A stretch of 64,000 nt of DNA from Actinomyces glycerinitolerans (GTDB taxonomy: Bacteria; Actinomycetota; Actinomycetes; Actinomycetales; Actinomycetaceae), in NCBI RefSeq assembly GCF_900098745.1, contig NZ_FQTT01000015.1, forward strand, positions 1-64,000, written 5' to 3'. Positions 1 to 64,000 of this stretch are shown here, in pieces. Below the pieces are notes generated by a model. It did not search any database. It worked only from the letters and a program-made list of their open reading frames with translations, and was not told the DNA's origin. Every line of letters begins with the position of its first letter. Positions within the stretch are counted from its first letter, which is position 1. Position numbers and translations under genes: made by a program.

Positions 1-201
1 GGTGTCAGGCCGGCCAGGTCCAGCACCCCCCTGGCCTCCCCGGATCTTCTCCCGCCCAGCCTGAATCAGGGCCGCCAGCTCCGCCTCATCGTGCGCCGAG
101 CCCAGGTGCTCCACAACCCGGCGCACCCCGTGCTCCTTAGCCACGATCTGCACCGCCGTAGCACCAGAAGCGGTACGCACCTTACGAACATACGGGCTCA
201 C
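1..201 (-). mobile_element. IS1634-like transposase, N-terminal part (runs off left edge)
   Basis: A 67-codon open frame starts at a GTG (complement of 199-201) and stays open to the window edge. It begins VSPYVRKVRTASGATAV and contains VVEHLGSAHDEAELAAL, which matches my recollection of how IS1634/IS1549-family DDE transposases begin. The catalytic domain would lie outside the window. The last 20 codons look less typical than the first 45, so a small frameshift near position 30 is possible. The frame lies directly downstream of the Cas1 domain gene, where cas2 and the CRISPR array would normally follow. Family assignment rests on the N-terminal wording alone. Confidence 0.6.
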
Positions 202-280
202 ACACCATCACTCTACCGCCCACCGGATTAGTGCCCCACAACCACCAACCCAACCGCACCACACCAACGAAAAACCCCGA

Positions 281-3117
<2,837 letters not shown>

Positions 3118-3122
3118 GCCGT

Positions 3123-5846
3123 TCACTTCCCTTCCGCTGAGACGGAGCAATCCGCAGCTCGTAGCATCGCCTCGAGGTAGGCGATCGCCCATTCGCCCCA
3201 GGCGCCGCCGGTGCGGGCAATGAGTGATTCCCACTCGCCTTCGCCCACGAGCTCTTCGAGAGCATCCAGATGTTCAGGTCCCGCGGTCTCGGGATCGTGA
3301 TTGAACAGGGGTCTGCCTCTACCATGGCTGGTGCCGATGAGCCGCGCCACCAGTTCGCGCCGCTCGCCATCCGTGCAGGCTTCGTCCTGTGCCCAGTAGG
3401 CGGCTGCCGAAGCCAGCTCGTGCCGCCATCCCGGTGGCAGCCCCGCATCGGCCCATGCCCGCAGGATCGTCCGTCTGGAGCCGCCTCGGCTCTTGGCAAC
3501 ACGATCGGGAAATCCAGCCCGGCGCTTCAAGAAACGCTGGAATCGTTCATCCGCCTTGCCGACGTCGTGCCATCGACCGGCCTCGACCAGTGCCTCCACC
3601 AGTTCGGCGTCCAAGTCGACGCCGGTGGCCAGCTGCCGTGCGCGTGCGGCGACATCGGCGTTGTGCTGCTCGAGCAGCACCCACCCCGGGTTGCGAGAAA
3701 ACGCCGACCGCATGCCTGACTCATCGTCCACGATGACACTGCTTCGGAACACCGCCCAGTCCGGCGCTGCTCCACTTCCGGGTTCCCAGCCCGGCGGCCA
3801 CTCGACGTTTTGCTCCTGGTCGGCTTCCTCAAGCACCTGTTGACCAGGTACCGCAAACTCAAGGAGTTCTTCTGGGTCGGTGACGATCCGGAAGATGCCC
3901 TCGAGGTCGGACGCTGGTACAGCTTGGCACGTTTCGTCGCCGTCCGCGGTAATCACCCCGCTGGTGAAGAATCGCGCCTCCTCATCAACGACTAGCAAGT
4001 CACCCGGATGCAGATCGGGGGCCGCCGGCCGCTCTCCCTCCATTGCCGCGGCAAGCTGCACCTGCCAGTCAGGGACGGCATTGTCATCTCTCCACAGCAC
4101 AGAGTGGCGCAGAAGCTCAGCCGTGTGTTCACTATTCGCCGCTGACTGGTTCTGCAACAGCTGCTCCACGGCATTACGCACGGTACCGATCAACGCCGGG
4201 AACACCTCACACGCTTGCGGCGGCACTGCCCGTACCAGTGCTTCGCAGGAATCGGCGTCGGGCAGCTCGGACAGTTTCCGCACAACTACCCCAACCTCCT
4301 CCGTCTCGGGTTCCAGCTCGTCACGAAGCCAGAGATCCAGCTCGGGTTCGACCACCAAATCCATGGACGTTTTAGACCACAGAGCCACGTCCCATGGCTC
4401 AGGACGCTGCCACAGGAGTCGTCGTGGCGTCTCCGGCTCGGGCGGATTCTCACTGACAGCGAGCGGCGAAAGGCTCCCCTGTGCCTCGCGCGCCAGAATC
4501 CACTGTCTGCCCCGAGCCAGATCGGCGCTGCGATAGGGCAGCACGTCTTTGTCCAAGTCGGTTTCCGGATACGGCCCGACGACGACGAATCGGCCCTGCT
4601 CGCGCCGGCCCAACCGGTTGACACGACCGGCCCTCTGCGCCAGAGCACTCCCAGAGGCCAGTTCGGTGACCATGGAGACCAGGTCCAGGTCCACTCCCAC
4701 TTCTACGGTCTGGGTCGCCACCAGTACGTCGATCCGCTTGGAACCACGTGGGCTGAACAAACCGGGTTCCGTTACCTGGAGCCGGCGCAGGTCCCAGGGA
4801 CGCATGCGCCCCACCCTGAGCGCACAGCTGAGGCCTTGGGACTCCAGCGCCTTACAGACCCGCACGGCGCTGTCTACACGGTTGAGAACGCAACCCACGG
4901 TTCGAGGGGCATGATCCCCGTCTGAGTGATCTGGGACCAGAGACTTCGCCTCCTGCACCGCTTTGACGACCTGGTCGACGACGTCGTCACGGTATGCGGT
5001 AGTCATCCTCCCGTTCTCGGGCCATGTGGCCGTAGGAATGTACTCGGCTACCTTGGCGGCCTGGACCCGGCGAGCCAGGGGCTCGTCATGATCCAGCGAC
5101 TCCCGAGTGACTCCGATGGTCTGGCCGGTTCGCCGAGACGGCGTCGCCGTCATTTCCACCGCTTGTAGTACGGGTAGTCCGAGTTTCTCGGCGGTGTGCC
5201 CGCAGAACTCTGATACGCGCCTGGCGGTGACCATGATCTGGCGATTCAGATGCGCCTCGTCAACGACTACCGCTGCATCCACGGCGAGCATCCCCGCCAA
5301 CCTTGGACGCGCGTATCTCGGTGCGCCGTATGACCGGAACAGAAGGGAGGACGCCCACATGGCCGCCGTCATGCACAACACTGCACAAGCCTCCGGGGCA
5401 TTGAGCCAGGTACGATCCGTTGCAGCGGCGCCGCGCATAGTGGTCACCACCAGTGGCGAACGGTCTTCAGCGGCGTCCGGGCGCATACTCGCCAGAGCAT
5501 CACGGACGCGCGTCAATACATTCGCGTTTCCAAGACCGGGTTGATCAAGCAAGGCCTTAACGCGCTCGGCCTTCTCCGCATGCGCATCGGTCAAGGCCCT
5601 GCGATTGACAACAACAGCGAGTCGCCGCGGAACACGCGCACCTCGACCTATGGCCGCCAGGGCGTTGGCGAACACGTGTACTTCAATGACGCTGGACTTG
5701 CCGGCACCTGTTGGGGCGGCAATCTGCTCGGGCCAGGTCCCATGGGACACCAAGTACTCGAGCAGTTCCTTCTGCCAGATAAATGGACGAACCCCTGAAC
5801 CGTGAACCAACTCGAAGAAGTCGTCGAAATCCTCAATCTCCAGCAT
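3123..5846 (-). CDS. cas3: Cas3 helicase-nuclease with C-terminal HD domain
   Basis: This 907-residue protein unwinds and degrades target DNA once the Cascade complex has bound. Visible helicase motifs are Walker A APTGAGKSS (about 44-52), the DEAH box (about 196-199), MTATPSR (about 232-238) and QRAGRVNRLGR (about 403-413). The HD nuclease is at the C-terminus: HDVGKADERF at about 760, then further His/Asp motifs ending in LRAADCSVS. A helicase-first, HD-last order fits type I-G and differs from most Cas3 proteins. The ATG at 5846 has GGAGAGGGAG just upstream and overlaps the end of csb2 by 14 nt, which suggests coupled translation. All motifs are intact, so interference could be functional if crRNAs are supplied from an array elsewhere. 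Confidence 0.93.
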   Translation of the reverse strand: MLEIEDFDDFFELVHGSGVRPFIWQKELLEYLVSHGTWPEQIAAPTGAGKSSVIEVHVFANALAAIGRGARVPRRLAVVVNRRALTDAHAEKAERVKALLDQPGLGNANVLTRVRDALASMRPDAAEDRSPLVVTTMRGAAATDRTWLNAPEACAVLCMTAAMWASSLLFRSYGAPRYARPRLAGMLAVDAAVVVDEAHLNRQIMVTARRVSEFCGHTAEKLGLPVLQAVEMTATPSRRTGQTIGVTRESLDHDEPLARRVQAAKVAEYIPTATWPENGRMTTAYRDDVVDQVVKAVQEAKSLVPDHSDGDHAPRTVGCVLNRVDSAVRVCKALESQGLSCALRVGRMRPWDLRRLQVTEPGLFSPRGSKRIDVLVATQTVEVGVDLDLVSMVTELASGSALAQRAGRVNRLGRREQGRFVVVGPYPETDLDKDVLPYRSADLARGRQWILAREAQGSLSPLAVSENPPEPETPRRLLWQRPEPWDVALWSKTSMDLVVEPELDLWLRDELEPETEEVGVVVRKLSELPDADSCEALVRAVPPQACEVFPALIGTVRNAVEQLLQNQSAANSEHTAELLRHSVLWRDDNAVPDWQVQLAAAMEGERPAAPDLHPGDLLVVDEEARFFTSGVITADGDETCQAVPASDLEGIFRIVTDPEELLEFAVPGQQVLEEADQEQNVEWPPGWEPGSGAAPDWAVFRSSVIVDDESGMRSAFSRNPGWVLLEQHNADVAARARQLATGVDLDAELVEALVEAGRWHDVGKADERFQRFLKRRAGFPDRVAKSRGGSRRTILRAWADAGLPPGWRHELASAAAYWAQDEACTDGERRELVARLIGTSHGRGRPLFNHDPETAGPEHLDALEELVGEGEWESLIARTGGAWGEWAIAYLEAMLRAADCSVSAEGK

Positions 5847-7422
5847 GGCTCCCTCTCCTGACGGCCGCCTGTGCCAACTCGAGGGGAAGGTCCACGGGCA
5901 CGAGCAGCCCACCGCCGAGGTGGCGGCTCTGCCCGATGGCGGCCAACGTCCTATCGGCCAGCAGGTCTCCGACGTCGATCACCGCACGGTATGGCTGAGC
6001 CATCATGCCCTGCGGCATCTTGTGGGCATAGGCAGCAGGCCTGTCGGTGATCCGCTGATATCCAAGGACCCCGGCATGGTGATCGCGCACCTGCGAGACC
6101 AGGGACCGGTATCCCCGTTCACCCTTCGGCACACTCTTCAACGCCTCCCGCCGAACGAAACCGAGTGACAGCAGGATCGCGTCCTCGAACCGCCAATCAC
6201 GGCGTTGCCTAACAACCTCGGGGACCGCCACCGGCGCAGGCGACCACATACGCGAGGTCCCCGGCCCGGGTGCCTTCCAGAAGTCTCCTGCGGAGACCAC
6301 CTCATCCAGCGGGCGCAGCTTTGCCACGCCCCAGCGGGACTTGAGCCGCGTCATGCCGGTCAAGGCCGCAAGCACGACTGCGGTCTCATCGGCCTTGATT
6401 CCCCTGGGAAGCAAGACCAGGAAGACGCCGGGCGCCGACGTTGTGCTGCCCTCCAACGTGGACAGGGCCAGCACCGAGGCCGGCGCGTACTGGATCGCCA
6501 GGCGGTTGGCCGGTGGCGCGCCGTCAAGGTAGCGGCCGGTCACGACGGCGGGGGCGCCGTCACCGATCCGGGAGATCAGCGCACGGTGGAACGCGACGCA
6601 CCAGTCCAGACGACGCGACGGTTCGATCTCCCCTCCAGAACCGTCGTCGGCCAGCAGGACAACCACTTCATTCCAAGGCGGCCCACTCACAGTTGCCCGT
6701 TCGGGCTCCGCCTCCACGTACTGAAGCATGCGCAGGCATTCGGTCGAGACAGGCTGCAGCCGGACCTCGTCTGCACTTGGTTTGAAGCGGTCCGCGCTCT
6801 TGGTGGGGGGCTTCTGAGGCCGGGCCTCGGCGTACAGTCGCGCCAGAGCATCCGCTCTTCCCGGGGCTGCCCCGACGAATTGCCTTCCACCACGGGTGAA
6901 GGGCGTGGCGTCCGGGTTCAGGCGCCAGTTGGGCGCTTTTGCGTCTACAGCTTCCCCCACTTCCATGACTACCGGGCTGTCGGTCTCCCCCAGGCAGGGC
7001 ACATCCGCACACAACCGATCCAAGACAGTGCGGACTTCCGCAGGCATGTCATCCCAGATCCATTGCATCGGGCCACGGACGGCGACGCCGTCGGAGACTC
7101 TCTTGGAGGACCGCTTCGGCGCATTCTTTTCAATGACACCGGTATCCCGGTAGGCAACACGACCGCGTGCCTCCGAGTCGACCTCCATCGCCTCGGGCAA
7201 CTTCAGTCCCGTTGGCGGATGCTCCTCGAGCCAGTTCAGGCAATGAATGACGTCGGGGATCAGCGCACCGTCGGAGCCCATTTCGGGACCCGTGTAGGCA
7301 GCGCTAACCAGTGCCGTGAACAGGCGTGCCGGCGAGGGATAGAAGTCCACTCCGCCGTCGGGGGCGTGACCGTGGTAGACGCCCAGGGGGAACCGGGCGG
7401 TAATGGCGATCGGCGTCATCAT
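5833..7422 (-). CDS. csb2: Csb2 (GSU0054 family), Cas5-Cas6-like Cascade subunit
   Basis: A 529-residue protein beginning MMTPIAITARFPLGVYHGHA, the pattern of the GSU0054/Csb2 family. The N-terminal half is Cas5-like. The C-terminal end carries GQSRHLGGGLLVPV at about residue 497, which resembles the glycine-rich loop of Cas6-type RAMP proteins. In type I-G the protein is thought to both process the crRNA and hold its 5' end. Its ATG overlaps the stop codon of csb1 (ATGA), so the two are almost surely translated together. A second ATG follows immediately and either could be used. The exact nuclease residue cannot be picked from one sequence. Confidence 0.87.
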   Translation of the reverse strand: MMTPIAITARFPLGVYHGHAPDGGVDFYPSPARLFTALVSAAYTGPEMGSDGALIPDVIHCLNWLEEHPPTGLKLPEAMEVDSEARGRVAYRDTGVIEKNAPKRSSKRVSDGVAVRGPMQWIWDDMPAEVRTVLDRLCADVPCLGETDSPVVMEVGEAVDAKAPNWRLNPDATPFTRGGRQFVGAAPGRADALARLYAEARPQKPPTKSADRFKPSADEVRLQPVSTECLRMLQYVEAEPERATVSGPPWNEVVVLLADDGSGGEIEPSRRLDWCVAFHRALISRIGDGAPAVVTGRYLDGAPPANRLAIQYAPASVLALSTLEGSTTSAPGVFLVLLPRGIKADETAVVLAALTGMTRLKSRWGVAKLRPLDEVVSAGDFWKAPGPGTSRMWSPAPVAVPEVVRQRRDWRFEDAILLSLGFVRREALKSVPKGERGYRSLVSQVRDHHAGVLGYQRITDRPAAYAHKMPQGMMAQPYRAVIDVGDLLADRTLAAIGQSRHLGGGLLVPVDLPLELAQAAVRRGSHAGD

Positions 7423-8612
7423 TCGTCCCGTGAATCATCGCTGGCGGCCGCCAGGATCGCGGGGTTGCCGTCCACCGCCAGCACCGAACCGTCCCACTTC
7501 AGTCCGGCTGTCTGCTCCGCGTGGGCGATCGCCTCAGCCAGCAGCTCCTGTGCTTGCTCGATGGTGAGCGGGTCGAAGGTCTCCTCCTGACCGTAGCGCT
7601 TGTCGAGCTTGACCACCGGCGCGCCCGCCTCTCTGAGGTCGCAGTTCGCCCGTAGAAGCAGCTCCGCATCGGCACGCGCCAACCCGTCCAGAGCCAAGGC
7701 GGCCAGGACCGCCCTGCAAGCAACATCCCCTGCGGGGGAATCGCTGTCGAAGCGCAGGGCCCGCAGCGCGGCGAAGCTCAAAACGTGGGAGCGGATGATC
7801 GCCTGGCAGGCGACCCCTCCCAGCTGTTCCAGGCTCGGGGGAATCCCGCCGATACCCAGACGCGCCAGCCCCTCGGTCTCATCCTTGCCCACCGACTTCT
7901 CATAGGTCTTCTTCGACAACTCGTCCTTCTGCGCATCGGCAATCGCCTTCCGCCCGGCCTTGTCGAGCTCGATCTTGGCGCCCAACGGGTCGATGCGGGC
8001 GCCTCCGCGCTTGGACTGGTGGGACTTCGGGTTGCCGTCTTGGTCAGCGAGGATACCGATGATCTCTCCCACGAGAATGCTCCGGTAACGCCCCTGGTGG
8101 CTCTTCCTGCTTGCGTCCCATCCGCCAAGCAGGAGCGTCATGGGGCTGCGCTCCAGGAGTGGGCGCGCATGCGTGATGGTTGCGTCGCGCAGAGCGCGGT
8201 ACTCGTCAGCATCCGTTGCAGGACGGCCATTGATCGTCCCGGCGCGAATCTGCCCATCGAAGGCGCGATGAGGTAGCTCGAGATCGCTGAAGACCTGTCC
8301 GTCGGAGAATCGCAGCTCAATCCGGGGAAGACGCGACAGGACCGCGTCGCCGTCCGCGATGGCCGTTGCTACTGCGTCCTCGAGCCGGTTGTTCTGGGAC
8401 TGCTTGGAGTCAATGACTACCGCGTCGACCGCCTTGCCTCCCCAGAATCGCCTCTCGTATGCGAACACGCTGTTGCTGCGCTCGGAGAACTTGGCCGGTG
8501 CTACCGACGCATGTGGCCCGGCCGCGGGTTCCAGCGGCGTGACGGAGGTCAGGACGCTGGCGCCTCCCCGGCTGCAGGCGTCCAGCAGGTGTTGCAGAGT
8601 GATCGTAGGCAT
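7419..8612 (-). CDS. csb1: Csb1 (GSU0053 family), Cas7-type Cascade backbone
   Basis: A 397-residue protein beginning MPTITLQHLLDACSRGGASV, first gene of the CRISPR operon. Family traits I recognise are the early KFSERSNSVFAYE stretch and the LDSKQSQNNRLE-like stretch (here VVIDSKQSQNNRLEDAV). Csb1 is the Cas7-like subunit that polymerises along the crRNA. The start at 8612 is preceded by GAAGGAGACAACTC, a strong ribosome site. Only about 95 bp separate it from the divergent toxin fragment, so the operon promoter must lie there or inside that fragment. No frame damage is visible. Confidence 0.88.
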   Translation of the reverse strand: MPTITLQHLLDACSRGGASVLTSVTPLEPAAGPHASVAPAKFSERSNSVFAYERRFWGGKAVDAVVIDSKQSQNNRLEDAVATAIADGDAVLSRLPRIELRFSDGQVFSDLELPHRAFDGQIRAGTINGRPATDADEYRALRDATITHARPLLERSPMTLLLGGWDASRKSHQGRYRSILVGEIIGILADQDGNPKSHQSKRGGARIDPLGAKIELDKAGRKAIADAQKDELSKKTYEKSVGKDETEGLARLGIGGIPPSLEQLGGVACQAIIRSHVLSFAALRALRFDSDSPAGDVACRAVLAALALDGLARADAELLLRANCDLREAGAPVVKLDKRYGQEETFDPLTIEQAQELLAEAIAHAEQTAGLKWDGSVLAVDGNPAILAAASDDSRDE

Positions 8613-8707
8613 GAGTTGTCTCCTTCACAGCTCTCGTAGTCGTACGGTCAGGACGTGCCACCAAGTCTGCCGCGAGCCTCCGACACGAATCCGCGGTCGT
8701 TGACTGC

Positions 8708-8908
8708 GTGCATCCGCGAGCGACCATGGCACACCACCCCGACTCCTTCGATGACCTGTTGGCCGGTACCGGCCGCTGGGAGCGTCTGAGGGCTGACCGT
8801 TCTGGGCAATGGTCTGCACGTCTGGACAAGAACTGGCGTCTCATCGTCATTGATGAGGGTGGCAGCCCAGTCGTTGCGCGCGTCACCGACATCGTCGACT
8901 ACCACTAG
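8708..8908 (+). CDS. HigB/RelE-type toxin, apparently lacking its N-terminus
   Basis: The 66-residue frame ends LRADRSGQWSARLDKNWRLI followed by VTDIVDYH, the C-terminal signature of HigB-type mRNA-cleaving toxins (GDRAGQ, WRL/I, EIVDYH). Full toxins are about 90-110 residues, so roughly 30-45 N-terminal residues are missing. The possible starts (GTG 8708, ATG 8726) have no ribosome site. Reading further upstream gives sequence unlike the family and runs into the csb1 leader. It is followed after 28 nt by an intact antitoxin gene, the HigB-HigA order. It is probably an inactive remnant, or its 5' end was replaced when the CRISPR operon was joined here. Confidence 0.55.
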   Translation: MHPRATMAHHPDSFDDLLAGTGRWERLRADRSGQWSARLDKNWRLIVIDEGGSPVVARVTDIVDYH

Positions 8909-8936
8909 CCTGCTTCCGCACCGGAAAGGAGGCAAG

Positions 8937-9206
8937 ATGAGTCGCTTGCCGAACTACATCGTCCCTACCGGGGATTTCATCCAGGAATGGATGGATGACG
9001 AGGGGATCAACACGGTCGAACTCGCCCGTAGGCTCGAGGTCGCACCTGAGTGTGTCAATGAGCTCCTGCGCGGCGAAGCTCCACTGTCGCCAAGTATGGC
9101 CCGTCGGCTTGAGAGCGTAACCGGCGTCCCGTCCCGAATCTGGAACCTGCATGAGGCCGGTTACCGCCGGGCCCTGGCACGACTGAACAGCACTCCGGCG
9201 GCCTGA
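8937..9206 (+). CDS. higA: HigA-like XRE-family antitoxin
   Basis: An 89-residue DNA-binding protein with a HigA-like lambda-repressor fold: IQEWMDDEGINTVELARRLE (about 14-33) is the helix-turn-helix entry, and LLRGEAPLSPSMARRLE followed by GVPSRIWNLHEAGY is the familiar HigA C-terminal part. The ATG at 8937 has AAAGGAGG 4 nt upstream. Antitoxins of this family bind both the toxin and their own promoter. The gene looks intact while the toxin fragment before it does not, a common state in decaying modules. Confidence 0.85.
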   Translation: MSRLPNYIVPTGDFIQEWMDDEGINTVELARRLEVAPECVNELLRGEAPLSPSMARRLESVTGVPSRIWNLHEAGYRRALARLNSTPAA

Positions 9207-9258
9207 GCCGACGCTCGCAGCGATCCTTTCCCAAGCTAGGGGACGTGCTGATGCATTG

Positions 9259-9339
9259 CACGACCTTGGGGTGTGTTCCACGACCCCGGGGTGGTCGTGG
9301 AACACACCCCAAGGTCGTAAAACGTGCCCCAAGGTCGTG
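9259..9339. repeat. Nested palindromic intergenic repeat, CACGACC family, copy 1
   Basis: A perfect 25-bp inverted repeat (9261-9285 and 9293-9317, 7-nt loop) begins CGACCTTGGGGT. It is followed by an extra arm CCCCAAGGTCGTGG ending at 9340. It lies between the convergent ends of higA and the uracil permease gene, where it could stop transcription from both sides. The same core, arm order and about 60-bp size recur at 24375 and 48685, so it is a repeat family and not a chance terminator. Confidence 0.85.
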
Positions 9340-9440
9340 GAACGTCCAGCCGGAGGGACAGGTGCGAACTCGCATCGTGCACCACCCTCTCCAAGAAGCC
9401 AGCACACGGAGCCCGACGCCTCTGCCCGCCCGCACCGCTT

Positions 9441-10844
9441 TCAGCCCTGCCGACGGGCCCGTTTGGCGTAGGCCGGGCCCTCGAGTTCGGTGCCCGCGGG
9501 CGCCGACGCCGGTGAGGCCTCCTCCAGGTTCGTGCCCCGGGCCCGGGAGATGGCGCGCATGGCGTGGTAGACGACGATCGCGGCCAGCGAGCCCAGCGCG
9601 ATTCCCGCGAAGGTCATGTCGCCCCAGCTGAAGGTGTAGTCGGCGATGGCCACCACCATGGCGACCGCCGCGGTGTTGAGGTTGACCGGGTCGGAGAAGT
9701 CCACGCGGTTCTGCACCCAGATGCGCACCCCGAGCATGCCGATCATGCCGTACAGGACCGTCGCCGCCCCGCCCAGGACGCCGGCGGGAATGGTGGCGAT
9801 GATGACGCCGAACTTCGGCAGCAGGGACAGGCCCAGAGCCGTCACGGCCGCCACGATGTAGGCGGCCGTGGAGTAGACGCGGGTGGCGGCCATGACGCCG
9901 ATGTTCTCCGCGTAGGTGGTCGTGCCCGAGCCGCCGCCCACGCCCGCGAACATGGTCGACAGCCCGTCCGCGAACAGCGCGCGGCCGGTGACGTCGTCGA
10001 GGTTCTCCCCGGTCATGGCGGCCACGGACTTCACGTGCCCGATGTTCTCCGCGACCAGCACCAGCACCACCGGGATGAACAGGCCCAGGAGGCTGACGTC
10101 GAAGGCGGGCGCCCGGAACTCGGGCACGCCGAGCCAGCCGGTCTGGGCGATCTGGGAGAAGTCGACCTCTCCCCGCACACAGGCGGTGGCATAGCCGATC
10201 AGCACGCCGATGAGGATCGACAGCCGCCCGATGATGCCCTTGAACAGCACCGTGATCACCAGGATCGACACGATCGTCACCAGGGCGGTCACCGGGGCGG
10301 TCTTGACGTTGTTCCAGGCGCTCGGAGCGAGGTTGAAGCCGATCAGGGAGACGATGGCGCCGGTGACGATCGGCGGCATGAGCCGGTCGATCCATCCGGT
10401 TCCGGCCACGTGGACGATCACGCCGATGACCGCCAGCAACGCGCCGACGGAGATGATCCCGCCCTGCGCGAGGGACGCCTTCGCCTCGTCCAGCGGCGCG
10501 CCCGCGTCCGCCGCATACCCGGTCACGGCGCCGATCGGCGCGATCAGGGCGAAGGAGGAGCCGAGGTAGCTGGGCAGGCGGCCCGCGGTGATGAGGATGA
10601 ACAGCAGCGTGCCCAGCCCGGTGAAGAACAGGGTGGTGGACGGGTTGAAGCCCGTCAGCAGCGGCACCAGGAAGGTGGCGCCGAACATGGCGACGACGTG
10701 CTGCACGCCGATGCCGACGGTGCGGGGCCAGCTCAGCCGCTCGGCGGGGGTGACGACCTCGCCGGGGGCGATAGAGCGGCCATCGCCGTGGAGGGTCCAG
10801 CCGTGGAAGCGGCGATTCTGCTTGGGTGGCTGCTTGGAGGGCAC
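9441..10844 (-). CDS. Uracil/xanthine permease (NCS2 family)
   Basis: A 467-residue integral membrane protein of the nucleobase-cation symporter 2 family, the UraA/PyrP type that brings uracil into the cell by proton symport. Family traits are VQHVVAMFGATFLVPLLTGF near the N-terminus, LVAENIGHVKSV, the GGGSGTTTYAENIGV stretch that holds substrate, and many hydrophobic helices. The GTG at 10844 is chosen because ACAGGAG lies just upstream; the longer frame adds arginine-rich residues without a ribosome site. It stands alone, convergent with higA, and no pyrimidine gene is adjacent. Xanthine as substrate cannot be excluded, but the sequence reads closest to uracil transporters. Confidence 0.85.
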   Translation of the reverse strand: MPSKQPPKQNRRFHGWTLHGDGRSIAPGEVVTPAERLSWPRTVGIGVQHVVAMFGATFLVPLLTGFNPSTTLFFTGLGTLLFILITAGRLPSYLGSSFALIAPIGAVTGYAADAGAPLDEAKASLAQGGIISVGALLAVIGVIVHVAGTGWIDRLMPPIVTGAIVSLIGFNLAPSAWNNVKTAPVTALVTIVSILVITVLFKGIIGRLSILIGVLIGYATACVRGEVDFSQIAQTGWLGVPEFRAPAFDVSLLGLFIPVVLVLVAENIGHVKSVAAMTGENLDDVTGRALFADGLSTMFAGVGGGSGTTTYAENIGVMAATRVYSTAAYIVAAVTALGLSLLPKFGVIIATIPAGVLGGAATVLYGMIGMLGVRIWVQNRVDFSDPVNLNTAAVAMVVAIADYTFSWGDMTFAGIALGSLAAIVVYHAMRAISRARGTNLEEASPASAPAGTELEGPAYAKRARRQG

Positions 10845-11159
10845 GTCGGCTCCTGTCGCGTGGGGGAAGGGGACCGGCACGCGGAGAAGCGACCCCGCAC
10901 GCCGGAGCGGCAGGGCCCGGCAGAGTCCTGCCGGGGCCACAGTCTAGAAGCCGCCGCCGACGCCCATATGAACTGTCCACGCCCGCCACCGACGTCGTCG
11001 GCACCCGCCGACGGCGACGCCGGCCCGCTCCTCCCGGCGCGCATCCGGTCACATACCTCCACGACACGACTTTCACAGGGCGCGCATAGCCTCGCCTCTT
11101 AGCGTGGAACGCGGTCCGGGACGGCCCACGCCGTCCTCCCCCACAACCGGAAGCAGCCA

Positions 11160-11903
11160 ATGTCTCCCAGCACTCTTGCCTACATCGCCGTCGACCTGGT
11201 CGCCCTGGTCGTCCTCGTCGGCGCCCTGTACACCCGCCGTCATGCCCGCAAGGACCTGGTGGCCGCCTACGCCGGCGTCAACGTCGGCGTCCTGGCGGTC
11301 ACGCTCCTGCTGTCGACGGCGTCGGTCGGCGCCGGCCTGGGACTGGGCCTGTTCGGCGTGCTGTCGATCATCCGCCTGCGCTCCACCGAGCTGGCCCAGC
11401 ACGAGGTCGCCTACTTCTTCGCCGCCCTGGCCCTGGGCCTGCTCGGCGGCATCACCGCCGCACCGCTGGCGCTGACGGCCCTGCTGATGGCGCTCGTCGT
11501 CGCCTCCCTGTGGATCGGCGACCACCCGGCACTCATGCGCCGGAGCCGCCACCAGATCATCATGCTGGACCGCGCCATCACCGACGAGGACGCGCTCATC
11601 ACCCACCTGGAGCAGCTGCTGGACGCGCAGGTGCGCTCGGTGGAGGTGCAGCGCCTCGACCTGGTCGACGACACCACGCTCGTCGACGCCCGCTTCCGCC
11701 TGCACCCAACGGGACACTCGCGGGCGACGACGGCGTCGGCTCAGCCCGCCGCGAGCGCGCCCGCCCCGGCGCCGGCGCCCCCATCCGCACCTTCGTCTCA
11801 TGCCTCCCGTCCCCAGCACGCCGCCGCGGCCGCTCCGACGGACACCGCCGACTACGTCTTCCCGCCCGTGGTGCAGCCCGTGGCCCAGCCCGCCGGCCGC
11901 TGA
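11160..11903 (+). CDS. DUF4956 membrane protein
   Basis: A 247-residue protein with about four membrane helices in the first 125 residues, the middle ones joined by GLGLFGVLSIIRLRS, the DUF4956 signature. A cytoplasmic domain of about 60 residues follows, then a low-complexity Ala/Pro/Ser tail (about 185-247). Genes of this family typically travel with a VTC-domain protein and a secreted beta-helical or CotH-like protein, exactly as here (next two genes, same strand, gaps of 61 and 67 bp). Its biochemical role is not known. The start at 11160 is an ATG, shortly after an adenine-rich GGAAGCAGCC. Confidence 0.82.
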   Translation: MSPSTLAYIAVDLVALVVLVGALYTRRHARKDLVAAYAGVNVGVLAVTLLLSTASVGAGLGLGLFGVLSIIRLRSTELAQHEVAYFFAALALGLLGGITAAPLALTALLMALVVASLWIGDHPALMRRSRHQIIMLDRAITDEDALITHLEQLLDAQVRSVEVQRLDLVDDTTLVDARFRLHPTGHSRATTASAQPAASAPAPAPAPPSAPSSHASRPQHAAAAAPTDTADYVFPPVVQPVAQPAGR

Positions 11904-11964
11904 ACCCGGACCAGAGGACGGACAAGCCACGCCACGGACCGCGCAGCCACAGGAGTCACCCCTC

Positions 11965-12795
11965 ATGAATCAGCACCTGCACACCGGCCAACTGGCAACA
12001 ACCACACTGGACGAGCTCAACGCCGCCGCCGGCCTGCTCACCCGCGTGGACCGCAAGTACCTGCTACCCCTGACCACGGCCCAGGCGGTCGTCGACGCGC
12101 TGGAGGGGCAGGCACGCGCACTGGCCATCGACGGCCAGCGCCGCTTCGCCTACGCCTCCGCCTACTTCGACACCCCCGGCCTGGACGCCTACCTGCTGGC
12201 CGCCCGCAAGCGCCGTCGTCGCTTCAAGGTGCGCACCCGCTCCTACCTGGACTCCGGAACCTGCTTCCTGGAGGTCAAGACCCGCGGCGCGCGCGGCGCG
12301 ACGGTCAAGCAGCGCATGCCCTACGCGCTCGACGACGCCGACCGGCTCACCGCCGAGGGGCGCGCCTTCGTGGCGGGCTGCCTGGAGCGGGCACAGGTCT
12401 ACTCGCCGGGACACGCCGCGGCGCTCGCCGACTCGCTGGTGCCGGTGCTGGCGACCTCCTACGAACGCACCACCCTGCACCTGCCGCAGGCCCGCGCCCG
12501 GGTCACGGTGGACACGGGTCTGACGTGGACCGATCTGAGCGCCGACGGCGCGCCCGTGCGGGAGGCGTCGGCCGACGGGTTGGTGATCGTCGAGACCAAG
12601 AACCCGGCCACGCCGTCGCCCGCCGACCGGCTGCTGTGGGCGCAGGGGCACCGCCCGGCCAAGATCTCCAAGTTCGCCACCGGCATGGCGCTGCTCCACC
12701 CGGAGCTGCCCTCCAACAAGTGGCACCGAGTGCTGGGGCGCGAGTTGGCCGACGCCCAGGACTCTCAACTCGGCCGTCTGGCCTTCGCCGCCTGA
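11965..12795 (+). CDS. VTC-domain (polyphosphate polymerase-like) protein
   Basis: A 276-residue protein with the triphosphate-tunnel fold of VTC proteins. Visible family residues are LTRVDRKYLL (about 25-34), YASAYFDTPGLDAYL, the basic run ARKRRRRFKVRTRSY, FLEVKTRGARGATVKQR, and the late VIVETKNPATP plus KISKFATGMALL. The conserved Arg, Lys and Glu residues of the tunnel are therefore present. Eukaryotic VTC4 makes polyphosphate; whether bacterial members such as this do is unproven. The ATG at 11965 is preceded by AGGAGTCACCCCTC; the longer upstream frame overlaps the previous gene and is rejected. It sits in the middle of the three-gene operon. Confidence 0.85.
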   Translation: MNQHLHTGQLATTTLDELNAAAGLLTRVDRKYLLPLTTAQAVVDALEGQARALAIDGQRRFAYASAYFDTPGLDAYLLAARKRRRRFKVRTRSYLDSGTCFLEVKTRGARGATVKQRMPYALDDADRLTAEGRAFVAGCLERAQVYSPGHAAALADSLVPVLATSYERTTLHLPQARARVTVDTGLTWTDLSADGAPVREASADGLVIVETKNPATPSPADRLLWAQGHRPAKISKFATGMALLHPELPSNKWHRVLGRELADAQDSQLGRLAFAA

Positions 12796-12862
12796 CGGCG
12801 CCCGCCGCGCACCGGCGTTCCCGGACCACCAGGCACACCACCACTCACGAGGACTCCACCAC

Positions 12863-14713
12863 ATGAAGAACCCGCTCAAACACCTGCACCGCATCACGCG
12901 CACCGGCGCCATCCGGGCGCTGGCCGCCCTCGCCGCCGTGGCGCTGGTAGCCGGCTGCTCCACCGGCACCGCTACCTCCAGCGCCTCCACCGGCCTCGCC
13001 TCCGGAACCGCCTGGACCACGATCACCAGCGAGGTGGCCACGGCGTCCACCGGCGCCGGCGTCGCCGAGATCCTGGCCGCGAACGCCGACACCTCCGAGG
13101 CGGTCGCCGCCGTCACCACGGACGACGACGCCGGCACCTATGACGCCGCCTCCGCCACCACGATCACCCTGTCCGGCGACTCGGCGAGCGTCGACGGCGA
13201 CGGGACAGCCGGCGTGAGTGTCGACGGCGGCGACATCACCATCACCGCCTCCGGCACCTATGTGCTGTCCGGCGAGCTCACGGACGGCCAGGTGATCGTG
13301 AACGCCGACGACGCCGAGGTGCGCCTGGTGCTCGACGGCGCAGCAATCACCAACGCCGACGGTCCGGCCATTGACATTCAGGATGCGGGCAGCGCCGTCG
13401 TCGTGCTGGCCGAGGGGTCGGAGAACACGCTCACCGACGGGGAGACCTACGCCGACACCAGCGAGGACGCCCCCACCGCGGCCCTGTTCTCCTCCGACAC
13501 CGTGGTGATCACCGGCACCGGCTCGCTGACCGTGACCGGCAACCACAACGACGCCATCTCCTCCAAGAACGGCCTGGTCATCCAGGGCGCGCCCGCGCTC
13601 ACGGTGGACGCCGTCGACGACGGCATCCGCGGCAAGGACTACCTGGTCGTCTCCGGCGGCACCATCACCGTCACCGCCGGTGGGGACGGGCTGAAGTCCA
13701 CCGAGGACGACGACGAGACCAAGGGCTTCATAGCCCTGGGGGCGGCCGACATCACCATCACCTCCGGCGACGACGGCGTGTCCGCGACCACCGACGTCAC
13801 CGTGGATGGCACTACGTTGGCCGTAACCGCGGGCGGCGGGCAGGCGAACGCCGTCCAGGAGGAGGGCTTCGGCGGCATGGGCGGCATGCCCGGCCAGCAG
13901 GGTGAGGCCGGCGCGCAGCCCGAGCAGCAGGCACAGCCGCAGGACCAGCAGGCGGGCGACGCGACTGAACCAGCGGGCGACGCCGCCACCGCCGTCGCCA
14001 CGGATGCCGCCACGGATGATGACGAGGACGAGTCCGGCGTCGACGAGGCCACCAAGCCCAAGGGCATCAACGCCGGCGTCAGCTACACGCAGGAGGACGG
14101 CACCGTAACCCTGGACGCCGCGGACGAGGGCCTCCAGGGGGCCTTCATCAACATCGCCGGCGGGGCCCTGACGATCACCTCCGGCGACGACGGCATCAAC
14201 GCCACCAACGGCGACTATGTGATCGAGGGGCATGAGAACGTCGACTCCGAGGGCGACGACGGTGCGGTGCTGACGATCTCCGGCGGGCAGGTGCAGGTGT
14301 CCTTCACCTATTCCGACGGCATCGACTCCAACGGGTCGGCGTACATCACCGGCGGGCAGGTGGTCGTCTCCGGCCAGGCGGGCTCCGTGGACGGGGCGGT
14401 GGACGTCAACGGCGAGAGCCAGGTCGTTGGCATCACCGGCTCCCCGAGCGTGTCGGCGGGCGACACCATCACCGTGACCGGCGCGGACGGCAGCTCCTGG
14501 GAGATGACCAGCGTCTTCACCTCGCAGTACCTCACCGTGCTGGGCCTGACCGAGGGCGCGGAGTACACCGTGGCCACCACCTCGGGCGGCTCGGCCACCG
14601 GCACCGCCGCGGCGCTCAGCTCGGACATGGGCGGAGGAATGGGTGGCGGCATGGGAGGCCAGGCGCCGTCCGACGACGTCGGCGGCCGGGGCAGGGCGGG
14701 CGGCCAAGGCTGA
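12863..14713 (+). CDS. Secreted lipoprotein, Cthe_2159 carbohydrate-binding type
   Basis: A 616-residue exported protein. A signal peptide with the lipobox VAGC (lipidated Cys at about residue 31) precedes a Ser/Thr/Ala linker. From about residue 100 it is built of repeated GDD/NDA-type turns such as TITSGDDGVSATTDVTV and TITSGDDGINATNGDYVIEG, the right-handed beta-helix of the Cthe_2159 family, whose founding member binds acidic polysaccharides and calcium. A Gln/Pro/Asp-rich insert (about 330-400) interrupts the repeats, and the C-terminus is Gly/Met rich. It is the third gene of the DUF4956-VTC operon. A cell-surface role is likely; the ligand is unknown. Confidence 0.82.
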   Translation: MKNPLKHLHRITRTGAIRALAALAAVALVAGCSTGTATSSASTGLASGTAWTTITSEVATASTGAGVAEILAANADTSEAVAAVTTDDDAGTYDAASATTITLSGDSASVDGDGTAGVSVDGGDITITASGTYVLSGELTDGQVIVNADDAEVRLVLDGAAITNADGPAIDIQDAGSAVVVLAEGSENTLTDGETYADTSEDAPTAALFSSDTVVITGTGSLTVTGNHNDAISSKNGLVIQGAPALTVDAVDDGIRGKDYLVVSGGTITVTAGGDGLKSTEDDDETKGFIALGAADITITSGDDGVSATTDVTVDGTTLAVTAGGGQANAVQEEGFGGMGGMPGQQGEAGAQPEQQAQPQDQQAGDATEPAGDAATAVATDAATDDDEDESGVDEATKPKGINAGVSYTQEDGTVTLDAADEGLQGAFINIAGGALTITSGDDGINATNGDYVIEGHENVDSEGDDGAVLTISGGQVQVSFTYSDGIDSNGSAYITGGQVVVSGQAGSVDGAVDVNGESQVVGITGSPSVSAGDTITVTGADGSSWEMTSVFTSQYLTVLGLTEGAEYTVATTSGGSATGTAAALSSDMGGGMGGGMGGQAPSDDVGGRGRAGGQG

Positions 14714-14725
14714 CGCACGGCCCCC

Positions 14726-14838
14726 GTCTACTACGCCACTTCGGTGTTGGGTACGCCGGTTAGGTGTCCGTTGAAGGCCTGTCAGCCATTCAGCAGACCC
14801 CTAACCGGCGTTGTAGACGCTGAACCGGCGTAGCAGAC
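14726..14838. repeat. 113-bp palindromic element, copy 1 (diverged)
   Basis: It begins GTCTACTACGCC and ends GGCGTAGCAGAC, with inner arms GCCGGTTAGG and CCTAACCGGC around a variable centre. Its length is exactly 113 bp, as in the four other copies. It lies between convergent genes (lipoprotein and esterase). The interior has drifted from copies 3-5, but the paired arms changed together, which suggests the folded shape is what is kept. Confidence 0.85.
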
Positions 14839-14886
14839 GGCTTCGGAGTGTCGGAGAAACCGCGAGCTACGGCAGCGGGCCACGAC

Positions 14887-15849
14887 CTAGGTCAGGTGCT
14901 CCTTGAGGAAGGCGTCGACGACGTCGAGCACGCCGTCCTGCCAGAAGGGGGCGCCGCCGTGGTCGGCGCCGGCCAGCCGGTAGAAGGTGACGTCCTGGCC
15001 TTTGGCCTGCAGGTCCTGCACCAGCCAGACGGACTGGGAGAAGTTGACGATGCGGTCCTTGTCCCCATGGATCACCAGCAGCGGCGGCAGAGCGCGCCGC
15101 GAGGCATGCGGCACGTGATCCATGATGACGGTAGGGGCGACGAGTTCGGGATGCTCGTCCACCCGCACCCGGCCAATGAGCCAGCCCTCGGGAGAATCGG
15201 CCTCCAAATGGTCCTGAATGGACAGGTACTCGTTCATCCGCCCGATGTGGGTGGGGCCGTAGTAGTCAACGAAGGCCCTCAGGCCCAGCCCCTCGGTGAC
15301 GAGCTCGTCGGAGAAGGCGGGATCGTCGTCGGCGCCGCCCGTACCGGTGGCCCAGGTCATCAGGGTGGTGTGCCCGCCGGAGGAGTCGCCCCACATGGCC
15401 ATGCGATTGACGTCGACGTGGTACTCGGCGGCGTGTGCGCGCAGCCAGCGCACCGCCGTCTTGGCGTCCTTGGCCTGGGCGGGGAAGGGCGCGACCTCGC
15501 TGCCGCGGTACTCGACGATGGCGATCACGTACCCGCGGGCGGCGAAGGCCACCAGGTTGCCCAGTTCATGGCCGAGCTGCTGAGTGTGGAAGGCCGAGCC
15601 CTGCACATACAGGATGGTGGGGTAGAAGTCGGTCGCGGTGTCGGGGAAGGCGGCCCGACGCGGCGGCATGATGATCTGCAGGTGGAGCGTGCGGCCGGAC
15701 TTCTCGGCGTAGGGCACGTTCAGGTGGACCTCCCCGTAGCGGGGTTCGTCCACCGCGGGCAGCGTACGCATGCCGGGCACGGCCAGCTCGGAGGCGGGGA
15801 AGTCGGCGGGCTCGACGAGCCGGGGCGGGGTGAATAGGAAGTCGGTCAT
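14887..15849 (-). CDS. Alpha/beta-hydrolase, carboxylesterase-like
   Basis: A 320-residue cytoplasmic hydrolase without signal peptide. The nucleophile elbow is MWGDSSGGH (Ser about 170), an acidic residue follows in VIHGDKDRIVNF, and the histidine is in LAGADHGGAPF, giving the complete Ser-Asp-His triad. YPTILYVQGSAF is the strand and oxyanion region, with QGS in place of the HGG common in hormone-sensitive-lipase esterases. The overall order resembles BD-FAE/prolyl-oligopeptidase-type esterases. The ATG at 15849 is chosen since GGAG lies 7 nt before it. No neighbour hints at the substrate. Confidence 0.78.
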   Translation of the reverse strand: MTDFLFTPPRLVEPADFPASELAVPGMRTLPAVDEPRYGEVHLNVPYAEKSGRTLHLQIIMPPRRAAFPDTATDFYPTILYVQGSAFHTQQLGHELGNLVAFAARGYVIAIVEYRGSEVAPFPAQAKDAKTAVRWLRAHAAEYHVDVNRMAMWGDSSGGHTTLMTWATGTGGADDDPAFSDELVTEGLGLRAFVDYYGPTHIGRMNEYLSIQDHLEADSPEGWLIGRVRVDEHPELVAPTVIMDHVPHASRRALPPLLVIHGDKDRIVNFSQSVWLVQDLQAKGQDVTFYRLAGADHGGAPFWQDGVLDVVDAFLKEHLT

Positions 15850-16027
15850 GGCGTGCTCCATGTCAGTAGGACGGCGTCGGCCGCGGCACAAGCCATCATG
15901 CCTCCCCGGGGATGCCGCACACCATCGTTGCAGGAAGGACAGTGCTCGCCGCCTCGTGCCGTCGCGACCGGCTCAACACCGCACAACAACTGGTAAGTAC
16001 GTTCCAGCGCTTTTTATACGTACTGGC

Positions 16028-16050
16028 GTCATGAGCATGCTGAGCATGAC
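16028..16050. promoter_or_regulatory. Imperfect 23-bp palindrome upstream of the ATPase-DUF4276 pair
   Basis: GTCATG (16028-16033) and CATGAC (16045-16050) flank AGCATGC/TGAG, about 85 bp ahead of the ATPase start. It is preceded by TTTTTATACG, which could serve as a -10 region. It could be an operator or simply the 5' leader; no regulator gene sits in the pair. This is a weak call based on symmetry only. Confidence 0.3.
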
Positions 16051-16133
16051 AGACGTCCGACGTGCGCCGGAACGGTGGCACGTTCCCACTGCGGCCGCGA
16101 CGACGGGCAGTGGAGTCGCAGTAGAGTCTTGGC

Positions 16134-17324
16134 ATGGTCTCCATGGACGACGCCACCGCACCGCTCGGCGGACTGAGTGTGGAGGGCTACGCGTCGATCA
16201 GTAGAGTGAACTTGGAACTCACCAGCGCAGTCACCGTGCTCATCGGCGCCAACGGGGCGGGCAAGTCGAACCTCGTCAGCGCACTCGAGGTCATCTCCCG
16301 CGTTTGGGATAACACCTTCCAGGACTACCTGGTGCGCCACGGCGGCCTGCCGGCGCTGCTGCACACGGATGCGGCGGCATCATTCGATGAAGCCACCTTT
16401 GAAATACGCGGTCTGCCCGATGCGCAGAACCATTCCACCGGCTACCGCGTACGCCTGCGGGTGGACCGCAACAGCGAGGAGCAGGCCGCACTCGTCACCG
16501 AGGACTTCCTGTTCCACGACCGCACCAAGTACCCAGAGCCCTACAACGAGCACGTGTCATGGCGGGTGGCACGCAGTCGGGCCGCCTCCTTCCTCACCGC
16601 CGATGACCCTGAGGACGGCAAGCTGCAACGCTTCGCACGCTATGTGGCTCCGCTGGTCTCCGGGTGCCGGGTCTTTCACTTCGACGACGTCTCCCCCGAG
16701 GCACCGCCACGTTCCTTCTCCGAGGTTGGCGACGACATCGCCTTGCGCGCCAACGCCGAGAACATCGCCGCCTACCTGCTGCGCATTCGGGACGACCATC
16801 CGCAGCACTATCAGCGAATCGTGGCAACCATACGTCTGGCAGCACCGTTCTTCGAGGACTTCGTGCTCCAACCCAACCGAAACGACCAGCTACGCCTGCG
16901 CTGGCGTCAGCGGGGCCTGGACCGGGTGTTCCAGCCACGCTCCCTGAGCGACGGCACCCTGCGTTTCATCTGTCTGGCGACTCTGCTGCTCGGCCCGGAT
17001 CTGCCGGCGACGATCGTGCTCGATGAGCCGGAGTTGGGGCTGCACCCGGCAGCGATAGGCCTACTTGCCGAGATGGTGCACGCGGCCGCCGACGACGGAC
17101 ACCGAATCCTGTTGGCAACGCAGTCGGTGCCGTTGCTGTCACAGTTCTCCCTGGAAGAAGTAGCCGTGCTGAACCGGGTGGGCGGCAACACCACCATCAG
17201 CCGTCCGAATCCCGATGAACTCACCGGTTTCCTCGAGGAGTATTCGGTGGGCAGCCTGTGGGAGATGAACCTGCTGCGCGGACGCCCCGCACCCGAGACT
17301 CTGTCCGGGGAGGCGGAGCGATGA
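16134..17324 (+). CDS. OLD/RecF-like AAA ATPase, first gene of a two-gene module
   Basis: A 396-residue ABC/SMC-type ATPase. Walker A is GANGAGKSN (38-46), the signature-like LSDGTLRF is at 271-278, and Walker B is TIVLDEPELGLHP (293-305) with the catalytic Glu present. ILLATQSVPLL follows at about 325, where other members have a switch histidine. The middle 220 residues are helical and not recognisable. ATPases of this sort (AAA_15/AAA_21) pair with TOPRIM-like partners in OLD, PARIS and related anti-phage systems. The next gene overlaps its stop codon by 4 nt and encodes such a partner. The start is uncertain: ATG 16134 has no clear ribosome site and ATG 16143 is also possible. Confidence 0.85.
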   Translation: MVSMDDATAPLGGLSVEGYASISRVNLELTSAVTVLIGANGAGKSNLVSALEVISRVWDNTFQDYLVRHGGLPALLHTDAAASFDEATFEIRGLPDAQNHSTGYRVRLRVDRNSEEQAALVTEDFLFHDRTKYPEPYNEHVSWRVARSRAASFLTADDPEDGKLQRFARYVAPLVSGCRVFHFDDVSPEAPPRSFSEVGDDIALRANAENIAAYLLRIRDDHPQHYQRIVATIRLAAPFFEDFVLQPNRNDQLRLRWRQRGLDRVFQPRSLSDGTLRFICLATLLLGPDLPATIVLDEPELGLHPAAIGLLAEMVHAAADDGHRILLATQSVPLLSQFSLEEVAVLNRVGGNTTISRPNPDELTGFLEEYSVGSLWEMNLLRGRPAPETLSGEAER

Positions 17325-17983
17325 GTATCCGTTGGGTAGCGCTCCTAGTTGAAGGACAGACCGAAGAGGCCTTCGCTAATACAGTGTTGGCTCCAACCGC
17401 CGAGTCTCAGGGAGTGTCCCTGACCCCCATGGTTGTGAAAACCTCGGCCACGCCCACTGGCTCACATAAAGGAGGCGGTGGCTGGCAGGGATACGACCGC
17501 ATGCTTCGTAATCTGTTACGGCAACCGCATTGGCGCCGCGTGGGGTTGATGATCGACTACTACGGTTACCCACCGGGAGCCCCCGGACAGAATGGCCGCC
17601 GGTCTGACGCCAATGACCGCCACCAACTCACCGAGGCGCTCACTTCGCACTACGTCGATCCTGCTGCGGCCGATCGGTTCTGTCCGCTGATCATCAAGCA
17701 TGAGTTCGAGTCCCTGGTACTCGCAGCCATCGACGGCGGAGCAGGCGATGAGATCATTCCCAGCCAGGCGCTGCGTTCCCTCCGCGCCGCCATAAAGCTT
17801 GCGGGCACTCCGGAGGATGTGAACAACGGCGCGAGCACAAGCCCATCCAAGCGGCTCAAACGCGCATTCCCCCGCTACAGCAAAACCGTGGACGGCATAA
17901 CCCTGATCCAACAGGTTGGTCTGACGGCCATCCTTGAACGCTGCCCGGTCTTCTCCGCCTGGTGGCGGGAACTGCTCGCCTGA
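17321..17983 (+). CDS. DUF4276 family protein, TOPRIM-like partner of the ATPase
   Basis: A 220-residue protein whose ATG overlaps the ATPase stop (ATGA), so the two are co-translated. LLVEGQTEEAF (about 8-18) supplies the glutamate expected in the first TOPRIM motif, GLMIDYYGYP (about 74-83) supplies the acidic second motif, and KHEFESLVLA (about 128-137) a further Glu pair. DUF4276 proteins are commonly found beside AAA ATPases of the OLD kind, and a metal-dependent nuclease role has been proposed for such dyads. The pair is compact, has no third gene, and is flanked downstream by a 113-bp repeat. Known PARIS uses DUF4435 instead, so this would be a relative and not PARIS itself. Confidence 0.82.
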   Translation: MSIRWVALLVEGQTEEAFANTVLAPTAESQGVSLTPMVVKTSATPTGSHKGGGGWQGYDRMLRNLLRQPHWRRVGLMIDYYGYPPGAPGQNGRRSDANDRHQLTEALTSHYVDPAAADRFCPLIIKHEFESLVLAAIDGGAGDEIIPSQALRSLRAAIKLAGTPEDVNNGASTSPSKRLKRAFPRYSKTVDGITLIQQVGLTAILERCPVFSAWWRELLA

Positions 17984-17991
17984 GGCACCCC

Positions 17992-18104
17992 GTCCGCTTC
18001 GCCACTTCGGCGTTAACAACGCCAGTTAACCGTCTGCTGAAGGGCTCCGAGGTATACAGCAGACCGTTAAGTAGCGTTGTTAACGTCCAACCGGCGCAGC
18101 AGAC
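17992..18104. repeat. 113-bp palindromic element, copy 2
   Basis: It begins GTCCGCTTCGCC and ends GGCGCAGCAGAC, exactly 113 bp. The inner arms GTTAACAACGCC and GCGTTGTTAAC match copies 3-5 exactly, while the loop differs. It follows the DUF4276 stop by 8 bp. A broken right end (GAACGGGCGTAGCAGAC) appears once more near 18149-18165, so a second, truncated copy may lie in the same 220-bp gap. Confidence 0.85.
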
Positions 18105-18207
18105 ACCTCACCCCACCCCACCACCGCACCCGTAAACGCCAGAAGCCGGTGAACGGGCGTAGCAGACGAGTTCGGGACCACCAGCGGCGGCGGCATAAGC
18201 TCCGGGT

Positions 18208-19113
18208 ATGACCATCGTTGAGGCATCCGCCGTCGCCCCGCTCGCCCGTCACCTGGCCGGGCCGCTGGACGACGATGCCGCGCCGGTGCTCGTCCTATCC
18301 CACGGCATCACCGACTCCGCGGCCTGCTGGATCGAGGCCGTGGACCGCTGGTCGGCGTTCGGCTACCGGATCGTCGCCCTGGACGCCCGCGGCCATGGCG
18401 ACTCCCCGCGCTGGGATCAGCCGGACCTGGCCAACCAGAGGACGACCGGCGAGCGCCTGGCCGCCGACCTGGTGGACGTGCTGGAGGACCTGCGCGCGCA
18501 CGGCCTGCGCGGTGAGGGTCCACTGCGCGCGCCGCTCGCCGTCGTCGGGCACTCCATGGGCGGGGTGACCAGCCTGGACGTGGCCGCGCACCGCCCCGAC
18601 CTGGTGGACGCCGCCGTCGCCGAGGACCCGGCCTTCGTCACACCGATCTGGCGCCGGCTGCTGGCCATTAACGCCTACCGCCAGGTGCGGGAGATGCGGC
18701 AGATCGCCGCCGACCCGCAGGCGCGCTTCGAGTTGGAGATGCGCAACAACCCCACCTGGTCGCCCCGGGAGACCCGCGCCAGCGTGGAGGCCGCCTGCGG
18801 CGTCGACCTGGGGTTCATCGCGCAGGGCTGTGTCTCCCCGCCGACCCCCTGGGAGGAGGTCATCGACTCCCTGGCGGTGCCGACTTTGATCGTCACCGGC
18901 ACCGAGCGCGTGGTGCTGCGCGGTGACAATCTCACCAACATCACCCGTCGCGCGAATCCAACCATCGAGACCGCAGTCATCGAGGGCGCGCCTCACTGCG
19001 TGCGCCGCACCTTCCCCAACCGCTTCCACGCCATCACCGACCCCTGGCTCGCCAGGCGCCTCGAGGCCAACACACGTCGGCAGCTGCACCCCACCAGTCA
19101 CCAGGCGGCATAA
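18208..19113 (+). CDS. Alpha/beta-hydrolase fold protein
   Basis: A 301-residue hydrolase of the standard alpha/beta fold. LVLSHGITDSAACW carries the HG oxyanion motif, LDARGHGDSPRWD is the family's RGHG loop, VVGHSMGG (Ser about 114) is the nucleophile elbow, and EGAPHCVRR near 271 gives the catalytic His. Such enzymes act on esters, epoxides or haloalkanes; nothing nearby narrows it down. The ATG at 18208 is the first in the frame and lies in a region without an obvious ribosome site. The gene stands alone after a repeat-filled gap. Confidence 0.8.
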   Translation: MTIVEASAVAPLARHLAGPLDDDAAPVLVLSHGITDSAACWIEAVDRWSAFGYRIVALDARGHGDSPRWDQPDLANQRTTGERLAADLVDVLEDLRAHGLRGEGPLRAPLAVVGHSMGGVTSLDVAAHRPDLVDAAVAEDPAFVTPIWRRLLAINAYRQVREMRQIAADPQARFELEMRNNPTWSPRETRASVEAACGVDLGFIAQGCVSPPTPWEEVIDSLAVPTLIVTGTERVVLRGDNLTNITRRANPTIETAVIEGAPHCVRRTFPNRFHAITDPWLARRLEANTRRQLHPTSHQAA

Positions 19114-19144
19114 GAGCGGCGCGGACCTTCGGGGCGGGGCCCCG

Positions 19145-19725
19145 CCTACAGTGCCCCCCACCTTCGGTGTCTTCGACGACGCCTGCCCGGGCCTGTGGGG
19201 CAGGGCGGAGCCCGCCCCAAGCTGGCATTGCGGGACGACCGCAGCGGTGGGATCGTCATGGCGAAGTATCCCGCAGTGGCCGACACCTACGACCTGCTCA
19301 CCTGCGAGGCCGTGGCACTGCAGGTGGCGCGCGCCATGGTGGCCCGTGCCGCCCTGTCGATCTGCCTTCACGACGTCAACGATCACCCCTGGAACATGGG
19401 GTTCCTCCGGGACGCGGATGGCTGGCGGGCGGCACCGGTCTTCGACGTCGTCCCCTGCCCGGACGAACGGGACGGAACGCCACTGGAGGGGACGACGTCG
19501 GAGCGGAGCCTAGAACAACTATTGGACCTGGACTGGGGACTGCCGCGCAGCGAAGTCCTCGACCTGACCACGCGAGTGGCGCAGGTCGCTCGCGGGGCCT
19601 GGGAGCGGGCCCGGAAGGACTTCGGCCTGGACCCGCAGGACGCCCGGATGTGCCAGCGCATCATCGAGTCGACCTGCGACTTCGACACGCTGCTCGACGG
19701 CCGTGAGGCCCGCTACGCCAGCTGA
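19145..19725 (+). pseudogene. Decayed hipA-like kinase gene
   Basis: Three pieces of a HipA-type Ser/Thr kinase remain in order. TFGVFDDACPGLWGR (19160-19204) is in one frame. GGARPKLALRDD, then AKYPAVADTYDLLTCEAVAL, follow in the next frame (open from 19195). After an abrupt join comes DVNDHPWNMGFL with PVFDVVPCPD, the catalytic loop and metal site. Full HipA proteins are about 400 residues; here about 100 residues are missing before GGARPK and about 90 before the catalytic loop, and one frameshift is present. The 176-codon frame that survives cannot form a kinase core. No hipB-like gene is adjacent. Confidence 0.75.
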
Positions 19726-19763
19726 AACCGGGCGCCTACCAAGGCATGGCTCACCGAACCGCG

Positions 19764-21830
19764 TCAGTCGGTGGAGCGCACCAGCCACCAGGCGGCGTAG
19801 GGCGGCACCGGCACCTGGCCGTCGCCGGCGCCCTCCAGGCTGGTGGAACCCGAGGGCACCGTGTCCGTGAGCACGTCCACCGCCCCGAGCACCCCGTACT
19901 CGGCCAGGCGCGCCGCGGGCACGGAGCGCCAGTCCGGAGTCACGTTGTACACGCCTACGAAGCTGCCGCGCGGGTGGTCGCGGAAGGTGACCAGCACGCC
20001 GTCGTCGTCGACGGGGGCGACGACGGTGCGCACGTCCGCGCTCAGCTGCGGCAGGGAGGCCCGCACCTTGCCGATATGCGCCAGGTCGGTGAACACCCGG
20101 CCGGGCACCGTGGAGCGGTCGTGGCGCTCGGCGACGGCGGCCTCGCTCAGCCGGGGGCGCCCCGCCCAGCGGGAGTCGGATTCGTGGCCGGGCTCGGTGT
20201 CCCAGTTCGGGTCGTTGAACTGCGCCAACTCATCCCCGCTCCACAGCACCGGGATGCCGCCCCAACCGTAGATGATGGCGTAGGCCAGGCGCATGGCGTT
20301 GAAGCGCTCCTCCAGCCACGTGCGCAGTTCCTCCTCGCGCCAGGCAGGGGTGCGTTCATCGATACCGGCCACCGCCTCGGCGGCGGCTTCGATCCCGATC
20401 AAGGAGGCCGCGGTCCCGGCCGTGCGCCGGTCGTTGGTGACCGGGTTGTACTGGAAGGTCAGGCCGCGGGCATCGCTCATCGGGTACTGGCCGGTGTACC
20501 AGTCCGCCAGGAAGACCCGGTGCAGATAGCCGTTCAGACCCACCGCCTCGGCGTCGGCGTCGTCGATCGCCCAGCCGATGTCATCGTGGCAGCGGATGTA
20601 GGTGATCCAGGTGGCGGTGGACGGCTCGATCGGCAGCGAGGAAAGCGTCTGCACGGCCAGACTCACGCTGCGGCTGGCCAACATGGACCAGACCTGCACC
20701 ATGAGGGAGTTGTGGTAGGCCAGGTCGGAGACCTTGCCGGTGTAACGGCCCTGCCCCAAGTACTGCAGCAGCTCGGTGGGGGCCACGATTGCCTCCGCCT
20801 TCAGAGCGATGGCGGGGCAGGCGATGCGGGTCAGCGCCCGCAGCACCTCGGTGATGGAGTGGACCTCGGGCTGGCCCTGGCAGTCGGTGCCCTTGCGCTT
20901 GATGGTGAAGGCGATCGCGTCCAGGCGCAGCACCTCCACGCCGCGGTTCGCCAGCTCCATCACGATCTCGACGAACTCCTCCATCACCTGCGGGTTGCGC
21001 CAGTTCAGGTCCCACTGGAAGGAGTTGAAGGTGGTCCAGACCCAGCCGTCGAGCCCCTCCTCCCAGGTGAAGTTGCCGGGGGCGAAGTCGGGGAAGATCT
21101 CCGGCAGGGTGCGTTCGTACTCGTCGGGCTCGGTGCGGTCGGGATAGATGAGGAAGTAGTCGCGGTAGCGCTGCTCGCCGGCGCGGGCCCGACGCGCCCA
21201 CTCGTGCTCGCGGGCCACGTGGTTGAGCACCAGGTCGATGACCAGGCTCATGCCCTCCTTGCGCAGCTCACCGGTCAAATGCTCCAGGTCGTCCATGTCG
21301 CCCAGGTCGGGCCGCACGGAGCGGTAGTCGGCCACGGCGTAGCCGCCGTCGGAGTCGCCGGGGCGGGGGGTGAGCAGCGGCATCAGGTGGAGGTAGCTGA
21401 CGCCCAGCTCGCGCAGGTAGCCGATGCGCTGCTCCACGCCGCGCAGGTCGCCGGCGAAGCGCTCGGTGTAGCCGGAGTAGCCGATGCGGGAGGGATCCTG
21501 CACCCAGGCGGGGTCCAGGGTGCGAGCCAGATCCAGGTGGCGCAGTTCGGGGCTGCGGGCGGCGTAGGCGCGGGCCGTCTCCGCCAGCAGGGTTACGGCG
21601 GTGCGCCCGGCGGCGGGCTCGCCATACAGGGTCAGCAGACCATCCATGACATCCGGGTACCAGCGCTCAACGCGGGTCGTGAAGATCTCACGCTCGGCGC
21701 GAGGCAGGCCCGCGAGCGCGGCGTCGACGGCGTCGCGAACCGGCTGGGGCACCACCGCGGCCGCGGCTCCGGTGGACCAGGTGGACGATGCGGGGGCGCC
21801 GGCGGGGTCGGCGGGTGTGGGAGCGCTCAT
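19764..21830 (-). CDS. Amylosucrase (GH13 subfamily 4)
   Basis: A 688-residue cytoplasmic glucosyltransferase that cleaves sucrose and builds alpha-1,4-glucan. The GH13 regions are complete: DLVLNHVAREH (about 199-209), VLRLDAIAFTIKRKGT with the nucleophile Asp at about 304, LKAEAIV with the acid/base Glu at about 346, and YIRCHDDIGW with the His-Asp pair at about 415-416. HDDIGW and the helical N-terminal domain (ERWYPDVMDGLLTLYG) are specific to amylosucrase and distinguish it from trehalose synthase and sucrose hydrolase only partly, so sucrose hydrolase remains possible. The ATG at 21830 follows AGAGGT closely. It is a single gene; no sucrose transporter is adjacent. Confidence 0.85.
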   Translation of the reverse strand: MSAPTPADPAGAPASSTWSTGAAAAVVPQPVRDAVDAALAGLPRAEREIFTTRVERWYPDVMDGLLTLYGEPAAGRTAVTLLAETARAYAARSPELRHLDLARTLDPAWVQDPSRIGYSGYTERFAGDLRGVEQRIGYLRELGVSYLHLMPLLTPRPGDSDGGYAVADYRSVRPDLGDMDDLEHLTGELRKEGMSLVIDLVLNHVAREHEWARRARAGEQRYRDYFLIYPDRTEPDEYERTLPEIFPDFAPGNFTWEEGLDGWVWTTFNSFQWDLNWRNPQVMEEFVEIVMELANRGVEVLRLDAIAFTIKRKGTDCQGQPEVHSITEVLRALTRIACPAIALKAEAIVAPTELLQYLGQGRYTGKVSDLAYHNSLMVQVWSMLASRSVSLAVQTLSSLPIEPSTATWITYIRCHDDIGWAIDDADAEAVGLNGYLHRVFLADWYTGQYPMSDARGLTFQYNPVTNDRRTAGTAASLIGIEAAAEAVAGIDERTPAWREEELRTWLEERFNAMRLAYAIIYGWGGIPVLWSGDELAQFNDPNWDTEPGHESDSRWAGRPRLSEAAVAERHDRSTVPGRVFTDLAHIGKVRASLPQLSADVRTVVAPVDDDGVLVTFRDHPRGSFVGVYNVTPDWRSVPAARLAEYGVLGAVDVLTDTVPSGSTSLEGAGDGQVPVPPYAAWWLVRSTD

Positions 21831-21903
21831 ACCTCTATGGTCCCCGATTCGACGCCCGAGCGGGAGCACTTTCGAGCCGCGATGCCGCCGCAGGTACGCG
21901 CAG

Positions 21904-22027
21904 GTGTCACAAAACGCACCACTTTGAACCGCCGCGCCGTTGGGGCGTCTCCGTGAGCCGCGCGATTCCGCGGCAGAGTCGACCGGGCACCGAGGACGCG
22001 CCCGGAAAGTGGTGCATTCTTTGACAC
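21904..22027. repeat. 124-bp element with 22-bp imperfect terminal inverted repeats
   Basis: GTGTCACAAAACGCACCACTTT-type left end (21904-21925; core GCACCACTTT) is matched by the right end 22006-22027 (core AAAGTGGTGC, then TTTGACAC) at 19 of 22 positions. The 80-bp centre is GC-rich and contains no frame. The element lies between the divergent amylosucrase and HxlR-side genes. It resembles a miniature transposable element in layout, though no target duplication is obvious and no second copy is in this window. Confidence 0.6.
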
Positions 22028-22111
22028 TCGTAGCCCCATCCGGTGCCCGCAGATATCCCTCAGACTTCCCTCAGACATGATCCGGCACAACACGGGTCGG
22101 ATAGCGGTCAC

Positions 22112-22612
22112 CTACTCCTCGGGGTGGAGGTGCGCGCGGTCGTAGCTCTCACGATTGACCAGCACCTGCGCGGCATTGCCCTCCACCCATGCACGCAGTG
22201 CCGCGATCGGCTCTGCGAGGCTCGCACCGAGGGGGGTGAGCGTGTAGTCCACGCGCGGCGGCACACCCGGGGTCTGCTCGCGCAGCACCAGCCCGTCCCG
22301 CTCCATTGAGCGCAGGGTCTGCGCCAGCACCTTGGGGGTCACGCCGCCCACGGCCTCGCGCAGTTCACCGAAGCGCCGCGGTCCCTGCGCCAGCACGGCG
22401 ACGATCAGCGGCGTCCAGCGGTCGACGACGTGGCGCAGCACCGTGCGCGACGGGCAGTCGGGCGACAGCACGTCGTAGGCGGCGAGCGGCCGGCCCGCGG
22501 TGGTGCCCGTGGTGGTGGGAACGGCCTGCGCAGTCTCGGCCGCGGGCGCAGCACCCATGCCCGCCGCAGCGGGCGCGGCAGCATCAATTGAATGTGACAC
22601 GAGCGACTCCAT
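22112..22612 (-). CDS. HxlR-family transcriptional regulator
   Basis: A 166-residue winged-helix regulator. After a 50-residue Ala/Thr-rich head comes the HxlR pattern: SPDCPSRTVLRHVVDRWTPL, LAQGPRRFGELREAVGGVTP, KVLAQTLRSMERDGLVLRE and VDYTLTPLGASLAEPI. The cysteine in SPDCP is the conserved one that often senses oxidants or electrophiles. It is divergent from an NAD(P)-binding protein gene 107 bp away, the usual layout for HxlR control of a quinone or aldehyde reductase. The ATG at 22612 follows CAAGG; the longer frame would run across the operator. Confidence 0.88.
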   Translation of the reverse strand: MESLVSHSIDAAAPAAAGMGAAPAAETAQAVPTTTGTTAGRPLAAYDVLSPDCPSRTVLRHVVDRWTPLIVAVLAQGPRRFGELREAVGGVTPKVLAQTLRSMERDGLVLREQTPGVPPRVDYTLTPLGASLAEPIAALRAWVEGNAAQVLVNRESYDRAHLHPEE

Positions 22613-22615
22613 AGT

Positions 22616-22627
22616 TACCTTGAGGTA
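22616..22627. promoter_or_regulatory. Likely HxlR operator in the divergent promoter
   Basis: TACCT and AGGTA half-sites, separated by TG, lie just before the HxlR start; TACTTGG and AATAAATACTGTAAC follow towards the divergent gene. GTAC/TACC-type inverted half-sites are usual for HxlR regulators. Binding here would block the regulator's own start. Confidence 0.5.
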
Positions 22628-22719
22628 CTTGGTTTCAAATAAATACTGTAACAGCGTTGCCGCCGCACCGCGAGCGCGGACGGCGCACGACCGCAAGACC
22701 ACAAGCACAAGGAGCCCCC

Positions 22720-23334
22720 ATGAACATCACCGTCATCGGCGGAACCGGCAACACCGGCGCCGCCGTCGTCGCCGAGGCCGCCCGCCGCGGCCACACCGTC
22801 ACCTCCGCCTCCCGCTCCGGCCGTCACGCCGAGGGCGCCGCCACCGACGTGGCAGTCGAGTTCGCCGACACCGCCGCCGTCGTCGACCTGGTCAACGCCG
22901 CCGACGCCACCATCGTCGCCGTCTCCCCCGACCGCACCGGTGGCCCCGTACAGCCGACCGTTGACGCCTTCAAGGCAGTGATCGCCGCCCGCCCCACCGG
23001 TCGGCTCGTGATCGTCGGCGGCGCCGGCTCGCTGCTCGACGCCGACGGCAAGCGGCTGGTCGACTCCCCCGACTTCCCCGCCGACTCCAAGCCCGAGGCC
23101 CTGGCCTTCAGCGAAGTACTGGACGCCTTCCGCGCCGCCGGGGACGACCTGGCCTGGACCCTGGTTTCCCCCGCTCCGGCCTACCCCTCGGAACAGTCCA
23201 CCGGCGCCTACGTCGTAGGCAAGGACAACCCGGTCGGCACGAACCTCTCCCCCGCCGACTTCGCCATTGCACTGGTCGACGAGGCCGAGCGCGACGCTCA
23301 CCGCGGTGAGCGCTTCGCGGTCGCCGGCGCCTGA
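22720..23334 (+). CDS. NAD(P)-binding Rossmann protein (NmrA/atypical SDR type)
   Basis: A 204-residue protein with the nucleotide loop TVIGGTGNTGAAVV at its very start, SASRSGRH after strand 2 (the Ser/Arg pair favours NADP), and RLVIVGGAGSLLDADGKRLV in the middle. It has no YxxxK catalytic pair, as in SDR_a5/NAD(P)H-binding family members that sense or reduce small molecules. The ATG at 22720 has AAGGAG upstream. It is divergent from the HxlR regulator and is its probable target. The substrate is unknown. Confidence 0.8.
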   Translation: MNITVIGGTGNTGAAVVAEAARRGHTVTSASRSGRHAEGAATDVAVEFADTAAVVDLVNAADATIVAVSPDRTGGPVQPTVDAFKAVIAARPTGRLVIVGGAGSLLDADGKRLVDSPDFPADSKPEALAFSEVLDAFRAAGDDLAWTLVSPAPAYPSEQSTGAYVVGKDNPVGTNLSPADFAIALVDEAERDAHRGERFAVAGA

Positions 23335-23468
23335 TCCCACACCGGCCGACGACGGCGACTGTGCGGCCGCCGTCGTCGGCCGTGCGGTGGGTGCCAGGCG
23401 GCCGAGGCGAGTTCCAGCATGCGGCCCGCCGTGTGGACACCTCCCGGGCTCCGGGGCATGCTGACCGC

Positions 23469-24308
23469 ATGGCAAGCACCACGGCAAACAGCACCGTCCC
23501 CGCCGCCCCTCCCATCGCCCTGGCCATCGCCGGCTCGGAGGCCTCCGGCGGCGCCGGCGCCCAGACCGACCTGAAGACCTTCCACCAGTTGGGCGTGTTC
23601 GGCTGCACGGCCCTGACCTGCATCGTCTCCATGGACCCCGAGCACAACTGGGACCACCGGTTCGTGCCGGTCGACCCGCAGGTGATCACCGACCAGATCG
23701 AGGCCTGCGCCACCGTCCACACCCGGATCGACGCCGTCAAGATCGGCATGCTCGGCACCGCCGCCACCATCGACGCGGTGGACGCCGCCCTGGAGCAGTA
23801 CCAGTTCCCGAACCTGGTGGTGGACCCGGTCCTGATCTGCAAGGGTCAGGAGCCCGGTGCCGCGCTCGACGTCGACAACGCCCTGCGCGCCAAGATCCTC
23901 CCCCGCGCCAGGGTCACCACGCCGAACCTGTTCGAGGCCGCCACCCTGGCCGGCGTCGACGAGATCACCAGCGTCGAGCAACTCAAGGACGCCGCCAAGC
24001 GCATCTACGACCTGGGTGTGCCCAACGTCCTGGCCAAGGCCGGGCCCACGCTAGGCACCGGCACCGCCCTGGACGTCTTCTACGACGGCGAGACCCTGGA
24101 GGTGCTGGAGGTGCCGGCGGTCGGTACCGAGCGCATGCACGGCGCGGGCTGCACGTTGGCCGCGGCCGTCACCGCCGAGCTGGCCAAGGGTGCCGCCCCG
24201 CTGGACGCCTGCATCACCGCGAAGAACGTGGTCTCCGCGTCGGTGAACCCGGGCATGCACGGCAATATCCCCTTCACCTACGTCTACCAGGGCTTCTACC
24301 GCGGCTGA
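23469..24308 (+). CDS. Pyridoxine/hydroxymethylpyrimidine kinase-like protein
   Basis: A 279-residue ribokinase-like kinase. AIAGSEASGGAGAQTDLKTF is the substrate-binding start shared by ThiD and PdxK, VVDPVLICKGQE is the middle strand, and TERMHGAGCTLAAAVTAEL holds the GAGC anion hole and catalytic region. Cys in GAGC in place of Asp marks the group that includes bacterial vitamin B6 kinases with a ThiD-like fold, so pyridoxal phosphorylation is the more likely role. HMP kinase activity in thiamine synthesis is the alternative. No thiamine genes are adjacent. The ATG at 23469 gives the usual length; a longer upstream frame lacks family sequence. Confidence 0.75.
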   Translation: MASTTANSTVPAAPPIALAIAGSEASGGAGAQTDLKTFHQLGVFGCTALTCIVSMDPEHNWDHRFVPVDPQVITDQIEACATVHTRIDAVKIGMLGTAATIDAVDAALEQYQFPNLVVDPVLICKGQEPGAALDVDNALRAKILPRARVTTPNLFEAATLAGVDEITSVEQLKDAAKRIYDLGVPNVLAKAGPTLGTGTALDVFYDGETLEVLEVPAVGTERMHGAGCTLAAAVTAELAKGAAPLDACITAKNVVSASVNPGMHGNIPFTYVYQGFYRG

Positions 24309-24374
24309 CGGCACTGGAGGGCGCCGGGCCGACCGGAACGCCGCGCACGCACGGAGGCACGCCCTCCTGCAATC

Positions 24375-24435
24375 CACGACCTTGGGGTACGTTCCACGAC
24401 CACCCCGGGGTCGTGCTGTGCACACCGAGGTCGTG
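24375..24435. repeat. Nested palindromic intergenic repeat, CACGACC family, copy 2
   Basis: It starts CACGACCTTGGGGT, then ACGTTCCACGACC, then the inverted CCGGGGTCGTG and GAGGTCGTG. The length is 61 bp, like copy 1's main unit. It lies between the convergent kinase and DUF4143 genes. The second half has drifted from perfect pairing. Confidence 0.75.
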
Positions 24436-24531
24436 CAGTGCGATGTGGCGTCCGCGAGTCGGCGCGTTGGGCGAGCCACGCCAACGGATCAAGCCCGCAC
24501 CACCTCGCCGTGAGCAGCAGCACCGACACCG

Positions 24532-24574
24532 AAATCAACCAGGTTCTGCCTGAGCGCCGAAACCTGGTTGATTT
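24532..24574. repeat. Perfect 14-bp inverted repeat
   Basis: AAATCAACCAGGTT (24532-24545) is mirrored exactly by AACCTGGTTGATTT (24561-24574) with a 15-nt loop. It sits in the 343-bp convergent gap after copy 2 of the CACGACC repeat. With TTT at the end of each arm it could act as a terminator for both flanking genes. The rest of the gap shows no gene. Confidence 0.7.
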
Positions 24575-24651
24575 AGAGGCGCCCCGTATCAACAATACCC
24601 ATGATTCCGGGGATGAATCGGGGTTCCGGCGGCCAACAGTGACGCCCGCCT

Positions 24652-25908
24652 TCAACCGAGTTCCCACAGGGCGGACACCGGCAGCGCCCACAGCGGTCCA
24701 CCCAGACTGCGCGCCCGATCATCGGTGGTCAGTACGACACCTGCCTTCAGTCGATCCCCGATCCGATCATGCAGCCAACGCAGATGCTTGGTATCCGCAA
24801 CTGCCACCGAAGCCGCCGCCTTCACCTCAATGGCAATGACTCCGCCATCGTCCAACTCAAGGATCAGGTCGATCTCGCGTCCCTCTGGGGAACGGTAGTG
24901 GCTGAGAGTGAAACGCTCCGCGGACCATGTGCGTTGCCGCATTAGTTCGGCAGCGACGAAGGCCTCAAGCTGACCTCCCAGGGCTCCTCCGCGTATCAGA
25001 TCCTTGAGGGTGTCGGACCCAGTCCGAGTCAGCCACATAGCCAGCGCAGAGTCGGTCAGCAGATACTTCGATCGACCAACCTCACGCTTGAGCAGGTTCG
25101 GCGTCCAAGGCGGCAGTCGATCAACCAGGTAGAGCGCTCGCAGAAGCTCTAGGTAGGAGGCGGTGGTTGATGCGCTCAGGTTGATCTCACTCCCCATCCG
25201 CGCGATCACGGTCTCCGACCCTTGCGTGGCCGCCAAACCGACCAGCAGCGAGCGTAAGCGATGCGGATCGGACAGGCGGGAGAGTTCACGCAGATCGTGC
25301 CCGAGCAGCCGGGAGATGTAGCTATCCAGCCAGTCGGCACGGAAGCGCTGAGGCAGACGGTACGCCTCGGGCATGGAGCCGGCGGCCAACAGATCGACAT
25401 AGTCGCCACGCTCCATTCCGGAACGGTAGTCGCCATCCAGCGCCCCATGGAGCACTGCGGCCACGAAGTCTTCCTCTCGCCCGGCAATCTCACCCTGACT
25501 GAATCCGAACACGCGGGTGCCGATGACGCGACCGGCCAGGCTGTCTGTCGCCGGTTGGAAAGGACTCGTGGTCACTGAGCCGGTTAGCAGGTAGCGTCCG
25601 GCGGACCGATCGGAATCAATCTCCACCTTGAGCGCCAGTGCCAGTTCGGGAACGCGCTGGAACTCATCGATGACCAGCAACCCTTCAGGTTCCAGACGAA
25701 GGAAACCGCGCGGATCCGCGGTCGCCGCAGCGCGGGTCTCAGCATCGTCCAGAGTCACGATACGCGTCGGCCGCTCAGATGCCGTCGCGATCATGGATGC
25801 GAGCGTGGACTTCCCAACCTGACGCGCACCAACCAACTCAACCGCGGGGAAGACTTCCAGGAGCTCTTCTACCCGTGGCTGCGCATGCCGCTTAAGCAGA
25901 TCGCTCAT
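24652..25908 (-). CDS. DUF4143 AAA ATPase with PD-(D/E)XK-like C-terminus
   Basis: A 418-residue protein of the AAA_14/DUF4143 group. Walker A is VGARQVGKST (26-35), Walker B-like LLVIDEFQRVP is near 78-88, and LLTGSVTTSPF is the sensor region. The C-terminal part has GREIDLILELDD followed by VIAIEVKAA, the D...ExK pattern of PD-(D/E)XK nucleases. Such ATPases are abundant, often accessory, and of unclear function. The gene stands alone, with a 23-bp-period repeat array just before its start. The ATG at 25908 follows GGGGG. A C-terminal remnant of a related protein lies at 60839. Confidence 0.83.
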   Translation of the reverse strand: MSDLLKRHAQPRVEELLEVFPAVELVGARQVGKSTLASMIATASERPTRIVTLDDAETRAAATADPRGFLRLEPEGLLVIDEFQRVPELALALKVEIDSDRSAGRYLLTGSVTTSPFQPATDSLAGRVIGTRVFGFSQGEIAGREEDFVAAVLHGALDGDYRSGMERGDYVDLLAAGSMPEAYRLPQRFRADWLDSYISRLLGHDLRELSRLSDPHRLRSLLVGLAATQGSETVIARMGSEINLSASTTASYLELLRALYLVDRLPPWTPNLLKREVGRSKYLLTDSALAMWLTRTGSDTLKDLIRGGALGGQLEAFVAAELMRQRTWSAERFTLSHYRSPEGREIDLILELDDGGVIAIEVKAAASVAVADTKHLRWLHDRIGDRLKAGVVLTTDDRARSLGGPLWALPVSALWELG

Positions 25909-25928
25909 GCCCCCAGCGTACGATAGGC

Positions 25929-26035
25929 CGAAAAATGGTGGCAAGCCTCTTCGTAAAACGGTGTCATGGTTCGTCGAAAAACGGTGGCCGAGTCGGCCGT
26001 GATTCGGTGGCAGGTCTTGCGGTGAAACGGTGGCA
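25929..26035. repeat. Five-unit array with an exact 23-bp period
   Basis: Units of 15 nt (consensus CGTAAAACGGTGGCA) begin at 25929, 25952, 25975, 25998 and 26021, each spaced by 8 variable nt, so the period is exactly 23 bp throughout. Core GGTG is present in all five. The array fills the 145-bp gap between dnaB and the DUF4143 ATPase start. The regular period, about two helical turns, suggests a set of protein-binding sites on one face of the DNA. Confidence 0.85.
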
Positions 26036-26053
26036 GCGTTCGCTCACAGGCAC

Positions 26054-27496
26054 TTATTCGTAGGCCGGCTCGGGCGTGATATCGCGGGCCATGTTGGCGA
26101 AACGCGACAGGTGCCCCTGGAAGGCCACCGGAATGGTGCGGGTCTGGCCGTTGCGGTGCTTGGCGACGATGATGTCGGCCTCGCCCGGCCGCTCCTCCTC
26201 CTGGTAGTACTCGGGCCGGTGCAGCAGCATGATGACGTCGGCGTCCTGCTCCAGCGATCCCGACTCGCGCAGGTCGCTCATCTGCGGCCGGTTGCCGGTG
26301 CGCTGCTCGGGGCCGCGGTTCAGCTGGGCGACGGCGATCACCGGGATGTCCAACTCCTTGGCCAACAGCTTCAGCGAGCGGGAGAACTCGGAGACCTCCT
26401 GCTGGCGGGACTCGACCTGCTTGCCGGAGCTCATCAGCTGCAGGTAGTCCACCACCATCAGCCCCAGCCCGTGCTGCTGCTTGAGCCGTAGCGCCTTGGA
26501 GCGGATTTCCGGCATGGTCAGGTTCGGGGAGTCGTCGATGAACAGCGGCGCCTCGGACACGGGGTTGTAGGCGAGGGCAACGTCCTCCCAGTCGCGCTCA
26601 TCCATCTGGCTGCCGCCGCGCAGCTTGTTCAGGGCCACCCCGGATTCAGCGGCCAGGATACGCATCATCAGTTCCATGCGCCCCATCTCCAGGGAGAAGT
26701 AGCACGAGGGGATGGGGTTGCCGTCGGCGCCGCGGGCGTGGATGGATGCCGAGCGGCAGAAATCGACGGCGAGCGTGGACTTGCCCATGGCGGGGCGCGC
26801 GGCCACGATGATCATCTGCCCACCATGCAGGCCGCCGAGCAACTCATCTAGCTCCACGAACCCCGTGGGCACGCCCCGCATCTGCCCGTCCTCACGGGCC
26901 TGCCCGGCCTCGATCTCGAGGTTGGCCTCATTGAGCAGCTCCCCGACCGGTACGTAGTCCTCCCGCTCACCCTCCTTGTGGGCGACGGCGTACACCTCGG
27001 ACTCGGCCAGGGTAACCAGCTCATCGATGTCACCGGCGTTGGTGGAGTAGCCGAGCTGAGCGATACGGGTGCCGGCCTGCACCAGGCCGCGCAGAAGCGA
27101 CTTCTCCTTGACGATGCGCGCGTAGTAGGCGGCGTTGGCGGCCGTCGGCACGGTGGCCATCAGAGAGGCCAGGTACGGAGCCCCGCCCACACGCTCAAGC
27201 TCCCCGCGCTTGGACAGCTCGTCGGCCACGATCAGCGGGTCGGCCGGCTCGGAGCGGTTGTAGACCTCGACGATCGCGTCGAAGATCGACTCGTGGGCGG
27301 GCTTGTAGAACTCGGGGCCGCGCAGCACCTCGATGACGTCGGTGATGGCCTCCTTGCTCAGCAGCATGCCGCCGAGCGTGGACATCTCCGCCTCCAGGTC
27401 CTGGGGCGGTACCCGGTCGAAGGCGCCGTCGTAGCGGGCGTCAACCGGTCGCTCCTCACCGCGGGTGCGAGCGCCGATGGTGTCGACGTCGGTCAT
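26054..27496 (-). CDS. dnaB: Replicative DNA helicase DnaB
   Basis: A 480-residue hexameric helicase that unwinds the chromosome at the fork. The N-terminal domain begins VPPQDLEAEMSTLGGMLLS (about 29-47). The RecA-like domain has RPAMGKST (234-241), YFSLEMGRMELMMR, LMVVDYLQLMSSG (Walker B), and AVAQLNRGPEQR with ESGSLEQDADVIMLL at the end. There is no intein, although dnaB is a frequent intein site. The ATG at 27496 is chosen by alignment to family starts; GGAGGG lies somewhat far (15 nt) upstream, so a TTG at 27523 is possible. Confidence 0.96.
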   Translation of the reverse strand: MTDVDTIGARTRGEERPVDARYDGAFDRVPPQDLEAEMSTLGGMLLSKEAITDVIEVLRGPEFYKPAHESIFDAIVEVYNRSEPADPLIVADELSKRGELERVGGAPYLASLMATVPTAANAAYYARIVKEKSLLRGLVQAGTRIAQLGYSTNAGDIDELVTLAESEVYAVAHKEGEREDYVPVGELLNEANLEIEAGQAREDGQMRGVPTGFVELDELLGGLHGGQMIIVAARPAMGKSTLAVDFCRSASIHARGADGNPIPSCYFSLEMGRMELMMRILAAESGVALNKLRGGSQMDERDWEDVALAYNPVSEAPLFIDDSPNLTMPEIRSKALRLKQQHGLGLMVVDYLQLMSSGKQVESRQQEVSEFSRSLKLLAKELDIPVIAVAQLNRGPEQRTGNRPQMSDLRESGSLEQDADVIMLLHRPEYYQEEERPGEADIIVAKHRNGQTRTIPVAFQGHLSRFANMARDITPEPAYE

Positions 27497-27597
27497 CTGT
27501 CGGTCACTACCCTCCCCCTGCAACGCCCCGCCCAGACGGGTCGCGCGGCGACACTAGCGGCCAAAAGGGGCGGTCGCAAACGCCAGGCCCTTGCAGG

Positions 27598-27818
27598 CTG
27601 TGGGCAACCCCCTGCGGGGTGTGGATAACCCCTCCCATCCTGTGGGCGACGCGCCGCCGCGGATGTGGAGCGCCGCCGGACCGCCGCGCTGCCAACCTCG
27701 TCGAAACCCCCGAAACTCGCCGGAATCTTGCCTCTAAGCGGGGAAGATAACAAGCCACAACACGCGTGCACCAAACCGAAATCAAAATCTGTGGATAAGT
27801 GGGTATTCCTGTGGATGA
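27598..27818. promoter_or_regulatory. Cluster of DnaA boxes upstream of dnaB
   Basis: Two exact consensus boxes (TGTGGATAA, complement of TTATCCACA) lie at 27620-27628 and 27790-27798. Near-matches TGTGGGCAA (27599), TGTGGGCGA (27641) and TGTGGATGA (27810) have the same orientation. They fall in the 450-bp divergent region between dnaB and the MATE gene. The rest of this region holds no gene. DnaA control of dnaB is one reading; a DnaA-titrating site is another. An origin is unlikely since dnaA/dnaN are not here. Confidence 0.6.
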
Positions 27819-27914
27819 ACCTCAACCTCGACCTGAGGGACGGCCTCACTGCCACCCCACAGCGTCCCCGCTGCACGCATTCCGGCTGCACCTGGCCCGC
27901 TTCCACCCGGGCGT

Positions 27915-27948
27915 GAGACACTGACCCGCCCAACCCCCGGAGTGTCTC
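27915..27948 (+). promoter_or_regulatory. Inverted repeat ending at the MATE start codon
   Basis: GAGACACT (27915-27922) pairs with AGTGTCTC (27941-27948), and the GTG start follows immediately. No GGAG-type ribosome site is visible in the leader. The hairpin would hide the start region, or the repeat could be an operator overlapping a leaderless transcript's start. Confidence 0.5.
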
Positions 27949-29463
27949 GTGCCCAATTCTTCAACCCCGACTTCAACTCCCGATGCCGCACCCGCAAGCG
28001 TTGACCCGCCCGCCCCGTCCTTGAACCGGCAGATCCTGTCCCTGGCGGTCCCCGCCCTGGGGGCGCTGGTGGCCGAGCCGCTGTTCGTGCTGATCGACTC
28101 GGCGATGGTCGGCCACCTGGGCCCCGACAGCCTGGCGGGCCTCTCGCTCGCGTCGAGCCTGCTGACCACGATCGTCGGTCTGTTCGTCTTCCTGGCCTAC
28201 GCGACCACCGCAACCACCGCCCGCCGTTTCGGCGCCGGCGACCGGGTCGGCGGCCTGCAGGCGGGCGTCGACGGCGCCTGGCTGGCGGCACTGCTGGGGC
28301 TGGTGGCGGCGGTCCTGCTCGGCGTCGGCGCACCGTGGGCGGTGGACGTCATGGGGGCCGACGGCACCGTCGCCGCGGCGGCCATCACCTACCTGCGCGC
28401 CTCTGCGCCCGGCCTGCCGGGCATGCTGGTGGTTTACGCCGCCACCGGCACGCTGCGGGGCCTGCTGGACACGCGCACCCCCTTCGTGGTGGCCAGCGCG
28501 GGGGCGGTCGGCAATGTGGCCGTGAATGCGACCCTGCTGTACGGGGTGCACATGGGGATCGCCGGCTCCGGCCTGGGCACGGCGATCGCGCAGACCGCCA
28601 TGGCAGTGGCGCTGCTGTGGCCCGTTGTGAGGGCGGCCCGCGCGGCCGGCGTACCGCTGTCTCCGCGGGCGGCGGGAATGCGCGCCTCCCTGGGCTCCGG
28701 GGCGCCACTGCTGGTGCGCACGGTGTCGCTGCGGGCGGCGATCCTGGCCACCGTGTGGGCGGCCACCGCCCTGGGGACGACGGCGCTCGCCGCGCACCAG
28801 GTGGTCAACTCGTTGTGGAACTTCACCGCCTTCGCCCTGGATGCGCTCGCCATCGCCGCGCAGGCGCTGGTGGGGACGGCACTGGGCCGCGCCGAGGCCG
28901 AGCGGGCGGCACAGGTATCTGCGGAGCAAGCCCCGGCGTCGGCGAACCCGGGCCCCTCCCGTGCCGCTGCGGGTCCGGCCGCGCGCCAGGCGCCCTCCTC
29001 GGCGTCGCCGCCGGCATCCACCGTGCCGACACCGCATGACGGCCCGACGGTCGACGCCGTGCTGCGCCGGTGTCTGGCGTGGGGGGTGGCCGCGGGGGCG
29101 GTGATCGGCGTCGTGTTGGCGGGTGCCAGCCCCTGGCTGCCGTACCTGTTCACCTCCGAAGCCGCGGTGGTCGCAGCCGCGCGGCCGGCCCTGCTGGTGG
29201 CCGCCACGGCGATGCCGCTTGCGGGTGCGGTCTTCCTGTTCGACGGGGTGCTGATGGGGGCGGGCGACGGCCGCTACCTGGCCGGCGCTCAGATGGCGAC
29301 GCTACTTCCTTACCTGCCGCTCGCCGTCGTCGTCGCCCATGGCTGGCCCGCGGCCGGAACCACCGGGCTGGTGTGGCTGTGGGTGGCCTTCGCCTGGGTG
29401 TTCATGGGGGCGCGCGCCCTGGTGACCGGCCTGCGTGCCCGTGGCGACGCCTGGCGGCACTGA
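27949..29463 (+). CDS. MATE-family multidrug/DinF-like exporter
   Basis: A 504-residue transporter with about 12 membrane helices. The start LNRQILSLAVPALGALVAEPLFVLIDSAMVGHLG-type pattern (first part about 24-43) is diagnostic for the DinF branch of MATE exporters. ALAAHQVVNSLWNF is the repeated half-signature in the second bundle. A 65-residue Ala/Pro/Ser-rich insert (about 320-370) lies between helices and is unusual. MATE proteins expel cationic drugs using proton or sodium gradients. The gene is divergent from dnaB, a frequent neighbour in Actinomyces-like genomes. The GTG start agrees with the family's usual length. Confidence 0.88.
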   Translation: MPNSSTPTSTPDAAPASVDPPAPSLNRQILSLAVPALGALVAEPLFVLIDSAMVGHLGPDSLAGLSLASSLLTTIVGLFVFLAYATTATTARRFGAGDRVGGLQAGVDGAWLAALLGLVAAVLLGVGAPWAVDVMGADGTVAAAAITYLRASAPGLPGMLVVYAATGTLRGLLDTRTPFVVASAGAVGNVAVNATLLYGVHMGIAGSGLGTAIAQTAMAVALLWPVVRAARAAGVPLSPRAAGMRASLGSGAPLLVRTVSLRAAILATVWAATALGTTALAAHQVVNSLWNFTAFALDALAIAAQALVGTALGRAEAERAAQVSAEQAPASANPGPSRAAAGPAARQAPSSASPPASTVPTPHDGPTVDAVLRRCLAWGVAAGAVIGVVLAGASPWLPYLFTSEAAVVAAARPALLVAATAMPLAGAVFLFDGVLMGAGDGRYLAGAQMATLLPYLPLAVVVAHGWPAAGTTGLVWLWVAFAWVFMGARALVTGLRARGDAWRH

Positions 29464-29607
29464 GCGGCTCGGCACGGAGCCATCGGTTTTGCCACAACCA
29501 CTCGCATACAGCCGCCGTAGTAGGGCGCAACGACTTCCGCAGCGAGCACACGGCCACCGACAGCACACATTGCCCACCCCGGTCGGGGCAGGAGGCTGGC
29601 GGGACCT

Positions 29608-29722
29608 GACGGTTCGTACCTTCAGGACGACGCTTCGTACCGTGGCCTGACGATTCGGCACCCCGAGGTACGAACCGTCACCAGAAAGTACGAACCGTCG
29701 TAGCCAAGTGCCGAAGCGTCAG
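29608..29722. repeat. Nested repeat: three forward and three inverted GACGNTTCG motifs
   Basis: Forward motifs TGACGGTTCGTACC (29608), GACGCTTCGTACC (29629) and TGACGATTCGGCACC (29648) are followed by their inverted forms ending at 29680, 29700 and 29721. Spacing is 19-21 bp throughout. It lies in the 450-bp convergent gap between the MATE gene and rplI; apart from the rplI terminator, nothing else is seen in this gap. Its build (three motifs out, three back) echoes the CACGACC repeats, though the sequence differs. Confidence 0.75.
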
Positions 29723-29846
29723 CCCCGAGGCCGCGCACACCATAACGCCCTCACCCGAGAACCGACCTCGACAGCCCCACGCACTCAAATCGGAAGCGCC
29801 GTACATGGGCGCGTGGCCGATGCTCCATCCGACGCGCCGCCCACAC

Positions 29847-29888
29847 AAAAGTCGTAGCCGACGCGCCGGGCGGCGCGTCGGCTACGAC
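29847..29888 (-). terminator. Rho-independent terminator after rplI
   Basis: A perfect 17-bp stem GTCGTAGCCGACGCGCC with a GGGC/GCCC loop (29851-29888) is followed on the minus strand by TTTT (29850-29847). It lies 30 bp after the rplI stop and should end the rpsF-ssb-rpsR-rplI transcript. Confidence 0.88.
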
Positions 29889-29917
29889 GTGCTTGTTCGT
29901 ATCGGCTGCTGCCCGGC

Positions 29918-30373
29918 TCAGCGGGCGGCGACGACGTTGACCTCGAGGGGGGCGACGACGTCGGGGTGCAGGCGCACCGTGGCGCTGTGGCGCCCGGTGG
30001 ACTTGATCGGGGGGACGACCTGGATCTTGCGGCGGTCGATGGCGGGGCCACCGGCCTCCTTGACGCCGTCGGCCAGCTGCGCCGTGGTGACGGCACCGAA
30101 CAGGCGGCCGTTGTCGCCGGCGGAGGCGGTCACGGTGATGACGTTGCTCGATAGCCAGGCGCGGGCCTCCTGGGCCTGCTCCAGGGAGTTGATGGCGCGC
30201 TTGCGGCGGGCCTCGGCCATCTGGTCGATCTGACGCTGGGCGCCCTTGGTCCACGGGGTGGCGAGCTTACGGGGCACGAGGTAGTTGCGGGCGTAGCCGT
30301 CCTTGACCTCAACGACCTCCCCGGCGGCACCGAGGTTGGTCACGTCGTGCGTGAGAATGAGCTTGGTGGTCAT
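29918..30373 (-). CDS. rplI: 50S ribosomal protein L9
   Basis: A 151-residue ribosomal protein. The family start TKLILTHDVTNLGAAGEVV and GYARNYLVPRKLA bind 23S rRNA, and a long connecting helix leads to the C-terminal domain (LFGAVTTAQLADGV, IKSTGRHSATVRLHPDV). AGGAGG lies 9 nt before the ATG at 30373; the longer open frame upstream is not L9 sequence. It is last in the rpsF-ssb-rpsR-rplI operon and is followed by a strong terminator. Confidence 0.97.
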   Translation of the reverse strand: MTTKLILTHDVTNLGAAGEVVEVKDGYARNYLVPRKLATPWTKGAQRQIDQMAEARRKRAINSLEQAQEARAWLSSNVITVTASAGDNGRLFGAVTTAQLADGVKEAGGPAIDRRKIQVVPPIKSTGRHSATVRLHPDVVAPLEVNVVAAR

Positions 30374-30389
30374 GTTGTTGCGCCTCCTA

Positions 30390-30626
30390 TCAGCGGGCAG
30401 AGCTCGTGTAGGGCAGCAGGGCCATCTCGCGGGCGTTCTTAATGGCCTTGGCGATCTTGCGCTGGTCCTGCACGGAGACGCCGGTGACGCGGCGGGCGCG
30501 GATCTTGCCACGGTCGGAGATGAACTTCCGCAGCGTGGCGGTGTCCTTGTAGTCGATGGTGCCGACCTTGATGGCCTTCACCGGGGCGATCTTCTTCTTG
30601 GGCTTACGAAGCTGAGGCTTCGCCAT
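30390..30626 (-). CDS. rpsR: 30S ribosomal protein S18
   Basis: A 78-residue basic protein with [30 protein letters not shown] and [19 protein letters not shown], all diagnostic of S18, which pairs with S6 on the platform of the 30S subunit. It has no CxxC zinc pair, so it is the zinc-free form; actinobacteria often carry both forms. It starts 139 bp after ssb and ends 16 bp before rplI. Confidence 0.97.
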
Positions 30627-30765
30627 GGTGGTACTCCTTGGTTCGGGCGCCGGGTAGGGCCCGTGGGTCTATTGCGAGATTGTGGTGGGCGCCCGGAGGC
30701 GCCTGTGCACCCGGTCGAGCCGGGCGTATGACGACGCGGCGCGTACCGCGTTTAGCGAGGTTGGC

Positions 30766-31380
30766 TTAGAACGGAGGCTCATCGCCGAAGCTGGTGGTGC
30801 CGCCGGTGGCCCAGGGGTCGTCCGCGGCGCCGCCCTGCGGGGCGTTGTAGCTGCCCTGCTGGCCGCCTTGGCTGTAACCGCCCTGGGATCCCTGGCCCTG
30901 GTTGTAGCCGCCCTGCTGGCCGCCACCCTGGGAGCCCTGGTAACCGCCCTGCTGCTGGCCGGCGTTGTAGCCGCCGCCCTGACCGCCCTGGTTGAAGCCG
31001 CCCTGACCACCCCCGCGGGGTTGGCGGGTGACCTGCGCCTTGGCGTAGCGCAGCGACGGGCCGATCTCATCGACCTGCATCTCCACCACCGTGCGGTTCT
31101 CGCCCTCACGGGTGGTGTAGGAGCGCTGCTGCAGGCGACCCTGCGCGATCACGCGCGTGCCCTTGGTCAGCGACTCGGCCACGTTCTCCGCGGCGTCGCG
31201 CCAGATCGAGCAGCGCATGAACAGGGTCTCCCCGTCCTCCCACTGGCTCGTCTGCCGGTTGAAGCTGCGCGGAGTGGAGGCGATGGTGAAGGAGGCGACC
31301 GCCGCCCCCGAGGGCGTGAAACGCATCTCGGGGTCCGCAGTCAGATTCCCGATAATCGTGATGACGGTATCGCCGGCCAT
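30766..31380 (-). CDS. ssb: Single-stranded DNA-binding protein
   Basis: A 204-residue SSB. The OB-fold occupies about 1-115: [58 protein letters not shown] Gly/Gln-rich linker of about 70 residues follows (repeated [12 protein letters not shown] units), and the tip FGDEPPF is the acidic tail that recruits replication and repair enzymes. It lies between rpsF and rpsR as in most bacteria. The linker is longer and more repetitive than in E. coli but usual for actinobacteria. Confidence 0.97.
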
Positions 31381-31405
31381 TGCTTGTCTCCGTTCCGGTT
31401 CGCGC

Positions 31406-31693
31406 TCAGGCCTCGGGGCGCAGCAGCTTGGTGCGCAGCACCGACTCGTTCAGGCCGAGCTGACGGTCGAGCTCCTGGGCGATCTCCGGCGTGGTGGTCA
31501 TGTCGACGACCACGTAGATGCCCTCGGACTTCTTCTTGATGTCATACGCGAGGCGACGCTTGCCCCAGATGTCTGTCTTGTCCACGGTGCCCCCGTTGTT
31601 GGGGACGACCTGCAGCATCTTCTCGAGCGTGGGAGCGATGGTGCGCTCGTCCGTCTCGGGTGCGAGGATGATCATGATCTCGTAATGACGCAT
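31406..31693 (-). CDS. rpsF: 30S ribosomal protein S6
   Basis: A 95-residue protein beginning [20 protein letters not shown], with [20 protein letters not shown] and [17 protein letters not shown], all typical of S6. The ATG at 31693 follows AGGAGGTGGGTACAAAGT. It is first in the ribosomal/ssb operon; the S6-S18 pair is often autoregulated through the leader RNA, though no such structure was traced here. The PBP gene lies 214 bp upstream on the same strand. Confidence 0.97.
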
Positions 31694-31907
31694 ACTTTGT
31701 ACCCACCTCCTCTGGTCTGAAGCGGTCACGGTCTCTCCGTGACAGGAGGGTGATGCGTTCGACCGCACCGCCGTGTACGCGGGTGCGTGCACGGGCAGGC
31801 AGTCCGTCGGTCACCATACCCGAGGGCGCCGGTAGGCCGAAAGGCGACGACGGCGCTACCCGCCGTGCGGTGCGCCACGCGCCGGGTGGCGGAGGCCTGC
31901 CCGGCTA

Positions 31908-34373
31908 CTAGCCACCGCTGTTTCCGCCTTGCTGGTTCCAACCCTGCCCTTGGCCTTGCTGCCTGCCTTGACCCTGACCGCCCGGGCCGTATCCGTACCC
32001 GTTGCCGGAGTCGTCATTCTGGTCCGAGCCATCTTCTGGAACGGTGCCGCCGCCAGTGTTCCCGGCGCCGCCGGTGCCCGGGTCGAAGCTACCGCCGGTG
32101 CCACCGGAGTCGTCATTCTGGCCAACGCCACCGGTGCTTTGGTCATCGGGGTTCTGCTGCTGCTCGTCCTCCTCGGTGTCCGACTCTTCCTCGGCGTCGG
32201 TCTCCTCCTCGAGCGGCTCCTCGGCGTCTTCCTCGGTCGTGATGTCGCCACCGGTGGAGGTGTCGGCCGGCGCGACCGGGGCCGGGGTGCCGTACAGGCC
32301 GCCGGCGTAGTAGGAGGCGGCGGTCCGCTCGGGGAAGTACTCGACCGGCAGGTCCGCGAGCGCCGTGGTCATGTACTCGGTGAAGATGTCCGCCGGGTAG
32401 GTGGAACCCGTGATCTCGCCGTAGTACCCCCACGGCGTGATCGACTCCTCCGAGCCGTCCTCCCCGGTCTGATAGAGGGTGACGGCAGTGGCGATCTGCG
32501 GGGTGTACCCGGCGAACTGGGCGGACTTGTTGTCCGAGGAGGAACCCGTCTTCGCGGCCACCGGGCGTCCGAGCGCGAGCGCCGTCGTCCCGGAACCGGA
32601 GTTGACCACCTGCTGCATCGCGTAGGTGGCGTCGGCCATCACGTCGTCGGAGAAGACCTTCTCCCCGTCCGTGGGACCGGTGTAGGCGACCGACCCGGCG
32701 GAGTTGGTGACCGTGTCGACGATGTGGGTGTCGTGCCTGGTGCCCTGCGCGGAAAAGGTCGCGTAGGCCGTGGCGATGTCAACCGTGTGCGGCGATGCCG
32801 AACCGAGGACGTTCTGGACGTAGGCGTCCAGGCCCAGGGTGTCCTCCGGGTAGCCGGCGCGCACCGCCACCTCGTTGGTCACGTCCGGGCGGACATCCCG
32901 GTTGAGCTGCAGGTAGACGGTGTTGATCGAGTTGGCGGTCGCCTTCACCAAATCCGACCAGCCGTAGGAGACGTTCTGGTAGTTCTGGAAGGTCGCGCCA
33001 TCGATGACCATGGGCGAGTCGCCGTTGTAACCGTTGGCGAGCGTGTCCCCGTTCTCCAGGGCGGCCACCATCGCGAAGGGCTTGAAGGTGGAGCCGGCCT
33101 GGGCGACGGCGTCGGTGGAGGAGTTCACCTGGTTGGTCAGGTAGTCCTCGCCGCCGTACAGGGCGAGGATCCCCCCGGTGGAGGAGTCGATGGATACCAG
33201 CCCCACATGCAGATTCGGCGAGGCCCCCTCGGGCAGGTTCTCGACCGCGGCGACGGCGGCGTCCTGATCCTCCTTGTCGATCGTGGTGACGATCTTGTAG
33301 CCGCCGGTGTCGATGTCCTCGGCCTCCATGCCGGCGTCGGACTCCAGCTCGGCGCGCACCATCTGCAGCAGGTAGCCGGTGGAGCCGCCGTAGGTCTCCT
33401 TCGTCTGCGTGGCGACGGTTTCGGGGAACTCGGCGGCGTCGTACTCCTCCTGGGTGATGTAGCCGTCCTCAAGCATGAAGTCCAGTGCGCGCTGCCAGCG
33501 CACGGCGGCCTGATCCGGGTTCAGGGCCGGGTCCAGGCTGCTCGGCGAGGGCAGGACGCCCGCCAGCAGCGCGGCCTCCGATACCGTCAGCTCGGAGGCG
33601 GGGTGATCGAAGAACGCCTCGGATGCCGCCTCGATGCCGTAGGCGCCGCGGCCGAAGTAGACGGTGTTGAGGTAGGAGTCCAGGATCTCCTGCTTGCTCA
33701 TCTCCCGGTCGATCTTGATGGCCATGATCGCCTGTTTGAACTTGCCGGAGTAGGAACTGGTGGTGTCTACGTAGTAGTTCTTGATGTACTGCTGGGTCAG
33801 GGTGGAGGCCCCCTGGCGGGCGCCGCCGCGCATGTTGTTGACGAAGGCGCGGACAATGCCCTTGGGGTCGATGCCGTTGTTCGAGTAGAAGCTGCGGTCC
33901 TCGGAAGCCACCACGGCGTTGCCCACATAGTCGGGAAGCTCACTGGTGTCGATGATGGTGCGGTCCATCTCCGCGAACTCACCCATCACGGTGGTGCCGT
34001 CGGCGTAGTAGACCGTGGTGGTCTGCGCCTGCGCGAACTCGCTGGGCTCGGGCACCTTGATCAAGGCGTAGGCGGCGGTGAAGCCCGCCACGGCCAGCAC
34101 GATCAGGAACAGAAAGGTACCCAGCACGAACCGCCAGCTGGGCAGCCAGCGGTGGATCGGCCCCTTGCCGGCGCGCGGGTAGTTGATCCGCCGACGCCGT
34201 CCCGACGCCGCGGCGTCTGCCTGCTTGCTCTCGCGGCCCGCGGGTCGCTTACCGTCTTTGACGGTCCTCGAGTTCCTACCCTTGCGCGCCTTGGTCACAT
34301 GCCCGGCGCTGGCCGCCTGGGCAAGCTTGCGCCCCGTGGGGCGGGCGCCGCCCTGATTCGCGGAGTCTGCCAT
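31908..34373 (-). CDS. Class A penicillin-binding protein (GT51 + transpeptidase)
   Basis: An 821-residue bifunctional cell-wall enzyme. A basic cytoplasmic head of 75 residues and one membrane helix (about 82-105) precede the glycosyltransferase domain, with catalytic Glu158 in ASEDRSFYSNNGIDP and QGASTLTQQY at about 187-196. The transpeptidase has S428-x-x-K431 (GSTFKPF), S482-I-N484 and K608-T-G610. The tail from about 715 is very acidic, then Gly/Gln rich (GGQGQGRQQGQGQG), probably a flexible extension in the wall. The ATG at 34373 is chosen because GAGGAG precedes it. It polymerises and cross-links peptidoglycan. Confidence 0.94.
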   Translation of the reverse strand: MADSANQGGARPTGRKLAQAASAGHVTKARKGRNSRTVKDGKRPAGRESKQADAAASGRRRRINYPRAGKGPIHRWLPSWRFVLGTFLFLIVLAVAGFTAAYALIKVPEPSEFAQAQTTTVYYADGTTVMGEFAEMDRTIIDTSELPDYVGNAVVASEDRSFYSNNGIDPKGIVRAFVNNMRGGARQGASTLTQQYIKNYYVDTTSSYSGKFKQAIMAIKIDREMSKQEILDSYLNTVYFGRGAYGIEAASEAFFDHPASELTVSEAALLAGVLPSPSSLDPALNPDQAAVRWQRALDFMLEDGYITQEEYDAAEFPETVATQTKETYGGSTGYLLQMVRAELESDAGMEAEDIDTGGYKIVTTIDKEDQDAAVAAVENLPEGASPNLHVGLVSIDSSTGGILALYGGEDYLTNQVNSSTDAVAQAGSTFKPFAMVAALENGDTLANGYNGDSPMVIDGATFQNYQNVSYGWSDLVKATANSINTVYLQLNRDVRPDVTNEVAVRAGYPEDTLGLDAYVQNVLGSASPHTVDIATAYATFSAQGTRHDTHIVDTVTNSAGSVAYTGPTDGEKVFSDDVMADATYAMQQVVNSGSGTTALALGRPVAAKTGSSSDNKSAQFAGYTPQIATAVTLYQTGEDGSEESITPWGYYGEITGSTYPADIFTEYMTTALADLPVEYFPERTAASYYAGGLYGTPAPVAPADTSTGGDITTEEDAEEPLEEETDAEEESDTEEDEQQQNPDDQSTGGVGQNDDSGGTGGSFDPGTGGAGNTGGGTVPEDGSDQNDDSGNGYGYGPGGQGQGRQQGQGQGWNQQGGNSGG

Positions 34374-34640
34374 GCGCTCCTCATTCCTGTCCGCAGCTTG
34401 GTCCAGGTTCATCACATCACGCCGGGGCGGCCTTGGGCTACCGCCTGGGCTGTCAGATGCGTCTATTCTCCCCACAATTCTCTCTGCGTCGGAGCCGGAT
34501 GGGTCACATACGGGGCTCACATTCCCGCTCCGGCCTCGAAGAACGCTGGGACGGCGGTGGACTCCACCCGAAAGTCGAGGACGCGGCGCTAGTGGCGAAC
34601 GGGACTCGACGCCGGGGGTCGACACTGGTGAGATACGTGT

Positions 34641-37508
<2,868 letters not shown>

Positions 37509-37540
37509 CTGAGGCCCACGGGGCCTTCGACACTGAGCCT

Positions 37541-37969
37541 TCAGCGGGCGTTGACCGCCTGGTGAAGGTCAGCACCGCTGTTCGAGCCAAGCGCCCTGGC
37601 GAAGGGGACTTGATCGAAGAGGTACTCGATGCGGGCGATTCTCCCATCCCGCAGCTTGATGTGCTCGGCGGCAATCTGCGGCTCCAGGCCGGGCAGGTGA
37701 GTCGTGTAGCGGTACCAGATGACGGCTGTGTCCCCGGAGACCAGAATGGTCTTGTCCTCCACAGCATCGAGCAGGCGCAGGAACCCCTCCAGGAAGTCCC
37801 GGTAACCGGCCTCCCCACGGTATTCACCATTGGGAGCGGTGAGAGTCATGTCGTCCGTCATGCACGCCAATGCCCCCGCAACGTCCCCCTTGGTCCAGGC
37901 AGTGAAATACGCGTTTACCACTACCTCCGGGTCGGCGTCGGCCGGCTTGCTGTTGGTGGTCGATGTCAT
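37541..37969 (-). CDS. SnoaL/NTF2-like small protein
   Basis: A 142-residue protein with the cone-shaped NTF2-like fold: VVNAYFTAWTKGDVAGALAC, then MTDDMTLTAPNGEYRGEAGY, then VIWYRYTTHLPG and IKLRDGRIARIEYLFDQVPF. Members are either ring-forming binders or small isomerases and hydratases; residues here do not decide. AAGGAG lies before the ATG at 37969. It starts 98 bp after the end of the WYL regulator gene on the same strand and could be in its transcript. Confidence 0.75.
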   Translation of the reverse strand: MTSTTNSKPADADPEVVVNAYFTAWTKGDVAGALACMTDDMTLTAPNGEYRGEAGYRDFLEGFLRLLDAVEDKTILVSGDTAVIWYRYTTHLPGLEPQIAAEHIKLRDGRIARIEYLFDQVPFARALGSNSGADLHQAVNAR

Positions 37970-38067
37970 CGTTTGCTCCTTCATTCGCCGTTGACCGGCA
38001 CGTAGTTCCATGAGGAGGCGCAGGACTGCCCACCTCGCCGTCACAGGCTCTCACCCGATTCACGACA

Positions 38068-39198
38068 TCAACTGTCATGTTTCTTAGACTCGTCTTCGTC
38101 GGTGTAGTCAGCCATAAGCTGCTCGGCCAGCTCGCGCATGCGTGCACGCAGCTCGAGTGGCTCAAGTACGCGCGCCTGCCCGGCCAGCCGCGGCAGTACC
38201 TCCAGGGCGTGGGAGACGTCGGCAAAGACCACTCGCACCCGCAAGGGTGGGCAGTTGTCTGCCGAGGACACGGGAGTCTCACCATCGACGAGGGCAATGT
38301 CGGGCTGCTCCCCGCAGGCATCGATCGCCTCCACTCGCACCAGGCTGCGCAGCCGGCCGAGAGCATCTGGCCGCACCTCCAACACCGCGGGCAGCGAGTG
38401 GAACCGAGAGCGGAAGCGTTCGCGGGCGGTATGCCACTCGGCCAGCAGATCAAACCGCGTGTCTACGGGTCCATCGGCCGCGACCTTCCCGGGGCCGGTC
38501 GGGTTGCCGGACCCACCTTCCATGGTCGCCGACGTCGAGGCCGACCCCGCGCCGTCGGCCTCGCACGTCTCCAACTCGTCAATGCGGTCCAGTCGGAAGA
38601 AACGAGTCCCGTGCTCCGCGCGTCCCACCAGGTACCAGTCGGAGCCCGCGCACAACAGGCCCAGGGCCGGGCTGGCCACCTCCCGAGTCGCGCCCGACTG
38701 ACCCGGCGTGTAGCGGAAGCGAACGCTACATCCGCCCTCGACAGCCGCCAGAGCCTCCTTCAGCCACGACCGCCCGCCGATGCCGGGCAGCCACCCCTCA
38801 GGATCTATGACCACTCGGGTCCCCAGGCGAACCGCGACCCCCGACTTCTCGGGTGCTCCTCGTGTGGCTGCGGACGCTGCCGCCTTGTCGAGTGCCCGGC
38901 GCAGAGAGTCCTCTACGCCGAGGGCCGCGGCTCCGGCAAGCGAAGCAGCGGCGGTCAGGGCCCGGGCTTCCTCCTCTTCTAGTCCCAGCAGGTCCGGGCG
39001 CCAGTGTGGCAGCAGGCTCACGCCGCCACCGCGCCCCTGCTGCGTGTAGACCGGGACACCCGCGGTGGAAAGGGCCTCGACGTCGCGCAGCACGGTGCGA
39101 ACGCTGACATCGAGCCGATCAGCGAGCTCCGTCGCCGGCGTCGGTGCGGAGCGTCCGCTCAGCATCCAGATCATGCGCAGCAGCCGATCCGCCCGCAT
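38068..39198 (-). CDS. WYL-domain transcriptional regulator (YafY-like)
   Basis: A 376-residue regulator. The first 60 residues are a DeoR-like winged helix (RADRLLRMIWMLSGR, TATELADRLDVSVRTVLRDV-like helix), followed by QQGRGGGVSLL, the usual wing. The WYL-domain core is spread over VRFRYTP, GLLCAGSDWYLVGR and FRLDRIDEL. A 30-residue low-complexity Gly/Ser/Pro stretch splits the C-terminal part. Such proteins sense ligands or single-stranded nucleic acid and regulate nearby genes. It is divergent from a VOC-family gene 127 bp away, a likely target. Confidence 0.85.
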   Translation of the reverse strand: MRADRLLRMIWMLSGRSAPTPATELADRLDVSVRTVLRDVEALSTAGVPVYTQQGRGGGVSLLPHWRPDLLGLEEEEARALTAAASLAGAAALGVEDSLRRALDKAAASAATRGAPEKSGVAVRLGTRVVIDPEGWLPGIGGRSWLKEALAAVEGGCSVRFRYTPGQSGATREVASPALGLLCAGSDWYLVGRAEHGTRFFRLDRIDELETCEADGAGSASTSATMEGGSGNPTGPGKVAADGPVDTRFDLLAEWHTARERFRSRFHSLPAVLEVRPDALGRLRSLVRVEAIDACGEQPDIALVDGETPVSSADNCPPLRVRVVFADVSHALEVLPRLAGQARVLEPLELRARMRELAEQLMADYTDEDESKKHDS

Positions 39199-39325
39199 CT
39201 GTTCTCCCCATCCATGACAGAAGACGTCCGGTTTTCTTCCCCAAGCTTGAGCCTAACCGGTGGCGAGGGCCGCCGTGGTTCGTGCCGCCACCGGAATCGT
39301 CGACAAGCCACACAAGGAGATACGC

Positions 39326-39742
39326 ATGAAAGCCGACCTCAGCGCCTACATCAGCTTCGCCGGGCAGGCTCGCCAGGCACTCACCTACTACCGTGATGCC
39401 CTGGGCGGAGAGCTTGACATTGAGACCTTCGCCGCCTGGGAGGTTCCCGCCGATCCGGGCCACGAGCAGGACGTGCTCTACGGCGTGCTGCGCACACCGG
39501 ACGGCTTCGTGCTGCGCGCAACCGACCGGCCGCTGTCCGAGGAACCGGTGGCAGTCGGCTCCGCCGTCGCCCTATGTCTGAACGGAGAGGAGCGCGAGCG
39601 TCTGACCGACTGTTGGAAGGGCCTGGCCCGGGGCGCGCAGATCATCGAGCCGCTGTTGGAGACGCCCTGGGGTGACCTCAACGGCGTGCTCGTGGACCCC
39701 TTCGGCATCCGCTGGATCTTCAACATCGGCACCTCGCAGTGA
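39326..39742 (+). CDS. VOC/PhnB-like protein (glyoxalase fold)
   Basis: A 138-residue protein of the PhnB group in the vicinal-oxygen-chelate superfamily: AYISFAGQARQALTYYRDAL at the start, VLRTPDGFVLRATD in the middle and GVLVDPFGIRWIFNIG at the end, the family's DPFG.xW signature. AAGGAG precedes the ATG at 39326. PhnB proteins have no proven reaction; some metal-binding residues of true glyoxalases are absent. It is divergent from the WYL regulator. Confidence 0.82.
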   Translation: MKADLSAYISFAGQARQALTYYRDALGGELDIETFAAWEVPADPGHEQDVLYGVLRTPDGFVLRATDRPLSEEPVAVGSAVALCLNGEERERLTDCWKGLARGAQIIEPLLETPWGDLNGVLVDPFGIRWIFNIGTSQ

Positions 39743-39835
39743 GTTGCACGCAATAGCGCAGACCCCGGCACCGCCCACCCTGACTTATCCGCGGAATTAC
39801 AACGATCTGCTTCCTGGGCCGAAAAACGTGTTCCC

Positions 39836-39874
39836 GCTCCGGTGTGCAATGAGCCCCTCGTTGCACACCGGAGC
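39836..39874. repeat. Perfect 14-bp inverted repeat with 11-nt loop
   Basis: GCTCCGGTGTGCAA (39836-39849) mirrors TTGCACACCGGAGC (39861-39874). It sits in the 232-bp convergent gap between the VOC and epimerase genes, and TTAAG follows on the plus strand. A bidirectional terminator is the simplest reading; the length and perfection are above what such a role needs. Confidence 0.75.
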
Positions 39875-39974
39875 ACCTTAAGCGCACCCAGCTCATTTCC
39901 GTTTTCCGCGCCATCATGCGGTTTCGCGTTCCGCGCTCGGATTCTTTGCGTGCAACGGGCCGACTGCCGGGCTC

Positions 39975-40961
39975 TCAGCGCCCGCCGACGCCCACCCCAG
40001 CGGACACGTCGATCTCCGCGGAGACCAGTAGGTCCCGCACGGTCATCGCCAGGGGCCGGGGCAGGAAGCCGAGTTCCTCGCGGGCCCGCCGATTGGAGAC
40101 CGTCGGACTGTCGGCCAGGGCACCGAGCGCGGCCGGCGTGAAGACGTCTGTGCCGAGCCGACTACCCACCACTTCCCCTAAGGGCGCCAACGGCCGCACC
40201 CATTCCAAAGGGAATGCCAGGCGCAGTGGCGGCCGTCCGGCCAGGATCGCGCCGAGTGACATCAGGGTGGAGATCTGCGCACGTGCGCCGCTCAATAGGT
40301 AGGAGCGCCCCGCCCTGCCCCAGTCGAGTGCCACCGTGATGCCCGCGGCAACGTCTCGCACATCCACCCAGTCGAAGCCGCCCGCTACCGTCACCTTACG
40401 ACCCCGCGCGGCGGCGAGAATGAGCCCGTTCACACGCGAACCGCGGTCGATCGGGCCGATGATTCCGGTGGGCAGACAGATCACCGCATCCAGGCCCTTG
40501 GCCACCTCCGCCAACACCGCCCGCTGCCCGACGGCCTTGGAGCGATCGTAAAGCGGGCGCTCCACACCCGCCAATGGCGTCGCCTCGGTGATAGTTCCGT
40601 CAGCGGAGCAATCCAGGGCATGGATTGAGGAGCAGTGCACCATGCGGATGCCACGGCGCCGGGCCTCGGCCGCCACCAGCGCCGGACCACGGGTATTCAG
40701 TCGCCAGGCCGCGGGGTCGCGTCGCCACAGGGTGATTCGCGCGGCCAGGTGGACCACGGCGTCGCAGTCCGCCATCGCTTCGGCCAGGGACGTCTCATCC
40801 AGGACGGAACCAGTCACCCATTCAACGTCCACGGGCGGGGCGGCGTCAGGACCCGGCGGGTACGGGCCCATGGCCCGCACCTTCCAGTCCGCCGCCGCGA
40901 GCCGCGGCAGCAGATTCGACCCGAGGTACCCGCCGCCACCAGTCACGAGGACGCGCTTCAT
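39975..40961 (-). CDS. NAD-dependent epimerase/dehydratase (extended SDR)
   Basis: A 328-residue Rossmann enzyme. VLVTGGGGYLGSNLL is the nucleotide loop, VVHLAARITLW follows strand 4, and the catalytic YDRSK lies at about 155. CLPTGIIGPIDRGSRVNG is typical of the 3-beta-HSD/dihydroflavonol-reductase-like group. The substrate is unknown. The ATG at 40961 has GGGGG directly before it and the longer frame adds no family sequence. It starts 72 bp after the end of the MFS gene on the same strand. Confidence 0.82.
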   Translation of the reverse strand: MKRVLVTGGGGYLGSNLLPRLAAADWKVRAMGPYPPGPDAAPPVDVEWVTGSVLDETSLAEAMADCDAVVHLAARITLWRRDPAAWRLNTRGPALVAAEARRRGIRMVHCSSIHALDCSADGTITEATPLAGVERPLYDRSKAVGQRAVLAEVAKGLDAVICLPTGIIGPIDRGSRVNGLILAAARGRKVTVAGGFDWVDVRDVAAGITVALDWGRAGRSYLLSGARAQISTLMSLGAILAGRPPLRLAFPLEWVRPLAPLGEVVGSRLGTDVFTPAALGALADSPTVSNRRAREELGFLPRPLAMTVRDLLVSAEIDVSAGVGVGGR

Positions 40962-41032
40962 CCCCCAATTATTACGCAGAAGCAACATCTGCACCCCCGT
41001 CGCGCGCAATCTCATTGCGGCGCGAGGGCCCG

Positions 41033-42352
41033 TCAGCCCAGCCCGGGCAGCCCGCTGACCTCCCGCGGTCGGTCGTGCAGAGCGCACACACACGCCCGGT
41101 AGGTGAGGGCTACGCACCACACGAAGCCCACCAGCGCCACCTGCACCGGGCGCGACCAGCCGACGTCGGGCATGACCAGCACGGCCACTCCGGCCGCCAC
41201 GCACTCGGCGGTGTTGAACAGCACGTCATAGATGGAGAAGGCGCGGCCGCGGTAGGCGTCGGCGGTGTCGGCCTGGACGATGGTGTCGACGGCGATCTTG
41301 GCGCCCTGCACGCCCACGCCGAAGATGAAGATCCCCGCGGTCATGAGCGCCTGCTGGTACGTGCCCACGAGGATCAGCTGGCCAACCGAGCCGCCGAGCA
41401 GGCACATGACGATCCAGGTCGACGGCGCCACGCGCTCGTGGGCCAGCGGGGTGAGCACCACCGCCAGGCCGTGGCCGGCGACCATGGCACCCATCAGGGT
41501 GGCGAAGATGGCGAGCCCCGTGTCGGCGTCCTCGGGGGCGGCGAGCAGGTTGCGGGCGGTCAGGATCATGGTGATCACCTGCATGCCGTACACGAAGCGG
41601 TGCAGCGCCATGGTGGTCAGCGCCAGGCCGGGCGTGCCCCGGCGCACCAGGTAGCGCACCGCGTTTGCCAGGTCACCGGCGGTGGCCGCGAGCGCGGCGC
41701 CCAGGCCGTCGTCGGCGGGTTTGTCCGGGCCGAGCTGGTTGGCGCCGAGCCGGGTGACCACCCCGGCGGCCAGCACGTACAGCACCATGGCGGTCAGCAG
41801 GCTGGCGGTGTCCTGGGCGGTCCCGGCCGGCAGCGCCAGGCGCAGCACGAAGCCGATGACGGCGCCGATCGCGGTGGCGGCACCGCCCAGGGTGGGCACG
41901 ATCGAGTTGGCGGTCAGCAGGCGTCGGTGGTCGATGATCTGCGGCAGTCCGGCGGACAGCACGGACAGCAGGAAGCGGTTGATGCCCAGCGCCACCAGCA
42001 CGAGCACGTACACGGCCGGACCGATGCCGGTGGCGCGCAGCGCCAGCGTGGTCAGCGCGATGACGCCGGCGCGCGCCAGGTTGCCGTACAGGAGGGTCTG
42101 CCGACGGCGCCAGCGGTCGATGAACGGCCCGGTGAAGGGGCCGACGATGCTGAATGGCAGCAGCATGACCACCAGGGCCGCGGCCACGCCGGAGGCGGTG
42201 GTCATGTTTTGCGGCTGGAAGAAGAACAGGGTGGCCAGGCCCGCCTGCACCATGCCGTCGCCGGTCTGGGACACCAGGCGGACGCCCAGCAGGCTCCGGA
42301 AGGCCGGGACGGAGGCGAGGTCCTTGAGGTCGTCGGTCAGGCGCATGGGCAT
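41033..42352 (-). CDS. MFS transporter, exporter-like
   Basis: A 439-residue membrane protein with about 12 helices, of the MFS_3/enterobactin-exporter-like type. The first helix region is FRSLLGVRLVSQTGDGMVQAG-like (first 20 about 16-35), then FSIVGPFTGPFIDRWRRRQT, the cytoplasmic loop A motif. MGAMVAGHGLAVVLTPL and FSIYDVLFNTAECVAAG lie in the second half. The substrate is unknown. Start choice: ATG 42352 has GGAAAG upstream; ATGs at 42364 and 42346 are alternatives. The longer frame to 42580 is Arg/Pro-rich and is rejected. Confidence 0.78.
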   Translation of the reverse strand: MPMRLTDDLKDLASVPAFRSLLGVRLVSQTGDGMVQAGLATLFFFQPQNMTTASGVAAALVVMLLPFSIVGPFTGPFIDRWRRRQTLLYGNLARAGVIALTTLALRATGIGPAVYVLVLVALGINRFLLSVLSAGLPQIIDHRRLLTANSIVPTLGGAATAIGAVIGFVLRLALPAGTAQDTASLLTAMVLYVLAAGVVTRLGANQLGPDKPADDGLGAALAATAGDLANAVRYLVRRGTPGLALTTMALHRFVYGMQVITMILTARNLLAAPEDADTGLAIFATLMGAMVAGHGLAVVLTPLAHERVAPSTWIVMCLLGGSVGQLILVGTYQQALMTAGIFIFGVGVQGAKIAVDTIVQADTADAYRGRAFSIYDVLFNTAECVAAGVAVLVMPDVGWSRPVQVALVGFVWCVALTYRACVCALHDRPREVSGLPGLG

Positions 42353-42621
42353 AGCTTTCCGCATGGGCGCACCGACGGCGGTCAGCGTCCGCTGTGAGAT
42401 CCGGCCGGGAGGGCGCGGTACGACGGCGTGAGTCGACTCCGGGAGCCTCGGCCGCGGTGGGCTTCGGCCGCGCGGGCCACCCGGGCCGACGTCGGTGCGA
42501 AGCGCTGATACCGCAATCGCCTCGGCAAGTGTGGGTGCGACGCACGAAGGCCTGAATCGAGCTAGCAAACGCTTTGGCAACCCTTGACAACAACCGCGAA
42601 CGGCGATTAGTCTTCCCGACG

Positions 42622-42641
42622 TACTTACTAAATAGTAAGTA
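42622..42641. promoter_or_regulatory. Perfect palindromic operator upstream of the MFS sugar transporter
   Basis: TACTTACTA (42622-42630) and TAGTAAGTA (42633-42641) form a perfect 9-bp inverted repeat with a 2-nt centre, 45 bp ahead of the MFS start. A very similar site lies ahead of the GH42 gene at 48555. The regulator is probably the TetR-family protein encoded between them. Confidence 0.78.
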
Positions 42642-42685
42642 ACTCAGCTGGCGAACACAGCCGTTCGACGAAAGGGTCCACGCAC

Positions 42686-43993
42686 ATGGCACAGCAGCCC
42701 GCGTCCCCCGCCGAGGAAGACACCTCGGCTCCCTCCAACCTCGCCCCCGACACCGGCCTGCCGCTCCAGCGCACCATCATGGTGCGCTTCGGCATCGGCT
42801 TCTTCTGCATCTCTCTCCTGTGGGCGATCGGCCTGAACACGATCGCCGCCGTGCTCCTGCCCCAGCGGCTGAAGGACATCGGCGTCGATAACCCCACCGC
42901 ACTCCTCGGCTCCATCTCCGCGGTCACCGCCCTGGTCTCACTCTTCTCCAACCTCATCTTCGGCAACCTCTCCGACCGCACCCGCTCCCGCTTCGGCAAA
43001 CGCAGCCCCTGGGTGGTCAGCGGCGGCGTCCTCGGCGGCCTGTGCCTGTTCGCGATCGGCATCCTGACCAACGCCGGAGCCATCACCTTCATCTACTGCG
43101 TGTGCATGGTCGGCCTGAACATGATGCTGGCCCCGGCCGTCGCGGTGCTGTCCGACCGCGTACCCGAGTCCATTCGCGGCACCATGTCCACCTTCTGGGG
43201 CGTCGGCGTCTCCATCGGTTACCCAATCGGCGCGATCGTCGGGGCACGCTTCATCTCCGACTCCGGCGCCGCTGTCTCCGGCTTCACCCTGGGCGGCATC
43301 CTCATGGGCATCGCCGGCATTTTCGCCGTAGCGGTGTGGCCGCGGGAGCGCTCCTCCGCGAACGAGGTCACCGACGCGGGCGGCCTGCTCGACCTCCTGC
43401 GCTCCTTCATCCCGCCGATCCACGGCGCGGCCGACTTCTGGAAGGCCTTCTTCGGCCGCTTCACCATGCTGATCTCGTACCAGATGATCAACGCCTATCA
43501 GCTCTACATCATCCAGGACTACCTGGGCCTGTCCACCAAGGAGTCCGCCGCCACCGTGACACTGATGTCCACCATCACGCTGGTGGTCGGCCTGATCGGC
43601 GGCTTCATCGGCGGCCCGCTGTCCGACCTGCTGCGCCGCCGCAAGGTGCCGGTGGTTATGGCCTCCATGTGCTTCGCCCTGGGCGTGCTCATGCCCTGGA
43701 TCATGCCGACGACGACCGGCATCTATCTGTTCGCCTTCATCGCCGGTTTCGGCTACTCCGTGTACAGCTCGGTGGACCAGGCCCTCAATGTAGACGTGCT
43801 GCCCAACCCCGAGACCGCCGGCAAGGACCTGGGCATCCTCAACATGTCCACCACGCTCGGCCAAATGTCCGGGCCGGTGATCACCTCCGCGATCGTCACC
43901 GCCACCGGCGCCTACACGCTGGTGTTCCCGGTATCCATCGCCTGCGCCCTCATCGGCTGCATCTCCATCCTGGCGATCCGCAAGGTGCGCTGA
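42686..43993 (+). CDS. MFS transporter, probable oligosaccharide importer
   Basis: A 435-residue transporter with 12 predicted helices. FGIGFFCISLLWAIGLNTIA starts helix 1, and NLIFGNLSDRTRSRFGKRSP is the cytoplasmic loop with the RxRFGxRxPW-like motif seen in glycoside symporters. A second loop copy is GGPLSDLLRRRKVPVVMA. GAAAGGG precedes the ATG at 42686. With GH42 and GH30 enzymes in the same module, both lacking signal peptides, it likely imports intact oligosaccharides for cleavage inside the cell. Expression is probably controlled at the palindrome 45 bp upstream. Confidence 0.82.
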   Translation: MAQQPASPAEEDTSAPSNLAPDTGLPLQRTIMVRFGIGFFCISLLWAIGLNTIAAVLLPQRLKDIGVDNPTALLGSISAVTALVSLFSNLIFGNLSDRTRSRFGKRSPWVVSGGVLGGLCLFAIGILTNAGAITFIYCVCMVGLNMMLAPAVAVLSDRVPESIRGTMSTFWGVGVSIGYPIGAIVGARFISDSGAAVSGFTLGGILMGIAGIFAVAVWPRERSSANEVTDAGGLLDLLRSFIPPIHGAADFWKAFFGRFTMLISYQMINAYQLYIIQDYLGLSTKESAATVTLMSTITLVVGLIGGFIGGPLSDLLRRRKVPVVMASMCFALGVLMPWIMPTTTGIYLFAFIAGFGYSVYSSVDQALNVDVLPNPETAGKDLGILNMSTTLGQMSGPVITSAIVTATGAYTLVFPVSIACALIGCISILAIRKVR

Positions 43994-44199
43994 ACGCGTG
44001 CGCCCGCGCGCCCGGCCGAGGCAGCATGCCCCGGCCGGGCGCGCCTTATTGTCGCTATCCGGGGCAAACGGCGGCCGACCGCCTCGCAGCCACTCGTACA
44101 ACCGCGCGATCTCAACGATCCGTAATCGCGCCGTCGCCGCTGCGGGCGCGTTTGTCCCGGATTCGGACAGTTAACGAGCCCGGGCCATAGGATCGGCGC

Positions 44200-44841
44200 A
44201 TGCCGCCGTCGTCCACCAAACGCCACCGCATGACCGCCGCCCAGCGGCGCGAGCAGATCGTTGAGGTCGCCACCGAGCTGGTGGCCAAGCACGGATTCAA
44301 CGGGCTGTCGCTGCAGGAGGTGGCGGACGCCGTCGGCATCACCCAGGCCGGGCTGCTGCACTACATCGGCACCAAGGACGGCCTGCTGGAGCTGCTGCTG
44401 AACGATCGCTACGACCGCCAGGGCACCCCGCAGGACTTCATCGACTCCGGCGACCCGGCCGCCACCCACCCCGAGGGCATCAGCCTGCCGGCCTACTTCC
44501 GCTACCTGGTGGCCTTCAACGAGGCCCGCCCGGAACTGATGGAGCTGTACATGACGCTGGGCGTGGAGGCAACCGACCCGCGTCATCCCGCCTACGAACG
44601 CTTTATCGACCGCCCCGACCAGGTGTGGGACTACTACTCCTCCTTCACCTGGCGGCTGCCCCCCGAGGTCATGGCGGCGGGCGGCTGGGAATCGATGCGG
44701 CCGCTGGTGGAGATGGCGATCGAGGCGATGGACGGCGCACAACTCCGCTTCTTCCGCCACCCGCCCATCTCCCTGGTCGAGGAGTGGGCGCGCTGGGAGG
44801 CGGTGCTGTTCCCCTCCCCGGTCTGGGACGACTACCGCTAG
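44200..44841 (+). CDS. TetR-family regulator of the sugar module
   Basis: A 213-residue repressor. The helix-turn-helix is REQIVEVATELVAKHGFNGL, then SLQEVADAVGITQAGLLHYI, then GTKDGLLELLL (about 16-66), classic TetR. The ligand domain (WDYYSSFTWRLPPEVMAAGG and onward) is unassigned. It lies 206 bp after the MFS gene on the same strand, and converges with GH30, the stop codons being 4 bp apart. The two matching palindromes ahead of the MFS and GH42 genes are its likely sites. The start at 44200 has no strong ribosome site; ATG 44230 is an alternative. Confidence 0.87.
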   Translation: MPPSSTKRHRMTAAQRREQIVEVATELVAKHGFNGLSLQEVADAVGITQAGLLHYIGTKDGLLELLLNDRYDRQGTPQDFIDSGDPAATHPEGISLPAYFRYLVAFNEARPELMELYMTLGVEATDPRHPAYERFIDRPDQVWDYYSSFTWRLPPEVMAAGGWESMRPLVEMAIEAMDGAQLRFFRHPPISLVEEWARWEAVLFPSPVWDDYR

Positions 44842-44845
44842 CCGC

Positions 44846-46297
44846 TCAGGCCAGCGGCTTGGGGGCCACCTCCACGTGCTCGGCGGGCACCACCACGGTC
44901 ACCAGGGAGTCGGCGGGGGCGGTGAAGGACACATTCTTGCTGCCCACGCCCACCACGAACTCCTGCGGGGTGGTCATGTCGTTCTGTGCGGCCACCACCA
45001 CCGAGCCGTCCGGGTTGTGGAAGGCCAGCAGGTTCTCATACCCCGTGTAGGACAGCGCCGGCACGAACCGGGCGCCCGGCTGCACGAAGCCGGACAGGTG
45101 CCGCAGCACGTAGTACTCGTAGGTGAAGCGGCTCCTGCCGGTTTCGGGGTCCACGGTCACCAGGGAGTTCTGGCTCCACCCCCAGCGGGAGACCCCGCCC
45201 TCATCCAGGGCCAGGTTCCAGTAGTCGTAGACGGAGGCGCCGTTGTTGAAGTAGTGGCGCATCATGGTCCAGGCGTAGCGGGCGTAGCGCCAGTCGTTCT
45301 TGCCGTCGCCGCACTCCTGCTCGGACTGGTAGATCTTCAGCTCCGGATGGTTGTGGTGGACGAAGGGCACGGCCCGCTTGCCGTCCCACTGGAAGCCGAC
45401 GCCGGCGATGTGCGGGCCCACCTCCGGGTCGGCCAGCACCTTCTCCACCATCGTGTCGTCCGGGCGCTCCATGGTGCCGAAGAAGACCTTCACGCCGCGC
45501 CGCTCCATCTGCGGGATCAGGTGCTTCAGGAAGGCGATCAGGCCCTCCGGCGTCCAGGTGCAGGCAGGGTAGATCTGGGCGGAGTTGAACTCGTTCTGCG
45601 GCATGACCATGGAGATGTCGATGCCGCGCTCGGCGTAGGCGTCGATGAACTTGCCGAAGTAGCGCGCGTAGGCGTCCAGCACCTCCTCACTCAGGATCAG
45701 CCCGTCGGTGCCCTCCTCGATCTGGTTGTCCGGGGACAGGCCGTTGTCGAAGTTGGTCTGCTCGCTCATGGGGTTGGGGGCGGCGCAGGCGTAGTGGTGG
45801 TTGCGCTTGAACCACGACGGCGGCCCCCAGGGGGAGGCCCACAGGGTCAGGTCGGGCCGCTGGGCCTTGGCGGCCTGAATGTAGGGCACCAGAGTGGCGT
45901 CGTCGTGCTCGACGCTGAAGTGCTCCAGGGCGAAGTCGCCGTCGACCTCGTCGTAGGAGTACCAGTCGGTGGCGAAGTCGTTGGCGCCCACCGGCATGCG
46001 ACAGGTGGACAGGTTGGTGCCGACGCCGGGGGCGAAGATCTGCCGCAGCACCTCGGTGCGCTCGGCCTCGGACAGGCGGGACAGCGCCACCCAGCCGAGC
46101 TCGTTGAAACAGACGCCGAAGCCGTCGATCTCCTGGGCGGGTGCGTCCAGGCGCAGGAAGGCGCCGGGGAAAGTCTGCATCGGCTCGATGGTGACGGGGG
46201 TTTCCGGGGTGAACCAGGGGTCGGCCTCGGTGGTGGCGTAGAACTGGAAGCCGGCGGCTTTGGCGGCGGAGGTGCCAGCTGGGCTGGTGTCGGTCAT
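44846..46297 (-). CDS. Glycoside hydrolase family 30 enzyme
   Basis: A 483-residue enzyme without signal peptide. LRLDAPAQEIDGFGVCFNEL starts the fold, SPWGPPSWFKRNHHY follows strand 4, the acid/base Glu is E236 in MVMPQNEFNS, and the nucleophile Glu is E326 in IYQSEQECGDG. The C-terminal beta sandwich runs from about 375. Family 30 includes beta-glucosidases, beta-xylosidases and beta-1,6-glucanases or galactanases; which applies is not clear. It lies 75 bp downstream of GH42 on the same strand, probably in one transcript, so a substrate containing beta-linked galactose is plausible. Confidence 0.87.
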   Translation of the reverse strand: MTDTSPAGTSAAKAAGFQFYATTEADPWFTPETPVTIEPMQTFPGAFLRLDAPAQEIDGFGVCFNELGWVALSRLSEAERTEVLRQIFAPGVGTNLSTCRMPVGANDFATDWYSYDEVDGDFALEHFSVEHDDATLVPYIQAAKAQRPDLTLWASPWGPPSWFKRNHHYACAAPNPMSEQTNFDNGLSPDNQIEEGTDGLILSEEVLDAYARYFGKFIDAYAERGIDISMVMPQNEFNSAQIYPACTWTPEGLIAFLKHLIPQMERRGVKVFFGTMERPDDTMVEKVLADPEVGPHIAGVGFQWDGKRAVPFVHHNHPELKIYQSEQECGDGKNDWRYARYAWTMMRHYFNNGASVYDYWNLALDEGGVSRWGWSQNSLVTVDPETGRSRFTYEYYVLRHLSGFVQPGARFVPALSYTGYENLLAFHNPDGSVVVAAQNDMTTPQEFVVGVGSKNVSFTAPADSLVTVVVPAEHVEVAPKPLA

Positions 46298-46372
46298 GGG
46301 TTCTCCTAATGGTGCGGGTTTTGTGCTTCGTTGCGGTTGGTTGGCGGCGGTTTGCCGACGTCGGCGGTCTGC

Positions 46373-48517
46373 TCAGGCCTCGACGGCGAGGACGCCCCAG
46401 GCGGGGAGGGTGACGGTGGTGCCGGCCTCCAGGCGGGCCCCCGGGGCGGCGGCGGTGCCGAGCACGTCGTCCCCGCTCACCGGCAGGGCGATCTCGACGG
46501 CGTCGTGGGAGTAGTTCAGGAAGTAGCTCAGCTGGCGGCCACGGCCGTTGGTGCCGCGGCGCACGGTGACGGTGCCGGCCAGGTCCTGGGCCCAGTCGGT
46601 CACGCCCGCCCGCTCGGCCACCAGCCGCAGGACGGCGCGGGTCAGCGCCGGGGCGGTCATGGTGGCCAGGTGGGTGATCGAGCCGGCGCCGACGGCGCGA
46701 GTGGCCACCGCCGGCCCGGACCAGGCGTGGTGGTCGTAGGTGGCCAGCACCTCCACCTCGGCGTCGCCCTCACGGGCGGCGGCGTCGACGGGGGTGAGCA
46801 GCTCCATGAAGGTGGAGGCGGCCAGTTCTGCCGCCACTGCCGGGCCGGCTGCAATGCCGTCATCGCCCAGGGCCGCGGCGAGCGCGCCCACGGGGCGCAG
46901 GGCGACGCCGTCGGGGCGGGTGAACTGGTCGGTGCCCAAGCCGAGCAGGGCGGACAGGCCGTGGGGCTGGCGGTCGGTGAAGACCTGCACGTTCTCGTCG
47001 GCGACGCCGGTGCGGAAGGTGGTGACCAGGTGGCCGCCGCCGGCCACGTAGGCGCGCAGGGCGTCGGTGGTGGCCTGCGGGGTGACGTACAGGGCGGGGG
47101 CGATCAGCACGGCGTAGCGGCCCAGGCGCTCGACGGGGGCGTCGGCGGGGACGACATCGGCCTCAAGGTTGAGGTCGAACAGGGCGTCGTAGACCCAGCG
47201 GAAGACGTCGTTGTAGTTGGCGCCGCCGCCGGCATACTGGCGCGGGAAGCCGGCCTCTAGGCTGAACCACTCCAGGGCAGTGTAGGCCTCGTTGGAGATC
47301 ATGATGGCGATACGGTTGTGCTTGCGCAGGCCGGCGAGCGAGTCGGCGTGGGTGGCCAGTTCGCGGCCGATCGTGGCGGCCTCCCGGTAGGTGGGGTTGG
47401 GCGTGTAGTCCTGGCTGAGTAGGCCCTTCCAGTAGGTCTCGAAGGAGTTGTGCAGGGAGCCCCAGTGCCAGTACATGACGCCGCAGGCGCCGGAGGCCAG
47501 GTGGGAGTAGGCCTGCAGGCGCAGCTGGCCGGGGTAGGGCAGCCAGCCCATCTGCCCCTGCGCCTGCGTCTCGATGACCAGGTAGGGGTCGCCGTCCTTC
47601 AGGGAGCGGGAGATGTCGCCGCCGAAGCCGATCTCGCGGCCGGTGAGGTGGTCCTCGCCGGGGTGGTAGATGTCGACGCCGGCCAGGGTGACGGCGTCAG
47701 CGGCCTGGAAGTGGTCGACGGCGGGCTGGACGCCGAAGGAGTAGCCGCGCCACTCATAGTCGAAGTTCTGGGTGACGAACTGGTCCTCGCGCCGGTACTC
47801 GTCGACGATGGCGCGCTGCCAGGCGAGGAAGTCGGTGACCAGGCGGCGGCGGAAGGCGTCGAAGGCGGCGGCCAGGGAACCGTTGATGGTGCCGGTGACG
47901 TCGGGGAAGTCCTCCCAGGCGCCCACCCGGTTGGACCAGTAGTTCAGGCCGAACGCCGAGTTCAGAGCGTTGAGGCCCTCCTGCCCGTCGCCGAAACGGG
48001 CCTTGAGGTGGTCGACGAAGGCGCGCTGGATGTCGGCGTTCGCGGCGTCGTAGTACTTGGTCTCGTTGTCCAGCTGGAAGCCGACGACGTGCGCGCGCGG
48101 CGCCGTGTGCTCGGCCAGGGCGCGGATGGCGGCCTCGGCGTAGTGGCGGTAGGCGGGGGCGAGGATGTTCATGTTCTGGCGCGGCCCGTACTTGTTGGGG
48201 CCGGCGGCGGTGACGCCGAGGACCTCGGGGTGGCGGGAGGCCAGCCAGGTGGGGATGGCGGCGGTGGGGGTGCCGATGATGACGTCCAGGCCGTGCGCGG
48301 CGGCGGCGTCGAGGGCGCGGTCGATGTGGGTGAAGTCGAAGACGCCGGGGGCGGGGTTCCAGGTGCCCCAGGTGAACTCGGCGATGCGGATGGTGGTGAA
48401 GCCGGCGTCCACCATCATCTGCATGTCGCGCTCAAGCCGGTCGGGGCCCGCGGCGGCGGGGGTGTACTCGTCGTAGTAGGCGGCTCCAAAGATGAGCCGA
48501 TCCGGGTGCTGCGTCAT
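46373..48517 (-). CDS. Beta-galactosidase, GH42 family
   Basis: A 714-residue enzyme of family 42. LIFGAAYYDEYTP opens the barrel, FTTIRIAEFTWGTWNP follows, the acid/base Glu is E152 in GFQLDNETKYY, and the nucleophile Glu is E316 in PYLVIETQAQGQMGW. The trimerisation and C-terminal domains follow (KHNRIAIMISNEAYTA onward). There is no signal peptide, so it works inside the cell on imported galactosides. It is the first gene of the GH42-GH30 transcript, with a palindromic operator 38 bp upstream. GGAGGGCACAATG marks the start. Confidence 0.92.
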   Translation of the reverse strand: MTQHPDRLIFGAAYYDEYTPAAAGPDRLERDMQMMVDAGFTTIRIAEFTWGTWNPAPGVFDFTHIDRALDAAAAHGLDVIIGTPTAAIPTWLASRHPEVLGVTAAGPNKYGPRQNMNILAPAYRHYAEAAIRALAEHTAPRAHVVGFQLDNETKYYDAANADIQRAFVDHLKARFGDGQEGLNALNSAFGLNYWSNRVGAWEDFPDVTGTINGSLAAAFDAFRRRLVTDFLAWQRAIVDEYRREDQFVTQNFDYEWRGYSFGVQPAVDHFQAADAVTLAGVDIYHPGEDHLTGREIGFGGDISRSLKDGDPYLVIETQAQGQMGWLPYPGQLRLQAYSHLASGACGVMYWHWGSLHNSFETYWKGLLSQDYTPNPTYREAATIGRELATHADSLAGLRKHNRIAIMISNEAYTALEWFSLEAGFPRQYAGGGANYNDVFRWVYDALFDLNLEADVVPADAPVERLGRYAVLIAPALYVTPQATTDALRAYVAGGGHLVTTFRTGVADENVQVFTDRQPHGLSALLGLGTDQFTRPDGVALRPVGALAAALGDDGIAAGPAVAAELAASTFMELLTPVDAAAREGDAEVEVLATYDHHAWSGPAVATRAVGAGSITHLATMTAPALTRAVLRLVAERAGVTDWAQDLAGTVTVRRGTNGRGRQLSYFLNYSHDAVEIALPVSGDDVLGTAAAPGARLEAGTTVTLPAWGVLAVEA

Positions 48518-48554
48518 TGTGCCCTCCTGTGCGGCGCCCTCGCCGCTTATCTAG

Positions 48555-48574
48555 TAGTTACTAGATAGTAGATC
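48555..48574. promoter_or_regulatory. Palindromic operator upstream of GH42
   Basis: TAGTTACTA-GA-TAGTAGATC aligns with the site at 42622; the core TTACTA-NN-TAGTA is shared. The left half is better kept than the right. The position, 38 bp before the GH42 ATG, fits repression by the module's TetR protein. Confidence 0.65.
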
Positions 48575-48684
48575 AGTTGGGCGCGGAAGGGAAGAGGCAA
48601 TAGAAGGCAATAGGTCCGCCGAGGCGGCCTTGACGCTCACGCCGCAGGCAGCGACGACCCGCGCGCCACCCGCCTCGCACGCAA

Positions 48685-48744
48685 AACACGACCTTGGGGT
48701 ACGTTCCACGACCTCCCCGGGGTCGTGGATTAGCCCGAAGGTCG
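48685..48744. repeat. Nested palindromic intergenic repeat, CACGACC family, copy 3
   Basis: It opens with CACGACCTTGGGGT and ACGTTCCACGACC, identical to copy 2, then the inverted CCGGGGTCGTGG and AAGGTCGTGG. At 60 bp it lies between two minus-strand genes (GH42 start and serA end), so unlike copies 1 and 2 it is not in a convergent gap. Confidence 0.78.
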
Positions 48745-48790
48745 TGGCTTGCGCGTTGGCGCGGGCAGGATCGTGCGTCAGCGCCCAGGT

Positions 48791-49978
48791 TCAGGCGGCG
48801 GGCTCAAGGGCGCGGGCGGACAGGACGCCGTCGATGGCACGCAGCTGCTCGAGCACGTCCTCGCCGAGCTCGCCCTCGACGTCGACGAGCGTGACGGCGA
48901 GGTCGCCGCGGGAGCGGTTGAGCAGGTTGGCGATGTTCTGGCCCCGCTCGGCCACCAGGGTGGAGACCTGGCCGACCATGTTGGGCACGTTCTGGTTGAC
49001 GATCACCAGGCGGCGGGTGCCGGGCTCGCGCGGCAGCACCGCCTCGGGAAAGTTGACCGCGTTGTGGACCTGGCCGTCCTCGAGGAAGCCGCGCAGCTCG
49101 TCCACGGCCATCACCGCGCAGTTGCGCTCGGCCTCCTTGGTGGAGGCGCCCAGGTGCGGCAGGGAGATGCACTTGGGGTGCTTGTGCACGGCGGTGGAGG
49201 GGAAGTCGCACACGTAGCCGCCCAGGGTGCCCTCGTCCAGGGCGGCGACGACGGCGGCCTCGTCCACGATCTCGGCGCGGGCGAAGTTCAGCAGCACCGC
49301 CGTCTCCTTCATCAACGCGATGCGCTGGGTGGAGACCAGGCCGCGGGTGGACTCGATCAGCGGCACGTGCACGGTGAGGATGTCGGCGCGGCGGAACACC
49401 TCCTCCATGGATTCGGCGCGCTCCACCTCGGCACTCAGGTGCCAGGCGTGCTCCACGCTGATGCCGGGGTCGAAGCCCACCACGTTCAGGCCCAGCCCGA
49501 GCGCGGCGTTGGCCACCTGCACGCCGATCGCGCCCAGACCGATCACGCCCAGGGTGCGGCCGGGCAGCTCGAAGCCGACGAACTGCTTCTTGCCGGCCTC
49601 GACGGCGCGAGCGATCTCGGCGTCGTCGCCGGTGAGCTCGTGGGCGAAGCGGGCGGCGGGGATGAGGTTACGGGAGGCGATGAACAGGCCCGCCAGCACC
49701 AGCTCCTTGACGGCGTTGGCGTTGGCGCCGGGGGTGTTGAACACCGGGATGCCGCGCTGGGTCATGGCGTCGACGGGGATGTTGTTGGTACCGGCGCCGG
49801 CGCGGGCGATCGCCAGCACCGAGTCCGGAATCGGGGCGTCGTGCAGCTTGGCCGAACGCACCAGCAGCGCGTCGGGGTCGGTGACGTTGCCGCCGACGTC
49901 GTAGCGGTCGTCCGGGAAGCGGGACAGGCCGGCGCCGGAGATGGCGTTGAGGGTCTGGATGCGGAACTGCTTCGTCAT
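48791..49978 (-). CDS. serA: D-3-phosphoglycerate dehydrogenase
   Basis: A 395-residue enzyme for the first step of serine synthesis, oxidising 3-phosphoglycerate with NAD. LGVIGLGAIGVQVANAAL is the nucleotide loop, RAGAGTNNIPVDAMTQRGI is the family start, and LPHLGASTKEAE holds the catalytic His. VIVNQNVPNMVGQVSTLVAE near 320 is the ACT domain that usually senses serine. The protein has the short ACT-only form and lacks the extra ASB domain of mycobacterial SerA. GGAG lies before the ATG; serC ends 45 bp upstream, so the two form an operon. Confidence 0.95.
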   Translation of the reverse strand: MTKQFRIQTLNAISGAGLSRFPDDRYDVGGNVTDPDALLVRSAKLHDAPIPDSVLAIARAGAGTNNIPVDAMTQRGIPVFNTPGANANAVKELVLAGLFIASRNLIPAARFAHELTGDDAEIARAVEAGKKQFVGFELPGRTLGVIGLGAIGVQVANAALGLGLNVVGFDPGISVEHAWHLSAEVERAESMEEVFRRADILTVHVPLIESTRGLVSTQRIALMKETAVLLNFARAEIVDEAAVVAALDEGTLGGYVCDFPSTAVHKHPKCISLPHLGASTKEAERNCAVMAVDELRGFLEDGQVHNAVNFPEAVLPREPGTRRLVIVNQNVPNMVGQVSTLVAERGQNIANLLNRSRGDLAVTLVDVEGELGEDVLEQLRAIDGVLSARALEPAA

Positions 49979-50023
49979 GGCTGTGGCTTCTCCTGCGGTG
50001 CTACTGGGCTTCCGGACAGACCG

Positions 50024-51106
50024 TCAGGCGCGGGTGCGCTCGAACTCGGTCATGTAGTCGATCAGGGCGGTGACGCCGTCGGCGGGCATGGCGTTGTAGA
50101 TGGAGGCGCGCATGCCGCCGACGCTGCGGTGACCCTTGAGGTTGGTCAGGCCGACGGCGTCGGCGCCGGCGAGGAAGTCGGCGTCGAGGGCGGGGTCGGC
50201 CAGGGTGAAGGGGATGTTCATCCAGGAGCGGGAGCGCGCCTGAACGGGGTTGTTGTAGAAGTCCGAGGCGTCGATGGCGGCGTACAGGCGCTCCGCCTTG
50301 GCGCAGTTACGCTCGCCCATGGCCTCCAGGCCGCCGGTGGACTCGATCCAGTGCAGGATCAGCCCGAGCAGGTAGATGGAGAAGGTGGGCGGGGTGTTTA
50401 GCATGGAGTCGGCCTCCGCCATGACCTTCCAGTCCCAGATGGCGGGCACGTCCTCGCGGGCGCGGCCGAGAAGGTCCTCACGCACCACAACGATCGCCAG
50501 GCCGGCGGGTCCGAGGTTCTTCTGGGCGCCGCCGTAGATGACGCCGAAGCGCTCGACGTCGATCGGGCGGGAGAGGTAGGTGGAGGAGAAGTCGGCCACG
50601 AGCGGGACGTCGCCGGCGTCGGGGATGTAGGGGAACTCGACGCCGCCGATGGTCTCGTTGGGCGTGTAGTGCAGGTAGGCGGCGTCGACGGGGACGGTGA
50701 AGGAGCCGGGCTCGGGGGTGGTGGTGTAGGCGGAGGCGGACTCGTCGGCGACGACGCGCACGTCCACGCCCTGACGGCCAGCCTCCTTGATGGCCTTCTT
50801 GGACCACTGGCCGGTGTTGAGGTAGGCGGCGGTGGCGCCGCGGGCGGCCAGGTTCATAGGGATGGCGGAGAACTGGCCGGTGGCGCCGCCGGCAAGGAAG
50901 AGGATGCGGTAGTTGCTCGGAACGTTCGCGACGCGGCGGAAGGCGGACTCGGCGTCGGCGGCGCAGGCGACGAAGTCCTTCCCGCGGTGGGAGACCTCCA
51001 GCACGCTCATGCCGGAACCCTGCCAGTCGGTGAGCTCGGCGGCGGCCTGCTCGAGCACCGGCAGCGGCAGTTGTGCGGGGCCTGCGGAGAAGTTGTACAC
51101 GCGCAT
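50024..51106 (-). CDS. serC: Phosphoserine aminotransferase
   Basis: A 360-residue PLP enzyme for the second step of serine synthesis. MRVYNFSAGPAQLPLPVLEQ is the standard start, GSGMSVLEVSHRGKDF and LFLAGGATGQFSAIPMNL follow, and the PLP lysine is in VIYGGAQKNLGPAGLAIVVV (about 197-216). SVGGMRASIYNAMP closes the family pattern. The ATG at 51106 matches family starts; GGAG lies only 2 nt before it, so spacing is tight. It is followed by serA. Confidence 0.95.
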   Translation of the reverse strand: MRVYNFSAGPAQLPLPVLEQAAAELTDWQGSGMSVLEVSHRGKDFVACAADAESAFRRVANVPSNYRILFLAGGATGQFSAIPMNLAARGATAAYLNTGQWSKKAIKEAGRQGVDVRVVADESASAYTTTPEPGSFTVPVDAAYLHYTPNETIGGVEFPYIPDAGDVPLVADFSSTYLSRPIDVERFGVIYGGAQKNLGPAGLAIVVVREDLLGRAREDVPAIWDWKVMAEADSMLNTPPTFSIYLLGLILHWIESTGGLEAMGERNCAKAERLYAAIDASDFYNNPVQARSRSWMNIPFTLADPALDADFLAGADAVGLTNLKGHRSVGGMRASIYNAMPADGVTALIDYMTEFERTRA

Positions 51107-51237
51107 GGCTCCACGATAGCCGGGGTGCGCGGTGCAGCCGTAAAGCGTCTCATGGGACGGGGCGGCGTGCGGGGTGCGCGGCGGGCGGCGGCGGCAGCAG
51201 GGTTGCCTGGGCGACCCCGCCGCGGCGGGCACCGGCC

Positions 51238-51350
51238 GTCTACTACGCCGGTTCGGGGTTAACAACGCCAGTTAACCGTCTGCTGTATACCTCTGAGGCC
51301 TTCAGCAGAACGTTAAGTAGCGTTGTTAACGGGGAAGAGGCGTTGCAAAC
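51238..51350. repeat. 113-bp palindromic element, copy 3
   Basis: GTCTACTACGCC at the left and GGCGTTGCAAAC at the right enclose GTTAACAACGCC / GCGTTGTTAAC arms and CGTCTGCTG / CAGCAGAACG inner arms. It is nearly identical to copies 4 and 5. It lies in the divergent gap between serC and parD, 125 bp ahead of parD; the rest of this 368-bp gap shows no gene. Confidence 0.92.
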
Positions 51351-51474
51351 GACCTCCTCCGCAGCCAGCTACTCCGACCAGAACCCACGACCTGCCGGCC
51401 GGGCCGCCCCACAAGCATCCTTTTGCGCTTCGCAACGGACGCATAGAGTCGGAACGACGACGGAAGGAGCCCCG

Positions 51475-51747
51475 GTGAGCAGGACGCTGACCATCACCGT
51501 GCCGGACAGCCTGGCCGCTGAGCTGGATCAGCGTGTGGCATCAGGCGCGTACGCCAGCCGGAGTACAGCCGTCGTAGACGGGCTCCGCGAGTTGTTCAGT
51601 CGCGAAGAAGCTCTCGATTCATGGCTGCGCGACGAAGTGGGCCCGGCCTATGACGAGCTACGCGAGGATCCCACCCGCGCCTTGTCCCCCGAAACAGTGC
51701 GCGCACACATCGCCGGCATCCATGCCCAATCAGCGTCCGGAGCCTGA
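51475..51747 (+). CDS. ParD-like antitoxin
   Basis: A 90-residue ribbon-helix-helix protein: TLTITVPDSLAAELDQRVAS forms the strand and first helix, and YASRSTAVVDGLRELFSRE the second helix, the CopG/ParD pattern. The GTG start follows AAGGAGCCCCG. The C-terminal tail (from about 60) would wrap the toxin. The toxin gene overlaps its 3' end by 26 nt. Confidence 0.83.
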   Translation: MSRTLTITVPDSLAAELDQRVASGAYASRSTAVVDGLRELFSREEALDSWLRDEVGPAYDELREDPTRALSPETVRAHIAGIHAQSASGA

Positions 51748-52063
51748 AGCGCCGTCGCGCCACGTCGTCTACTCCCAGCGGGCGCAAGGCCACCTGGCTG
51801 ATCTGTATCGTTGGATCGCGGACGAGTCAGGATTCCCCAACCGGGCACTGCTATATGTAGCACTTATGGACCGATGCGAGGCTTTGGGCGACTTCCCGAT
51901 GCTGGGGCACGCTCGCGATGACATTAGGCCTGGCTTACGTACCGTCGGCTTTCGACGCCGAGCCGCCATCGCCTTCGCCGTGACCGATGAGGCTGTTGAG
52001 ATCCTCGGTGTCTACTACGGTGGCCGTGATCACGAAACACTTCTGCGCACCGATAAGCATTAA
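51722..52063 (+). CDS. ParE/RelE-family toxin
   Basis: A 113-residue toxin. VVYSQRAQGHLADLYRWIAD, RCEALGDFPMLGHARDDIRP, GLRTVGFRRRAAIAFAVTD and VEILGVYYGGRDHETLL match the ParE fold, including the closing GRD. ParE toxins poison DNA gyrase. The ATG at 51722 overlaps parD; no separate ribosome site is seen, which fits coupled translation. The pair is intact and lies beside the type ISP restriction gene, whose loss it could penalise. Confidence 0.82.
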   Translation: MPNQRPEPEAPSRHVVYSQRAQGHLADLYRWIADESGFPNRALLYVALMDRCEALGDFPMLGHARDDIRPGLRTVGFRRRAAIAFAVTDEAVEILGVYYGGRDHETLLRTDKH

Positions 52064-52108
52064 CCCAGTGTTCGCCGCGGAAACCCAACGGGACGGCGCC
52101 GACAGAGA

Positions 52109-55100
52109 CTAGTCGCGCACGTCCAACGGGGGCAGGGACTTTACGATCTGCTGGGTGCGCACGGAGACGGTGGTGACGCGGGCGATGAGGTCGAGGAGGT
52201 AGCGGGGCTGGGGCCCCGCCATTTCGCCCTGGCCCGCGCCTTCGGCCATCCACTCGTTGGGGTCGTTGACGATGCCGGAGGCCTTGTCGGGCTTGACCTG
52301 GTAGCGGTCGATGATCCAGTCCAGGCCGCTGCGCGAGCCCAGCAGGTAGTCCTGCGTCGTCTCCGGGATGCCAGACACGGTCACGTGCTCGTTGTAGACA
52401 ATGCTGGTCTTGTCGGCGACCGGCTTTCCGTCCACCCGGGTCTTGGCGTAGCGCAGCTTGGTCACGTGCAGCAAAGCCGGGTCAATCGTGTCGCGCTCCG
52501 CCCATGGCACCTCCTTCCCGTCGACGGTCAGGGTCAGCTCGCATGGCTCCACGTTCTCGTAGTCCAGGTGAAGGTCCGCCAGCCCGCGCCCGGCGGTGGC
52601 GATGGCGACGAAGTCCGCGCGGGAGGCCACCAGCGGGATGCGCGGCAGGGACTTCTTCAGGTCCGCGCCGTAGCGGGCTCGGTAGTCGGGCGAGTGCAGC
52701 AGCCCGTAGACGTAGTAGAAGATGTCATCCTTGCCGACCGTCGGCCCGTAGGCCTCCCGGTAGGCACGCAGGGTGGCGTTGGTGATGTTGTCGACCCGGC
52801 GGTAGCCGCCAATCACCTCGCCCGCACTCTCACCATCCGGGCTCCCACCATCATTGCCGACGACGCCGCTCGCTCCCGCTCCCAGGTCGAGCATGCCCGC
52901 GTCCCGGGCGGGCTGGTCGACCGGCTCCCAGGTCCAACGCGGAAAGAACTGCCCATTACTCGAGCCCCAGAATGCCAGGTCTGGAACGCTCGTCATCGCC
53001 AGAGCCGAGAATGGCTTGTCAGATCCCTTACCAACTATGTAAAACCCCAGATTGTCGTGCGCCGGCGTGGGGAAGTAGCGGTGCAGCACCGCCGGGAGGT
53101 AGATGATCCCGTCGGAGGCGTTCAGCCACTGCTTGCAGAAGGGCCTGTAGAGGCCCGTGTAGGTGGCGTGCGCGTTGTAGCGAATAGCGCGGTCCTTTTC
53201 CGCAGACCGATATAGGTCACGAGTCCACTTGATCTGGGTCTCGTCCGTGGTGACCAGGTCCTTCGCCGCAACACCCGCGGCCAGCTCGGCGGCGTGGTCA
53301 CGGTGGACGCGCCCGCGCTCGGCGTCATAAGTACCGATGAGGCGCTGGCAGGATTCCCGCAGAGTCGCCGCGGAGAAGTTGTAGACCCATGCGTCGCGTC
53401 CGGTTTCTACTCCACGCGAGTAGGACTCGAAAACCGGTGCCTGCTCTTCGCCGATTGGCTGCCAGCTTCCGTAGCGCGGGTCGCGCTGGTTGATCCAGTC
53501 GCCGGCGGCGTTGGGGGTGATCGTCTCCCAGTCCATGGTCTCGATGCGCGAGTCGTCCACGATGCGCAGCTTGTCCTCGCGGCTCAGGTAGTCGCCGATG
53601 TCCCGGTAGTGCAGCACCGCCGGCCCGCTGTGAGCGGGGTCCTTCACCAAGAAGGTAATCGCGACGGTCGCGCGCGAGCCGCCTCCGAATACCTTCCCTC
53701 CCTCACGGCGCGAGAGCTCCCCGGCGGTGCGCTGATTGCCCCGCAGGTTGAACACGTAGACATGCGCGAACTCCTCCGCCAGGCTGAGCCGCACGCCGTC
53801 GGCGGTGTTGGCATCGATGAAGCCGCCATTGGTGACGAAGCCAATCACCCCGGCGTCCCCGAGCCGGTCACTGGCCCAGCGGATGGCCCGCAGGTAGGAG
53901 TCGTACAGGGAGTTCTTGTTGGTGCCCGTCGAGCGGGCCGCGTAGGTTTCGGCGATCCGCCGGTCCAGGTCCGGATAGCGCTGGTTGGCGTTGTTGTCGT
54001 TGGCGGACTCCTGCCCCACAGAGTACGGCGGGTTGGCGACGATCAGCCGGATATCCAGCTTGCGCTGGGCGGCGGCGCGGTCGTTGTTGGCCACGAAGAA
54101 GCTCGTGTCCAAGGTGCCCTCGCCCTCGCTCATCTGGAAGGTGTCGGCCAGCACGATCCCGTCGAAGGGCACATAGCCGCCGTCGTCCGCACCCTGCGCC
54201 CCGGCACCGGCGTCGTTTCCGGACTGCTGCGCCTGAGCGAGCAGGTCGCGGTAGGCGACCTCAATGTTCGCCGTCGCAATGTAGTAGGCCAGCAGCAGGA
54301 TCTCATTGGCGTGCAGCTCGCCGGCGTACTTGCGGGCCAGGTCGGCAGGGGCGATCAGCCCGGACTGCAGCAGGCGCACAATGAAGGTGCCGGTACCGGT
54401 GAAGGGGTCCAGCACGTGCACGCCCGCGTCGGTGACGCCCCGCCCGAAGTGCTCATGGGACAGGTGGTCCACGCTGCGCAGGATGAAGTCGACGATCTCC
54501 ACCGGCGTGTACACGATCCCGAGGGACTTCGCCGTCTTAGTGAAGGCCTGGGAGAAGAACTTCTCATACAGTTCGGTGATGATGCGCTGCTTGCCCTCGG
54601 CGTTGTCGATGCCGGCACAGCGCTCGCGCACCGAGGTGTAGAAGCCCTCCAGCGCCTCGGTCTCCGCCTCCAGGTTGGCGCCGTCGAGCACGCGCAGCAT
54701 CCGCCCCATAACCTGAGCCACCGGGTTGGTGGCGGAGAAGTCGTAGCCGTCGAATACGGCGTCGAACACCGGCTTGGTAACCAGGTGCTGGGAGAGCATG
54801 TCGATCGCGGAGGCCGGGGTGATCGAGTCGTTGAGGTTGGCCCGCAGGGCGTCGAGGAAGTGCGCGAACTCCGGGGCGACCGCCGGGTCCGCCACCCGCT
54901 GCTCCAGGCGGGTGCGGTGGCGGGCGGCGATCTGGGCGACGTCCTTGGCCCACTGCTCCCAGTAGCGGCGGCTGCCGACCTTCTGGACCAGGCGCGCGTA
55001 GATCGCCTCCTTCCACTTGCCCAGCGAAGCCAGGTCGAAGGCCGCCTGCTCACCCAGGTCAACCGCGTCGTCGTCGGGGTCGTAGGCGGACGGGCCGAAG

Positions 55101-57208
55101 GGATCGATGATGGCGACCTTGTCCGGCTTGGAGCGGTTGAGGTCGATCTTGTTGACCATGGCATCGAAGCGCTCGTCGTGCGCGCGCAGCGCCTGCAGCA
55201 CCTCCCACACCACGCGGAAGGTGTCATTGTCGGCCAGCACGTCCTCCGGAGCCATGCCCGTGGGAATGGCCACCGGCAGGATGATGTAGCCGTAGCGCTT
55301 GCCCGGAGCCAGCCGCATGACCCGCCCCACGGACTGCACAATGTCCACCTGGGACTTGCGCGGGGAGAGGAACATTACCGCGTCCAGGGCGGGCACGTCC
55401 ACGCCCTCGCTCAGGCAGCGGGCATTGGACAGCACCCGGCACGACACTGCCCCGTCGTCGCCGTCCTCGCTACTCCCGGCGCCCGACGACGACGCTCCCG
55501 GACCGTCCGCGCCCTCACCCGAGAGCCAACCCAGCAGGCGGTTGCGTTCCATGATGTTCATGGAGCCATCCACGTGCCTGACCTCGACCGACCCCAGCCG
55601 CCGCTGCGGCCCGGCACCATCGCCGCCCGCCGGAGCGACGGCGTCGTCCCCCTCGGGCAGGCCGGTGCGGTAGTCCTCGGCGACGTCGTTGAAGGACGCG
55701 GCGAAGCGCTTAGAGCTCCTGATGTCCCGGGCGAAGGCGACGGCGGTGCGCATGGGCTGAATGTCGGTGCCGTACTCGGACAGGTTCACGGAGCGCTTGG
55801 CCAGCGCGTTCCAGCAGCCGACGATGCGAGCCGCGTCATCCAGGGTGAGTTCGCCGTTGCGCGCAAGGGAGGACTGCATGCGGGAGGCGACGGCGTCCTC
55901 GGACACGGTCAGGACCAGCACCTTGTAGTCGGTGAGCAGGTTACGGGAGACCGCCTCGCCGAAGCCTAGGCGGAAGAGCTCCTCGCCGTAGGTGTCGGCG
56001 TCGTCCATGGATGCGAGCACCGCGTTCTTCTGGCCGGCGCGCGCCTTGGTGGAGTCGTCGTAGATGCGGGGAGTCGCCGTCATGTACAGGCGCTTGCGGC
56101 CGCGCAGGTAGGTGTTGTCGTGCACGCGGACGAAGGCGGACTCGTCCGCTCCGGCGAGCGTGGCGCCGGTGGTGCGATGGGCCTCGTCGCAGATGATCAG
56201 GTCGAAGTCCGGTGCTCCGAGCCCCTGTGCCCGGGCGACGGCGTCGATGGACTGGTAGGTGGAGAAGACCACCGTCATGGGGGTCACGCCGTCGACGGGA
56301 GCGGCGCGCCGGGTGAGCCTGCGGGCGAGGGCTTCGGCGTCGGTGGTGGCGGGGATCGCCAGGTCAACCACCGAGATGTCCTCGCTCAGGTCCGTCTTGC
56401 CGCGGCCCTTACCGACCTTGTTGTCAGAGCAGACCGCGAATGAGCGCAGCGGAACCTGGGCCTCTGCGCTCCACTCAAGCAGTGTCTGCGACAGCAGTGC
56501 AATGGAGGGGACCAGGAATAGCGCTACCCCCCCCCCGCCACTTCCAGCCATGGCCTCGGCAATGCGCAGCGAAGTGAAGGTCTTACCGGTGCCGCAGGCC
56601 ATGATGAGCTTACCGCGGTCGGCTGTCGCGAGCCCCTGGGTCACCGCATCCAGCGCACGCCGCTGGTGCTCGCGCAGCGTCTTACGCCCGGCACGCTCCA
56701 TGACCTCCGGAGTGGCCAGGTTGAACTTGTCCCAGTCGATGGTGGAGTTGAACAGGTCCTTCAGGCCGATGCGGGAGACCGGGATAGCCTGGTTCTCCAC
56801 CGTGGATGCGGCCGCGGAGTTCCACTTGTCGGTGGTGGACACGAACAGGCGCGAAGTGAACTCACCCGTGCCCGACTCGGCCAGGAAGGAGTCGACGTCG
56901 GCCTTGGTGACCTGGGACTCCGGGTCGTAGAACTTGCACTGCACCGCGCACAGCTCGCCGGTGTCACGCTCGCGAGCCACCAGGTCGACGCCGCGATCCG
57001 GGCGGGTGCCGCGATCCGGCCAGTCCCTCCACATCCAGACCTCGTCGAAGCGCTCGGCGTAACGGGGGTCGGTCAGGAGGAACTGCCGCACCAGGCGCTC
57101 GAAGCTCGTTCCCTTGCCCCGCTGCGTCTGAGCGTTGAAGTAAAGCTCATCGAGGAGGGCGCCGACGCGGGACTGGTTCTGGGGTGACTGGCTCACGCAG
57201 GGCAGCAT
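52109..57208 (-). CDS. Single-chain type ISP-like restriction-modification enzyme
   Basis: A 1699-residue protein holding a whole restriction-modification system. The order is: Mrr-like nuclease (GVDLVARE with Asp75, VQCKF with Gln90 and Lys92), SF2 helicase (Walker A ACGTGKT about 204-210, DEAH 341-344, QSVGRVMRLAPG), a helical coupler, an adenine methyltransferase (VLDPFTGTGTF and IVANPPYSVGQ) and a C-terminal target-recognition part. This matches the LlaGI/LlaBIII type ISP design. It methylates one strand of an asymmetric site and cuts where two translocating enzymes meet. ATG 57208 or GTG 57196 could be the start. Two Gly/Ser-rich inserts and a run of eight G in the coding strand (56527-56534) are notable. 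Confidence 0.87.
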   Translation of the reverse strand: MLPCVSQSPQNQSRVGALLDELYFNAQTQRGKGTSFERLVRQFLLTDPRYAERFDEVWMWRDWPDRGTRPDRGVDLVARERDTGELCAVQCKFYDPESQVTKADVDSFLAESGTGEFTSRLFVSTTDKWNSAAASTVENQAIPVSRIGLKDLFNSTIDWDKFNLATPEVMERAGRKTLREHQRRALDAVTQGLATADRGKLIMACGTGKTFTSLRIAEAMAGSGGGGVALFLVPSIALLSQTLLEWSAEAQVPLRSFAVCSDNKVGKGRGKTDLSEDISVVDLAIPATTDAEALARRLTRRAAPVDGVTPMTVVFSTYQSIDAVARAQGLGAPDFDLIICDEAHRTTGATLAGADESAFVRVHDNTYLRGRKRLYMTATPRIYDDSTKARAGQKNAVLASMDDADTYGEELFRLGFGEAVSRNLLTDYKVLVLTVSEDAVASRMQSSLARNGELTLDDAARIVGCWNALAKRSVNLSEYGTDIQPMRTAVAFARDIRSSKRFAASFNDVAEDYRTGLPEGDDAVAPAGGDGAGPQRRLGSVEVRHVDGSMNIMERNRLLGWLSGEGADGPGASSSGAGSSEDGDDGAVSCRVLSNARCLSEGVDVPALDAVMFLSPRKSQVDIVQSVGRVMRLAPGKRYGYIILPVAIPTGMAPEDVLADNDTFRVVWEVLQALRAHDERFDAMVNKIDLNRSKPDKVAIIDPFGPSAYDPDDDAVDLGEQAAFDLASLGKWKEAIYARLVQKVGSRRYWEQWAKDVAQIAARHRTRLEQRVADPAVAPEFAHFLDALRANLNDSITPASAIDMLSQHLVTKPVFDAVFDGYDFSATNPVAQVMGRMLRVLDGANLEAETEALEGFYTSVRERCAGIDNAEGKQRIITELYEKFFSQAFTKTAKSLGIVYTPVEIVDFILRSVDHLSHEHFGRGVTDAGVHVLDPFTGTGTFIVRLLQSGLIAPADLARKYAGELHANEILLLAYYIATANIEVAYRDLLAQAQQSGNDAGAGAQGADDGGYVPFDGIVLADTFQMSEGEGTLDTSFFVANNDRAAAQRKLDIRLIVANPPYSVGQESANDNNANQRYPDLDRRIAETYAARSTGTNKNSLYDSYLRAIRWASDRLGDAGVIGFVTNGGFIDANTADGVRLSLAEEFAHVYVFNLRGNQRTAGELSRREGGKVFGGGSRATVAITFLVKDPAHSGPAVLHYRDIGDYLSREDKLRIVDDSRIETMDWETITPNAAGDWINQRDPRYGSWQPIGEEQAPVFESYSRGVETGRDAWVYNFSAATLRESCQRLIGTYDAERGRVHRDHAAELAAGVAAKDLVTTDETQIKWTRDLYRSAEKDRAIRYNAHATYTGLYRPFCKQWLNASDGIIYLPAVLHRYFPTPAHDNLGFYIVGKGSDKPFSALAMTSVPDLAFWGSSNGQFFPRWTWEPVDQPARDAGMLDLGAGASGVVGNDGGSPDGESAGEVIGGYRRVDNITNATLRAYREAYGPTVGKDDIFYYVYGLLHSPDYRARYGADLKKSLPRIPLVASRADFVAIATAGRGLADLHLDYENVEPCELTLTVDGKEVPWAERDTIDPALLHVTKLRYAKTRVDGKPVADKTSIVYNEHVTVSGIPETTQDYLLGSRSGLDWIIDRYQVKPDKASGIVNDPNEWMAEGAGQGEMAGPQPRYLLDLIARVTTVSVRTQQIVKSLPPLDVRD

Positions 57209-57458
57209 AGGTGTGCCGACCCTCCGGCGGGCGCAATACCGAAATCTGGAATCAATCGCAACCGCCCTCGGGCCCGGGTGCCGCCGGGCACGATGCCCGA
57301 GGCGCACACCAGCGATCCCAGGCTCCGGGTGAACCGGCGCCGCCCACCGCCAAGCGCATGCCATGAGTTCACCCGCCCCCTTGCAGCCCGGGCTCCCGTC
57401 GCCTAGTCGTGCATGCGAGCGCGGCGATTCGTCTTTGCAGTGTTACCTCATCCAAGTC

Positions 57459-57512
57459 TTTACCGTGACACCGTCGCAGGTATGCTCGTCGGCGTGAACC
57501 ACGGCGGTTCAC
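57459..57512 (+). promoter_or_regulatory. Promoter and operator of the DUF726 gene
   Basis: TTTACC (57459) and TATGCT (57481) are spaced by 16 nt, a plausible -35/-10 pair. GTGAACC (57494-57500) and GGTTCAC (57506-57512) form an inverted repeat right after the -10, where a bound repressor would block initiation. The upstream 250 bp of this gap show nothing recognisable. Confidence 0.5.
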
Positions 57513-57539
57513 ATATGCCACGAGAGCACAGGAGACCCC

Positions 57540-59435
57540 ATGAGCTCATCCTCCGCGAAGGTTCGTTATACGCCTAAAGGCAGAGAGGGAGCCAAGGCGG
57601 TGCTTACTCTCACCAGCGGAGAGACTCTCACAGAGACTTGGCCCGGCGCAGACGGTACCCCCGAGTTCATTGGCGTAGACCGTCTGACCATGAACCCGGC
57701 GCTCACCGCCGCGCTGCACGCGTTCGTCGTCGCCAAGAAGGCGCAGCGTACTGCCGTTAATAATGTGGCACAGGCCGACGTGGAGAACGGAACAACCGCA
57801 ACCACGGACATGCACGCAGACCAGGCAGATTCAGTCGCCGATACTCCCACCGACGACGGCGCCGAGCCGGATGCCGCGGCCGATGCCACGGACAATTCCA
57901 CCTCTGCGGAGGAGGAAGCAGAGCGATTTGTCAGGATCAGCCGTCTATGGAGAAAGCAGCAGCCCGACCCGCTCGACGTCATTCAAGGGCGCTTGCGCGC
58001 ACAAACAGACGACGCGGAGAAACTACTCCTGAAGCTGGCGCAGATTCATGGATTCGGTGAGCGTGAGTCCACTCAGCACGATCGTAACGCCTGGTGTTCC
58101 GCGTGCCTGGCAAAAGGGGTCCACAGAGCACTCGACGTACCGGCAAACTGGTATGACGCATGGTGCTGTCGAAACTGTGGAGTGATCACCACCAGGTGCG
58201 CGATCCCCGGTTGCCCGAACATGGCGATACGCGGAATGGGCGTAACCGGCACCCGTGGCCTGTCACTGCCGGTTTGCGCAGAGCACTCCCACGAGGTCCC
58301 GGATTTTGAGACTAAGGACGCAACCATCGAGGATCTCGAACACTGGCCCGATCTGTTCGAGTACAAGCGCCGTAACGTCACCAGTCTCACCAAGCGAGGG
58401 GCGGTCGCCGCGGGGATAACCGTCCTGGCTGTTCCTGCGGCTTATTTCGCCGCACCGGCGATCGGCGGCATGGTAGGCGCAGCCGCCTCCATGGGCACAG
58501 GAACAGCACTGTCAGGTGCTGCCGCGTCAAGCTATGGCCTCGCACTACTCGGCGGAGGCTCAATAGCCACCGGAGGGCTCGGCATGGCCGGCGGAACCCT
58601 GGTTGTCTCCGCCGCGGGCGGCGCTGCGGGCAGCGCCTACGGTTTGCGGGTCGGCAGCGCATACCTCGGCGATGACTCCTCCTTCAACATCGAGTGCTTG
58701 CGTGATGGCGACGGACCCGCGGTTGTGTATTCTTCCGGCTTCCTCACCGACAATGACGACTCCTGGGCGAACTGGAAAAGGCTTATTGACACCGGCTATC
58801 CGAACAATGCCGTGTATCGGGTCCGCTGGGGTGCAAAGCAGAAGCGGGACATTGCGACCATTACCGGTGAGGGAGCCGGGCTTCGGCGCGGCATCACCAA
58901 GGTGGGCAAAGCGGGCCTCAGGGCGACCCGCTCGGCAGTCAAAAGACTTGGCCCTTTCCAGATGATAACTGGAGCCGCGGAAATGGCGCTCAATCCCTGG
59001 TCCGTGGCACTACGGAACTCCTCGGCGGCAGGCACAACTCTCGCAGCCATCCTCCGGCGCACCGAGAACAGGCAGGGGTTCGTGCTCATCGGGCACAGCC
59101 TTGGCGCAGCGGTAATGGCGACGGCAATGATCGGACTGGCCGCCGATAACGAGCTCTCTCCCGTGGTCACCGCCCACCTACTCGGCGCCGCATTCCCCGC
59201 AACCGCCGACTGCAACAAGCTTTCCGCAGGCGCCACCGGCAAGATCTATAACTACTTCTCCACCAATGACAAAGTCCTCGCGCACCTCTATCGCGCTGCC
59301 AAGCTAGGGGGCAAGGCGGCCGGGTCAACCGGTTTAATTGACCCCTGTGGAGGCGTGGTCAACGTAGACGTCAGCGATATCGTGAAGAAGCATTCTGACT
59401 ACATACACGAGGTGTCATTATGCGCGGACGCTTAA
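57540..59435 (+). CDS. DUF726-type alpha/beta-hydrolase with cysteine cluster and membrane segment
   Basis: A 631-residue protein of unknown role. It has a charged, low-complexity region (about 75-130); a cysteine-rich block (C186, C189, C209, C210, C213, C220, C225, C246) that looks zinc-binding; a Gly/Ala-rich hydrophobic stretch (about 287-365), probably membrane-inserting; and a hydrolase domain with VLIGHSLGAAV (Ser520), YFSTNDKVL (Asp577) and a late His (618 or 623), the DUF726 triad. CAGGAG precedes the ATG. Base use is less GC-rich than its neighbours. Between a type ISP enzyme and broken genes, a membrane-acting defence effector is possible but unproven. Confidence 0.72.
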   Translation: MSSSSAKVRYTPKGREGAKAVLTLTSGETLTETWPGADGTPEFIGVDRLTMNPALTAALHAFVVAKKAQRTAVNNVAQADVENGTTATTDMHADQADSVADTPTDDGAEPDAAADATDNSTSAEEEAERFVRISRLWRKQQPDPLDVIQGRLRAQTDDAEKLLLKLAQIHGFGERESTQHDRNAWCSACLAKGVHRALDVPANWYDAWCCRNCGVITTRCAIPGCPNMAIRGMGVTGTRGLSLPVCAEHSHEVPDFETKDATIEDLEHWPDLFEYKRRNVTSLTKRGAVAAGITVLAVPAAYFAAPAIGGMVGAAASMGTGTALSGAAASSYGLALLGGGSIATGGLGMAGGTLVVSAAGGAAGSAYGLRVGSAYLGDDSSFNIECLRDGDGPAVVYSSGFLTDNDDSWANWKRLIDTGYPNNAVYRVRWGAKQKRDIATITGEGAGLRRGITKVGKAGLRATRSAVKRLGPFQMITGAAEMALNPWSVALRNSSAAGTTLAAILRRTENRQGFVLIGHSLGAAVMATAMIGLAADNELSPVVTAHLLGAAFPATADCNKLSAGATGKIYNYFSTNDKVLAHLYRAAKLGGKAAGSTGLIDPCGGVVNVDVSDIVKKHSDYIHEVSLCADA

Positions 59436-59568
59436 TTAATGTGCGCCTGGACAGCGACCTGTATCTCACGAGTACTCCTTTACCGCAGATACCTTGTTCA
59501 CAGATCAGCGCCACACCCTGCCTGTAGTCGGCAATTGCCTGATCGACTGGGTGGTCAAGGCTAATTAA
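59420..59568 (+). pseudogene. Small frameshifted frame overlapping the DUF726 end
   Basis: From ATG 59420, MRGRLINVRLDSDLYL is read; one base appears to be missing at about 59466, after which HEYSFTADTLFTDQRHTLPV and GNCLIDWVVKAN continue to TAA at 59568. Joined, this makes about 49 residues with the look of a real protein. As it stands the frame ends early after 36 codons. The family is unknown; it overlaps the DUF726 stop by 16 nt, as coupled genes do. Confidence 0.4.
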
Positions 59569-60202
59569 TTATGTGGGACCGGAGGAACTGCTTCTTCCCG
59601 TAGAAGTTGATCTGATGGTCGCCCCACCAGGAGAGGAACTCCTCTGCGGTCTCACCGTTGTGCTCTAATTCGAAGGCACTATCGAAGGATGCAATAACGC
59701 CGTCGGTGGCCTCCGCGAGCGCCGCCGCGGCCAGGCCGTAACCGGTCGATGCAACGGCTGGCCCAGCGGCGTTGCGGTACTCGCTCCAGTAATGCCGACG
59801 TGCGTCGATCAGGTCAAGCGTCTCCGGGGCGAGCCGGTGGGCAAGCTCGGGAAGCAATCCCCAGCGTCCGATGAACGCGGGGTAGGCGAGGGCATCGGGA
59901 TCGTCATCATTGATGAGGTCGTCATCGTCGCGCACAAGGCACTCCGGCCACGAGTCGCTATCCCACACACCGTTGAGCCAGTATCCGAATCCAATCTCCA
60001 AACCCGGCGTCTAGCGCACGTCGGGCGGGACCATGCGCAGTTCCTCGCCCCGCTCCCGCGGGTAGAAGGCAGTCACGTCAAGGGTCGAGTCGATGCCGTG
60101 CCTGGCCAGGAGCTCGCGGAACAGCATCTCGGTTCGCGCCCGGGTCTGATGCACCAGCGGGAAGACGTCCGTCGTGGAGTAGACGTCGATCGTCGTTGAC
60201 AT
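59561..60202 (-). pseudogene. Gene of unknown function interrupted by one in-frame TAG
   Basis: From ATG 60202 the frame gives 63 residues (ending GEELRMVPPDVR), then TAG at 60011-60013, then continues in the same frame: TPGLEIGFGYWLNGVWDSDS and on to FLSWWGDHQINFYGKKQF, ending at 59561. The whole is 213 codons plus stop. Both halves read like one soluble acidic protein, rich in Trp and Asp (DDDDLINDDDPDALAYP). It could be a pseudogene, a sequencing error or, less likely, two coupled genes, the second starting at TTG 60001. No family is recognised. It converges with the preceding genes at TTAATTAATT. Confidence 0.55.
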
Positions 60203-60352
60203 GCAGAGAGCATACAAATGCCGACTGTATGAACCGTCGGCCCCAGGGCCGTCGCCCTCCGTCCTCCGAATCGCCGTACCCTGCGCGGACTCGGGGATCT
60301 GCAACAACTACAGTGAGCTACACCGCTGACCGCTATCCCTGGAGAAGTAGCC

Positions 60353-60565
60353 ATGGATTCTGCTCGCACCGGCTCCACCGACAGCCTGTACCTGAACTCC
60401 CCGCGCCACCTGCGCACACTCCTGGTCTGGGCATTGGTCACCGCCGTGTGCTTCAGCTTCCTGCCCGCAGCCGTGTGGAGCATCGTGCGCTGGATCCTGC
60501 TTGCCGGCCTATGCGTAGAAGTCATCCTGCTTGTTCGCGATCGCCGCGGGCGTCCCGGGCAGTAG
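60353..60565 (+). CDS. Small two-helix membrane protein
   Basis: A 70-residue protein with two hydrophobic segments, LLVWALVTAVCFSFLPAAVW (about 23-42) and IVRWILLAGLCVEVILLV (about 44-61), ending in basic RDRRGRPGQ. GGAGAAGTAGCC precedes the ATG, so it is probably translated. No family is recognised. It lies between the TAG-broken gene and a 113-bp repeat; no partner is evident. Confidence 0.6.
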   Translation: MDSARTGSTDSLYLNSPRHLRTLLVWALVTAVCFSFLPAAVWSIVRWILLAGLCVEVILLVRDRRGRPGQ

Positions 60566-60604
60566 CCTGCTGCTTCCACGCCCCGGCCTCCCTCGGTGTC
60601 TGAC

Positions 60605-60717
60605 ATCTACTACGCCGGTTCGGGGTTAACAACGCCAGTTAACCGTCTGCTGTATACCTCCGAGGCCTTCAGCAGAACGTTAAGTAGCGTTGTTAACGGG
60701 GAAGAGGCGTTGCAGAC
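60605..60717. repeat. 113-bp palindromic element, copy 4
   Basis: It begins ATCTACTACGCC and ends GGCGTTGCAGAC. Apart from the first base and a few positions it equals copies 3 and 5. It lies 40 bp after the small membrane protein gene, in an area of gene decay. Confidence 0.92.
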
Positions 60718-60838
60718 GAGAAGAGCGAATGCCCCTGTCAGCTCGTAGATCAGGTTGGTCGCCGACACCACCCACCCGGACGCTTCCTGCGCGTGCTCAA
60801 ACGCACCATGACGTGGTCCAAACGCGGAACCTCTACGG

Positions 60839-61129
60839 GTGCGGGCGAGCCTCGGCGCCTTCATTGCTACCGACCACCTCACCGCAAGCGCGTCCACGAC
60901 GCTTTACGCCACACTTACCTTCCCCGGCGGCCGGTGGGCCGCGGTCGAGGTGATATCGGGCACCTCCCAGATCGAGAAGGGCGCCCGTTCACTGGCCCGC
61001 ACCGTGCAGCAGATTGACACCTCCGCGGTCGGGGAGCCGGTACTCAAGCTTGTGGTCACCGGCACCGGCCCGACTGCGACCCTGCCGGACGGCACCGTGA
61101 CCTGCCCGCTAAGCGTCATCGGCCCCTGA
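60839..61129 (+). pseudogene. C-terminal remnant of a DUF4143-type ATPase
   Basis: The frame reads FPGGRWAAVEVISGTSQIEK, ARSLARTVQQIDTSAVGEPV and LVVTGTGPTATLPDGTVTCP, then ends LSVIGP. This is the nuclease-like tail (strand, ExK-like position, then the closing GP) of DUF4143 ATPases; the usual Lys after VEV is replaced by Ile, so even the tail is degraded. The ATPase domain is absent, and upstream (60720-60838) there is only a short unreadable stretch. No start with a ribosome site exists. Confidence 0.6.
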
Positions 61130-61196
61130 CGCAGAACCTCCCCGACACGCACCTTGGGCACCCGTCCGGGCAACCTTGTCCACCGCCCCGCGCCCC

Positions 61197-62228
61197 CTAC
61201 AGCCACAGGTCGCGGCGACGCCGTACCCCGCGCATGGCCTGCGGCGGGAACAGGCTCTCCAACCGCCGCACCAACCGCTCGGGATCGGCCAACTCCCGCC
61301 ACTCGAAGCGGTGCACCGCCCACCCGCCACGCCGCAGCACCATCTCCCGCTGCTTCTCCGCGCGCACGTCCGCCGACGTCGCCAGCTTGCCGTAGCCGTC
61401 GAACTCCAGGTCCACCATGGCACTGTCCACGGCGACGTCGAGGAAGTACTCGTGCGCATCGTCGCCGATCCAGCGCCGCTGCGTCACCGGTTCGGCCACC
61501 CCGGCAACACCGACCGCCCAGCGCAGCACGCTCTCGCCCGGCGACTCCGCGAAGGGATCCGCCAGCGCCACCGCCACCCTGGCACGACGCTTGCCGTGAC
61601 GGCGCCCCTGGCTCTCCACCATGCGCATCAACCGCTCGCGCGCCGCGTCGATCTCCATCTCCCCGTAGCAGCGTCGGTTGAAGCGGTCGGGACGGCACAC
61701 CGCCCGCAGCGCGGCGTCCACCACCGGCAACGACTCGCGCACCGGCAGGTCGAAGGCGCAGTCCATGGCGGTGCGCAGCGGCGTCGTCACCCGCAACCCG
61801 CCCACGTTGACGACCTCCTCCGGCGCCGGCGCGGTCGTCGAACGCAGCAGCGTCACCGACCGACCATGACGTCGGCCCTCCGGCGGCCCGTACCTGACCG
61901 TTGGGAAAACGATGGTGCTGCGCGATCGGTTCCCGGGCACCGCCAGGCGGATGCAGGGCTCGGACTCTAAGACAGGCAGTCCCAGCACCACCGCAGCCGC
62001 CTCGTGGGTCAGGGCGATTGCCGACGGCGAGGCTCGCAGCGCCGCCTCGCAGCGCGCCAGGGTGACGAGTTCCTTCAGGCGCCAGGTCGGCGTATCCCGG
62101 TCGGGAATGAACATGTAGCTGCCATGCGCCACCCGTATGAGATCGCGCCGACCGGCCAGGTCTCCGTTGGAGCGGTCGGCGGTGAACAACATGCGGGGGC
62201 GTTCGGGCGGCGTCGGGTAGCGCTGCAT
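61197..62228 (-). CDS. AbiEi-like/DUF559-type protein
   Basis: A 343-residue protein. The first part resembles AbiEi-like antitoxin or Rv-type hypothetical proteins: DLIRVAHGSYMFIPDRDTPT as a winged-helix wing, then ALTHEAAAVVLGLPVLES, then VTTPLRTAMDCAFDLPVRESL. The end carries a very-short-patch/DUF559-like endonuclease pattern: AMVDLEFDGYGKLA, EKQREMVLRRGGWAVHRFEW. Such two-part proteins are common in actinobacteria, often alone, with unknown function. The ATG at 62228 is the first that fits. No toxin-like AbiEii gene is adjacent. The next 200 bp upstream hold no gene. Confidence 0.72.
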   Translation of the reverse strand: MQRYPTPPERPRMLFTADRSNGDLAGRRDLIRVAHGSYMFIPDRDTPTWRLKELVTLARCEAALRASPSAIALTHEAAAVVLGLPVLESEPCIRLAVPGNRSRSTIVFPTVRYGPPEGRRHGRSVTLLRSTTAPAPEEVVNVGGLRVTTPLRTAMDCAFDLPVRESLPVVDAALRAVCRPDRFNRRCYGEMEIDAARERLMRMVESQGRRHGKRRARVAVALADPFAESPGESVLRWAVGVAGVAEPVTQRRWIGDDAHEYFLDVAVDSAMVDLEFDGYGKLATSADVRAEKQREMVLRRGGWAVHRFEWRELADPERLVRRLESLFPPQAMRGVRRRRDLWL

Positions 62229-62430
62229 GTCAGCAGAATCGCCGCGGCCCGACGGCGGCGCCACCGCGCCCCGCGATCTCTGTGGATTGGGGTGTCGCGA
62301 ACGCAGCCTGTGGACGCCGGTGAGAGGCCGGTGACGGAGGCGGCCCGGCGATGACCTGGTTCAGCGGCGCACGCGCACCACCGAAGGCCAGCTCCTTTGC
62401 GGATGCCGGCACCCGCCCACCCGCGGACGC

Positions 62431-62543
62431 GTCTACTACGCCGGTTCGGGGTTAACAACGCCAGTTAACCGTCTGCTGTATACCTCCGAGGCCTTCAGCA
62501 GAACGTTAAGTAGCGTTGTTAACGGGGAAGAGGCGTTGCAGAC
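62431..62543. repeat. 113-bp palindromic element, copy 5
   Basis: It begins GTCTACTACGCC and ends GGCGTTGCAGAC; nearly identical to copies 3 and 4. It lies between the AbiEi-like gene start and the CCA-enzyme gene end, both on the minus strand. Outside the element, the 398-bp gap shows nothing recognisable. Confidence 0.92.
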
Positions 62544-62626
62544 GAAGAGAGCGCACCCTCCGGCTAGTTGACCAGGGCGATTGCCGACGGCGAACCCGCA
62601 GTGTCGGCTCGCCGCGCGCCCGCCAG

Positions 62627-64000
62627 CTACTTCCCGCCGCGCGCCGCCCACCAGGAGTGCAGCGCCTCGCGCGCCAGGTCCTCGCCCATGGGCCCCTTCT
62701 CCATGCGCAGGTCCATGAGGAAGCGGTAGGCCTCGCCGACCACCGGCCCGGGCCCGACGCCGAGCTCGGCCATGATCTGCTTGCCGTCCAGGTCCGGGCG
62801 GATGGCGGCCAGCTCCTCCTCCTCGCGCAGCTGCGCGATGCGGTCCTCCAAGTCGTCGTAGGCCGCGTCCAGCATGTGCGCCTTGCGCTTGTTGCGGGTG
62901 GTCACGTCCGCGCGGGTCAGCCGGTGCAGACGCTCCAGCAGGGGCCCGGCGTCGGCCACATAGCGGCGCACGGCGGAGTCGGACCAGGCGGCGTCGGCGT
63001 AACCGTGGAAGCGCAGGTGCAGCTCCACCAGGCGGGAGACGTCCTTGATGGTCTGCTTGTCGAAGCGCAGGGCGCGCATGCGCTTGGCGGTCATGCGGGC
63101 GCCGACGTGGTCATGCCCGTGGAAGGTGACGGTGCCGTCGCGCAGGAAGCGCCGGGTGGCAGGCTTGCCGATGTCGTGGAAGATCGCTGCCAGCCGCAGC
63201 ACGAGGTCCGGGCCGGGCACGGGCCCGTCCGGCCCGGTCTCCAGATCGATCGCCTGCTCCAGCACCGTCAGGGTGTGCTCGTAGACGTCCTTGTGGCGCT
63301 TGTGCTCGTCGACGGTCTCCTGCAGGGCGGACAGCTCGGGCAGCACCACGTCGGCCACCCCGGTGTGCACCATGAGTTCCAGTCCGCGCCGCGGCCAGGG
63401 CGCCAGCAGCAGCCGCTCGAACTCGGCGCGCACCCGCTCGGCGGACACGATCTTCAGGCGTGGCGCCATATCGGTCATGGCGGCCAGCACGTCGGGCTCG
63501 ACGTCGAAGCCGAGCTGGGCGGCGAAGCGAGCGGCCCGCATGATGCGCAGGGGGTCGTCGTCAAAGGACTGCTCGGCGGACACCGGGGTGCGCAGCACGC
63601 CCGCACACAGGTCGTCGAAGCCGCCGTGGGGATCCACGAGCTCCAGCTCGGGCAGACGCAGCGCCATGGCGTTGACGGTGAAGTCGCGGCGTGTGAGGTC
63701 GCCGGTGAGGCTGTCACCGTAGGCGACAGCCGGCTTACGGGAGCCGGCCTCGTACTCCTCGGTGCGGTAGGTGGTGACCTCGACGACGTCGTCACCCTTG
63801 CGGGCCCCGATGGTGCCGAAGGCCTTGCCGACGTCCCAGCAGGCGTCGCCCCAGGCCTTCATGATCGCCTCGGTCGCCTCCGGGCGGGCGGAGGTGGCGC
63901 AGTCCAGGTCGTGCGGGACCACGCCGAGGAAGGCGTCGCGCACGGGGCCGCCGACCAGGGAGAGTTCATACCCGGCGTCGGCGAAGCGGCGACCCAACTC
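62627..64000 (-). CDS. CCA-adding tRNA nucleotidyltransferase (5' end outside window)
   Basis: At least 457 residues, open to the right edge, so the N-terminus is missing. YELSLVGGPVRDAFLGVVPH and DLDCATSARPEAT form the nucleotidyltransferase active site (the DLD pair binds metal), GDLTRRDFTVNAMAL follows, and DPLRIMRAARFAAQLGF is the next family motif. A C-terminal HD domain has AAIFHDIGKPATRRF and HGHDHVGA. The enzyme adds or repairs the 3' CCA of tRNAs, and the HD part may remove 2',3'-cyclic phosphate. Stop codon at 62627. Confidence 0.94.
   Translation of the reverse strand, partial: ELGRRFADAGYELSLVGGPVRDAFLGVVPHDLDCATSARPEATEAIMKAWGDACWDVGKAFGTIGARKGDDVVEVTTYRTEEYEAGSRKPAVAYGDSLTGDLTRRDFTVNAMALRLPELELVDPHGGFDDLCAGVLRTPVSAEQSFDDDPLRIMRAARFAAQLGFDVEPDVLAAMTDMAPRLKIVSAERVRAEFERLLLAPWPRRGLELMVHTGVADVVLPELSALQETVDEHKRHKDVYEHTLTVLEQAIDLETGPDGPVPGPDLVLRLAAIFHDIGKPATRRFLRDGTVTFHGHDHVGARMTAKRMRALRFDKQTIKDVSRLVELHLRFHGYADAAWSDSAVRRYVADAGPLLERLHRLTRADVTTRNKRKAHMLDAAYDDLEDRIAQLREEEELAAIRPDLDGKQIMAELGVGPGPVVGEAYRFLMDLRMEKGPMGEDLAREALHSWWAARGGK

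What the first reader, a model, noticed from the sequence alone, without database searches (positions are those of the whole stretch)
14726..62543. Five palindromic elements of exactly 113 bp
Copies at 14726-14838, 17992-18104, 51238-51350, 60605-60717 and 62431-62543 all measure 113 bp, with GTCTACTACGCC-like left ends and GGCGTNGCAGAC-like right ends and nested arms inside. Copies 3-5 are nearly identical; copies 1 and 2 differ, yet their arms still pair. They occur in convergent, tandem and divergent gaps, so they are not simply terminators. A fixed length with changing sequence suggests a mobilised or structurally selected element, perhaps a MITE or REP-like sequence moved by an enzyme encoded elsewhere.
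Basis: seen in the sequence. Interest (0 to 1): 0.72.

Follow-up and report, generated by a model that had tools for sequence, protein, structure and literature searches.

The report
Ladder palindromes riding ISL3-type transposons
Five 113-base near-mirror-image DNA repeats in this Actinomyces genome belong to a family of about 36 copies built in 20-base steps; about half of the family lies beside or between the ends of ISL3-type transposons, with matching 8-base target duplications at some, so an ISL3-type enzyme likely spread those, while copies without such ends, like four of the five here, were likely spread by a route not yet identified.

Summary
In detail: five 113-bp nested palindromes at the stated places; the own genome has about 36 such sites. 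The 12-bp "end" is a rung that recurs about every 20 bp in each arm; rung number varies between copies and species.

In the canonical subfamily the palindrome is often the core of a 0.24-1.0 kb unit with ISL3-type terminal repeats (19 of 36 sites here have at least one end, 12 both). Over 31 units with both ends, from two genomes, flanking 8-mers agree (0.64 vs 0.38; nothing at 7 or 9 bp) and 8 duplications are perfect. ISL3 elements with such ends occur in relatives; this assembly has none. RAYT transposases: 0 of 49 genus genomes; integron integrases: 0 of 49 over cut-off.

Copies c1, c3, c4, c5 lack such ends. Two other species carry dozens of 111-bp relatives (0 of 29 loci with ISL3-type ends, no 8-bp duplication), so the palindrome looks older than its ride. 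At c2 the sequence reads as an ISL3-type unit landed inside an older palindrome.

Against a close species the core changes more slowly than its flanks (2.6% vs 6.8%; 14 of 16 sites), so it is probably retained. New variant of a known kind.

The parts
14726..14838 (.). copy c1: older-type ladder palindrome, no ISL3-type ends within 600 bp
   Evidence: present as a related palindrome in G012 and truncated in G051, absent in G058
17992..18104 (+). copy c2: canonical core; its outer left rung (GTCCGCTTCGCCACTTCGGC) follows CACCCC as in the older palindrome of G005
18122..18147 (-). degenerate ISL3-type right terminal repeat of the unit that brought c2 (18 of 26 positions as in the consensus, by eye)
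   Evidence: PWM score 5.3, just under the threshold of 6 used for counting; same sequence in G051, which also has a left end
18148..18167 (+). last 20-bp rung of the older palindrome into which the unit landed (GGTGAACGGGCGTAGCAGAC)
   Evidence: comparison with G012, G005 and G051
51238..51350 (+). copy c3: centre inverted relative to the arms; no ISL3-type ends
   Evidence: orthologues in G012, G051, G056
60605..60717 (+). copy c4, as c3
62431..62543 (+). copy c5, as c3
   Evidence: orthologue in G058 with 1 difference
16134..17983 (+). HEC-01A/HEC-01B-like candidate defence pair (ORFs 16134-17324 and 17258-17983) in a block (about 15927-17999) absent from G051, G056 and G058; its right breakpoint lies within the first rung of c2
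   Evidence: present in G005

Best explanation
The 113-bp elements are members of a dispersed family of nested palindromes built from 20-bp rungs; about half of the sites in this genome lie beside or between ISL3-type terminal repeats, with matching 8-bp target duplications at some, so those copies were likely spread as passengers of small transposons moved by an ISL3-family transposase, while copies without such ends, including c1, c3, c4 and c5, were likely dispersed earlier by a route not identified here. Shown: the ladder, the ISL3-type ends, the 8-bp duplications, ISL3 elements with such ends in relatives, and a 111-bp subfamily without such ends in other species. Read from comparison of four genomes: at c2 a unit with degenerate ISL3-type ends landed inside an older palindrome. 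Inferred: that an ISL3 transposase did the moving; that the outer transposon parts decay while the core is kept, likely because its hairpin or cruciform form in DNA or RNA is useful; that neighbouring copies are homogenised by gene conversion; and that rung number changes by unequal pairing of the 20-bp repeats. Untested: any molecular function of the core.
For: Ends in the right orientation within 900 bp at 19 of 36 G000 sites (12 with both) and 31 of 32 G051 loci (19 with both); wrong-orientation hits on 5 flanks in each set; 2000 random window positions: 85 with either end, 0 with both. In 31 units with both ends the flanking 8-mers agree at 0.64 against 0.38 for mismatched pairs, no signal at 4-7 or 9-11 bp, 8 perfect, 0 of 5000 permutations as high. 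Ten G051 units align over 0.67-0.88 kb with ends 94-96% alike and unrelated sequence just outside. ISL3 elements with such ends (26 of 26 and 22 of 26 nt in G058; 24 and 20 of 26 in G005), NF033550 transposases and perfect 8-bp duplications. Stand-alone 111-bp subfamily: 0 of 29 loci with such ends, sharp borders. c2 site in four genomes. Core slower than flanks: 47/1805 vs 532/7849, 14 of 16 pairs, Wilcoxon 1.5e-4.
Against: No ISL3 transposase in the window's own assembly, nor in G012 or G056. c2's own ends are degenerate and not among the 19 counted sites. The ISL3 elements contain no palindrome, so how it got in is unknown. No clean empty site was found. Against G051 only 2 of the 4 usable pairs have the slower core. 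Covariation within G000 is weak. Slower change could be gene conversion instead of selection.
Confidence: 0.7

Rival explanations
1. All copies descend from ISL3-type units whose outer parts decayed; the palindrome was never mobile by itself, and near-identical cores with unrelated flanks (c3-c5; L101 and L113 in G021) are made by gene conversion or local duplication.
For: Many G000 units have only one recognisable or degenerate end; most G000 sites whose flanks exist in relatives are filled there too; signs of homogenisation in G056.
Against: 0 of 29 loci with ISL3-type ends in G014, G021 and G016, although G014 and G021 have ISL3 transposase genes; in G012 and G005 a bare palindrome stands where later a unit landed.
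Confidence: 0.3
2. The palindromes are functional host sites (RNA hairpins, transcription borders or a protein-binding ladder) kept by selection; mobility is incidental.
For: Core slower than flanks; two-sided change in four of four G056 copies; 20-bp pitch, about two DNA turns; fixed mismatch positions.
Against: Missing from 35 of 49 genus genomes at the cut-off used; found in convergent, tandem and divergent gaps; no Rfam match in the window; weak covariation.
Confidence: 0.25
3. REP/REPIN-like elements moved by a RAYT or other Y1 transposase.
For: Palindromic, dispersed, of even length.
Against: PF01797: 0 of 49 genus genomes, while the control rings in 5 of 14 known genomes.
Confidence: 0.03
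4. Integron-like attC recombination sites that bracket gene cassettes.
For: Palindromes of fixed length with changing sequence; a gene block with a breakpoint at an element.
Against: Integron integrase TIGR02249: 0 of 49 genomes over the cut-off; weak matches occur in all 49 and in all 14 controls, as other tyrosine recombinases give. Copies are scattered over many contigs.
Confidence: 0.02

Closest known systems
MITEs of the ISL3 insertion-sequence family
   Same: Terminal repeats like those of full ISL3 elements in relatives, 8-bp target duplications, no PF01610 match inside the G051 units (match positions), several copies per genome.
   Different: The conserved part is an internal 20-bp-rung palindrome that also exists without the terminal repeats.
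BrickBuilt MITE of Porphyromonas gingivalis (PMC4596501; abstract and part 1 of section 7 read)
   Same: A MITE with short tandem repeats (23 nt) inside, about 19 copies, intergenic, ends like those of resident IS elements.
   Different: Its repeats are direct and one-sided and its IS family is IS5; here two opposed stacks of 20-bp rungs form a palindrome, with ISL3-type ends.
REP/REPIN elements and RAYTs; CGTC-tagged REPs (PMC3733652; abstract and passages read)
   Same: Dispersed palindromes; CGTC-tagged REPs too lack a dedicated transposase, and the authors suggest that other transposases may move them.
   Different: REPs there are 20-40 bp; no Y1 transposase in this genus. 'Actinobacteria' and 'Actinomyces' do not occur in that text.
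ERIC/IRU elements (recalled; passages of PMC10969869 and search listing of PMC2759123 seen)
   Same: Palindrome of roughly 100-130 bp, intergenic, tens to hundreds of copies.
   Different: No 20-bp ladder known to me; different hosts; sequence not compared here.

Membership tests
MITE of the ISL3 family (palindrome-bearing units) | terminal inverted repeats like those of an ISL3 element | tested here: met
   both ends at 12 of 36 G000 sites and 19 of 32 G051 loci; ISL3 elements with such ends
MITE of the ISL3 family (palindrome-bearing units) | 8-bp target duplication | tested here: met
   (31 units, 8 perfect); ISL3-like transposon with 8-bp repeats in PMC8615141 (passages)
MITE of the ISL3 family (palindrome-bearing units) | no transposase of its own | tested here: met
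   PF01610: none in G000; none of the 9 G051 matches lies in the palindrome loci fetched
MITE of the ISL3 family (bare copies c1, c3, c4, c5) | terminal inverted repeats | tested here: not met
MITE of the ISL3 family (bare copies and 111-bp subfamily) | 8-bp target duplication | tested here: not met
   0.40 against 0.36 for 31 copies, none perfect
MITE of the ISL3 family (c2) | terminal inverted repeats on both sides | tested here: inconclusive
   degenerate right end in the window (score 5.3), left end only in the G051 and G058 alleles
REP/REPIN with RAYT | Y1 tyrosine transposase in the genome | tested here: not met
   PF01797 0 of 49
Integron attC site | integron integrase | tested here: not met
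   TIGR02249 0 of 49 over cut-off
Known structured RNA | Rfam match | tested here: not met
   0 matches at gathering scores in the window
ERIC-like element | sequence or structural kinship with ERIC | not tested
   likeness recalled only

The most novel reading that the evidence does not exclude
Ladder palindromes are a class of selfish DNA of their own: two opposed stacks of 20-bp rungs (two helical turns each) that spread alone by an unidentified enzyme without target duplication, and that board ISL3 transposons as passengers when these insert into them. A second, sequence-unrelated family in the same window (CACGACCTTGGGGT) has the same 20-bp ladder, so the pitch itself, not the sequence, may be what an enzyme or binding protein reads.
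Probability: 0.22. Interest if true: 0.75.

Novelty: new variant of a known kind. Interest (0 to 1): 0.52.

Why it matters
It is a case of a palindromic repeat family with no RAYT in its genus that appears to use an unrelated DDE transposase family as its vehicle, an idea voiced for REPs without a dedicated transposase (PMC3733652). The searches made here listed no paper on such an element in Actinomyces; the one paper holding both Actinomyces and MITE terms (PMC3672468) was not opened. If the core outlives its carrier by selection, it is a testable example of a transposon part kept by its host, and the 20-bp rung gives a countable unit of growth and loss.

Tried and rejected
Autonomous parent with GTCTRCTACGCC ends: in the part of the 12-mer list that was shown, the inverted pair at C11:19618 and 23642 is a match inside an ORF plus a small hairpin, with a GroEL-like ORF between them (by eye); the exact matches on C5 lie in coding-looking sequence. 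Rejected.

RAYT/IS200 mobiliser: 0 of 49. Integron: 0 of 49 over cut-off. Plasmid and phage collections: no match to copy 2; viral contigs: no match to one exact core pattern. Rfam: none in the window.

Clean empty site: sought at c1, at the G012-only copy, at ten G000 sites and at C10:30095. Where both flanks were found the site was mostly filled; elsewhere flanks were missing or rearranged (for instance both flanks of C7:698895 and the left flank of C19:111605 gave no clear match). c1 is absent in G058, but the gene end beside it differs too. The G051-only copy at 3546040 could not be placed, because the window does not align across it.

Possible element around the single G009 copy: two end-like matches 1,459 bp apart, no transposase-like ORF by eye, right end weak; dropped.

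Other duplication lengths at bare copies: the largest excess was 0.14 at 5 bp with offset 1 and 1 perfect match of 31; no consistent length, taken as composition or shared flank.

Rows left out: the five G051 copies matching the window region (c2-c5 and 3546040) were not in the 32 G051 loci. The C11:664 fragment was left out of the 36. Of the 30 loci around G014/G021/G016 copies, L234 (minus-strand duplicate of L104) was not used; L238 and L246 are off-centre because the copy lies at a contig end, so they count in the 29 scanned but not in the 27 aligned. Three of seven G051 pairs with flank divergence of 25% or more were left out of the pooled figure. The G014/G021 loci are those fetched, not all copies. 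Rung-length figures use the outermost rung-like matches in a 240-base stretch; three values (148, 156, 159) may join neighbouring matches. Pair table was replaced, which aligns differently (the extra 20 bp of the C7:153290 pair falls in the flank there).
Full report
1. Check. The eight strands folded are far more stable than shuffles. The own genome (3,695,248 bases, 19 contigs) holds 37 places by blast with copies 4 and 1, 36 after dropping one fragment; a covariance model built on 23 gap-free copies gives 72 hits there, both strands counted.

2. Anatomy. Each arm is a stack of 20-bp rungs, near GTCTRCWACGCC plus 8 bp; the canonical copy has two full rungs per arm and a 33-bp centre, which gives 113 bp. 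Rungs recur outside many copies (C3:183720 one more, C4:107622 two more). Lag 20 is the best lag in four of five arms tested (identity 0.47-0.62) and lag 19 in the fifth, from G021, where lag 20 is not above shuffles. At the c2 site G051 has one outer rung where G058 has two; one G014 copy has rungs in tandem on one side (L249). Of 27 measured G014/G021/G016 copies, 19 are 109-114 bp, two 91-93, three 130-131 and three 148-159. Mostly unpaired positions recur at 7, 13-14, 17, 20, 32, 34, 40-41, 49 and 51, and in c3-c5 the central 33 bp is inverted relative to the arms (by eye).

3. The vehicle. Flanks of many canonical copies are repeated too. Ten G051 copies align over 0.67-0.88 kb with sharp ends: GGCTCTTCCGGTTTGAGGGTGTGGTG at the left and its inverse at the right, 94-96% alike, while the sequence just outside is unrelated (32-36% identity). 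Ends in the right orientation within 900 bp occur at 19 of 36 G000 sites (12 with both) and at 31 of 32 G051 loci (19 with both); wrong-orientation ends occur on 5 flanks in each set; 2000 random window positions give 85 with either end and 0 with both. In the 31 units with both ends (244-1019 bp) the flanking 8-mers agree at 0.64 against 0.38 for mismatched pairs, other lengths show nothing, 8 are perfect, and none of 5000 permutations reaches the total. ISL3 elements of 1,448 bp with such ends, an NF033550 transposase gene and perfect 8-bp duplications occur in G058 and G005. PF01610 rings in 32 of 49 genus genomes but not in G000, G012 or G056. That an ISL3 enzyme moved the units is inferred from ends and duplications, not observed.

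4. The passenger looks older. G014, G021 and G016 hold a 111-bp relative, with 77, 71 and 2 hits, both strands counted. In 27 oriented copies conservation is 0.82-0.91 within the palindrome and falls to about 0.5 within some 20 bp of its ends; 0 of 29 loci have an ISL3-type end, and no 8-bp duplication shows. Window copies c1 and c3-c5 likewise have no such ends. The c2 site suggests the order of events: in G012 and G005 an older palindrome stands directly before GAGTTCG; in G051 and in the window a degenerate ISL3-type right end is followed by the last 20-bp rung of such an older palindrome and the same GAGTTCG. In the window the left part of the unit is gone and a block with a HEC-01-like gene pair abuts the outer rung; G051, G056 and G058 lack that block, G005 has it beside a bare palindrome. 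So one gene-content breakpoint falls in a palindrome; whether the palindrome caused it is open.

5. Constraint and homogenisation. In 16 orthologous pairs with A. succiniciruminis (G058) the core differs at 47 of 1805 sites and 250-bp flanks at 532 of 7849 (2.6% against 6.8%); the core is slower in 14 of 16 (Wilcoxon 1.5e-4). With G051 four of seven pairs were usable: 6 of 427 against 152 of 1990, slower in two of four. For c3-c5, G056 copies differ among themselves by 1-8 and from G000 by 8-14, and all four share a two-sided T42-A72 to C-G change; G000 copies differ by 1-3, but G051 copies are equally close to them (0-5), and G012 is hardly homogenised (within 5-10, to G000 7-9). Pair counts on the 23 G000 copies give only weak covariation. 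Selection for the hairpin and gene conversion both remain possible.

6. Comparison. The palindrome-bearing units with both ends meet the tested marks of ISL3-family MITEs; the bare palindromes do not and are not filed there; c2 is inconclusive. REP/REPIN-RAYT and integron sites fail on the missing enzymes. The nearest described architecture found is BrickBuilt, a MITE with 23-nt tandem repeats (PMC4596501, abstract and part of section 7). CGTC-tagged REPs without a dedicated transposase (PMC3733652, abstract and passages) pose the same question of who moves them; here one likely answer is a ride on ISL3-type units.

7. Distribution. 14 of 49 genus genomes match the model at E 1e-4: nine with 26-77 hits (both strands; 77 candidates per genome were scored, so high counts are lower bounds) and five with 2. 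No match to copy 2 in plasmids or phages and none to the exact pattern in viral contigs.

8. Limits. No clean empty site, no experiment, and no enzyme for the bare palindromes. Most relatives are unnamed. Whether copies outside the window are intergenic was not tested.

Noticed in passing
window 9253-9342, 24369-24441, 48681-48750: A second, sequence-unrelated nested palindrome family (CACGACCTTGGGGT) with the same 20-bp step in its arms: motif starts at + 9259, 9279 and - 9306, 9326; + 24375 and - 24402, 24422 (lag 20 best in three of three stretches). Dispersed hits in G056 and G012.
   Followed up: partly
L047 (C14:301942), L040 (C19:319850), L062 (C3:125836 and 126883): CRISPR-like arrays (37-bp repeat GTCTTAATGCACC..., period about 73 bp) lie close to palindromes at three places of the genome.
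   Followed up: no
window 51650-52063 (+) and 52109-57364 (-): ParE-type toxin gene and a 1751-aa type ISP/IIG restriction-modification gene between palindromes c3 and c4.
   Followed up: no
L037, left flank of C7:588693: A piece with repeated CGAACCGTC matches many places in relatives, so another dispersed repeat family exists; its spacing is not a clear 20-bp ladder.
   Followed up: partly
L207 1351-2739 (G058:C80): The one ISL3 transposase gene matched in A. succiniciruminis departs from the family near its C-terminus (profile 4-344 of 370), so it may be inactive.
   Followed up: no
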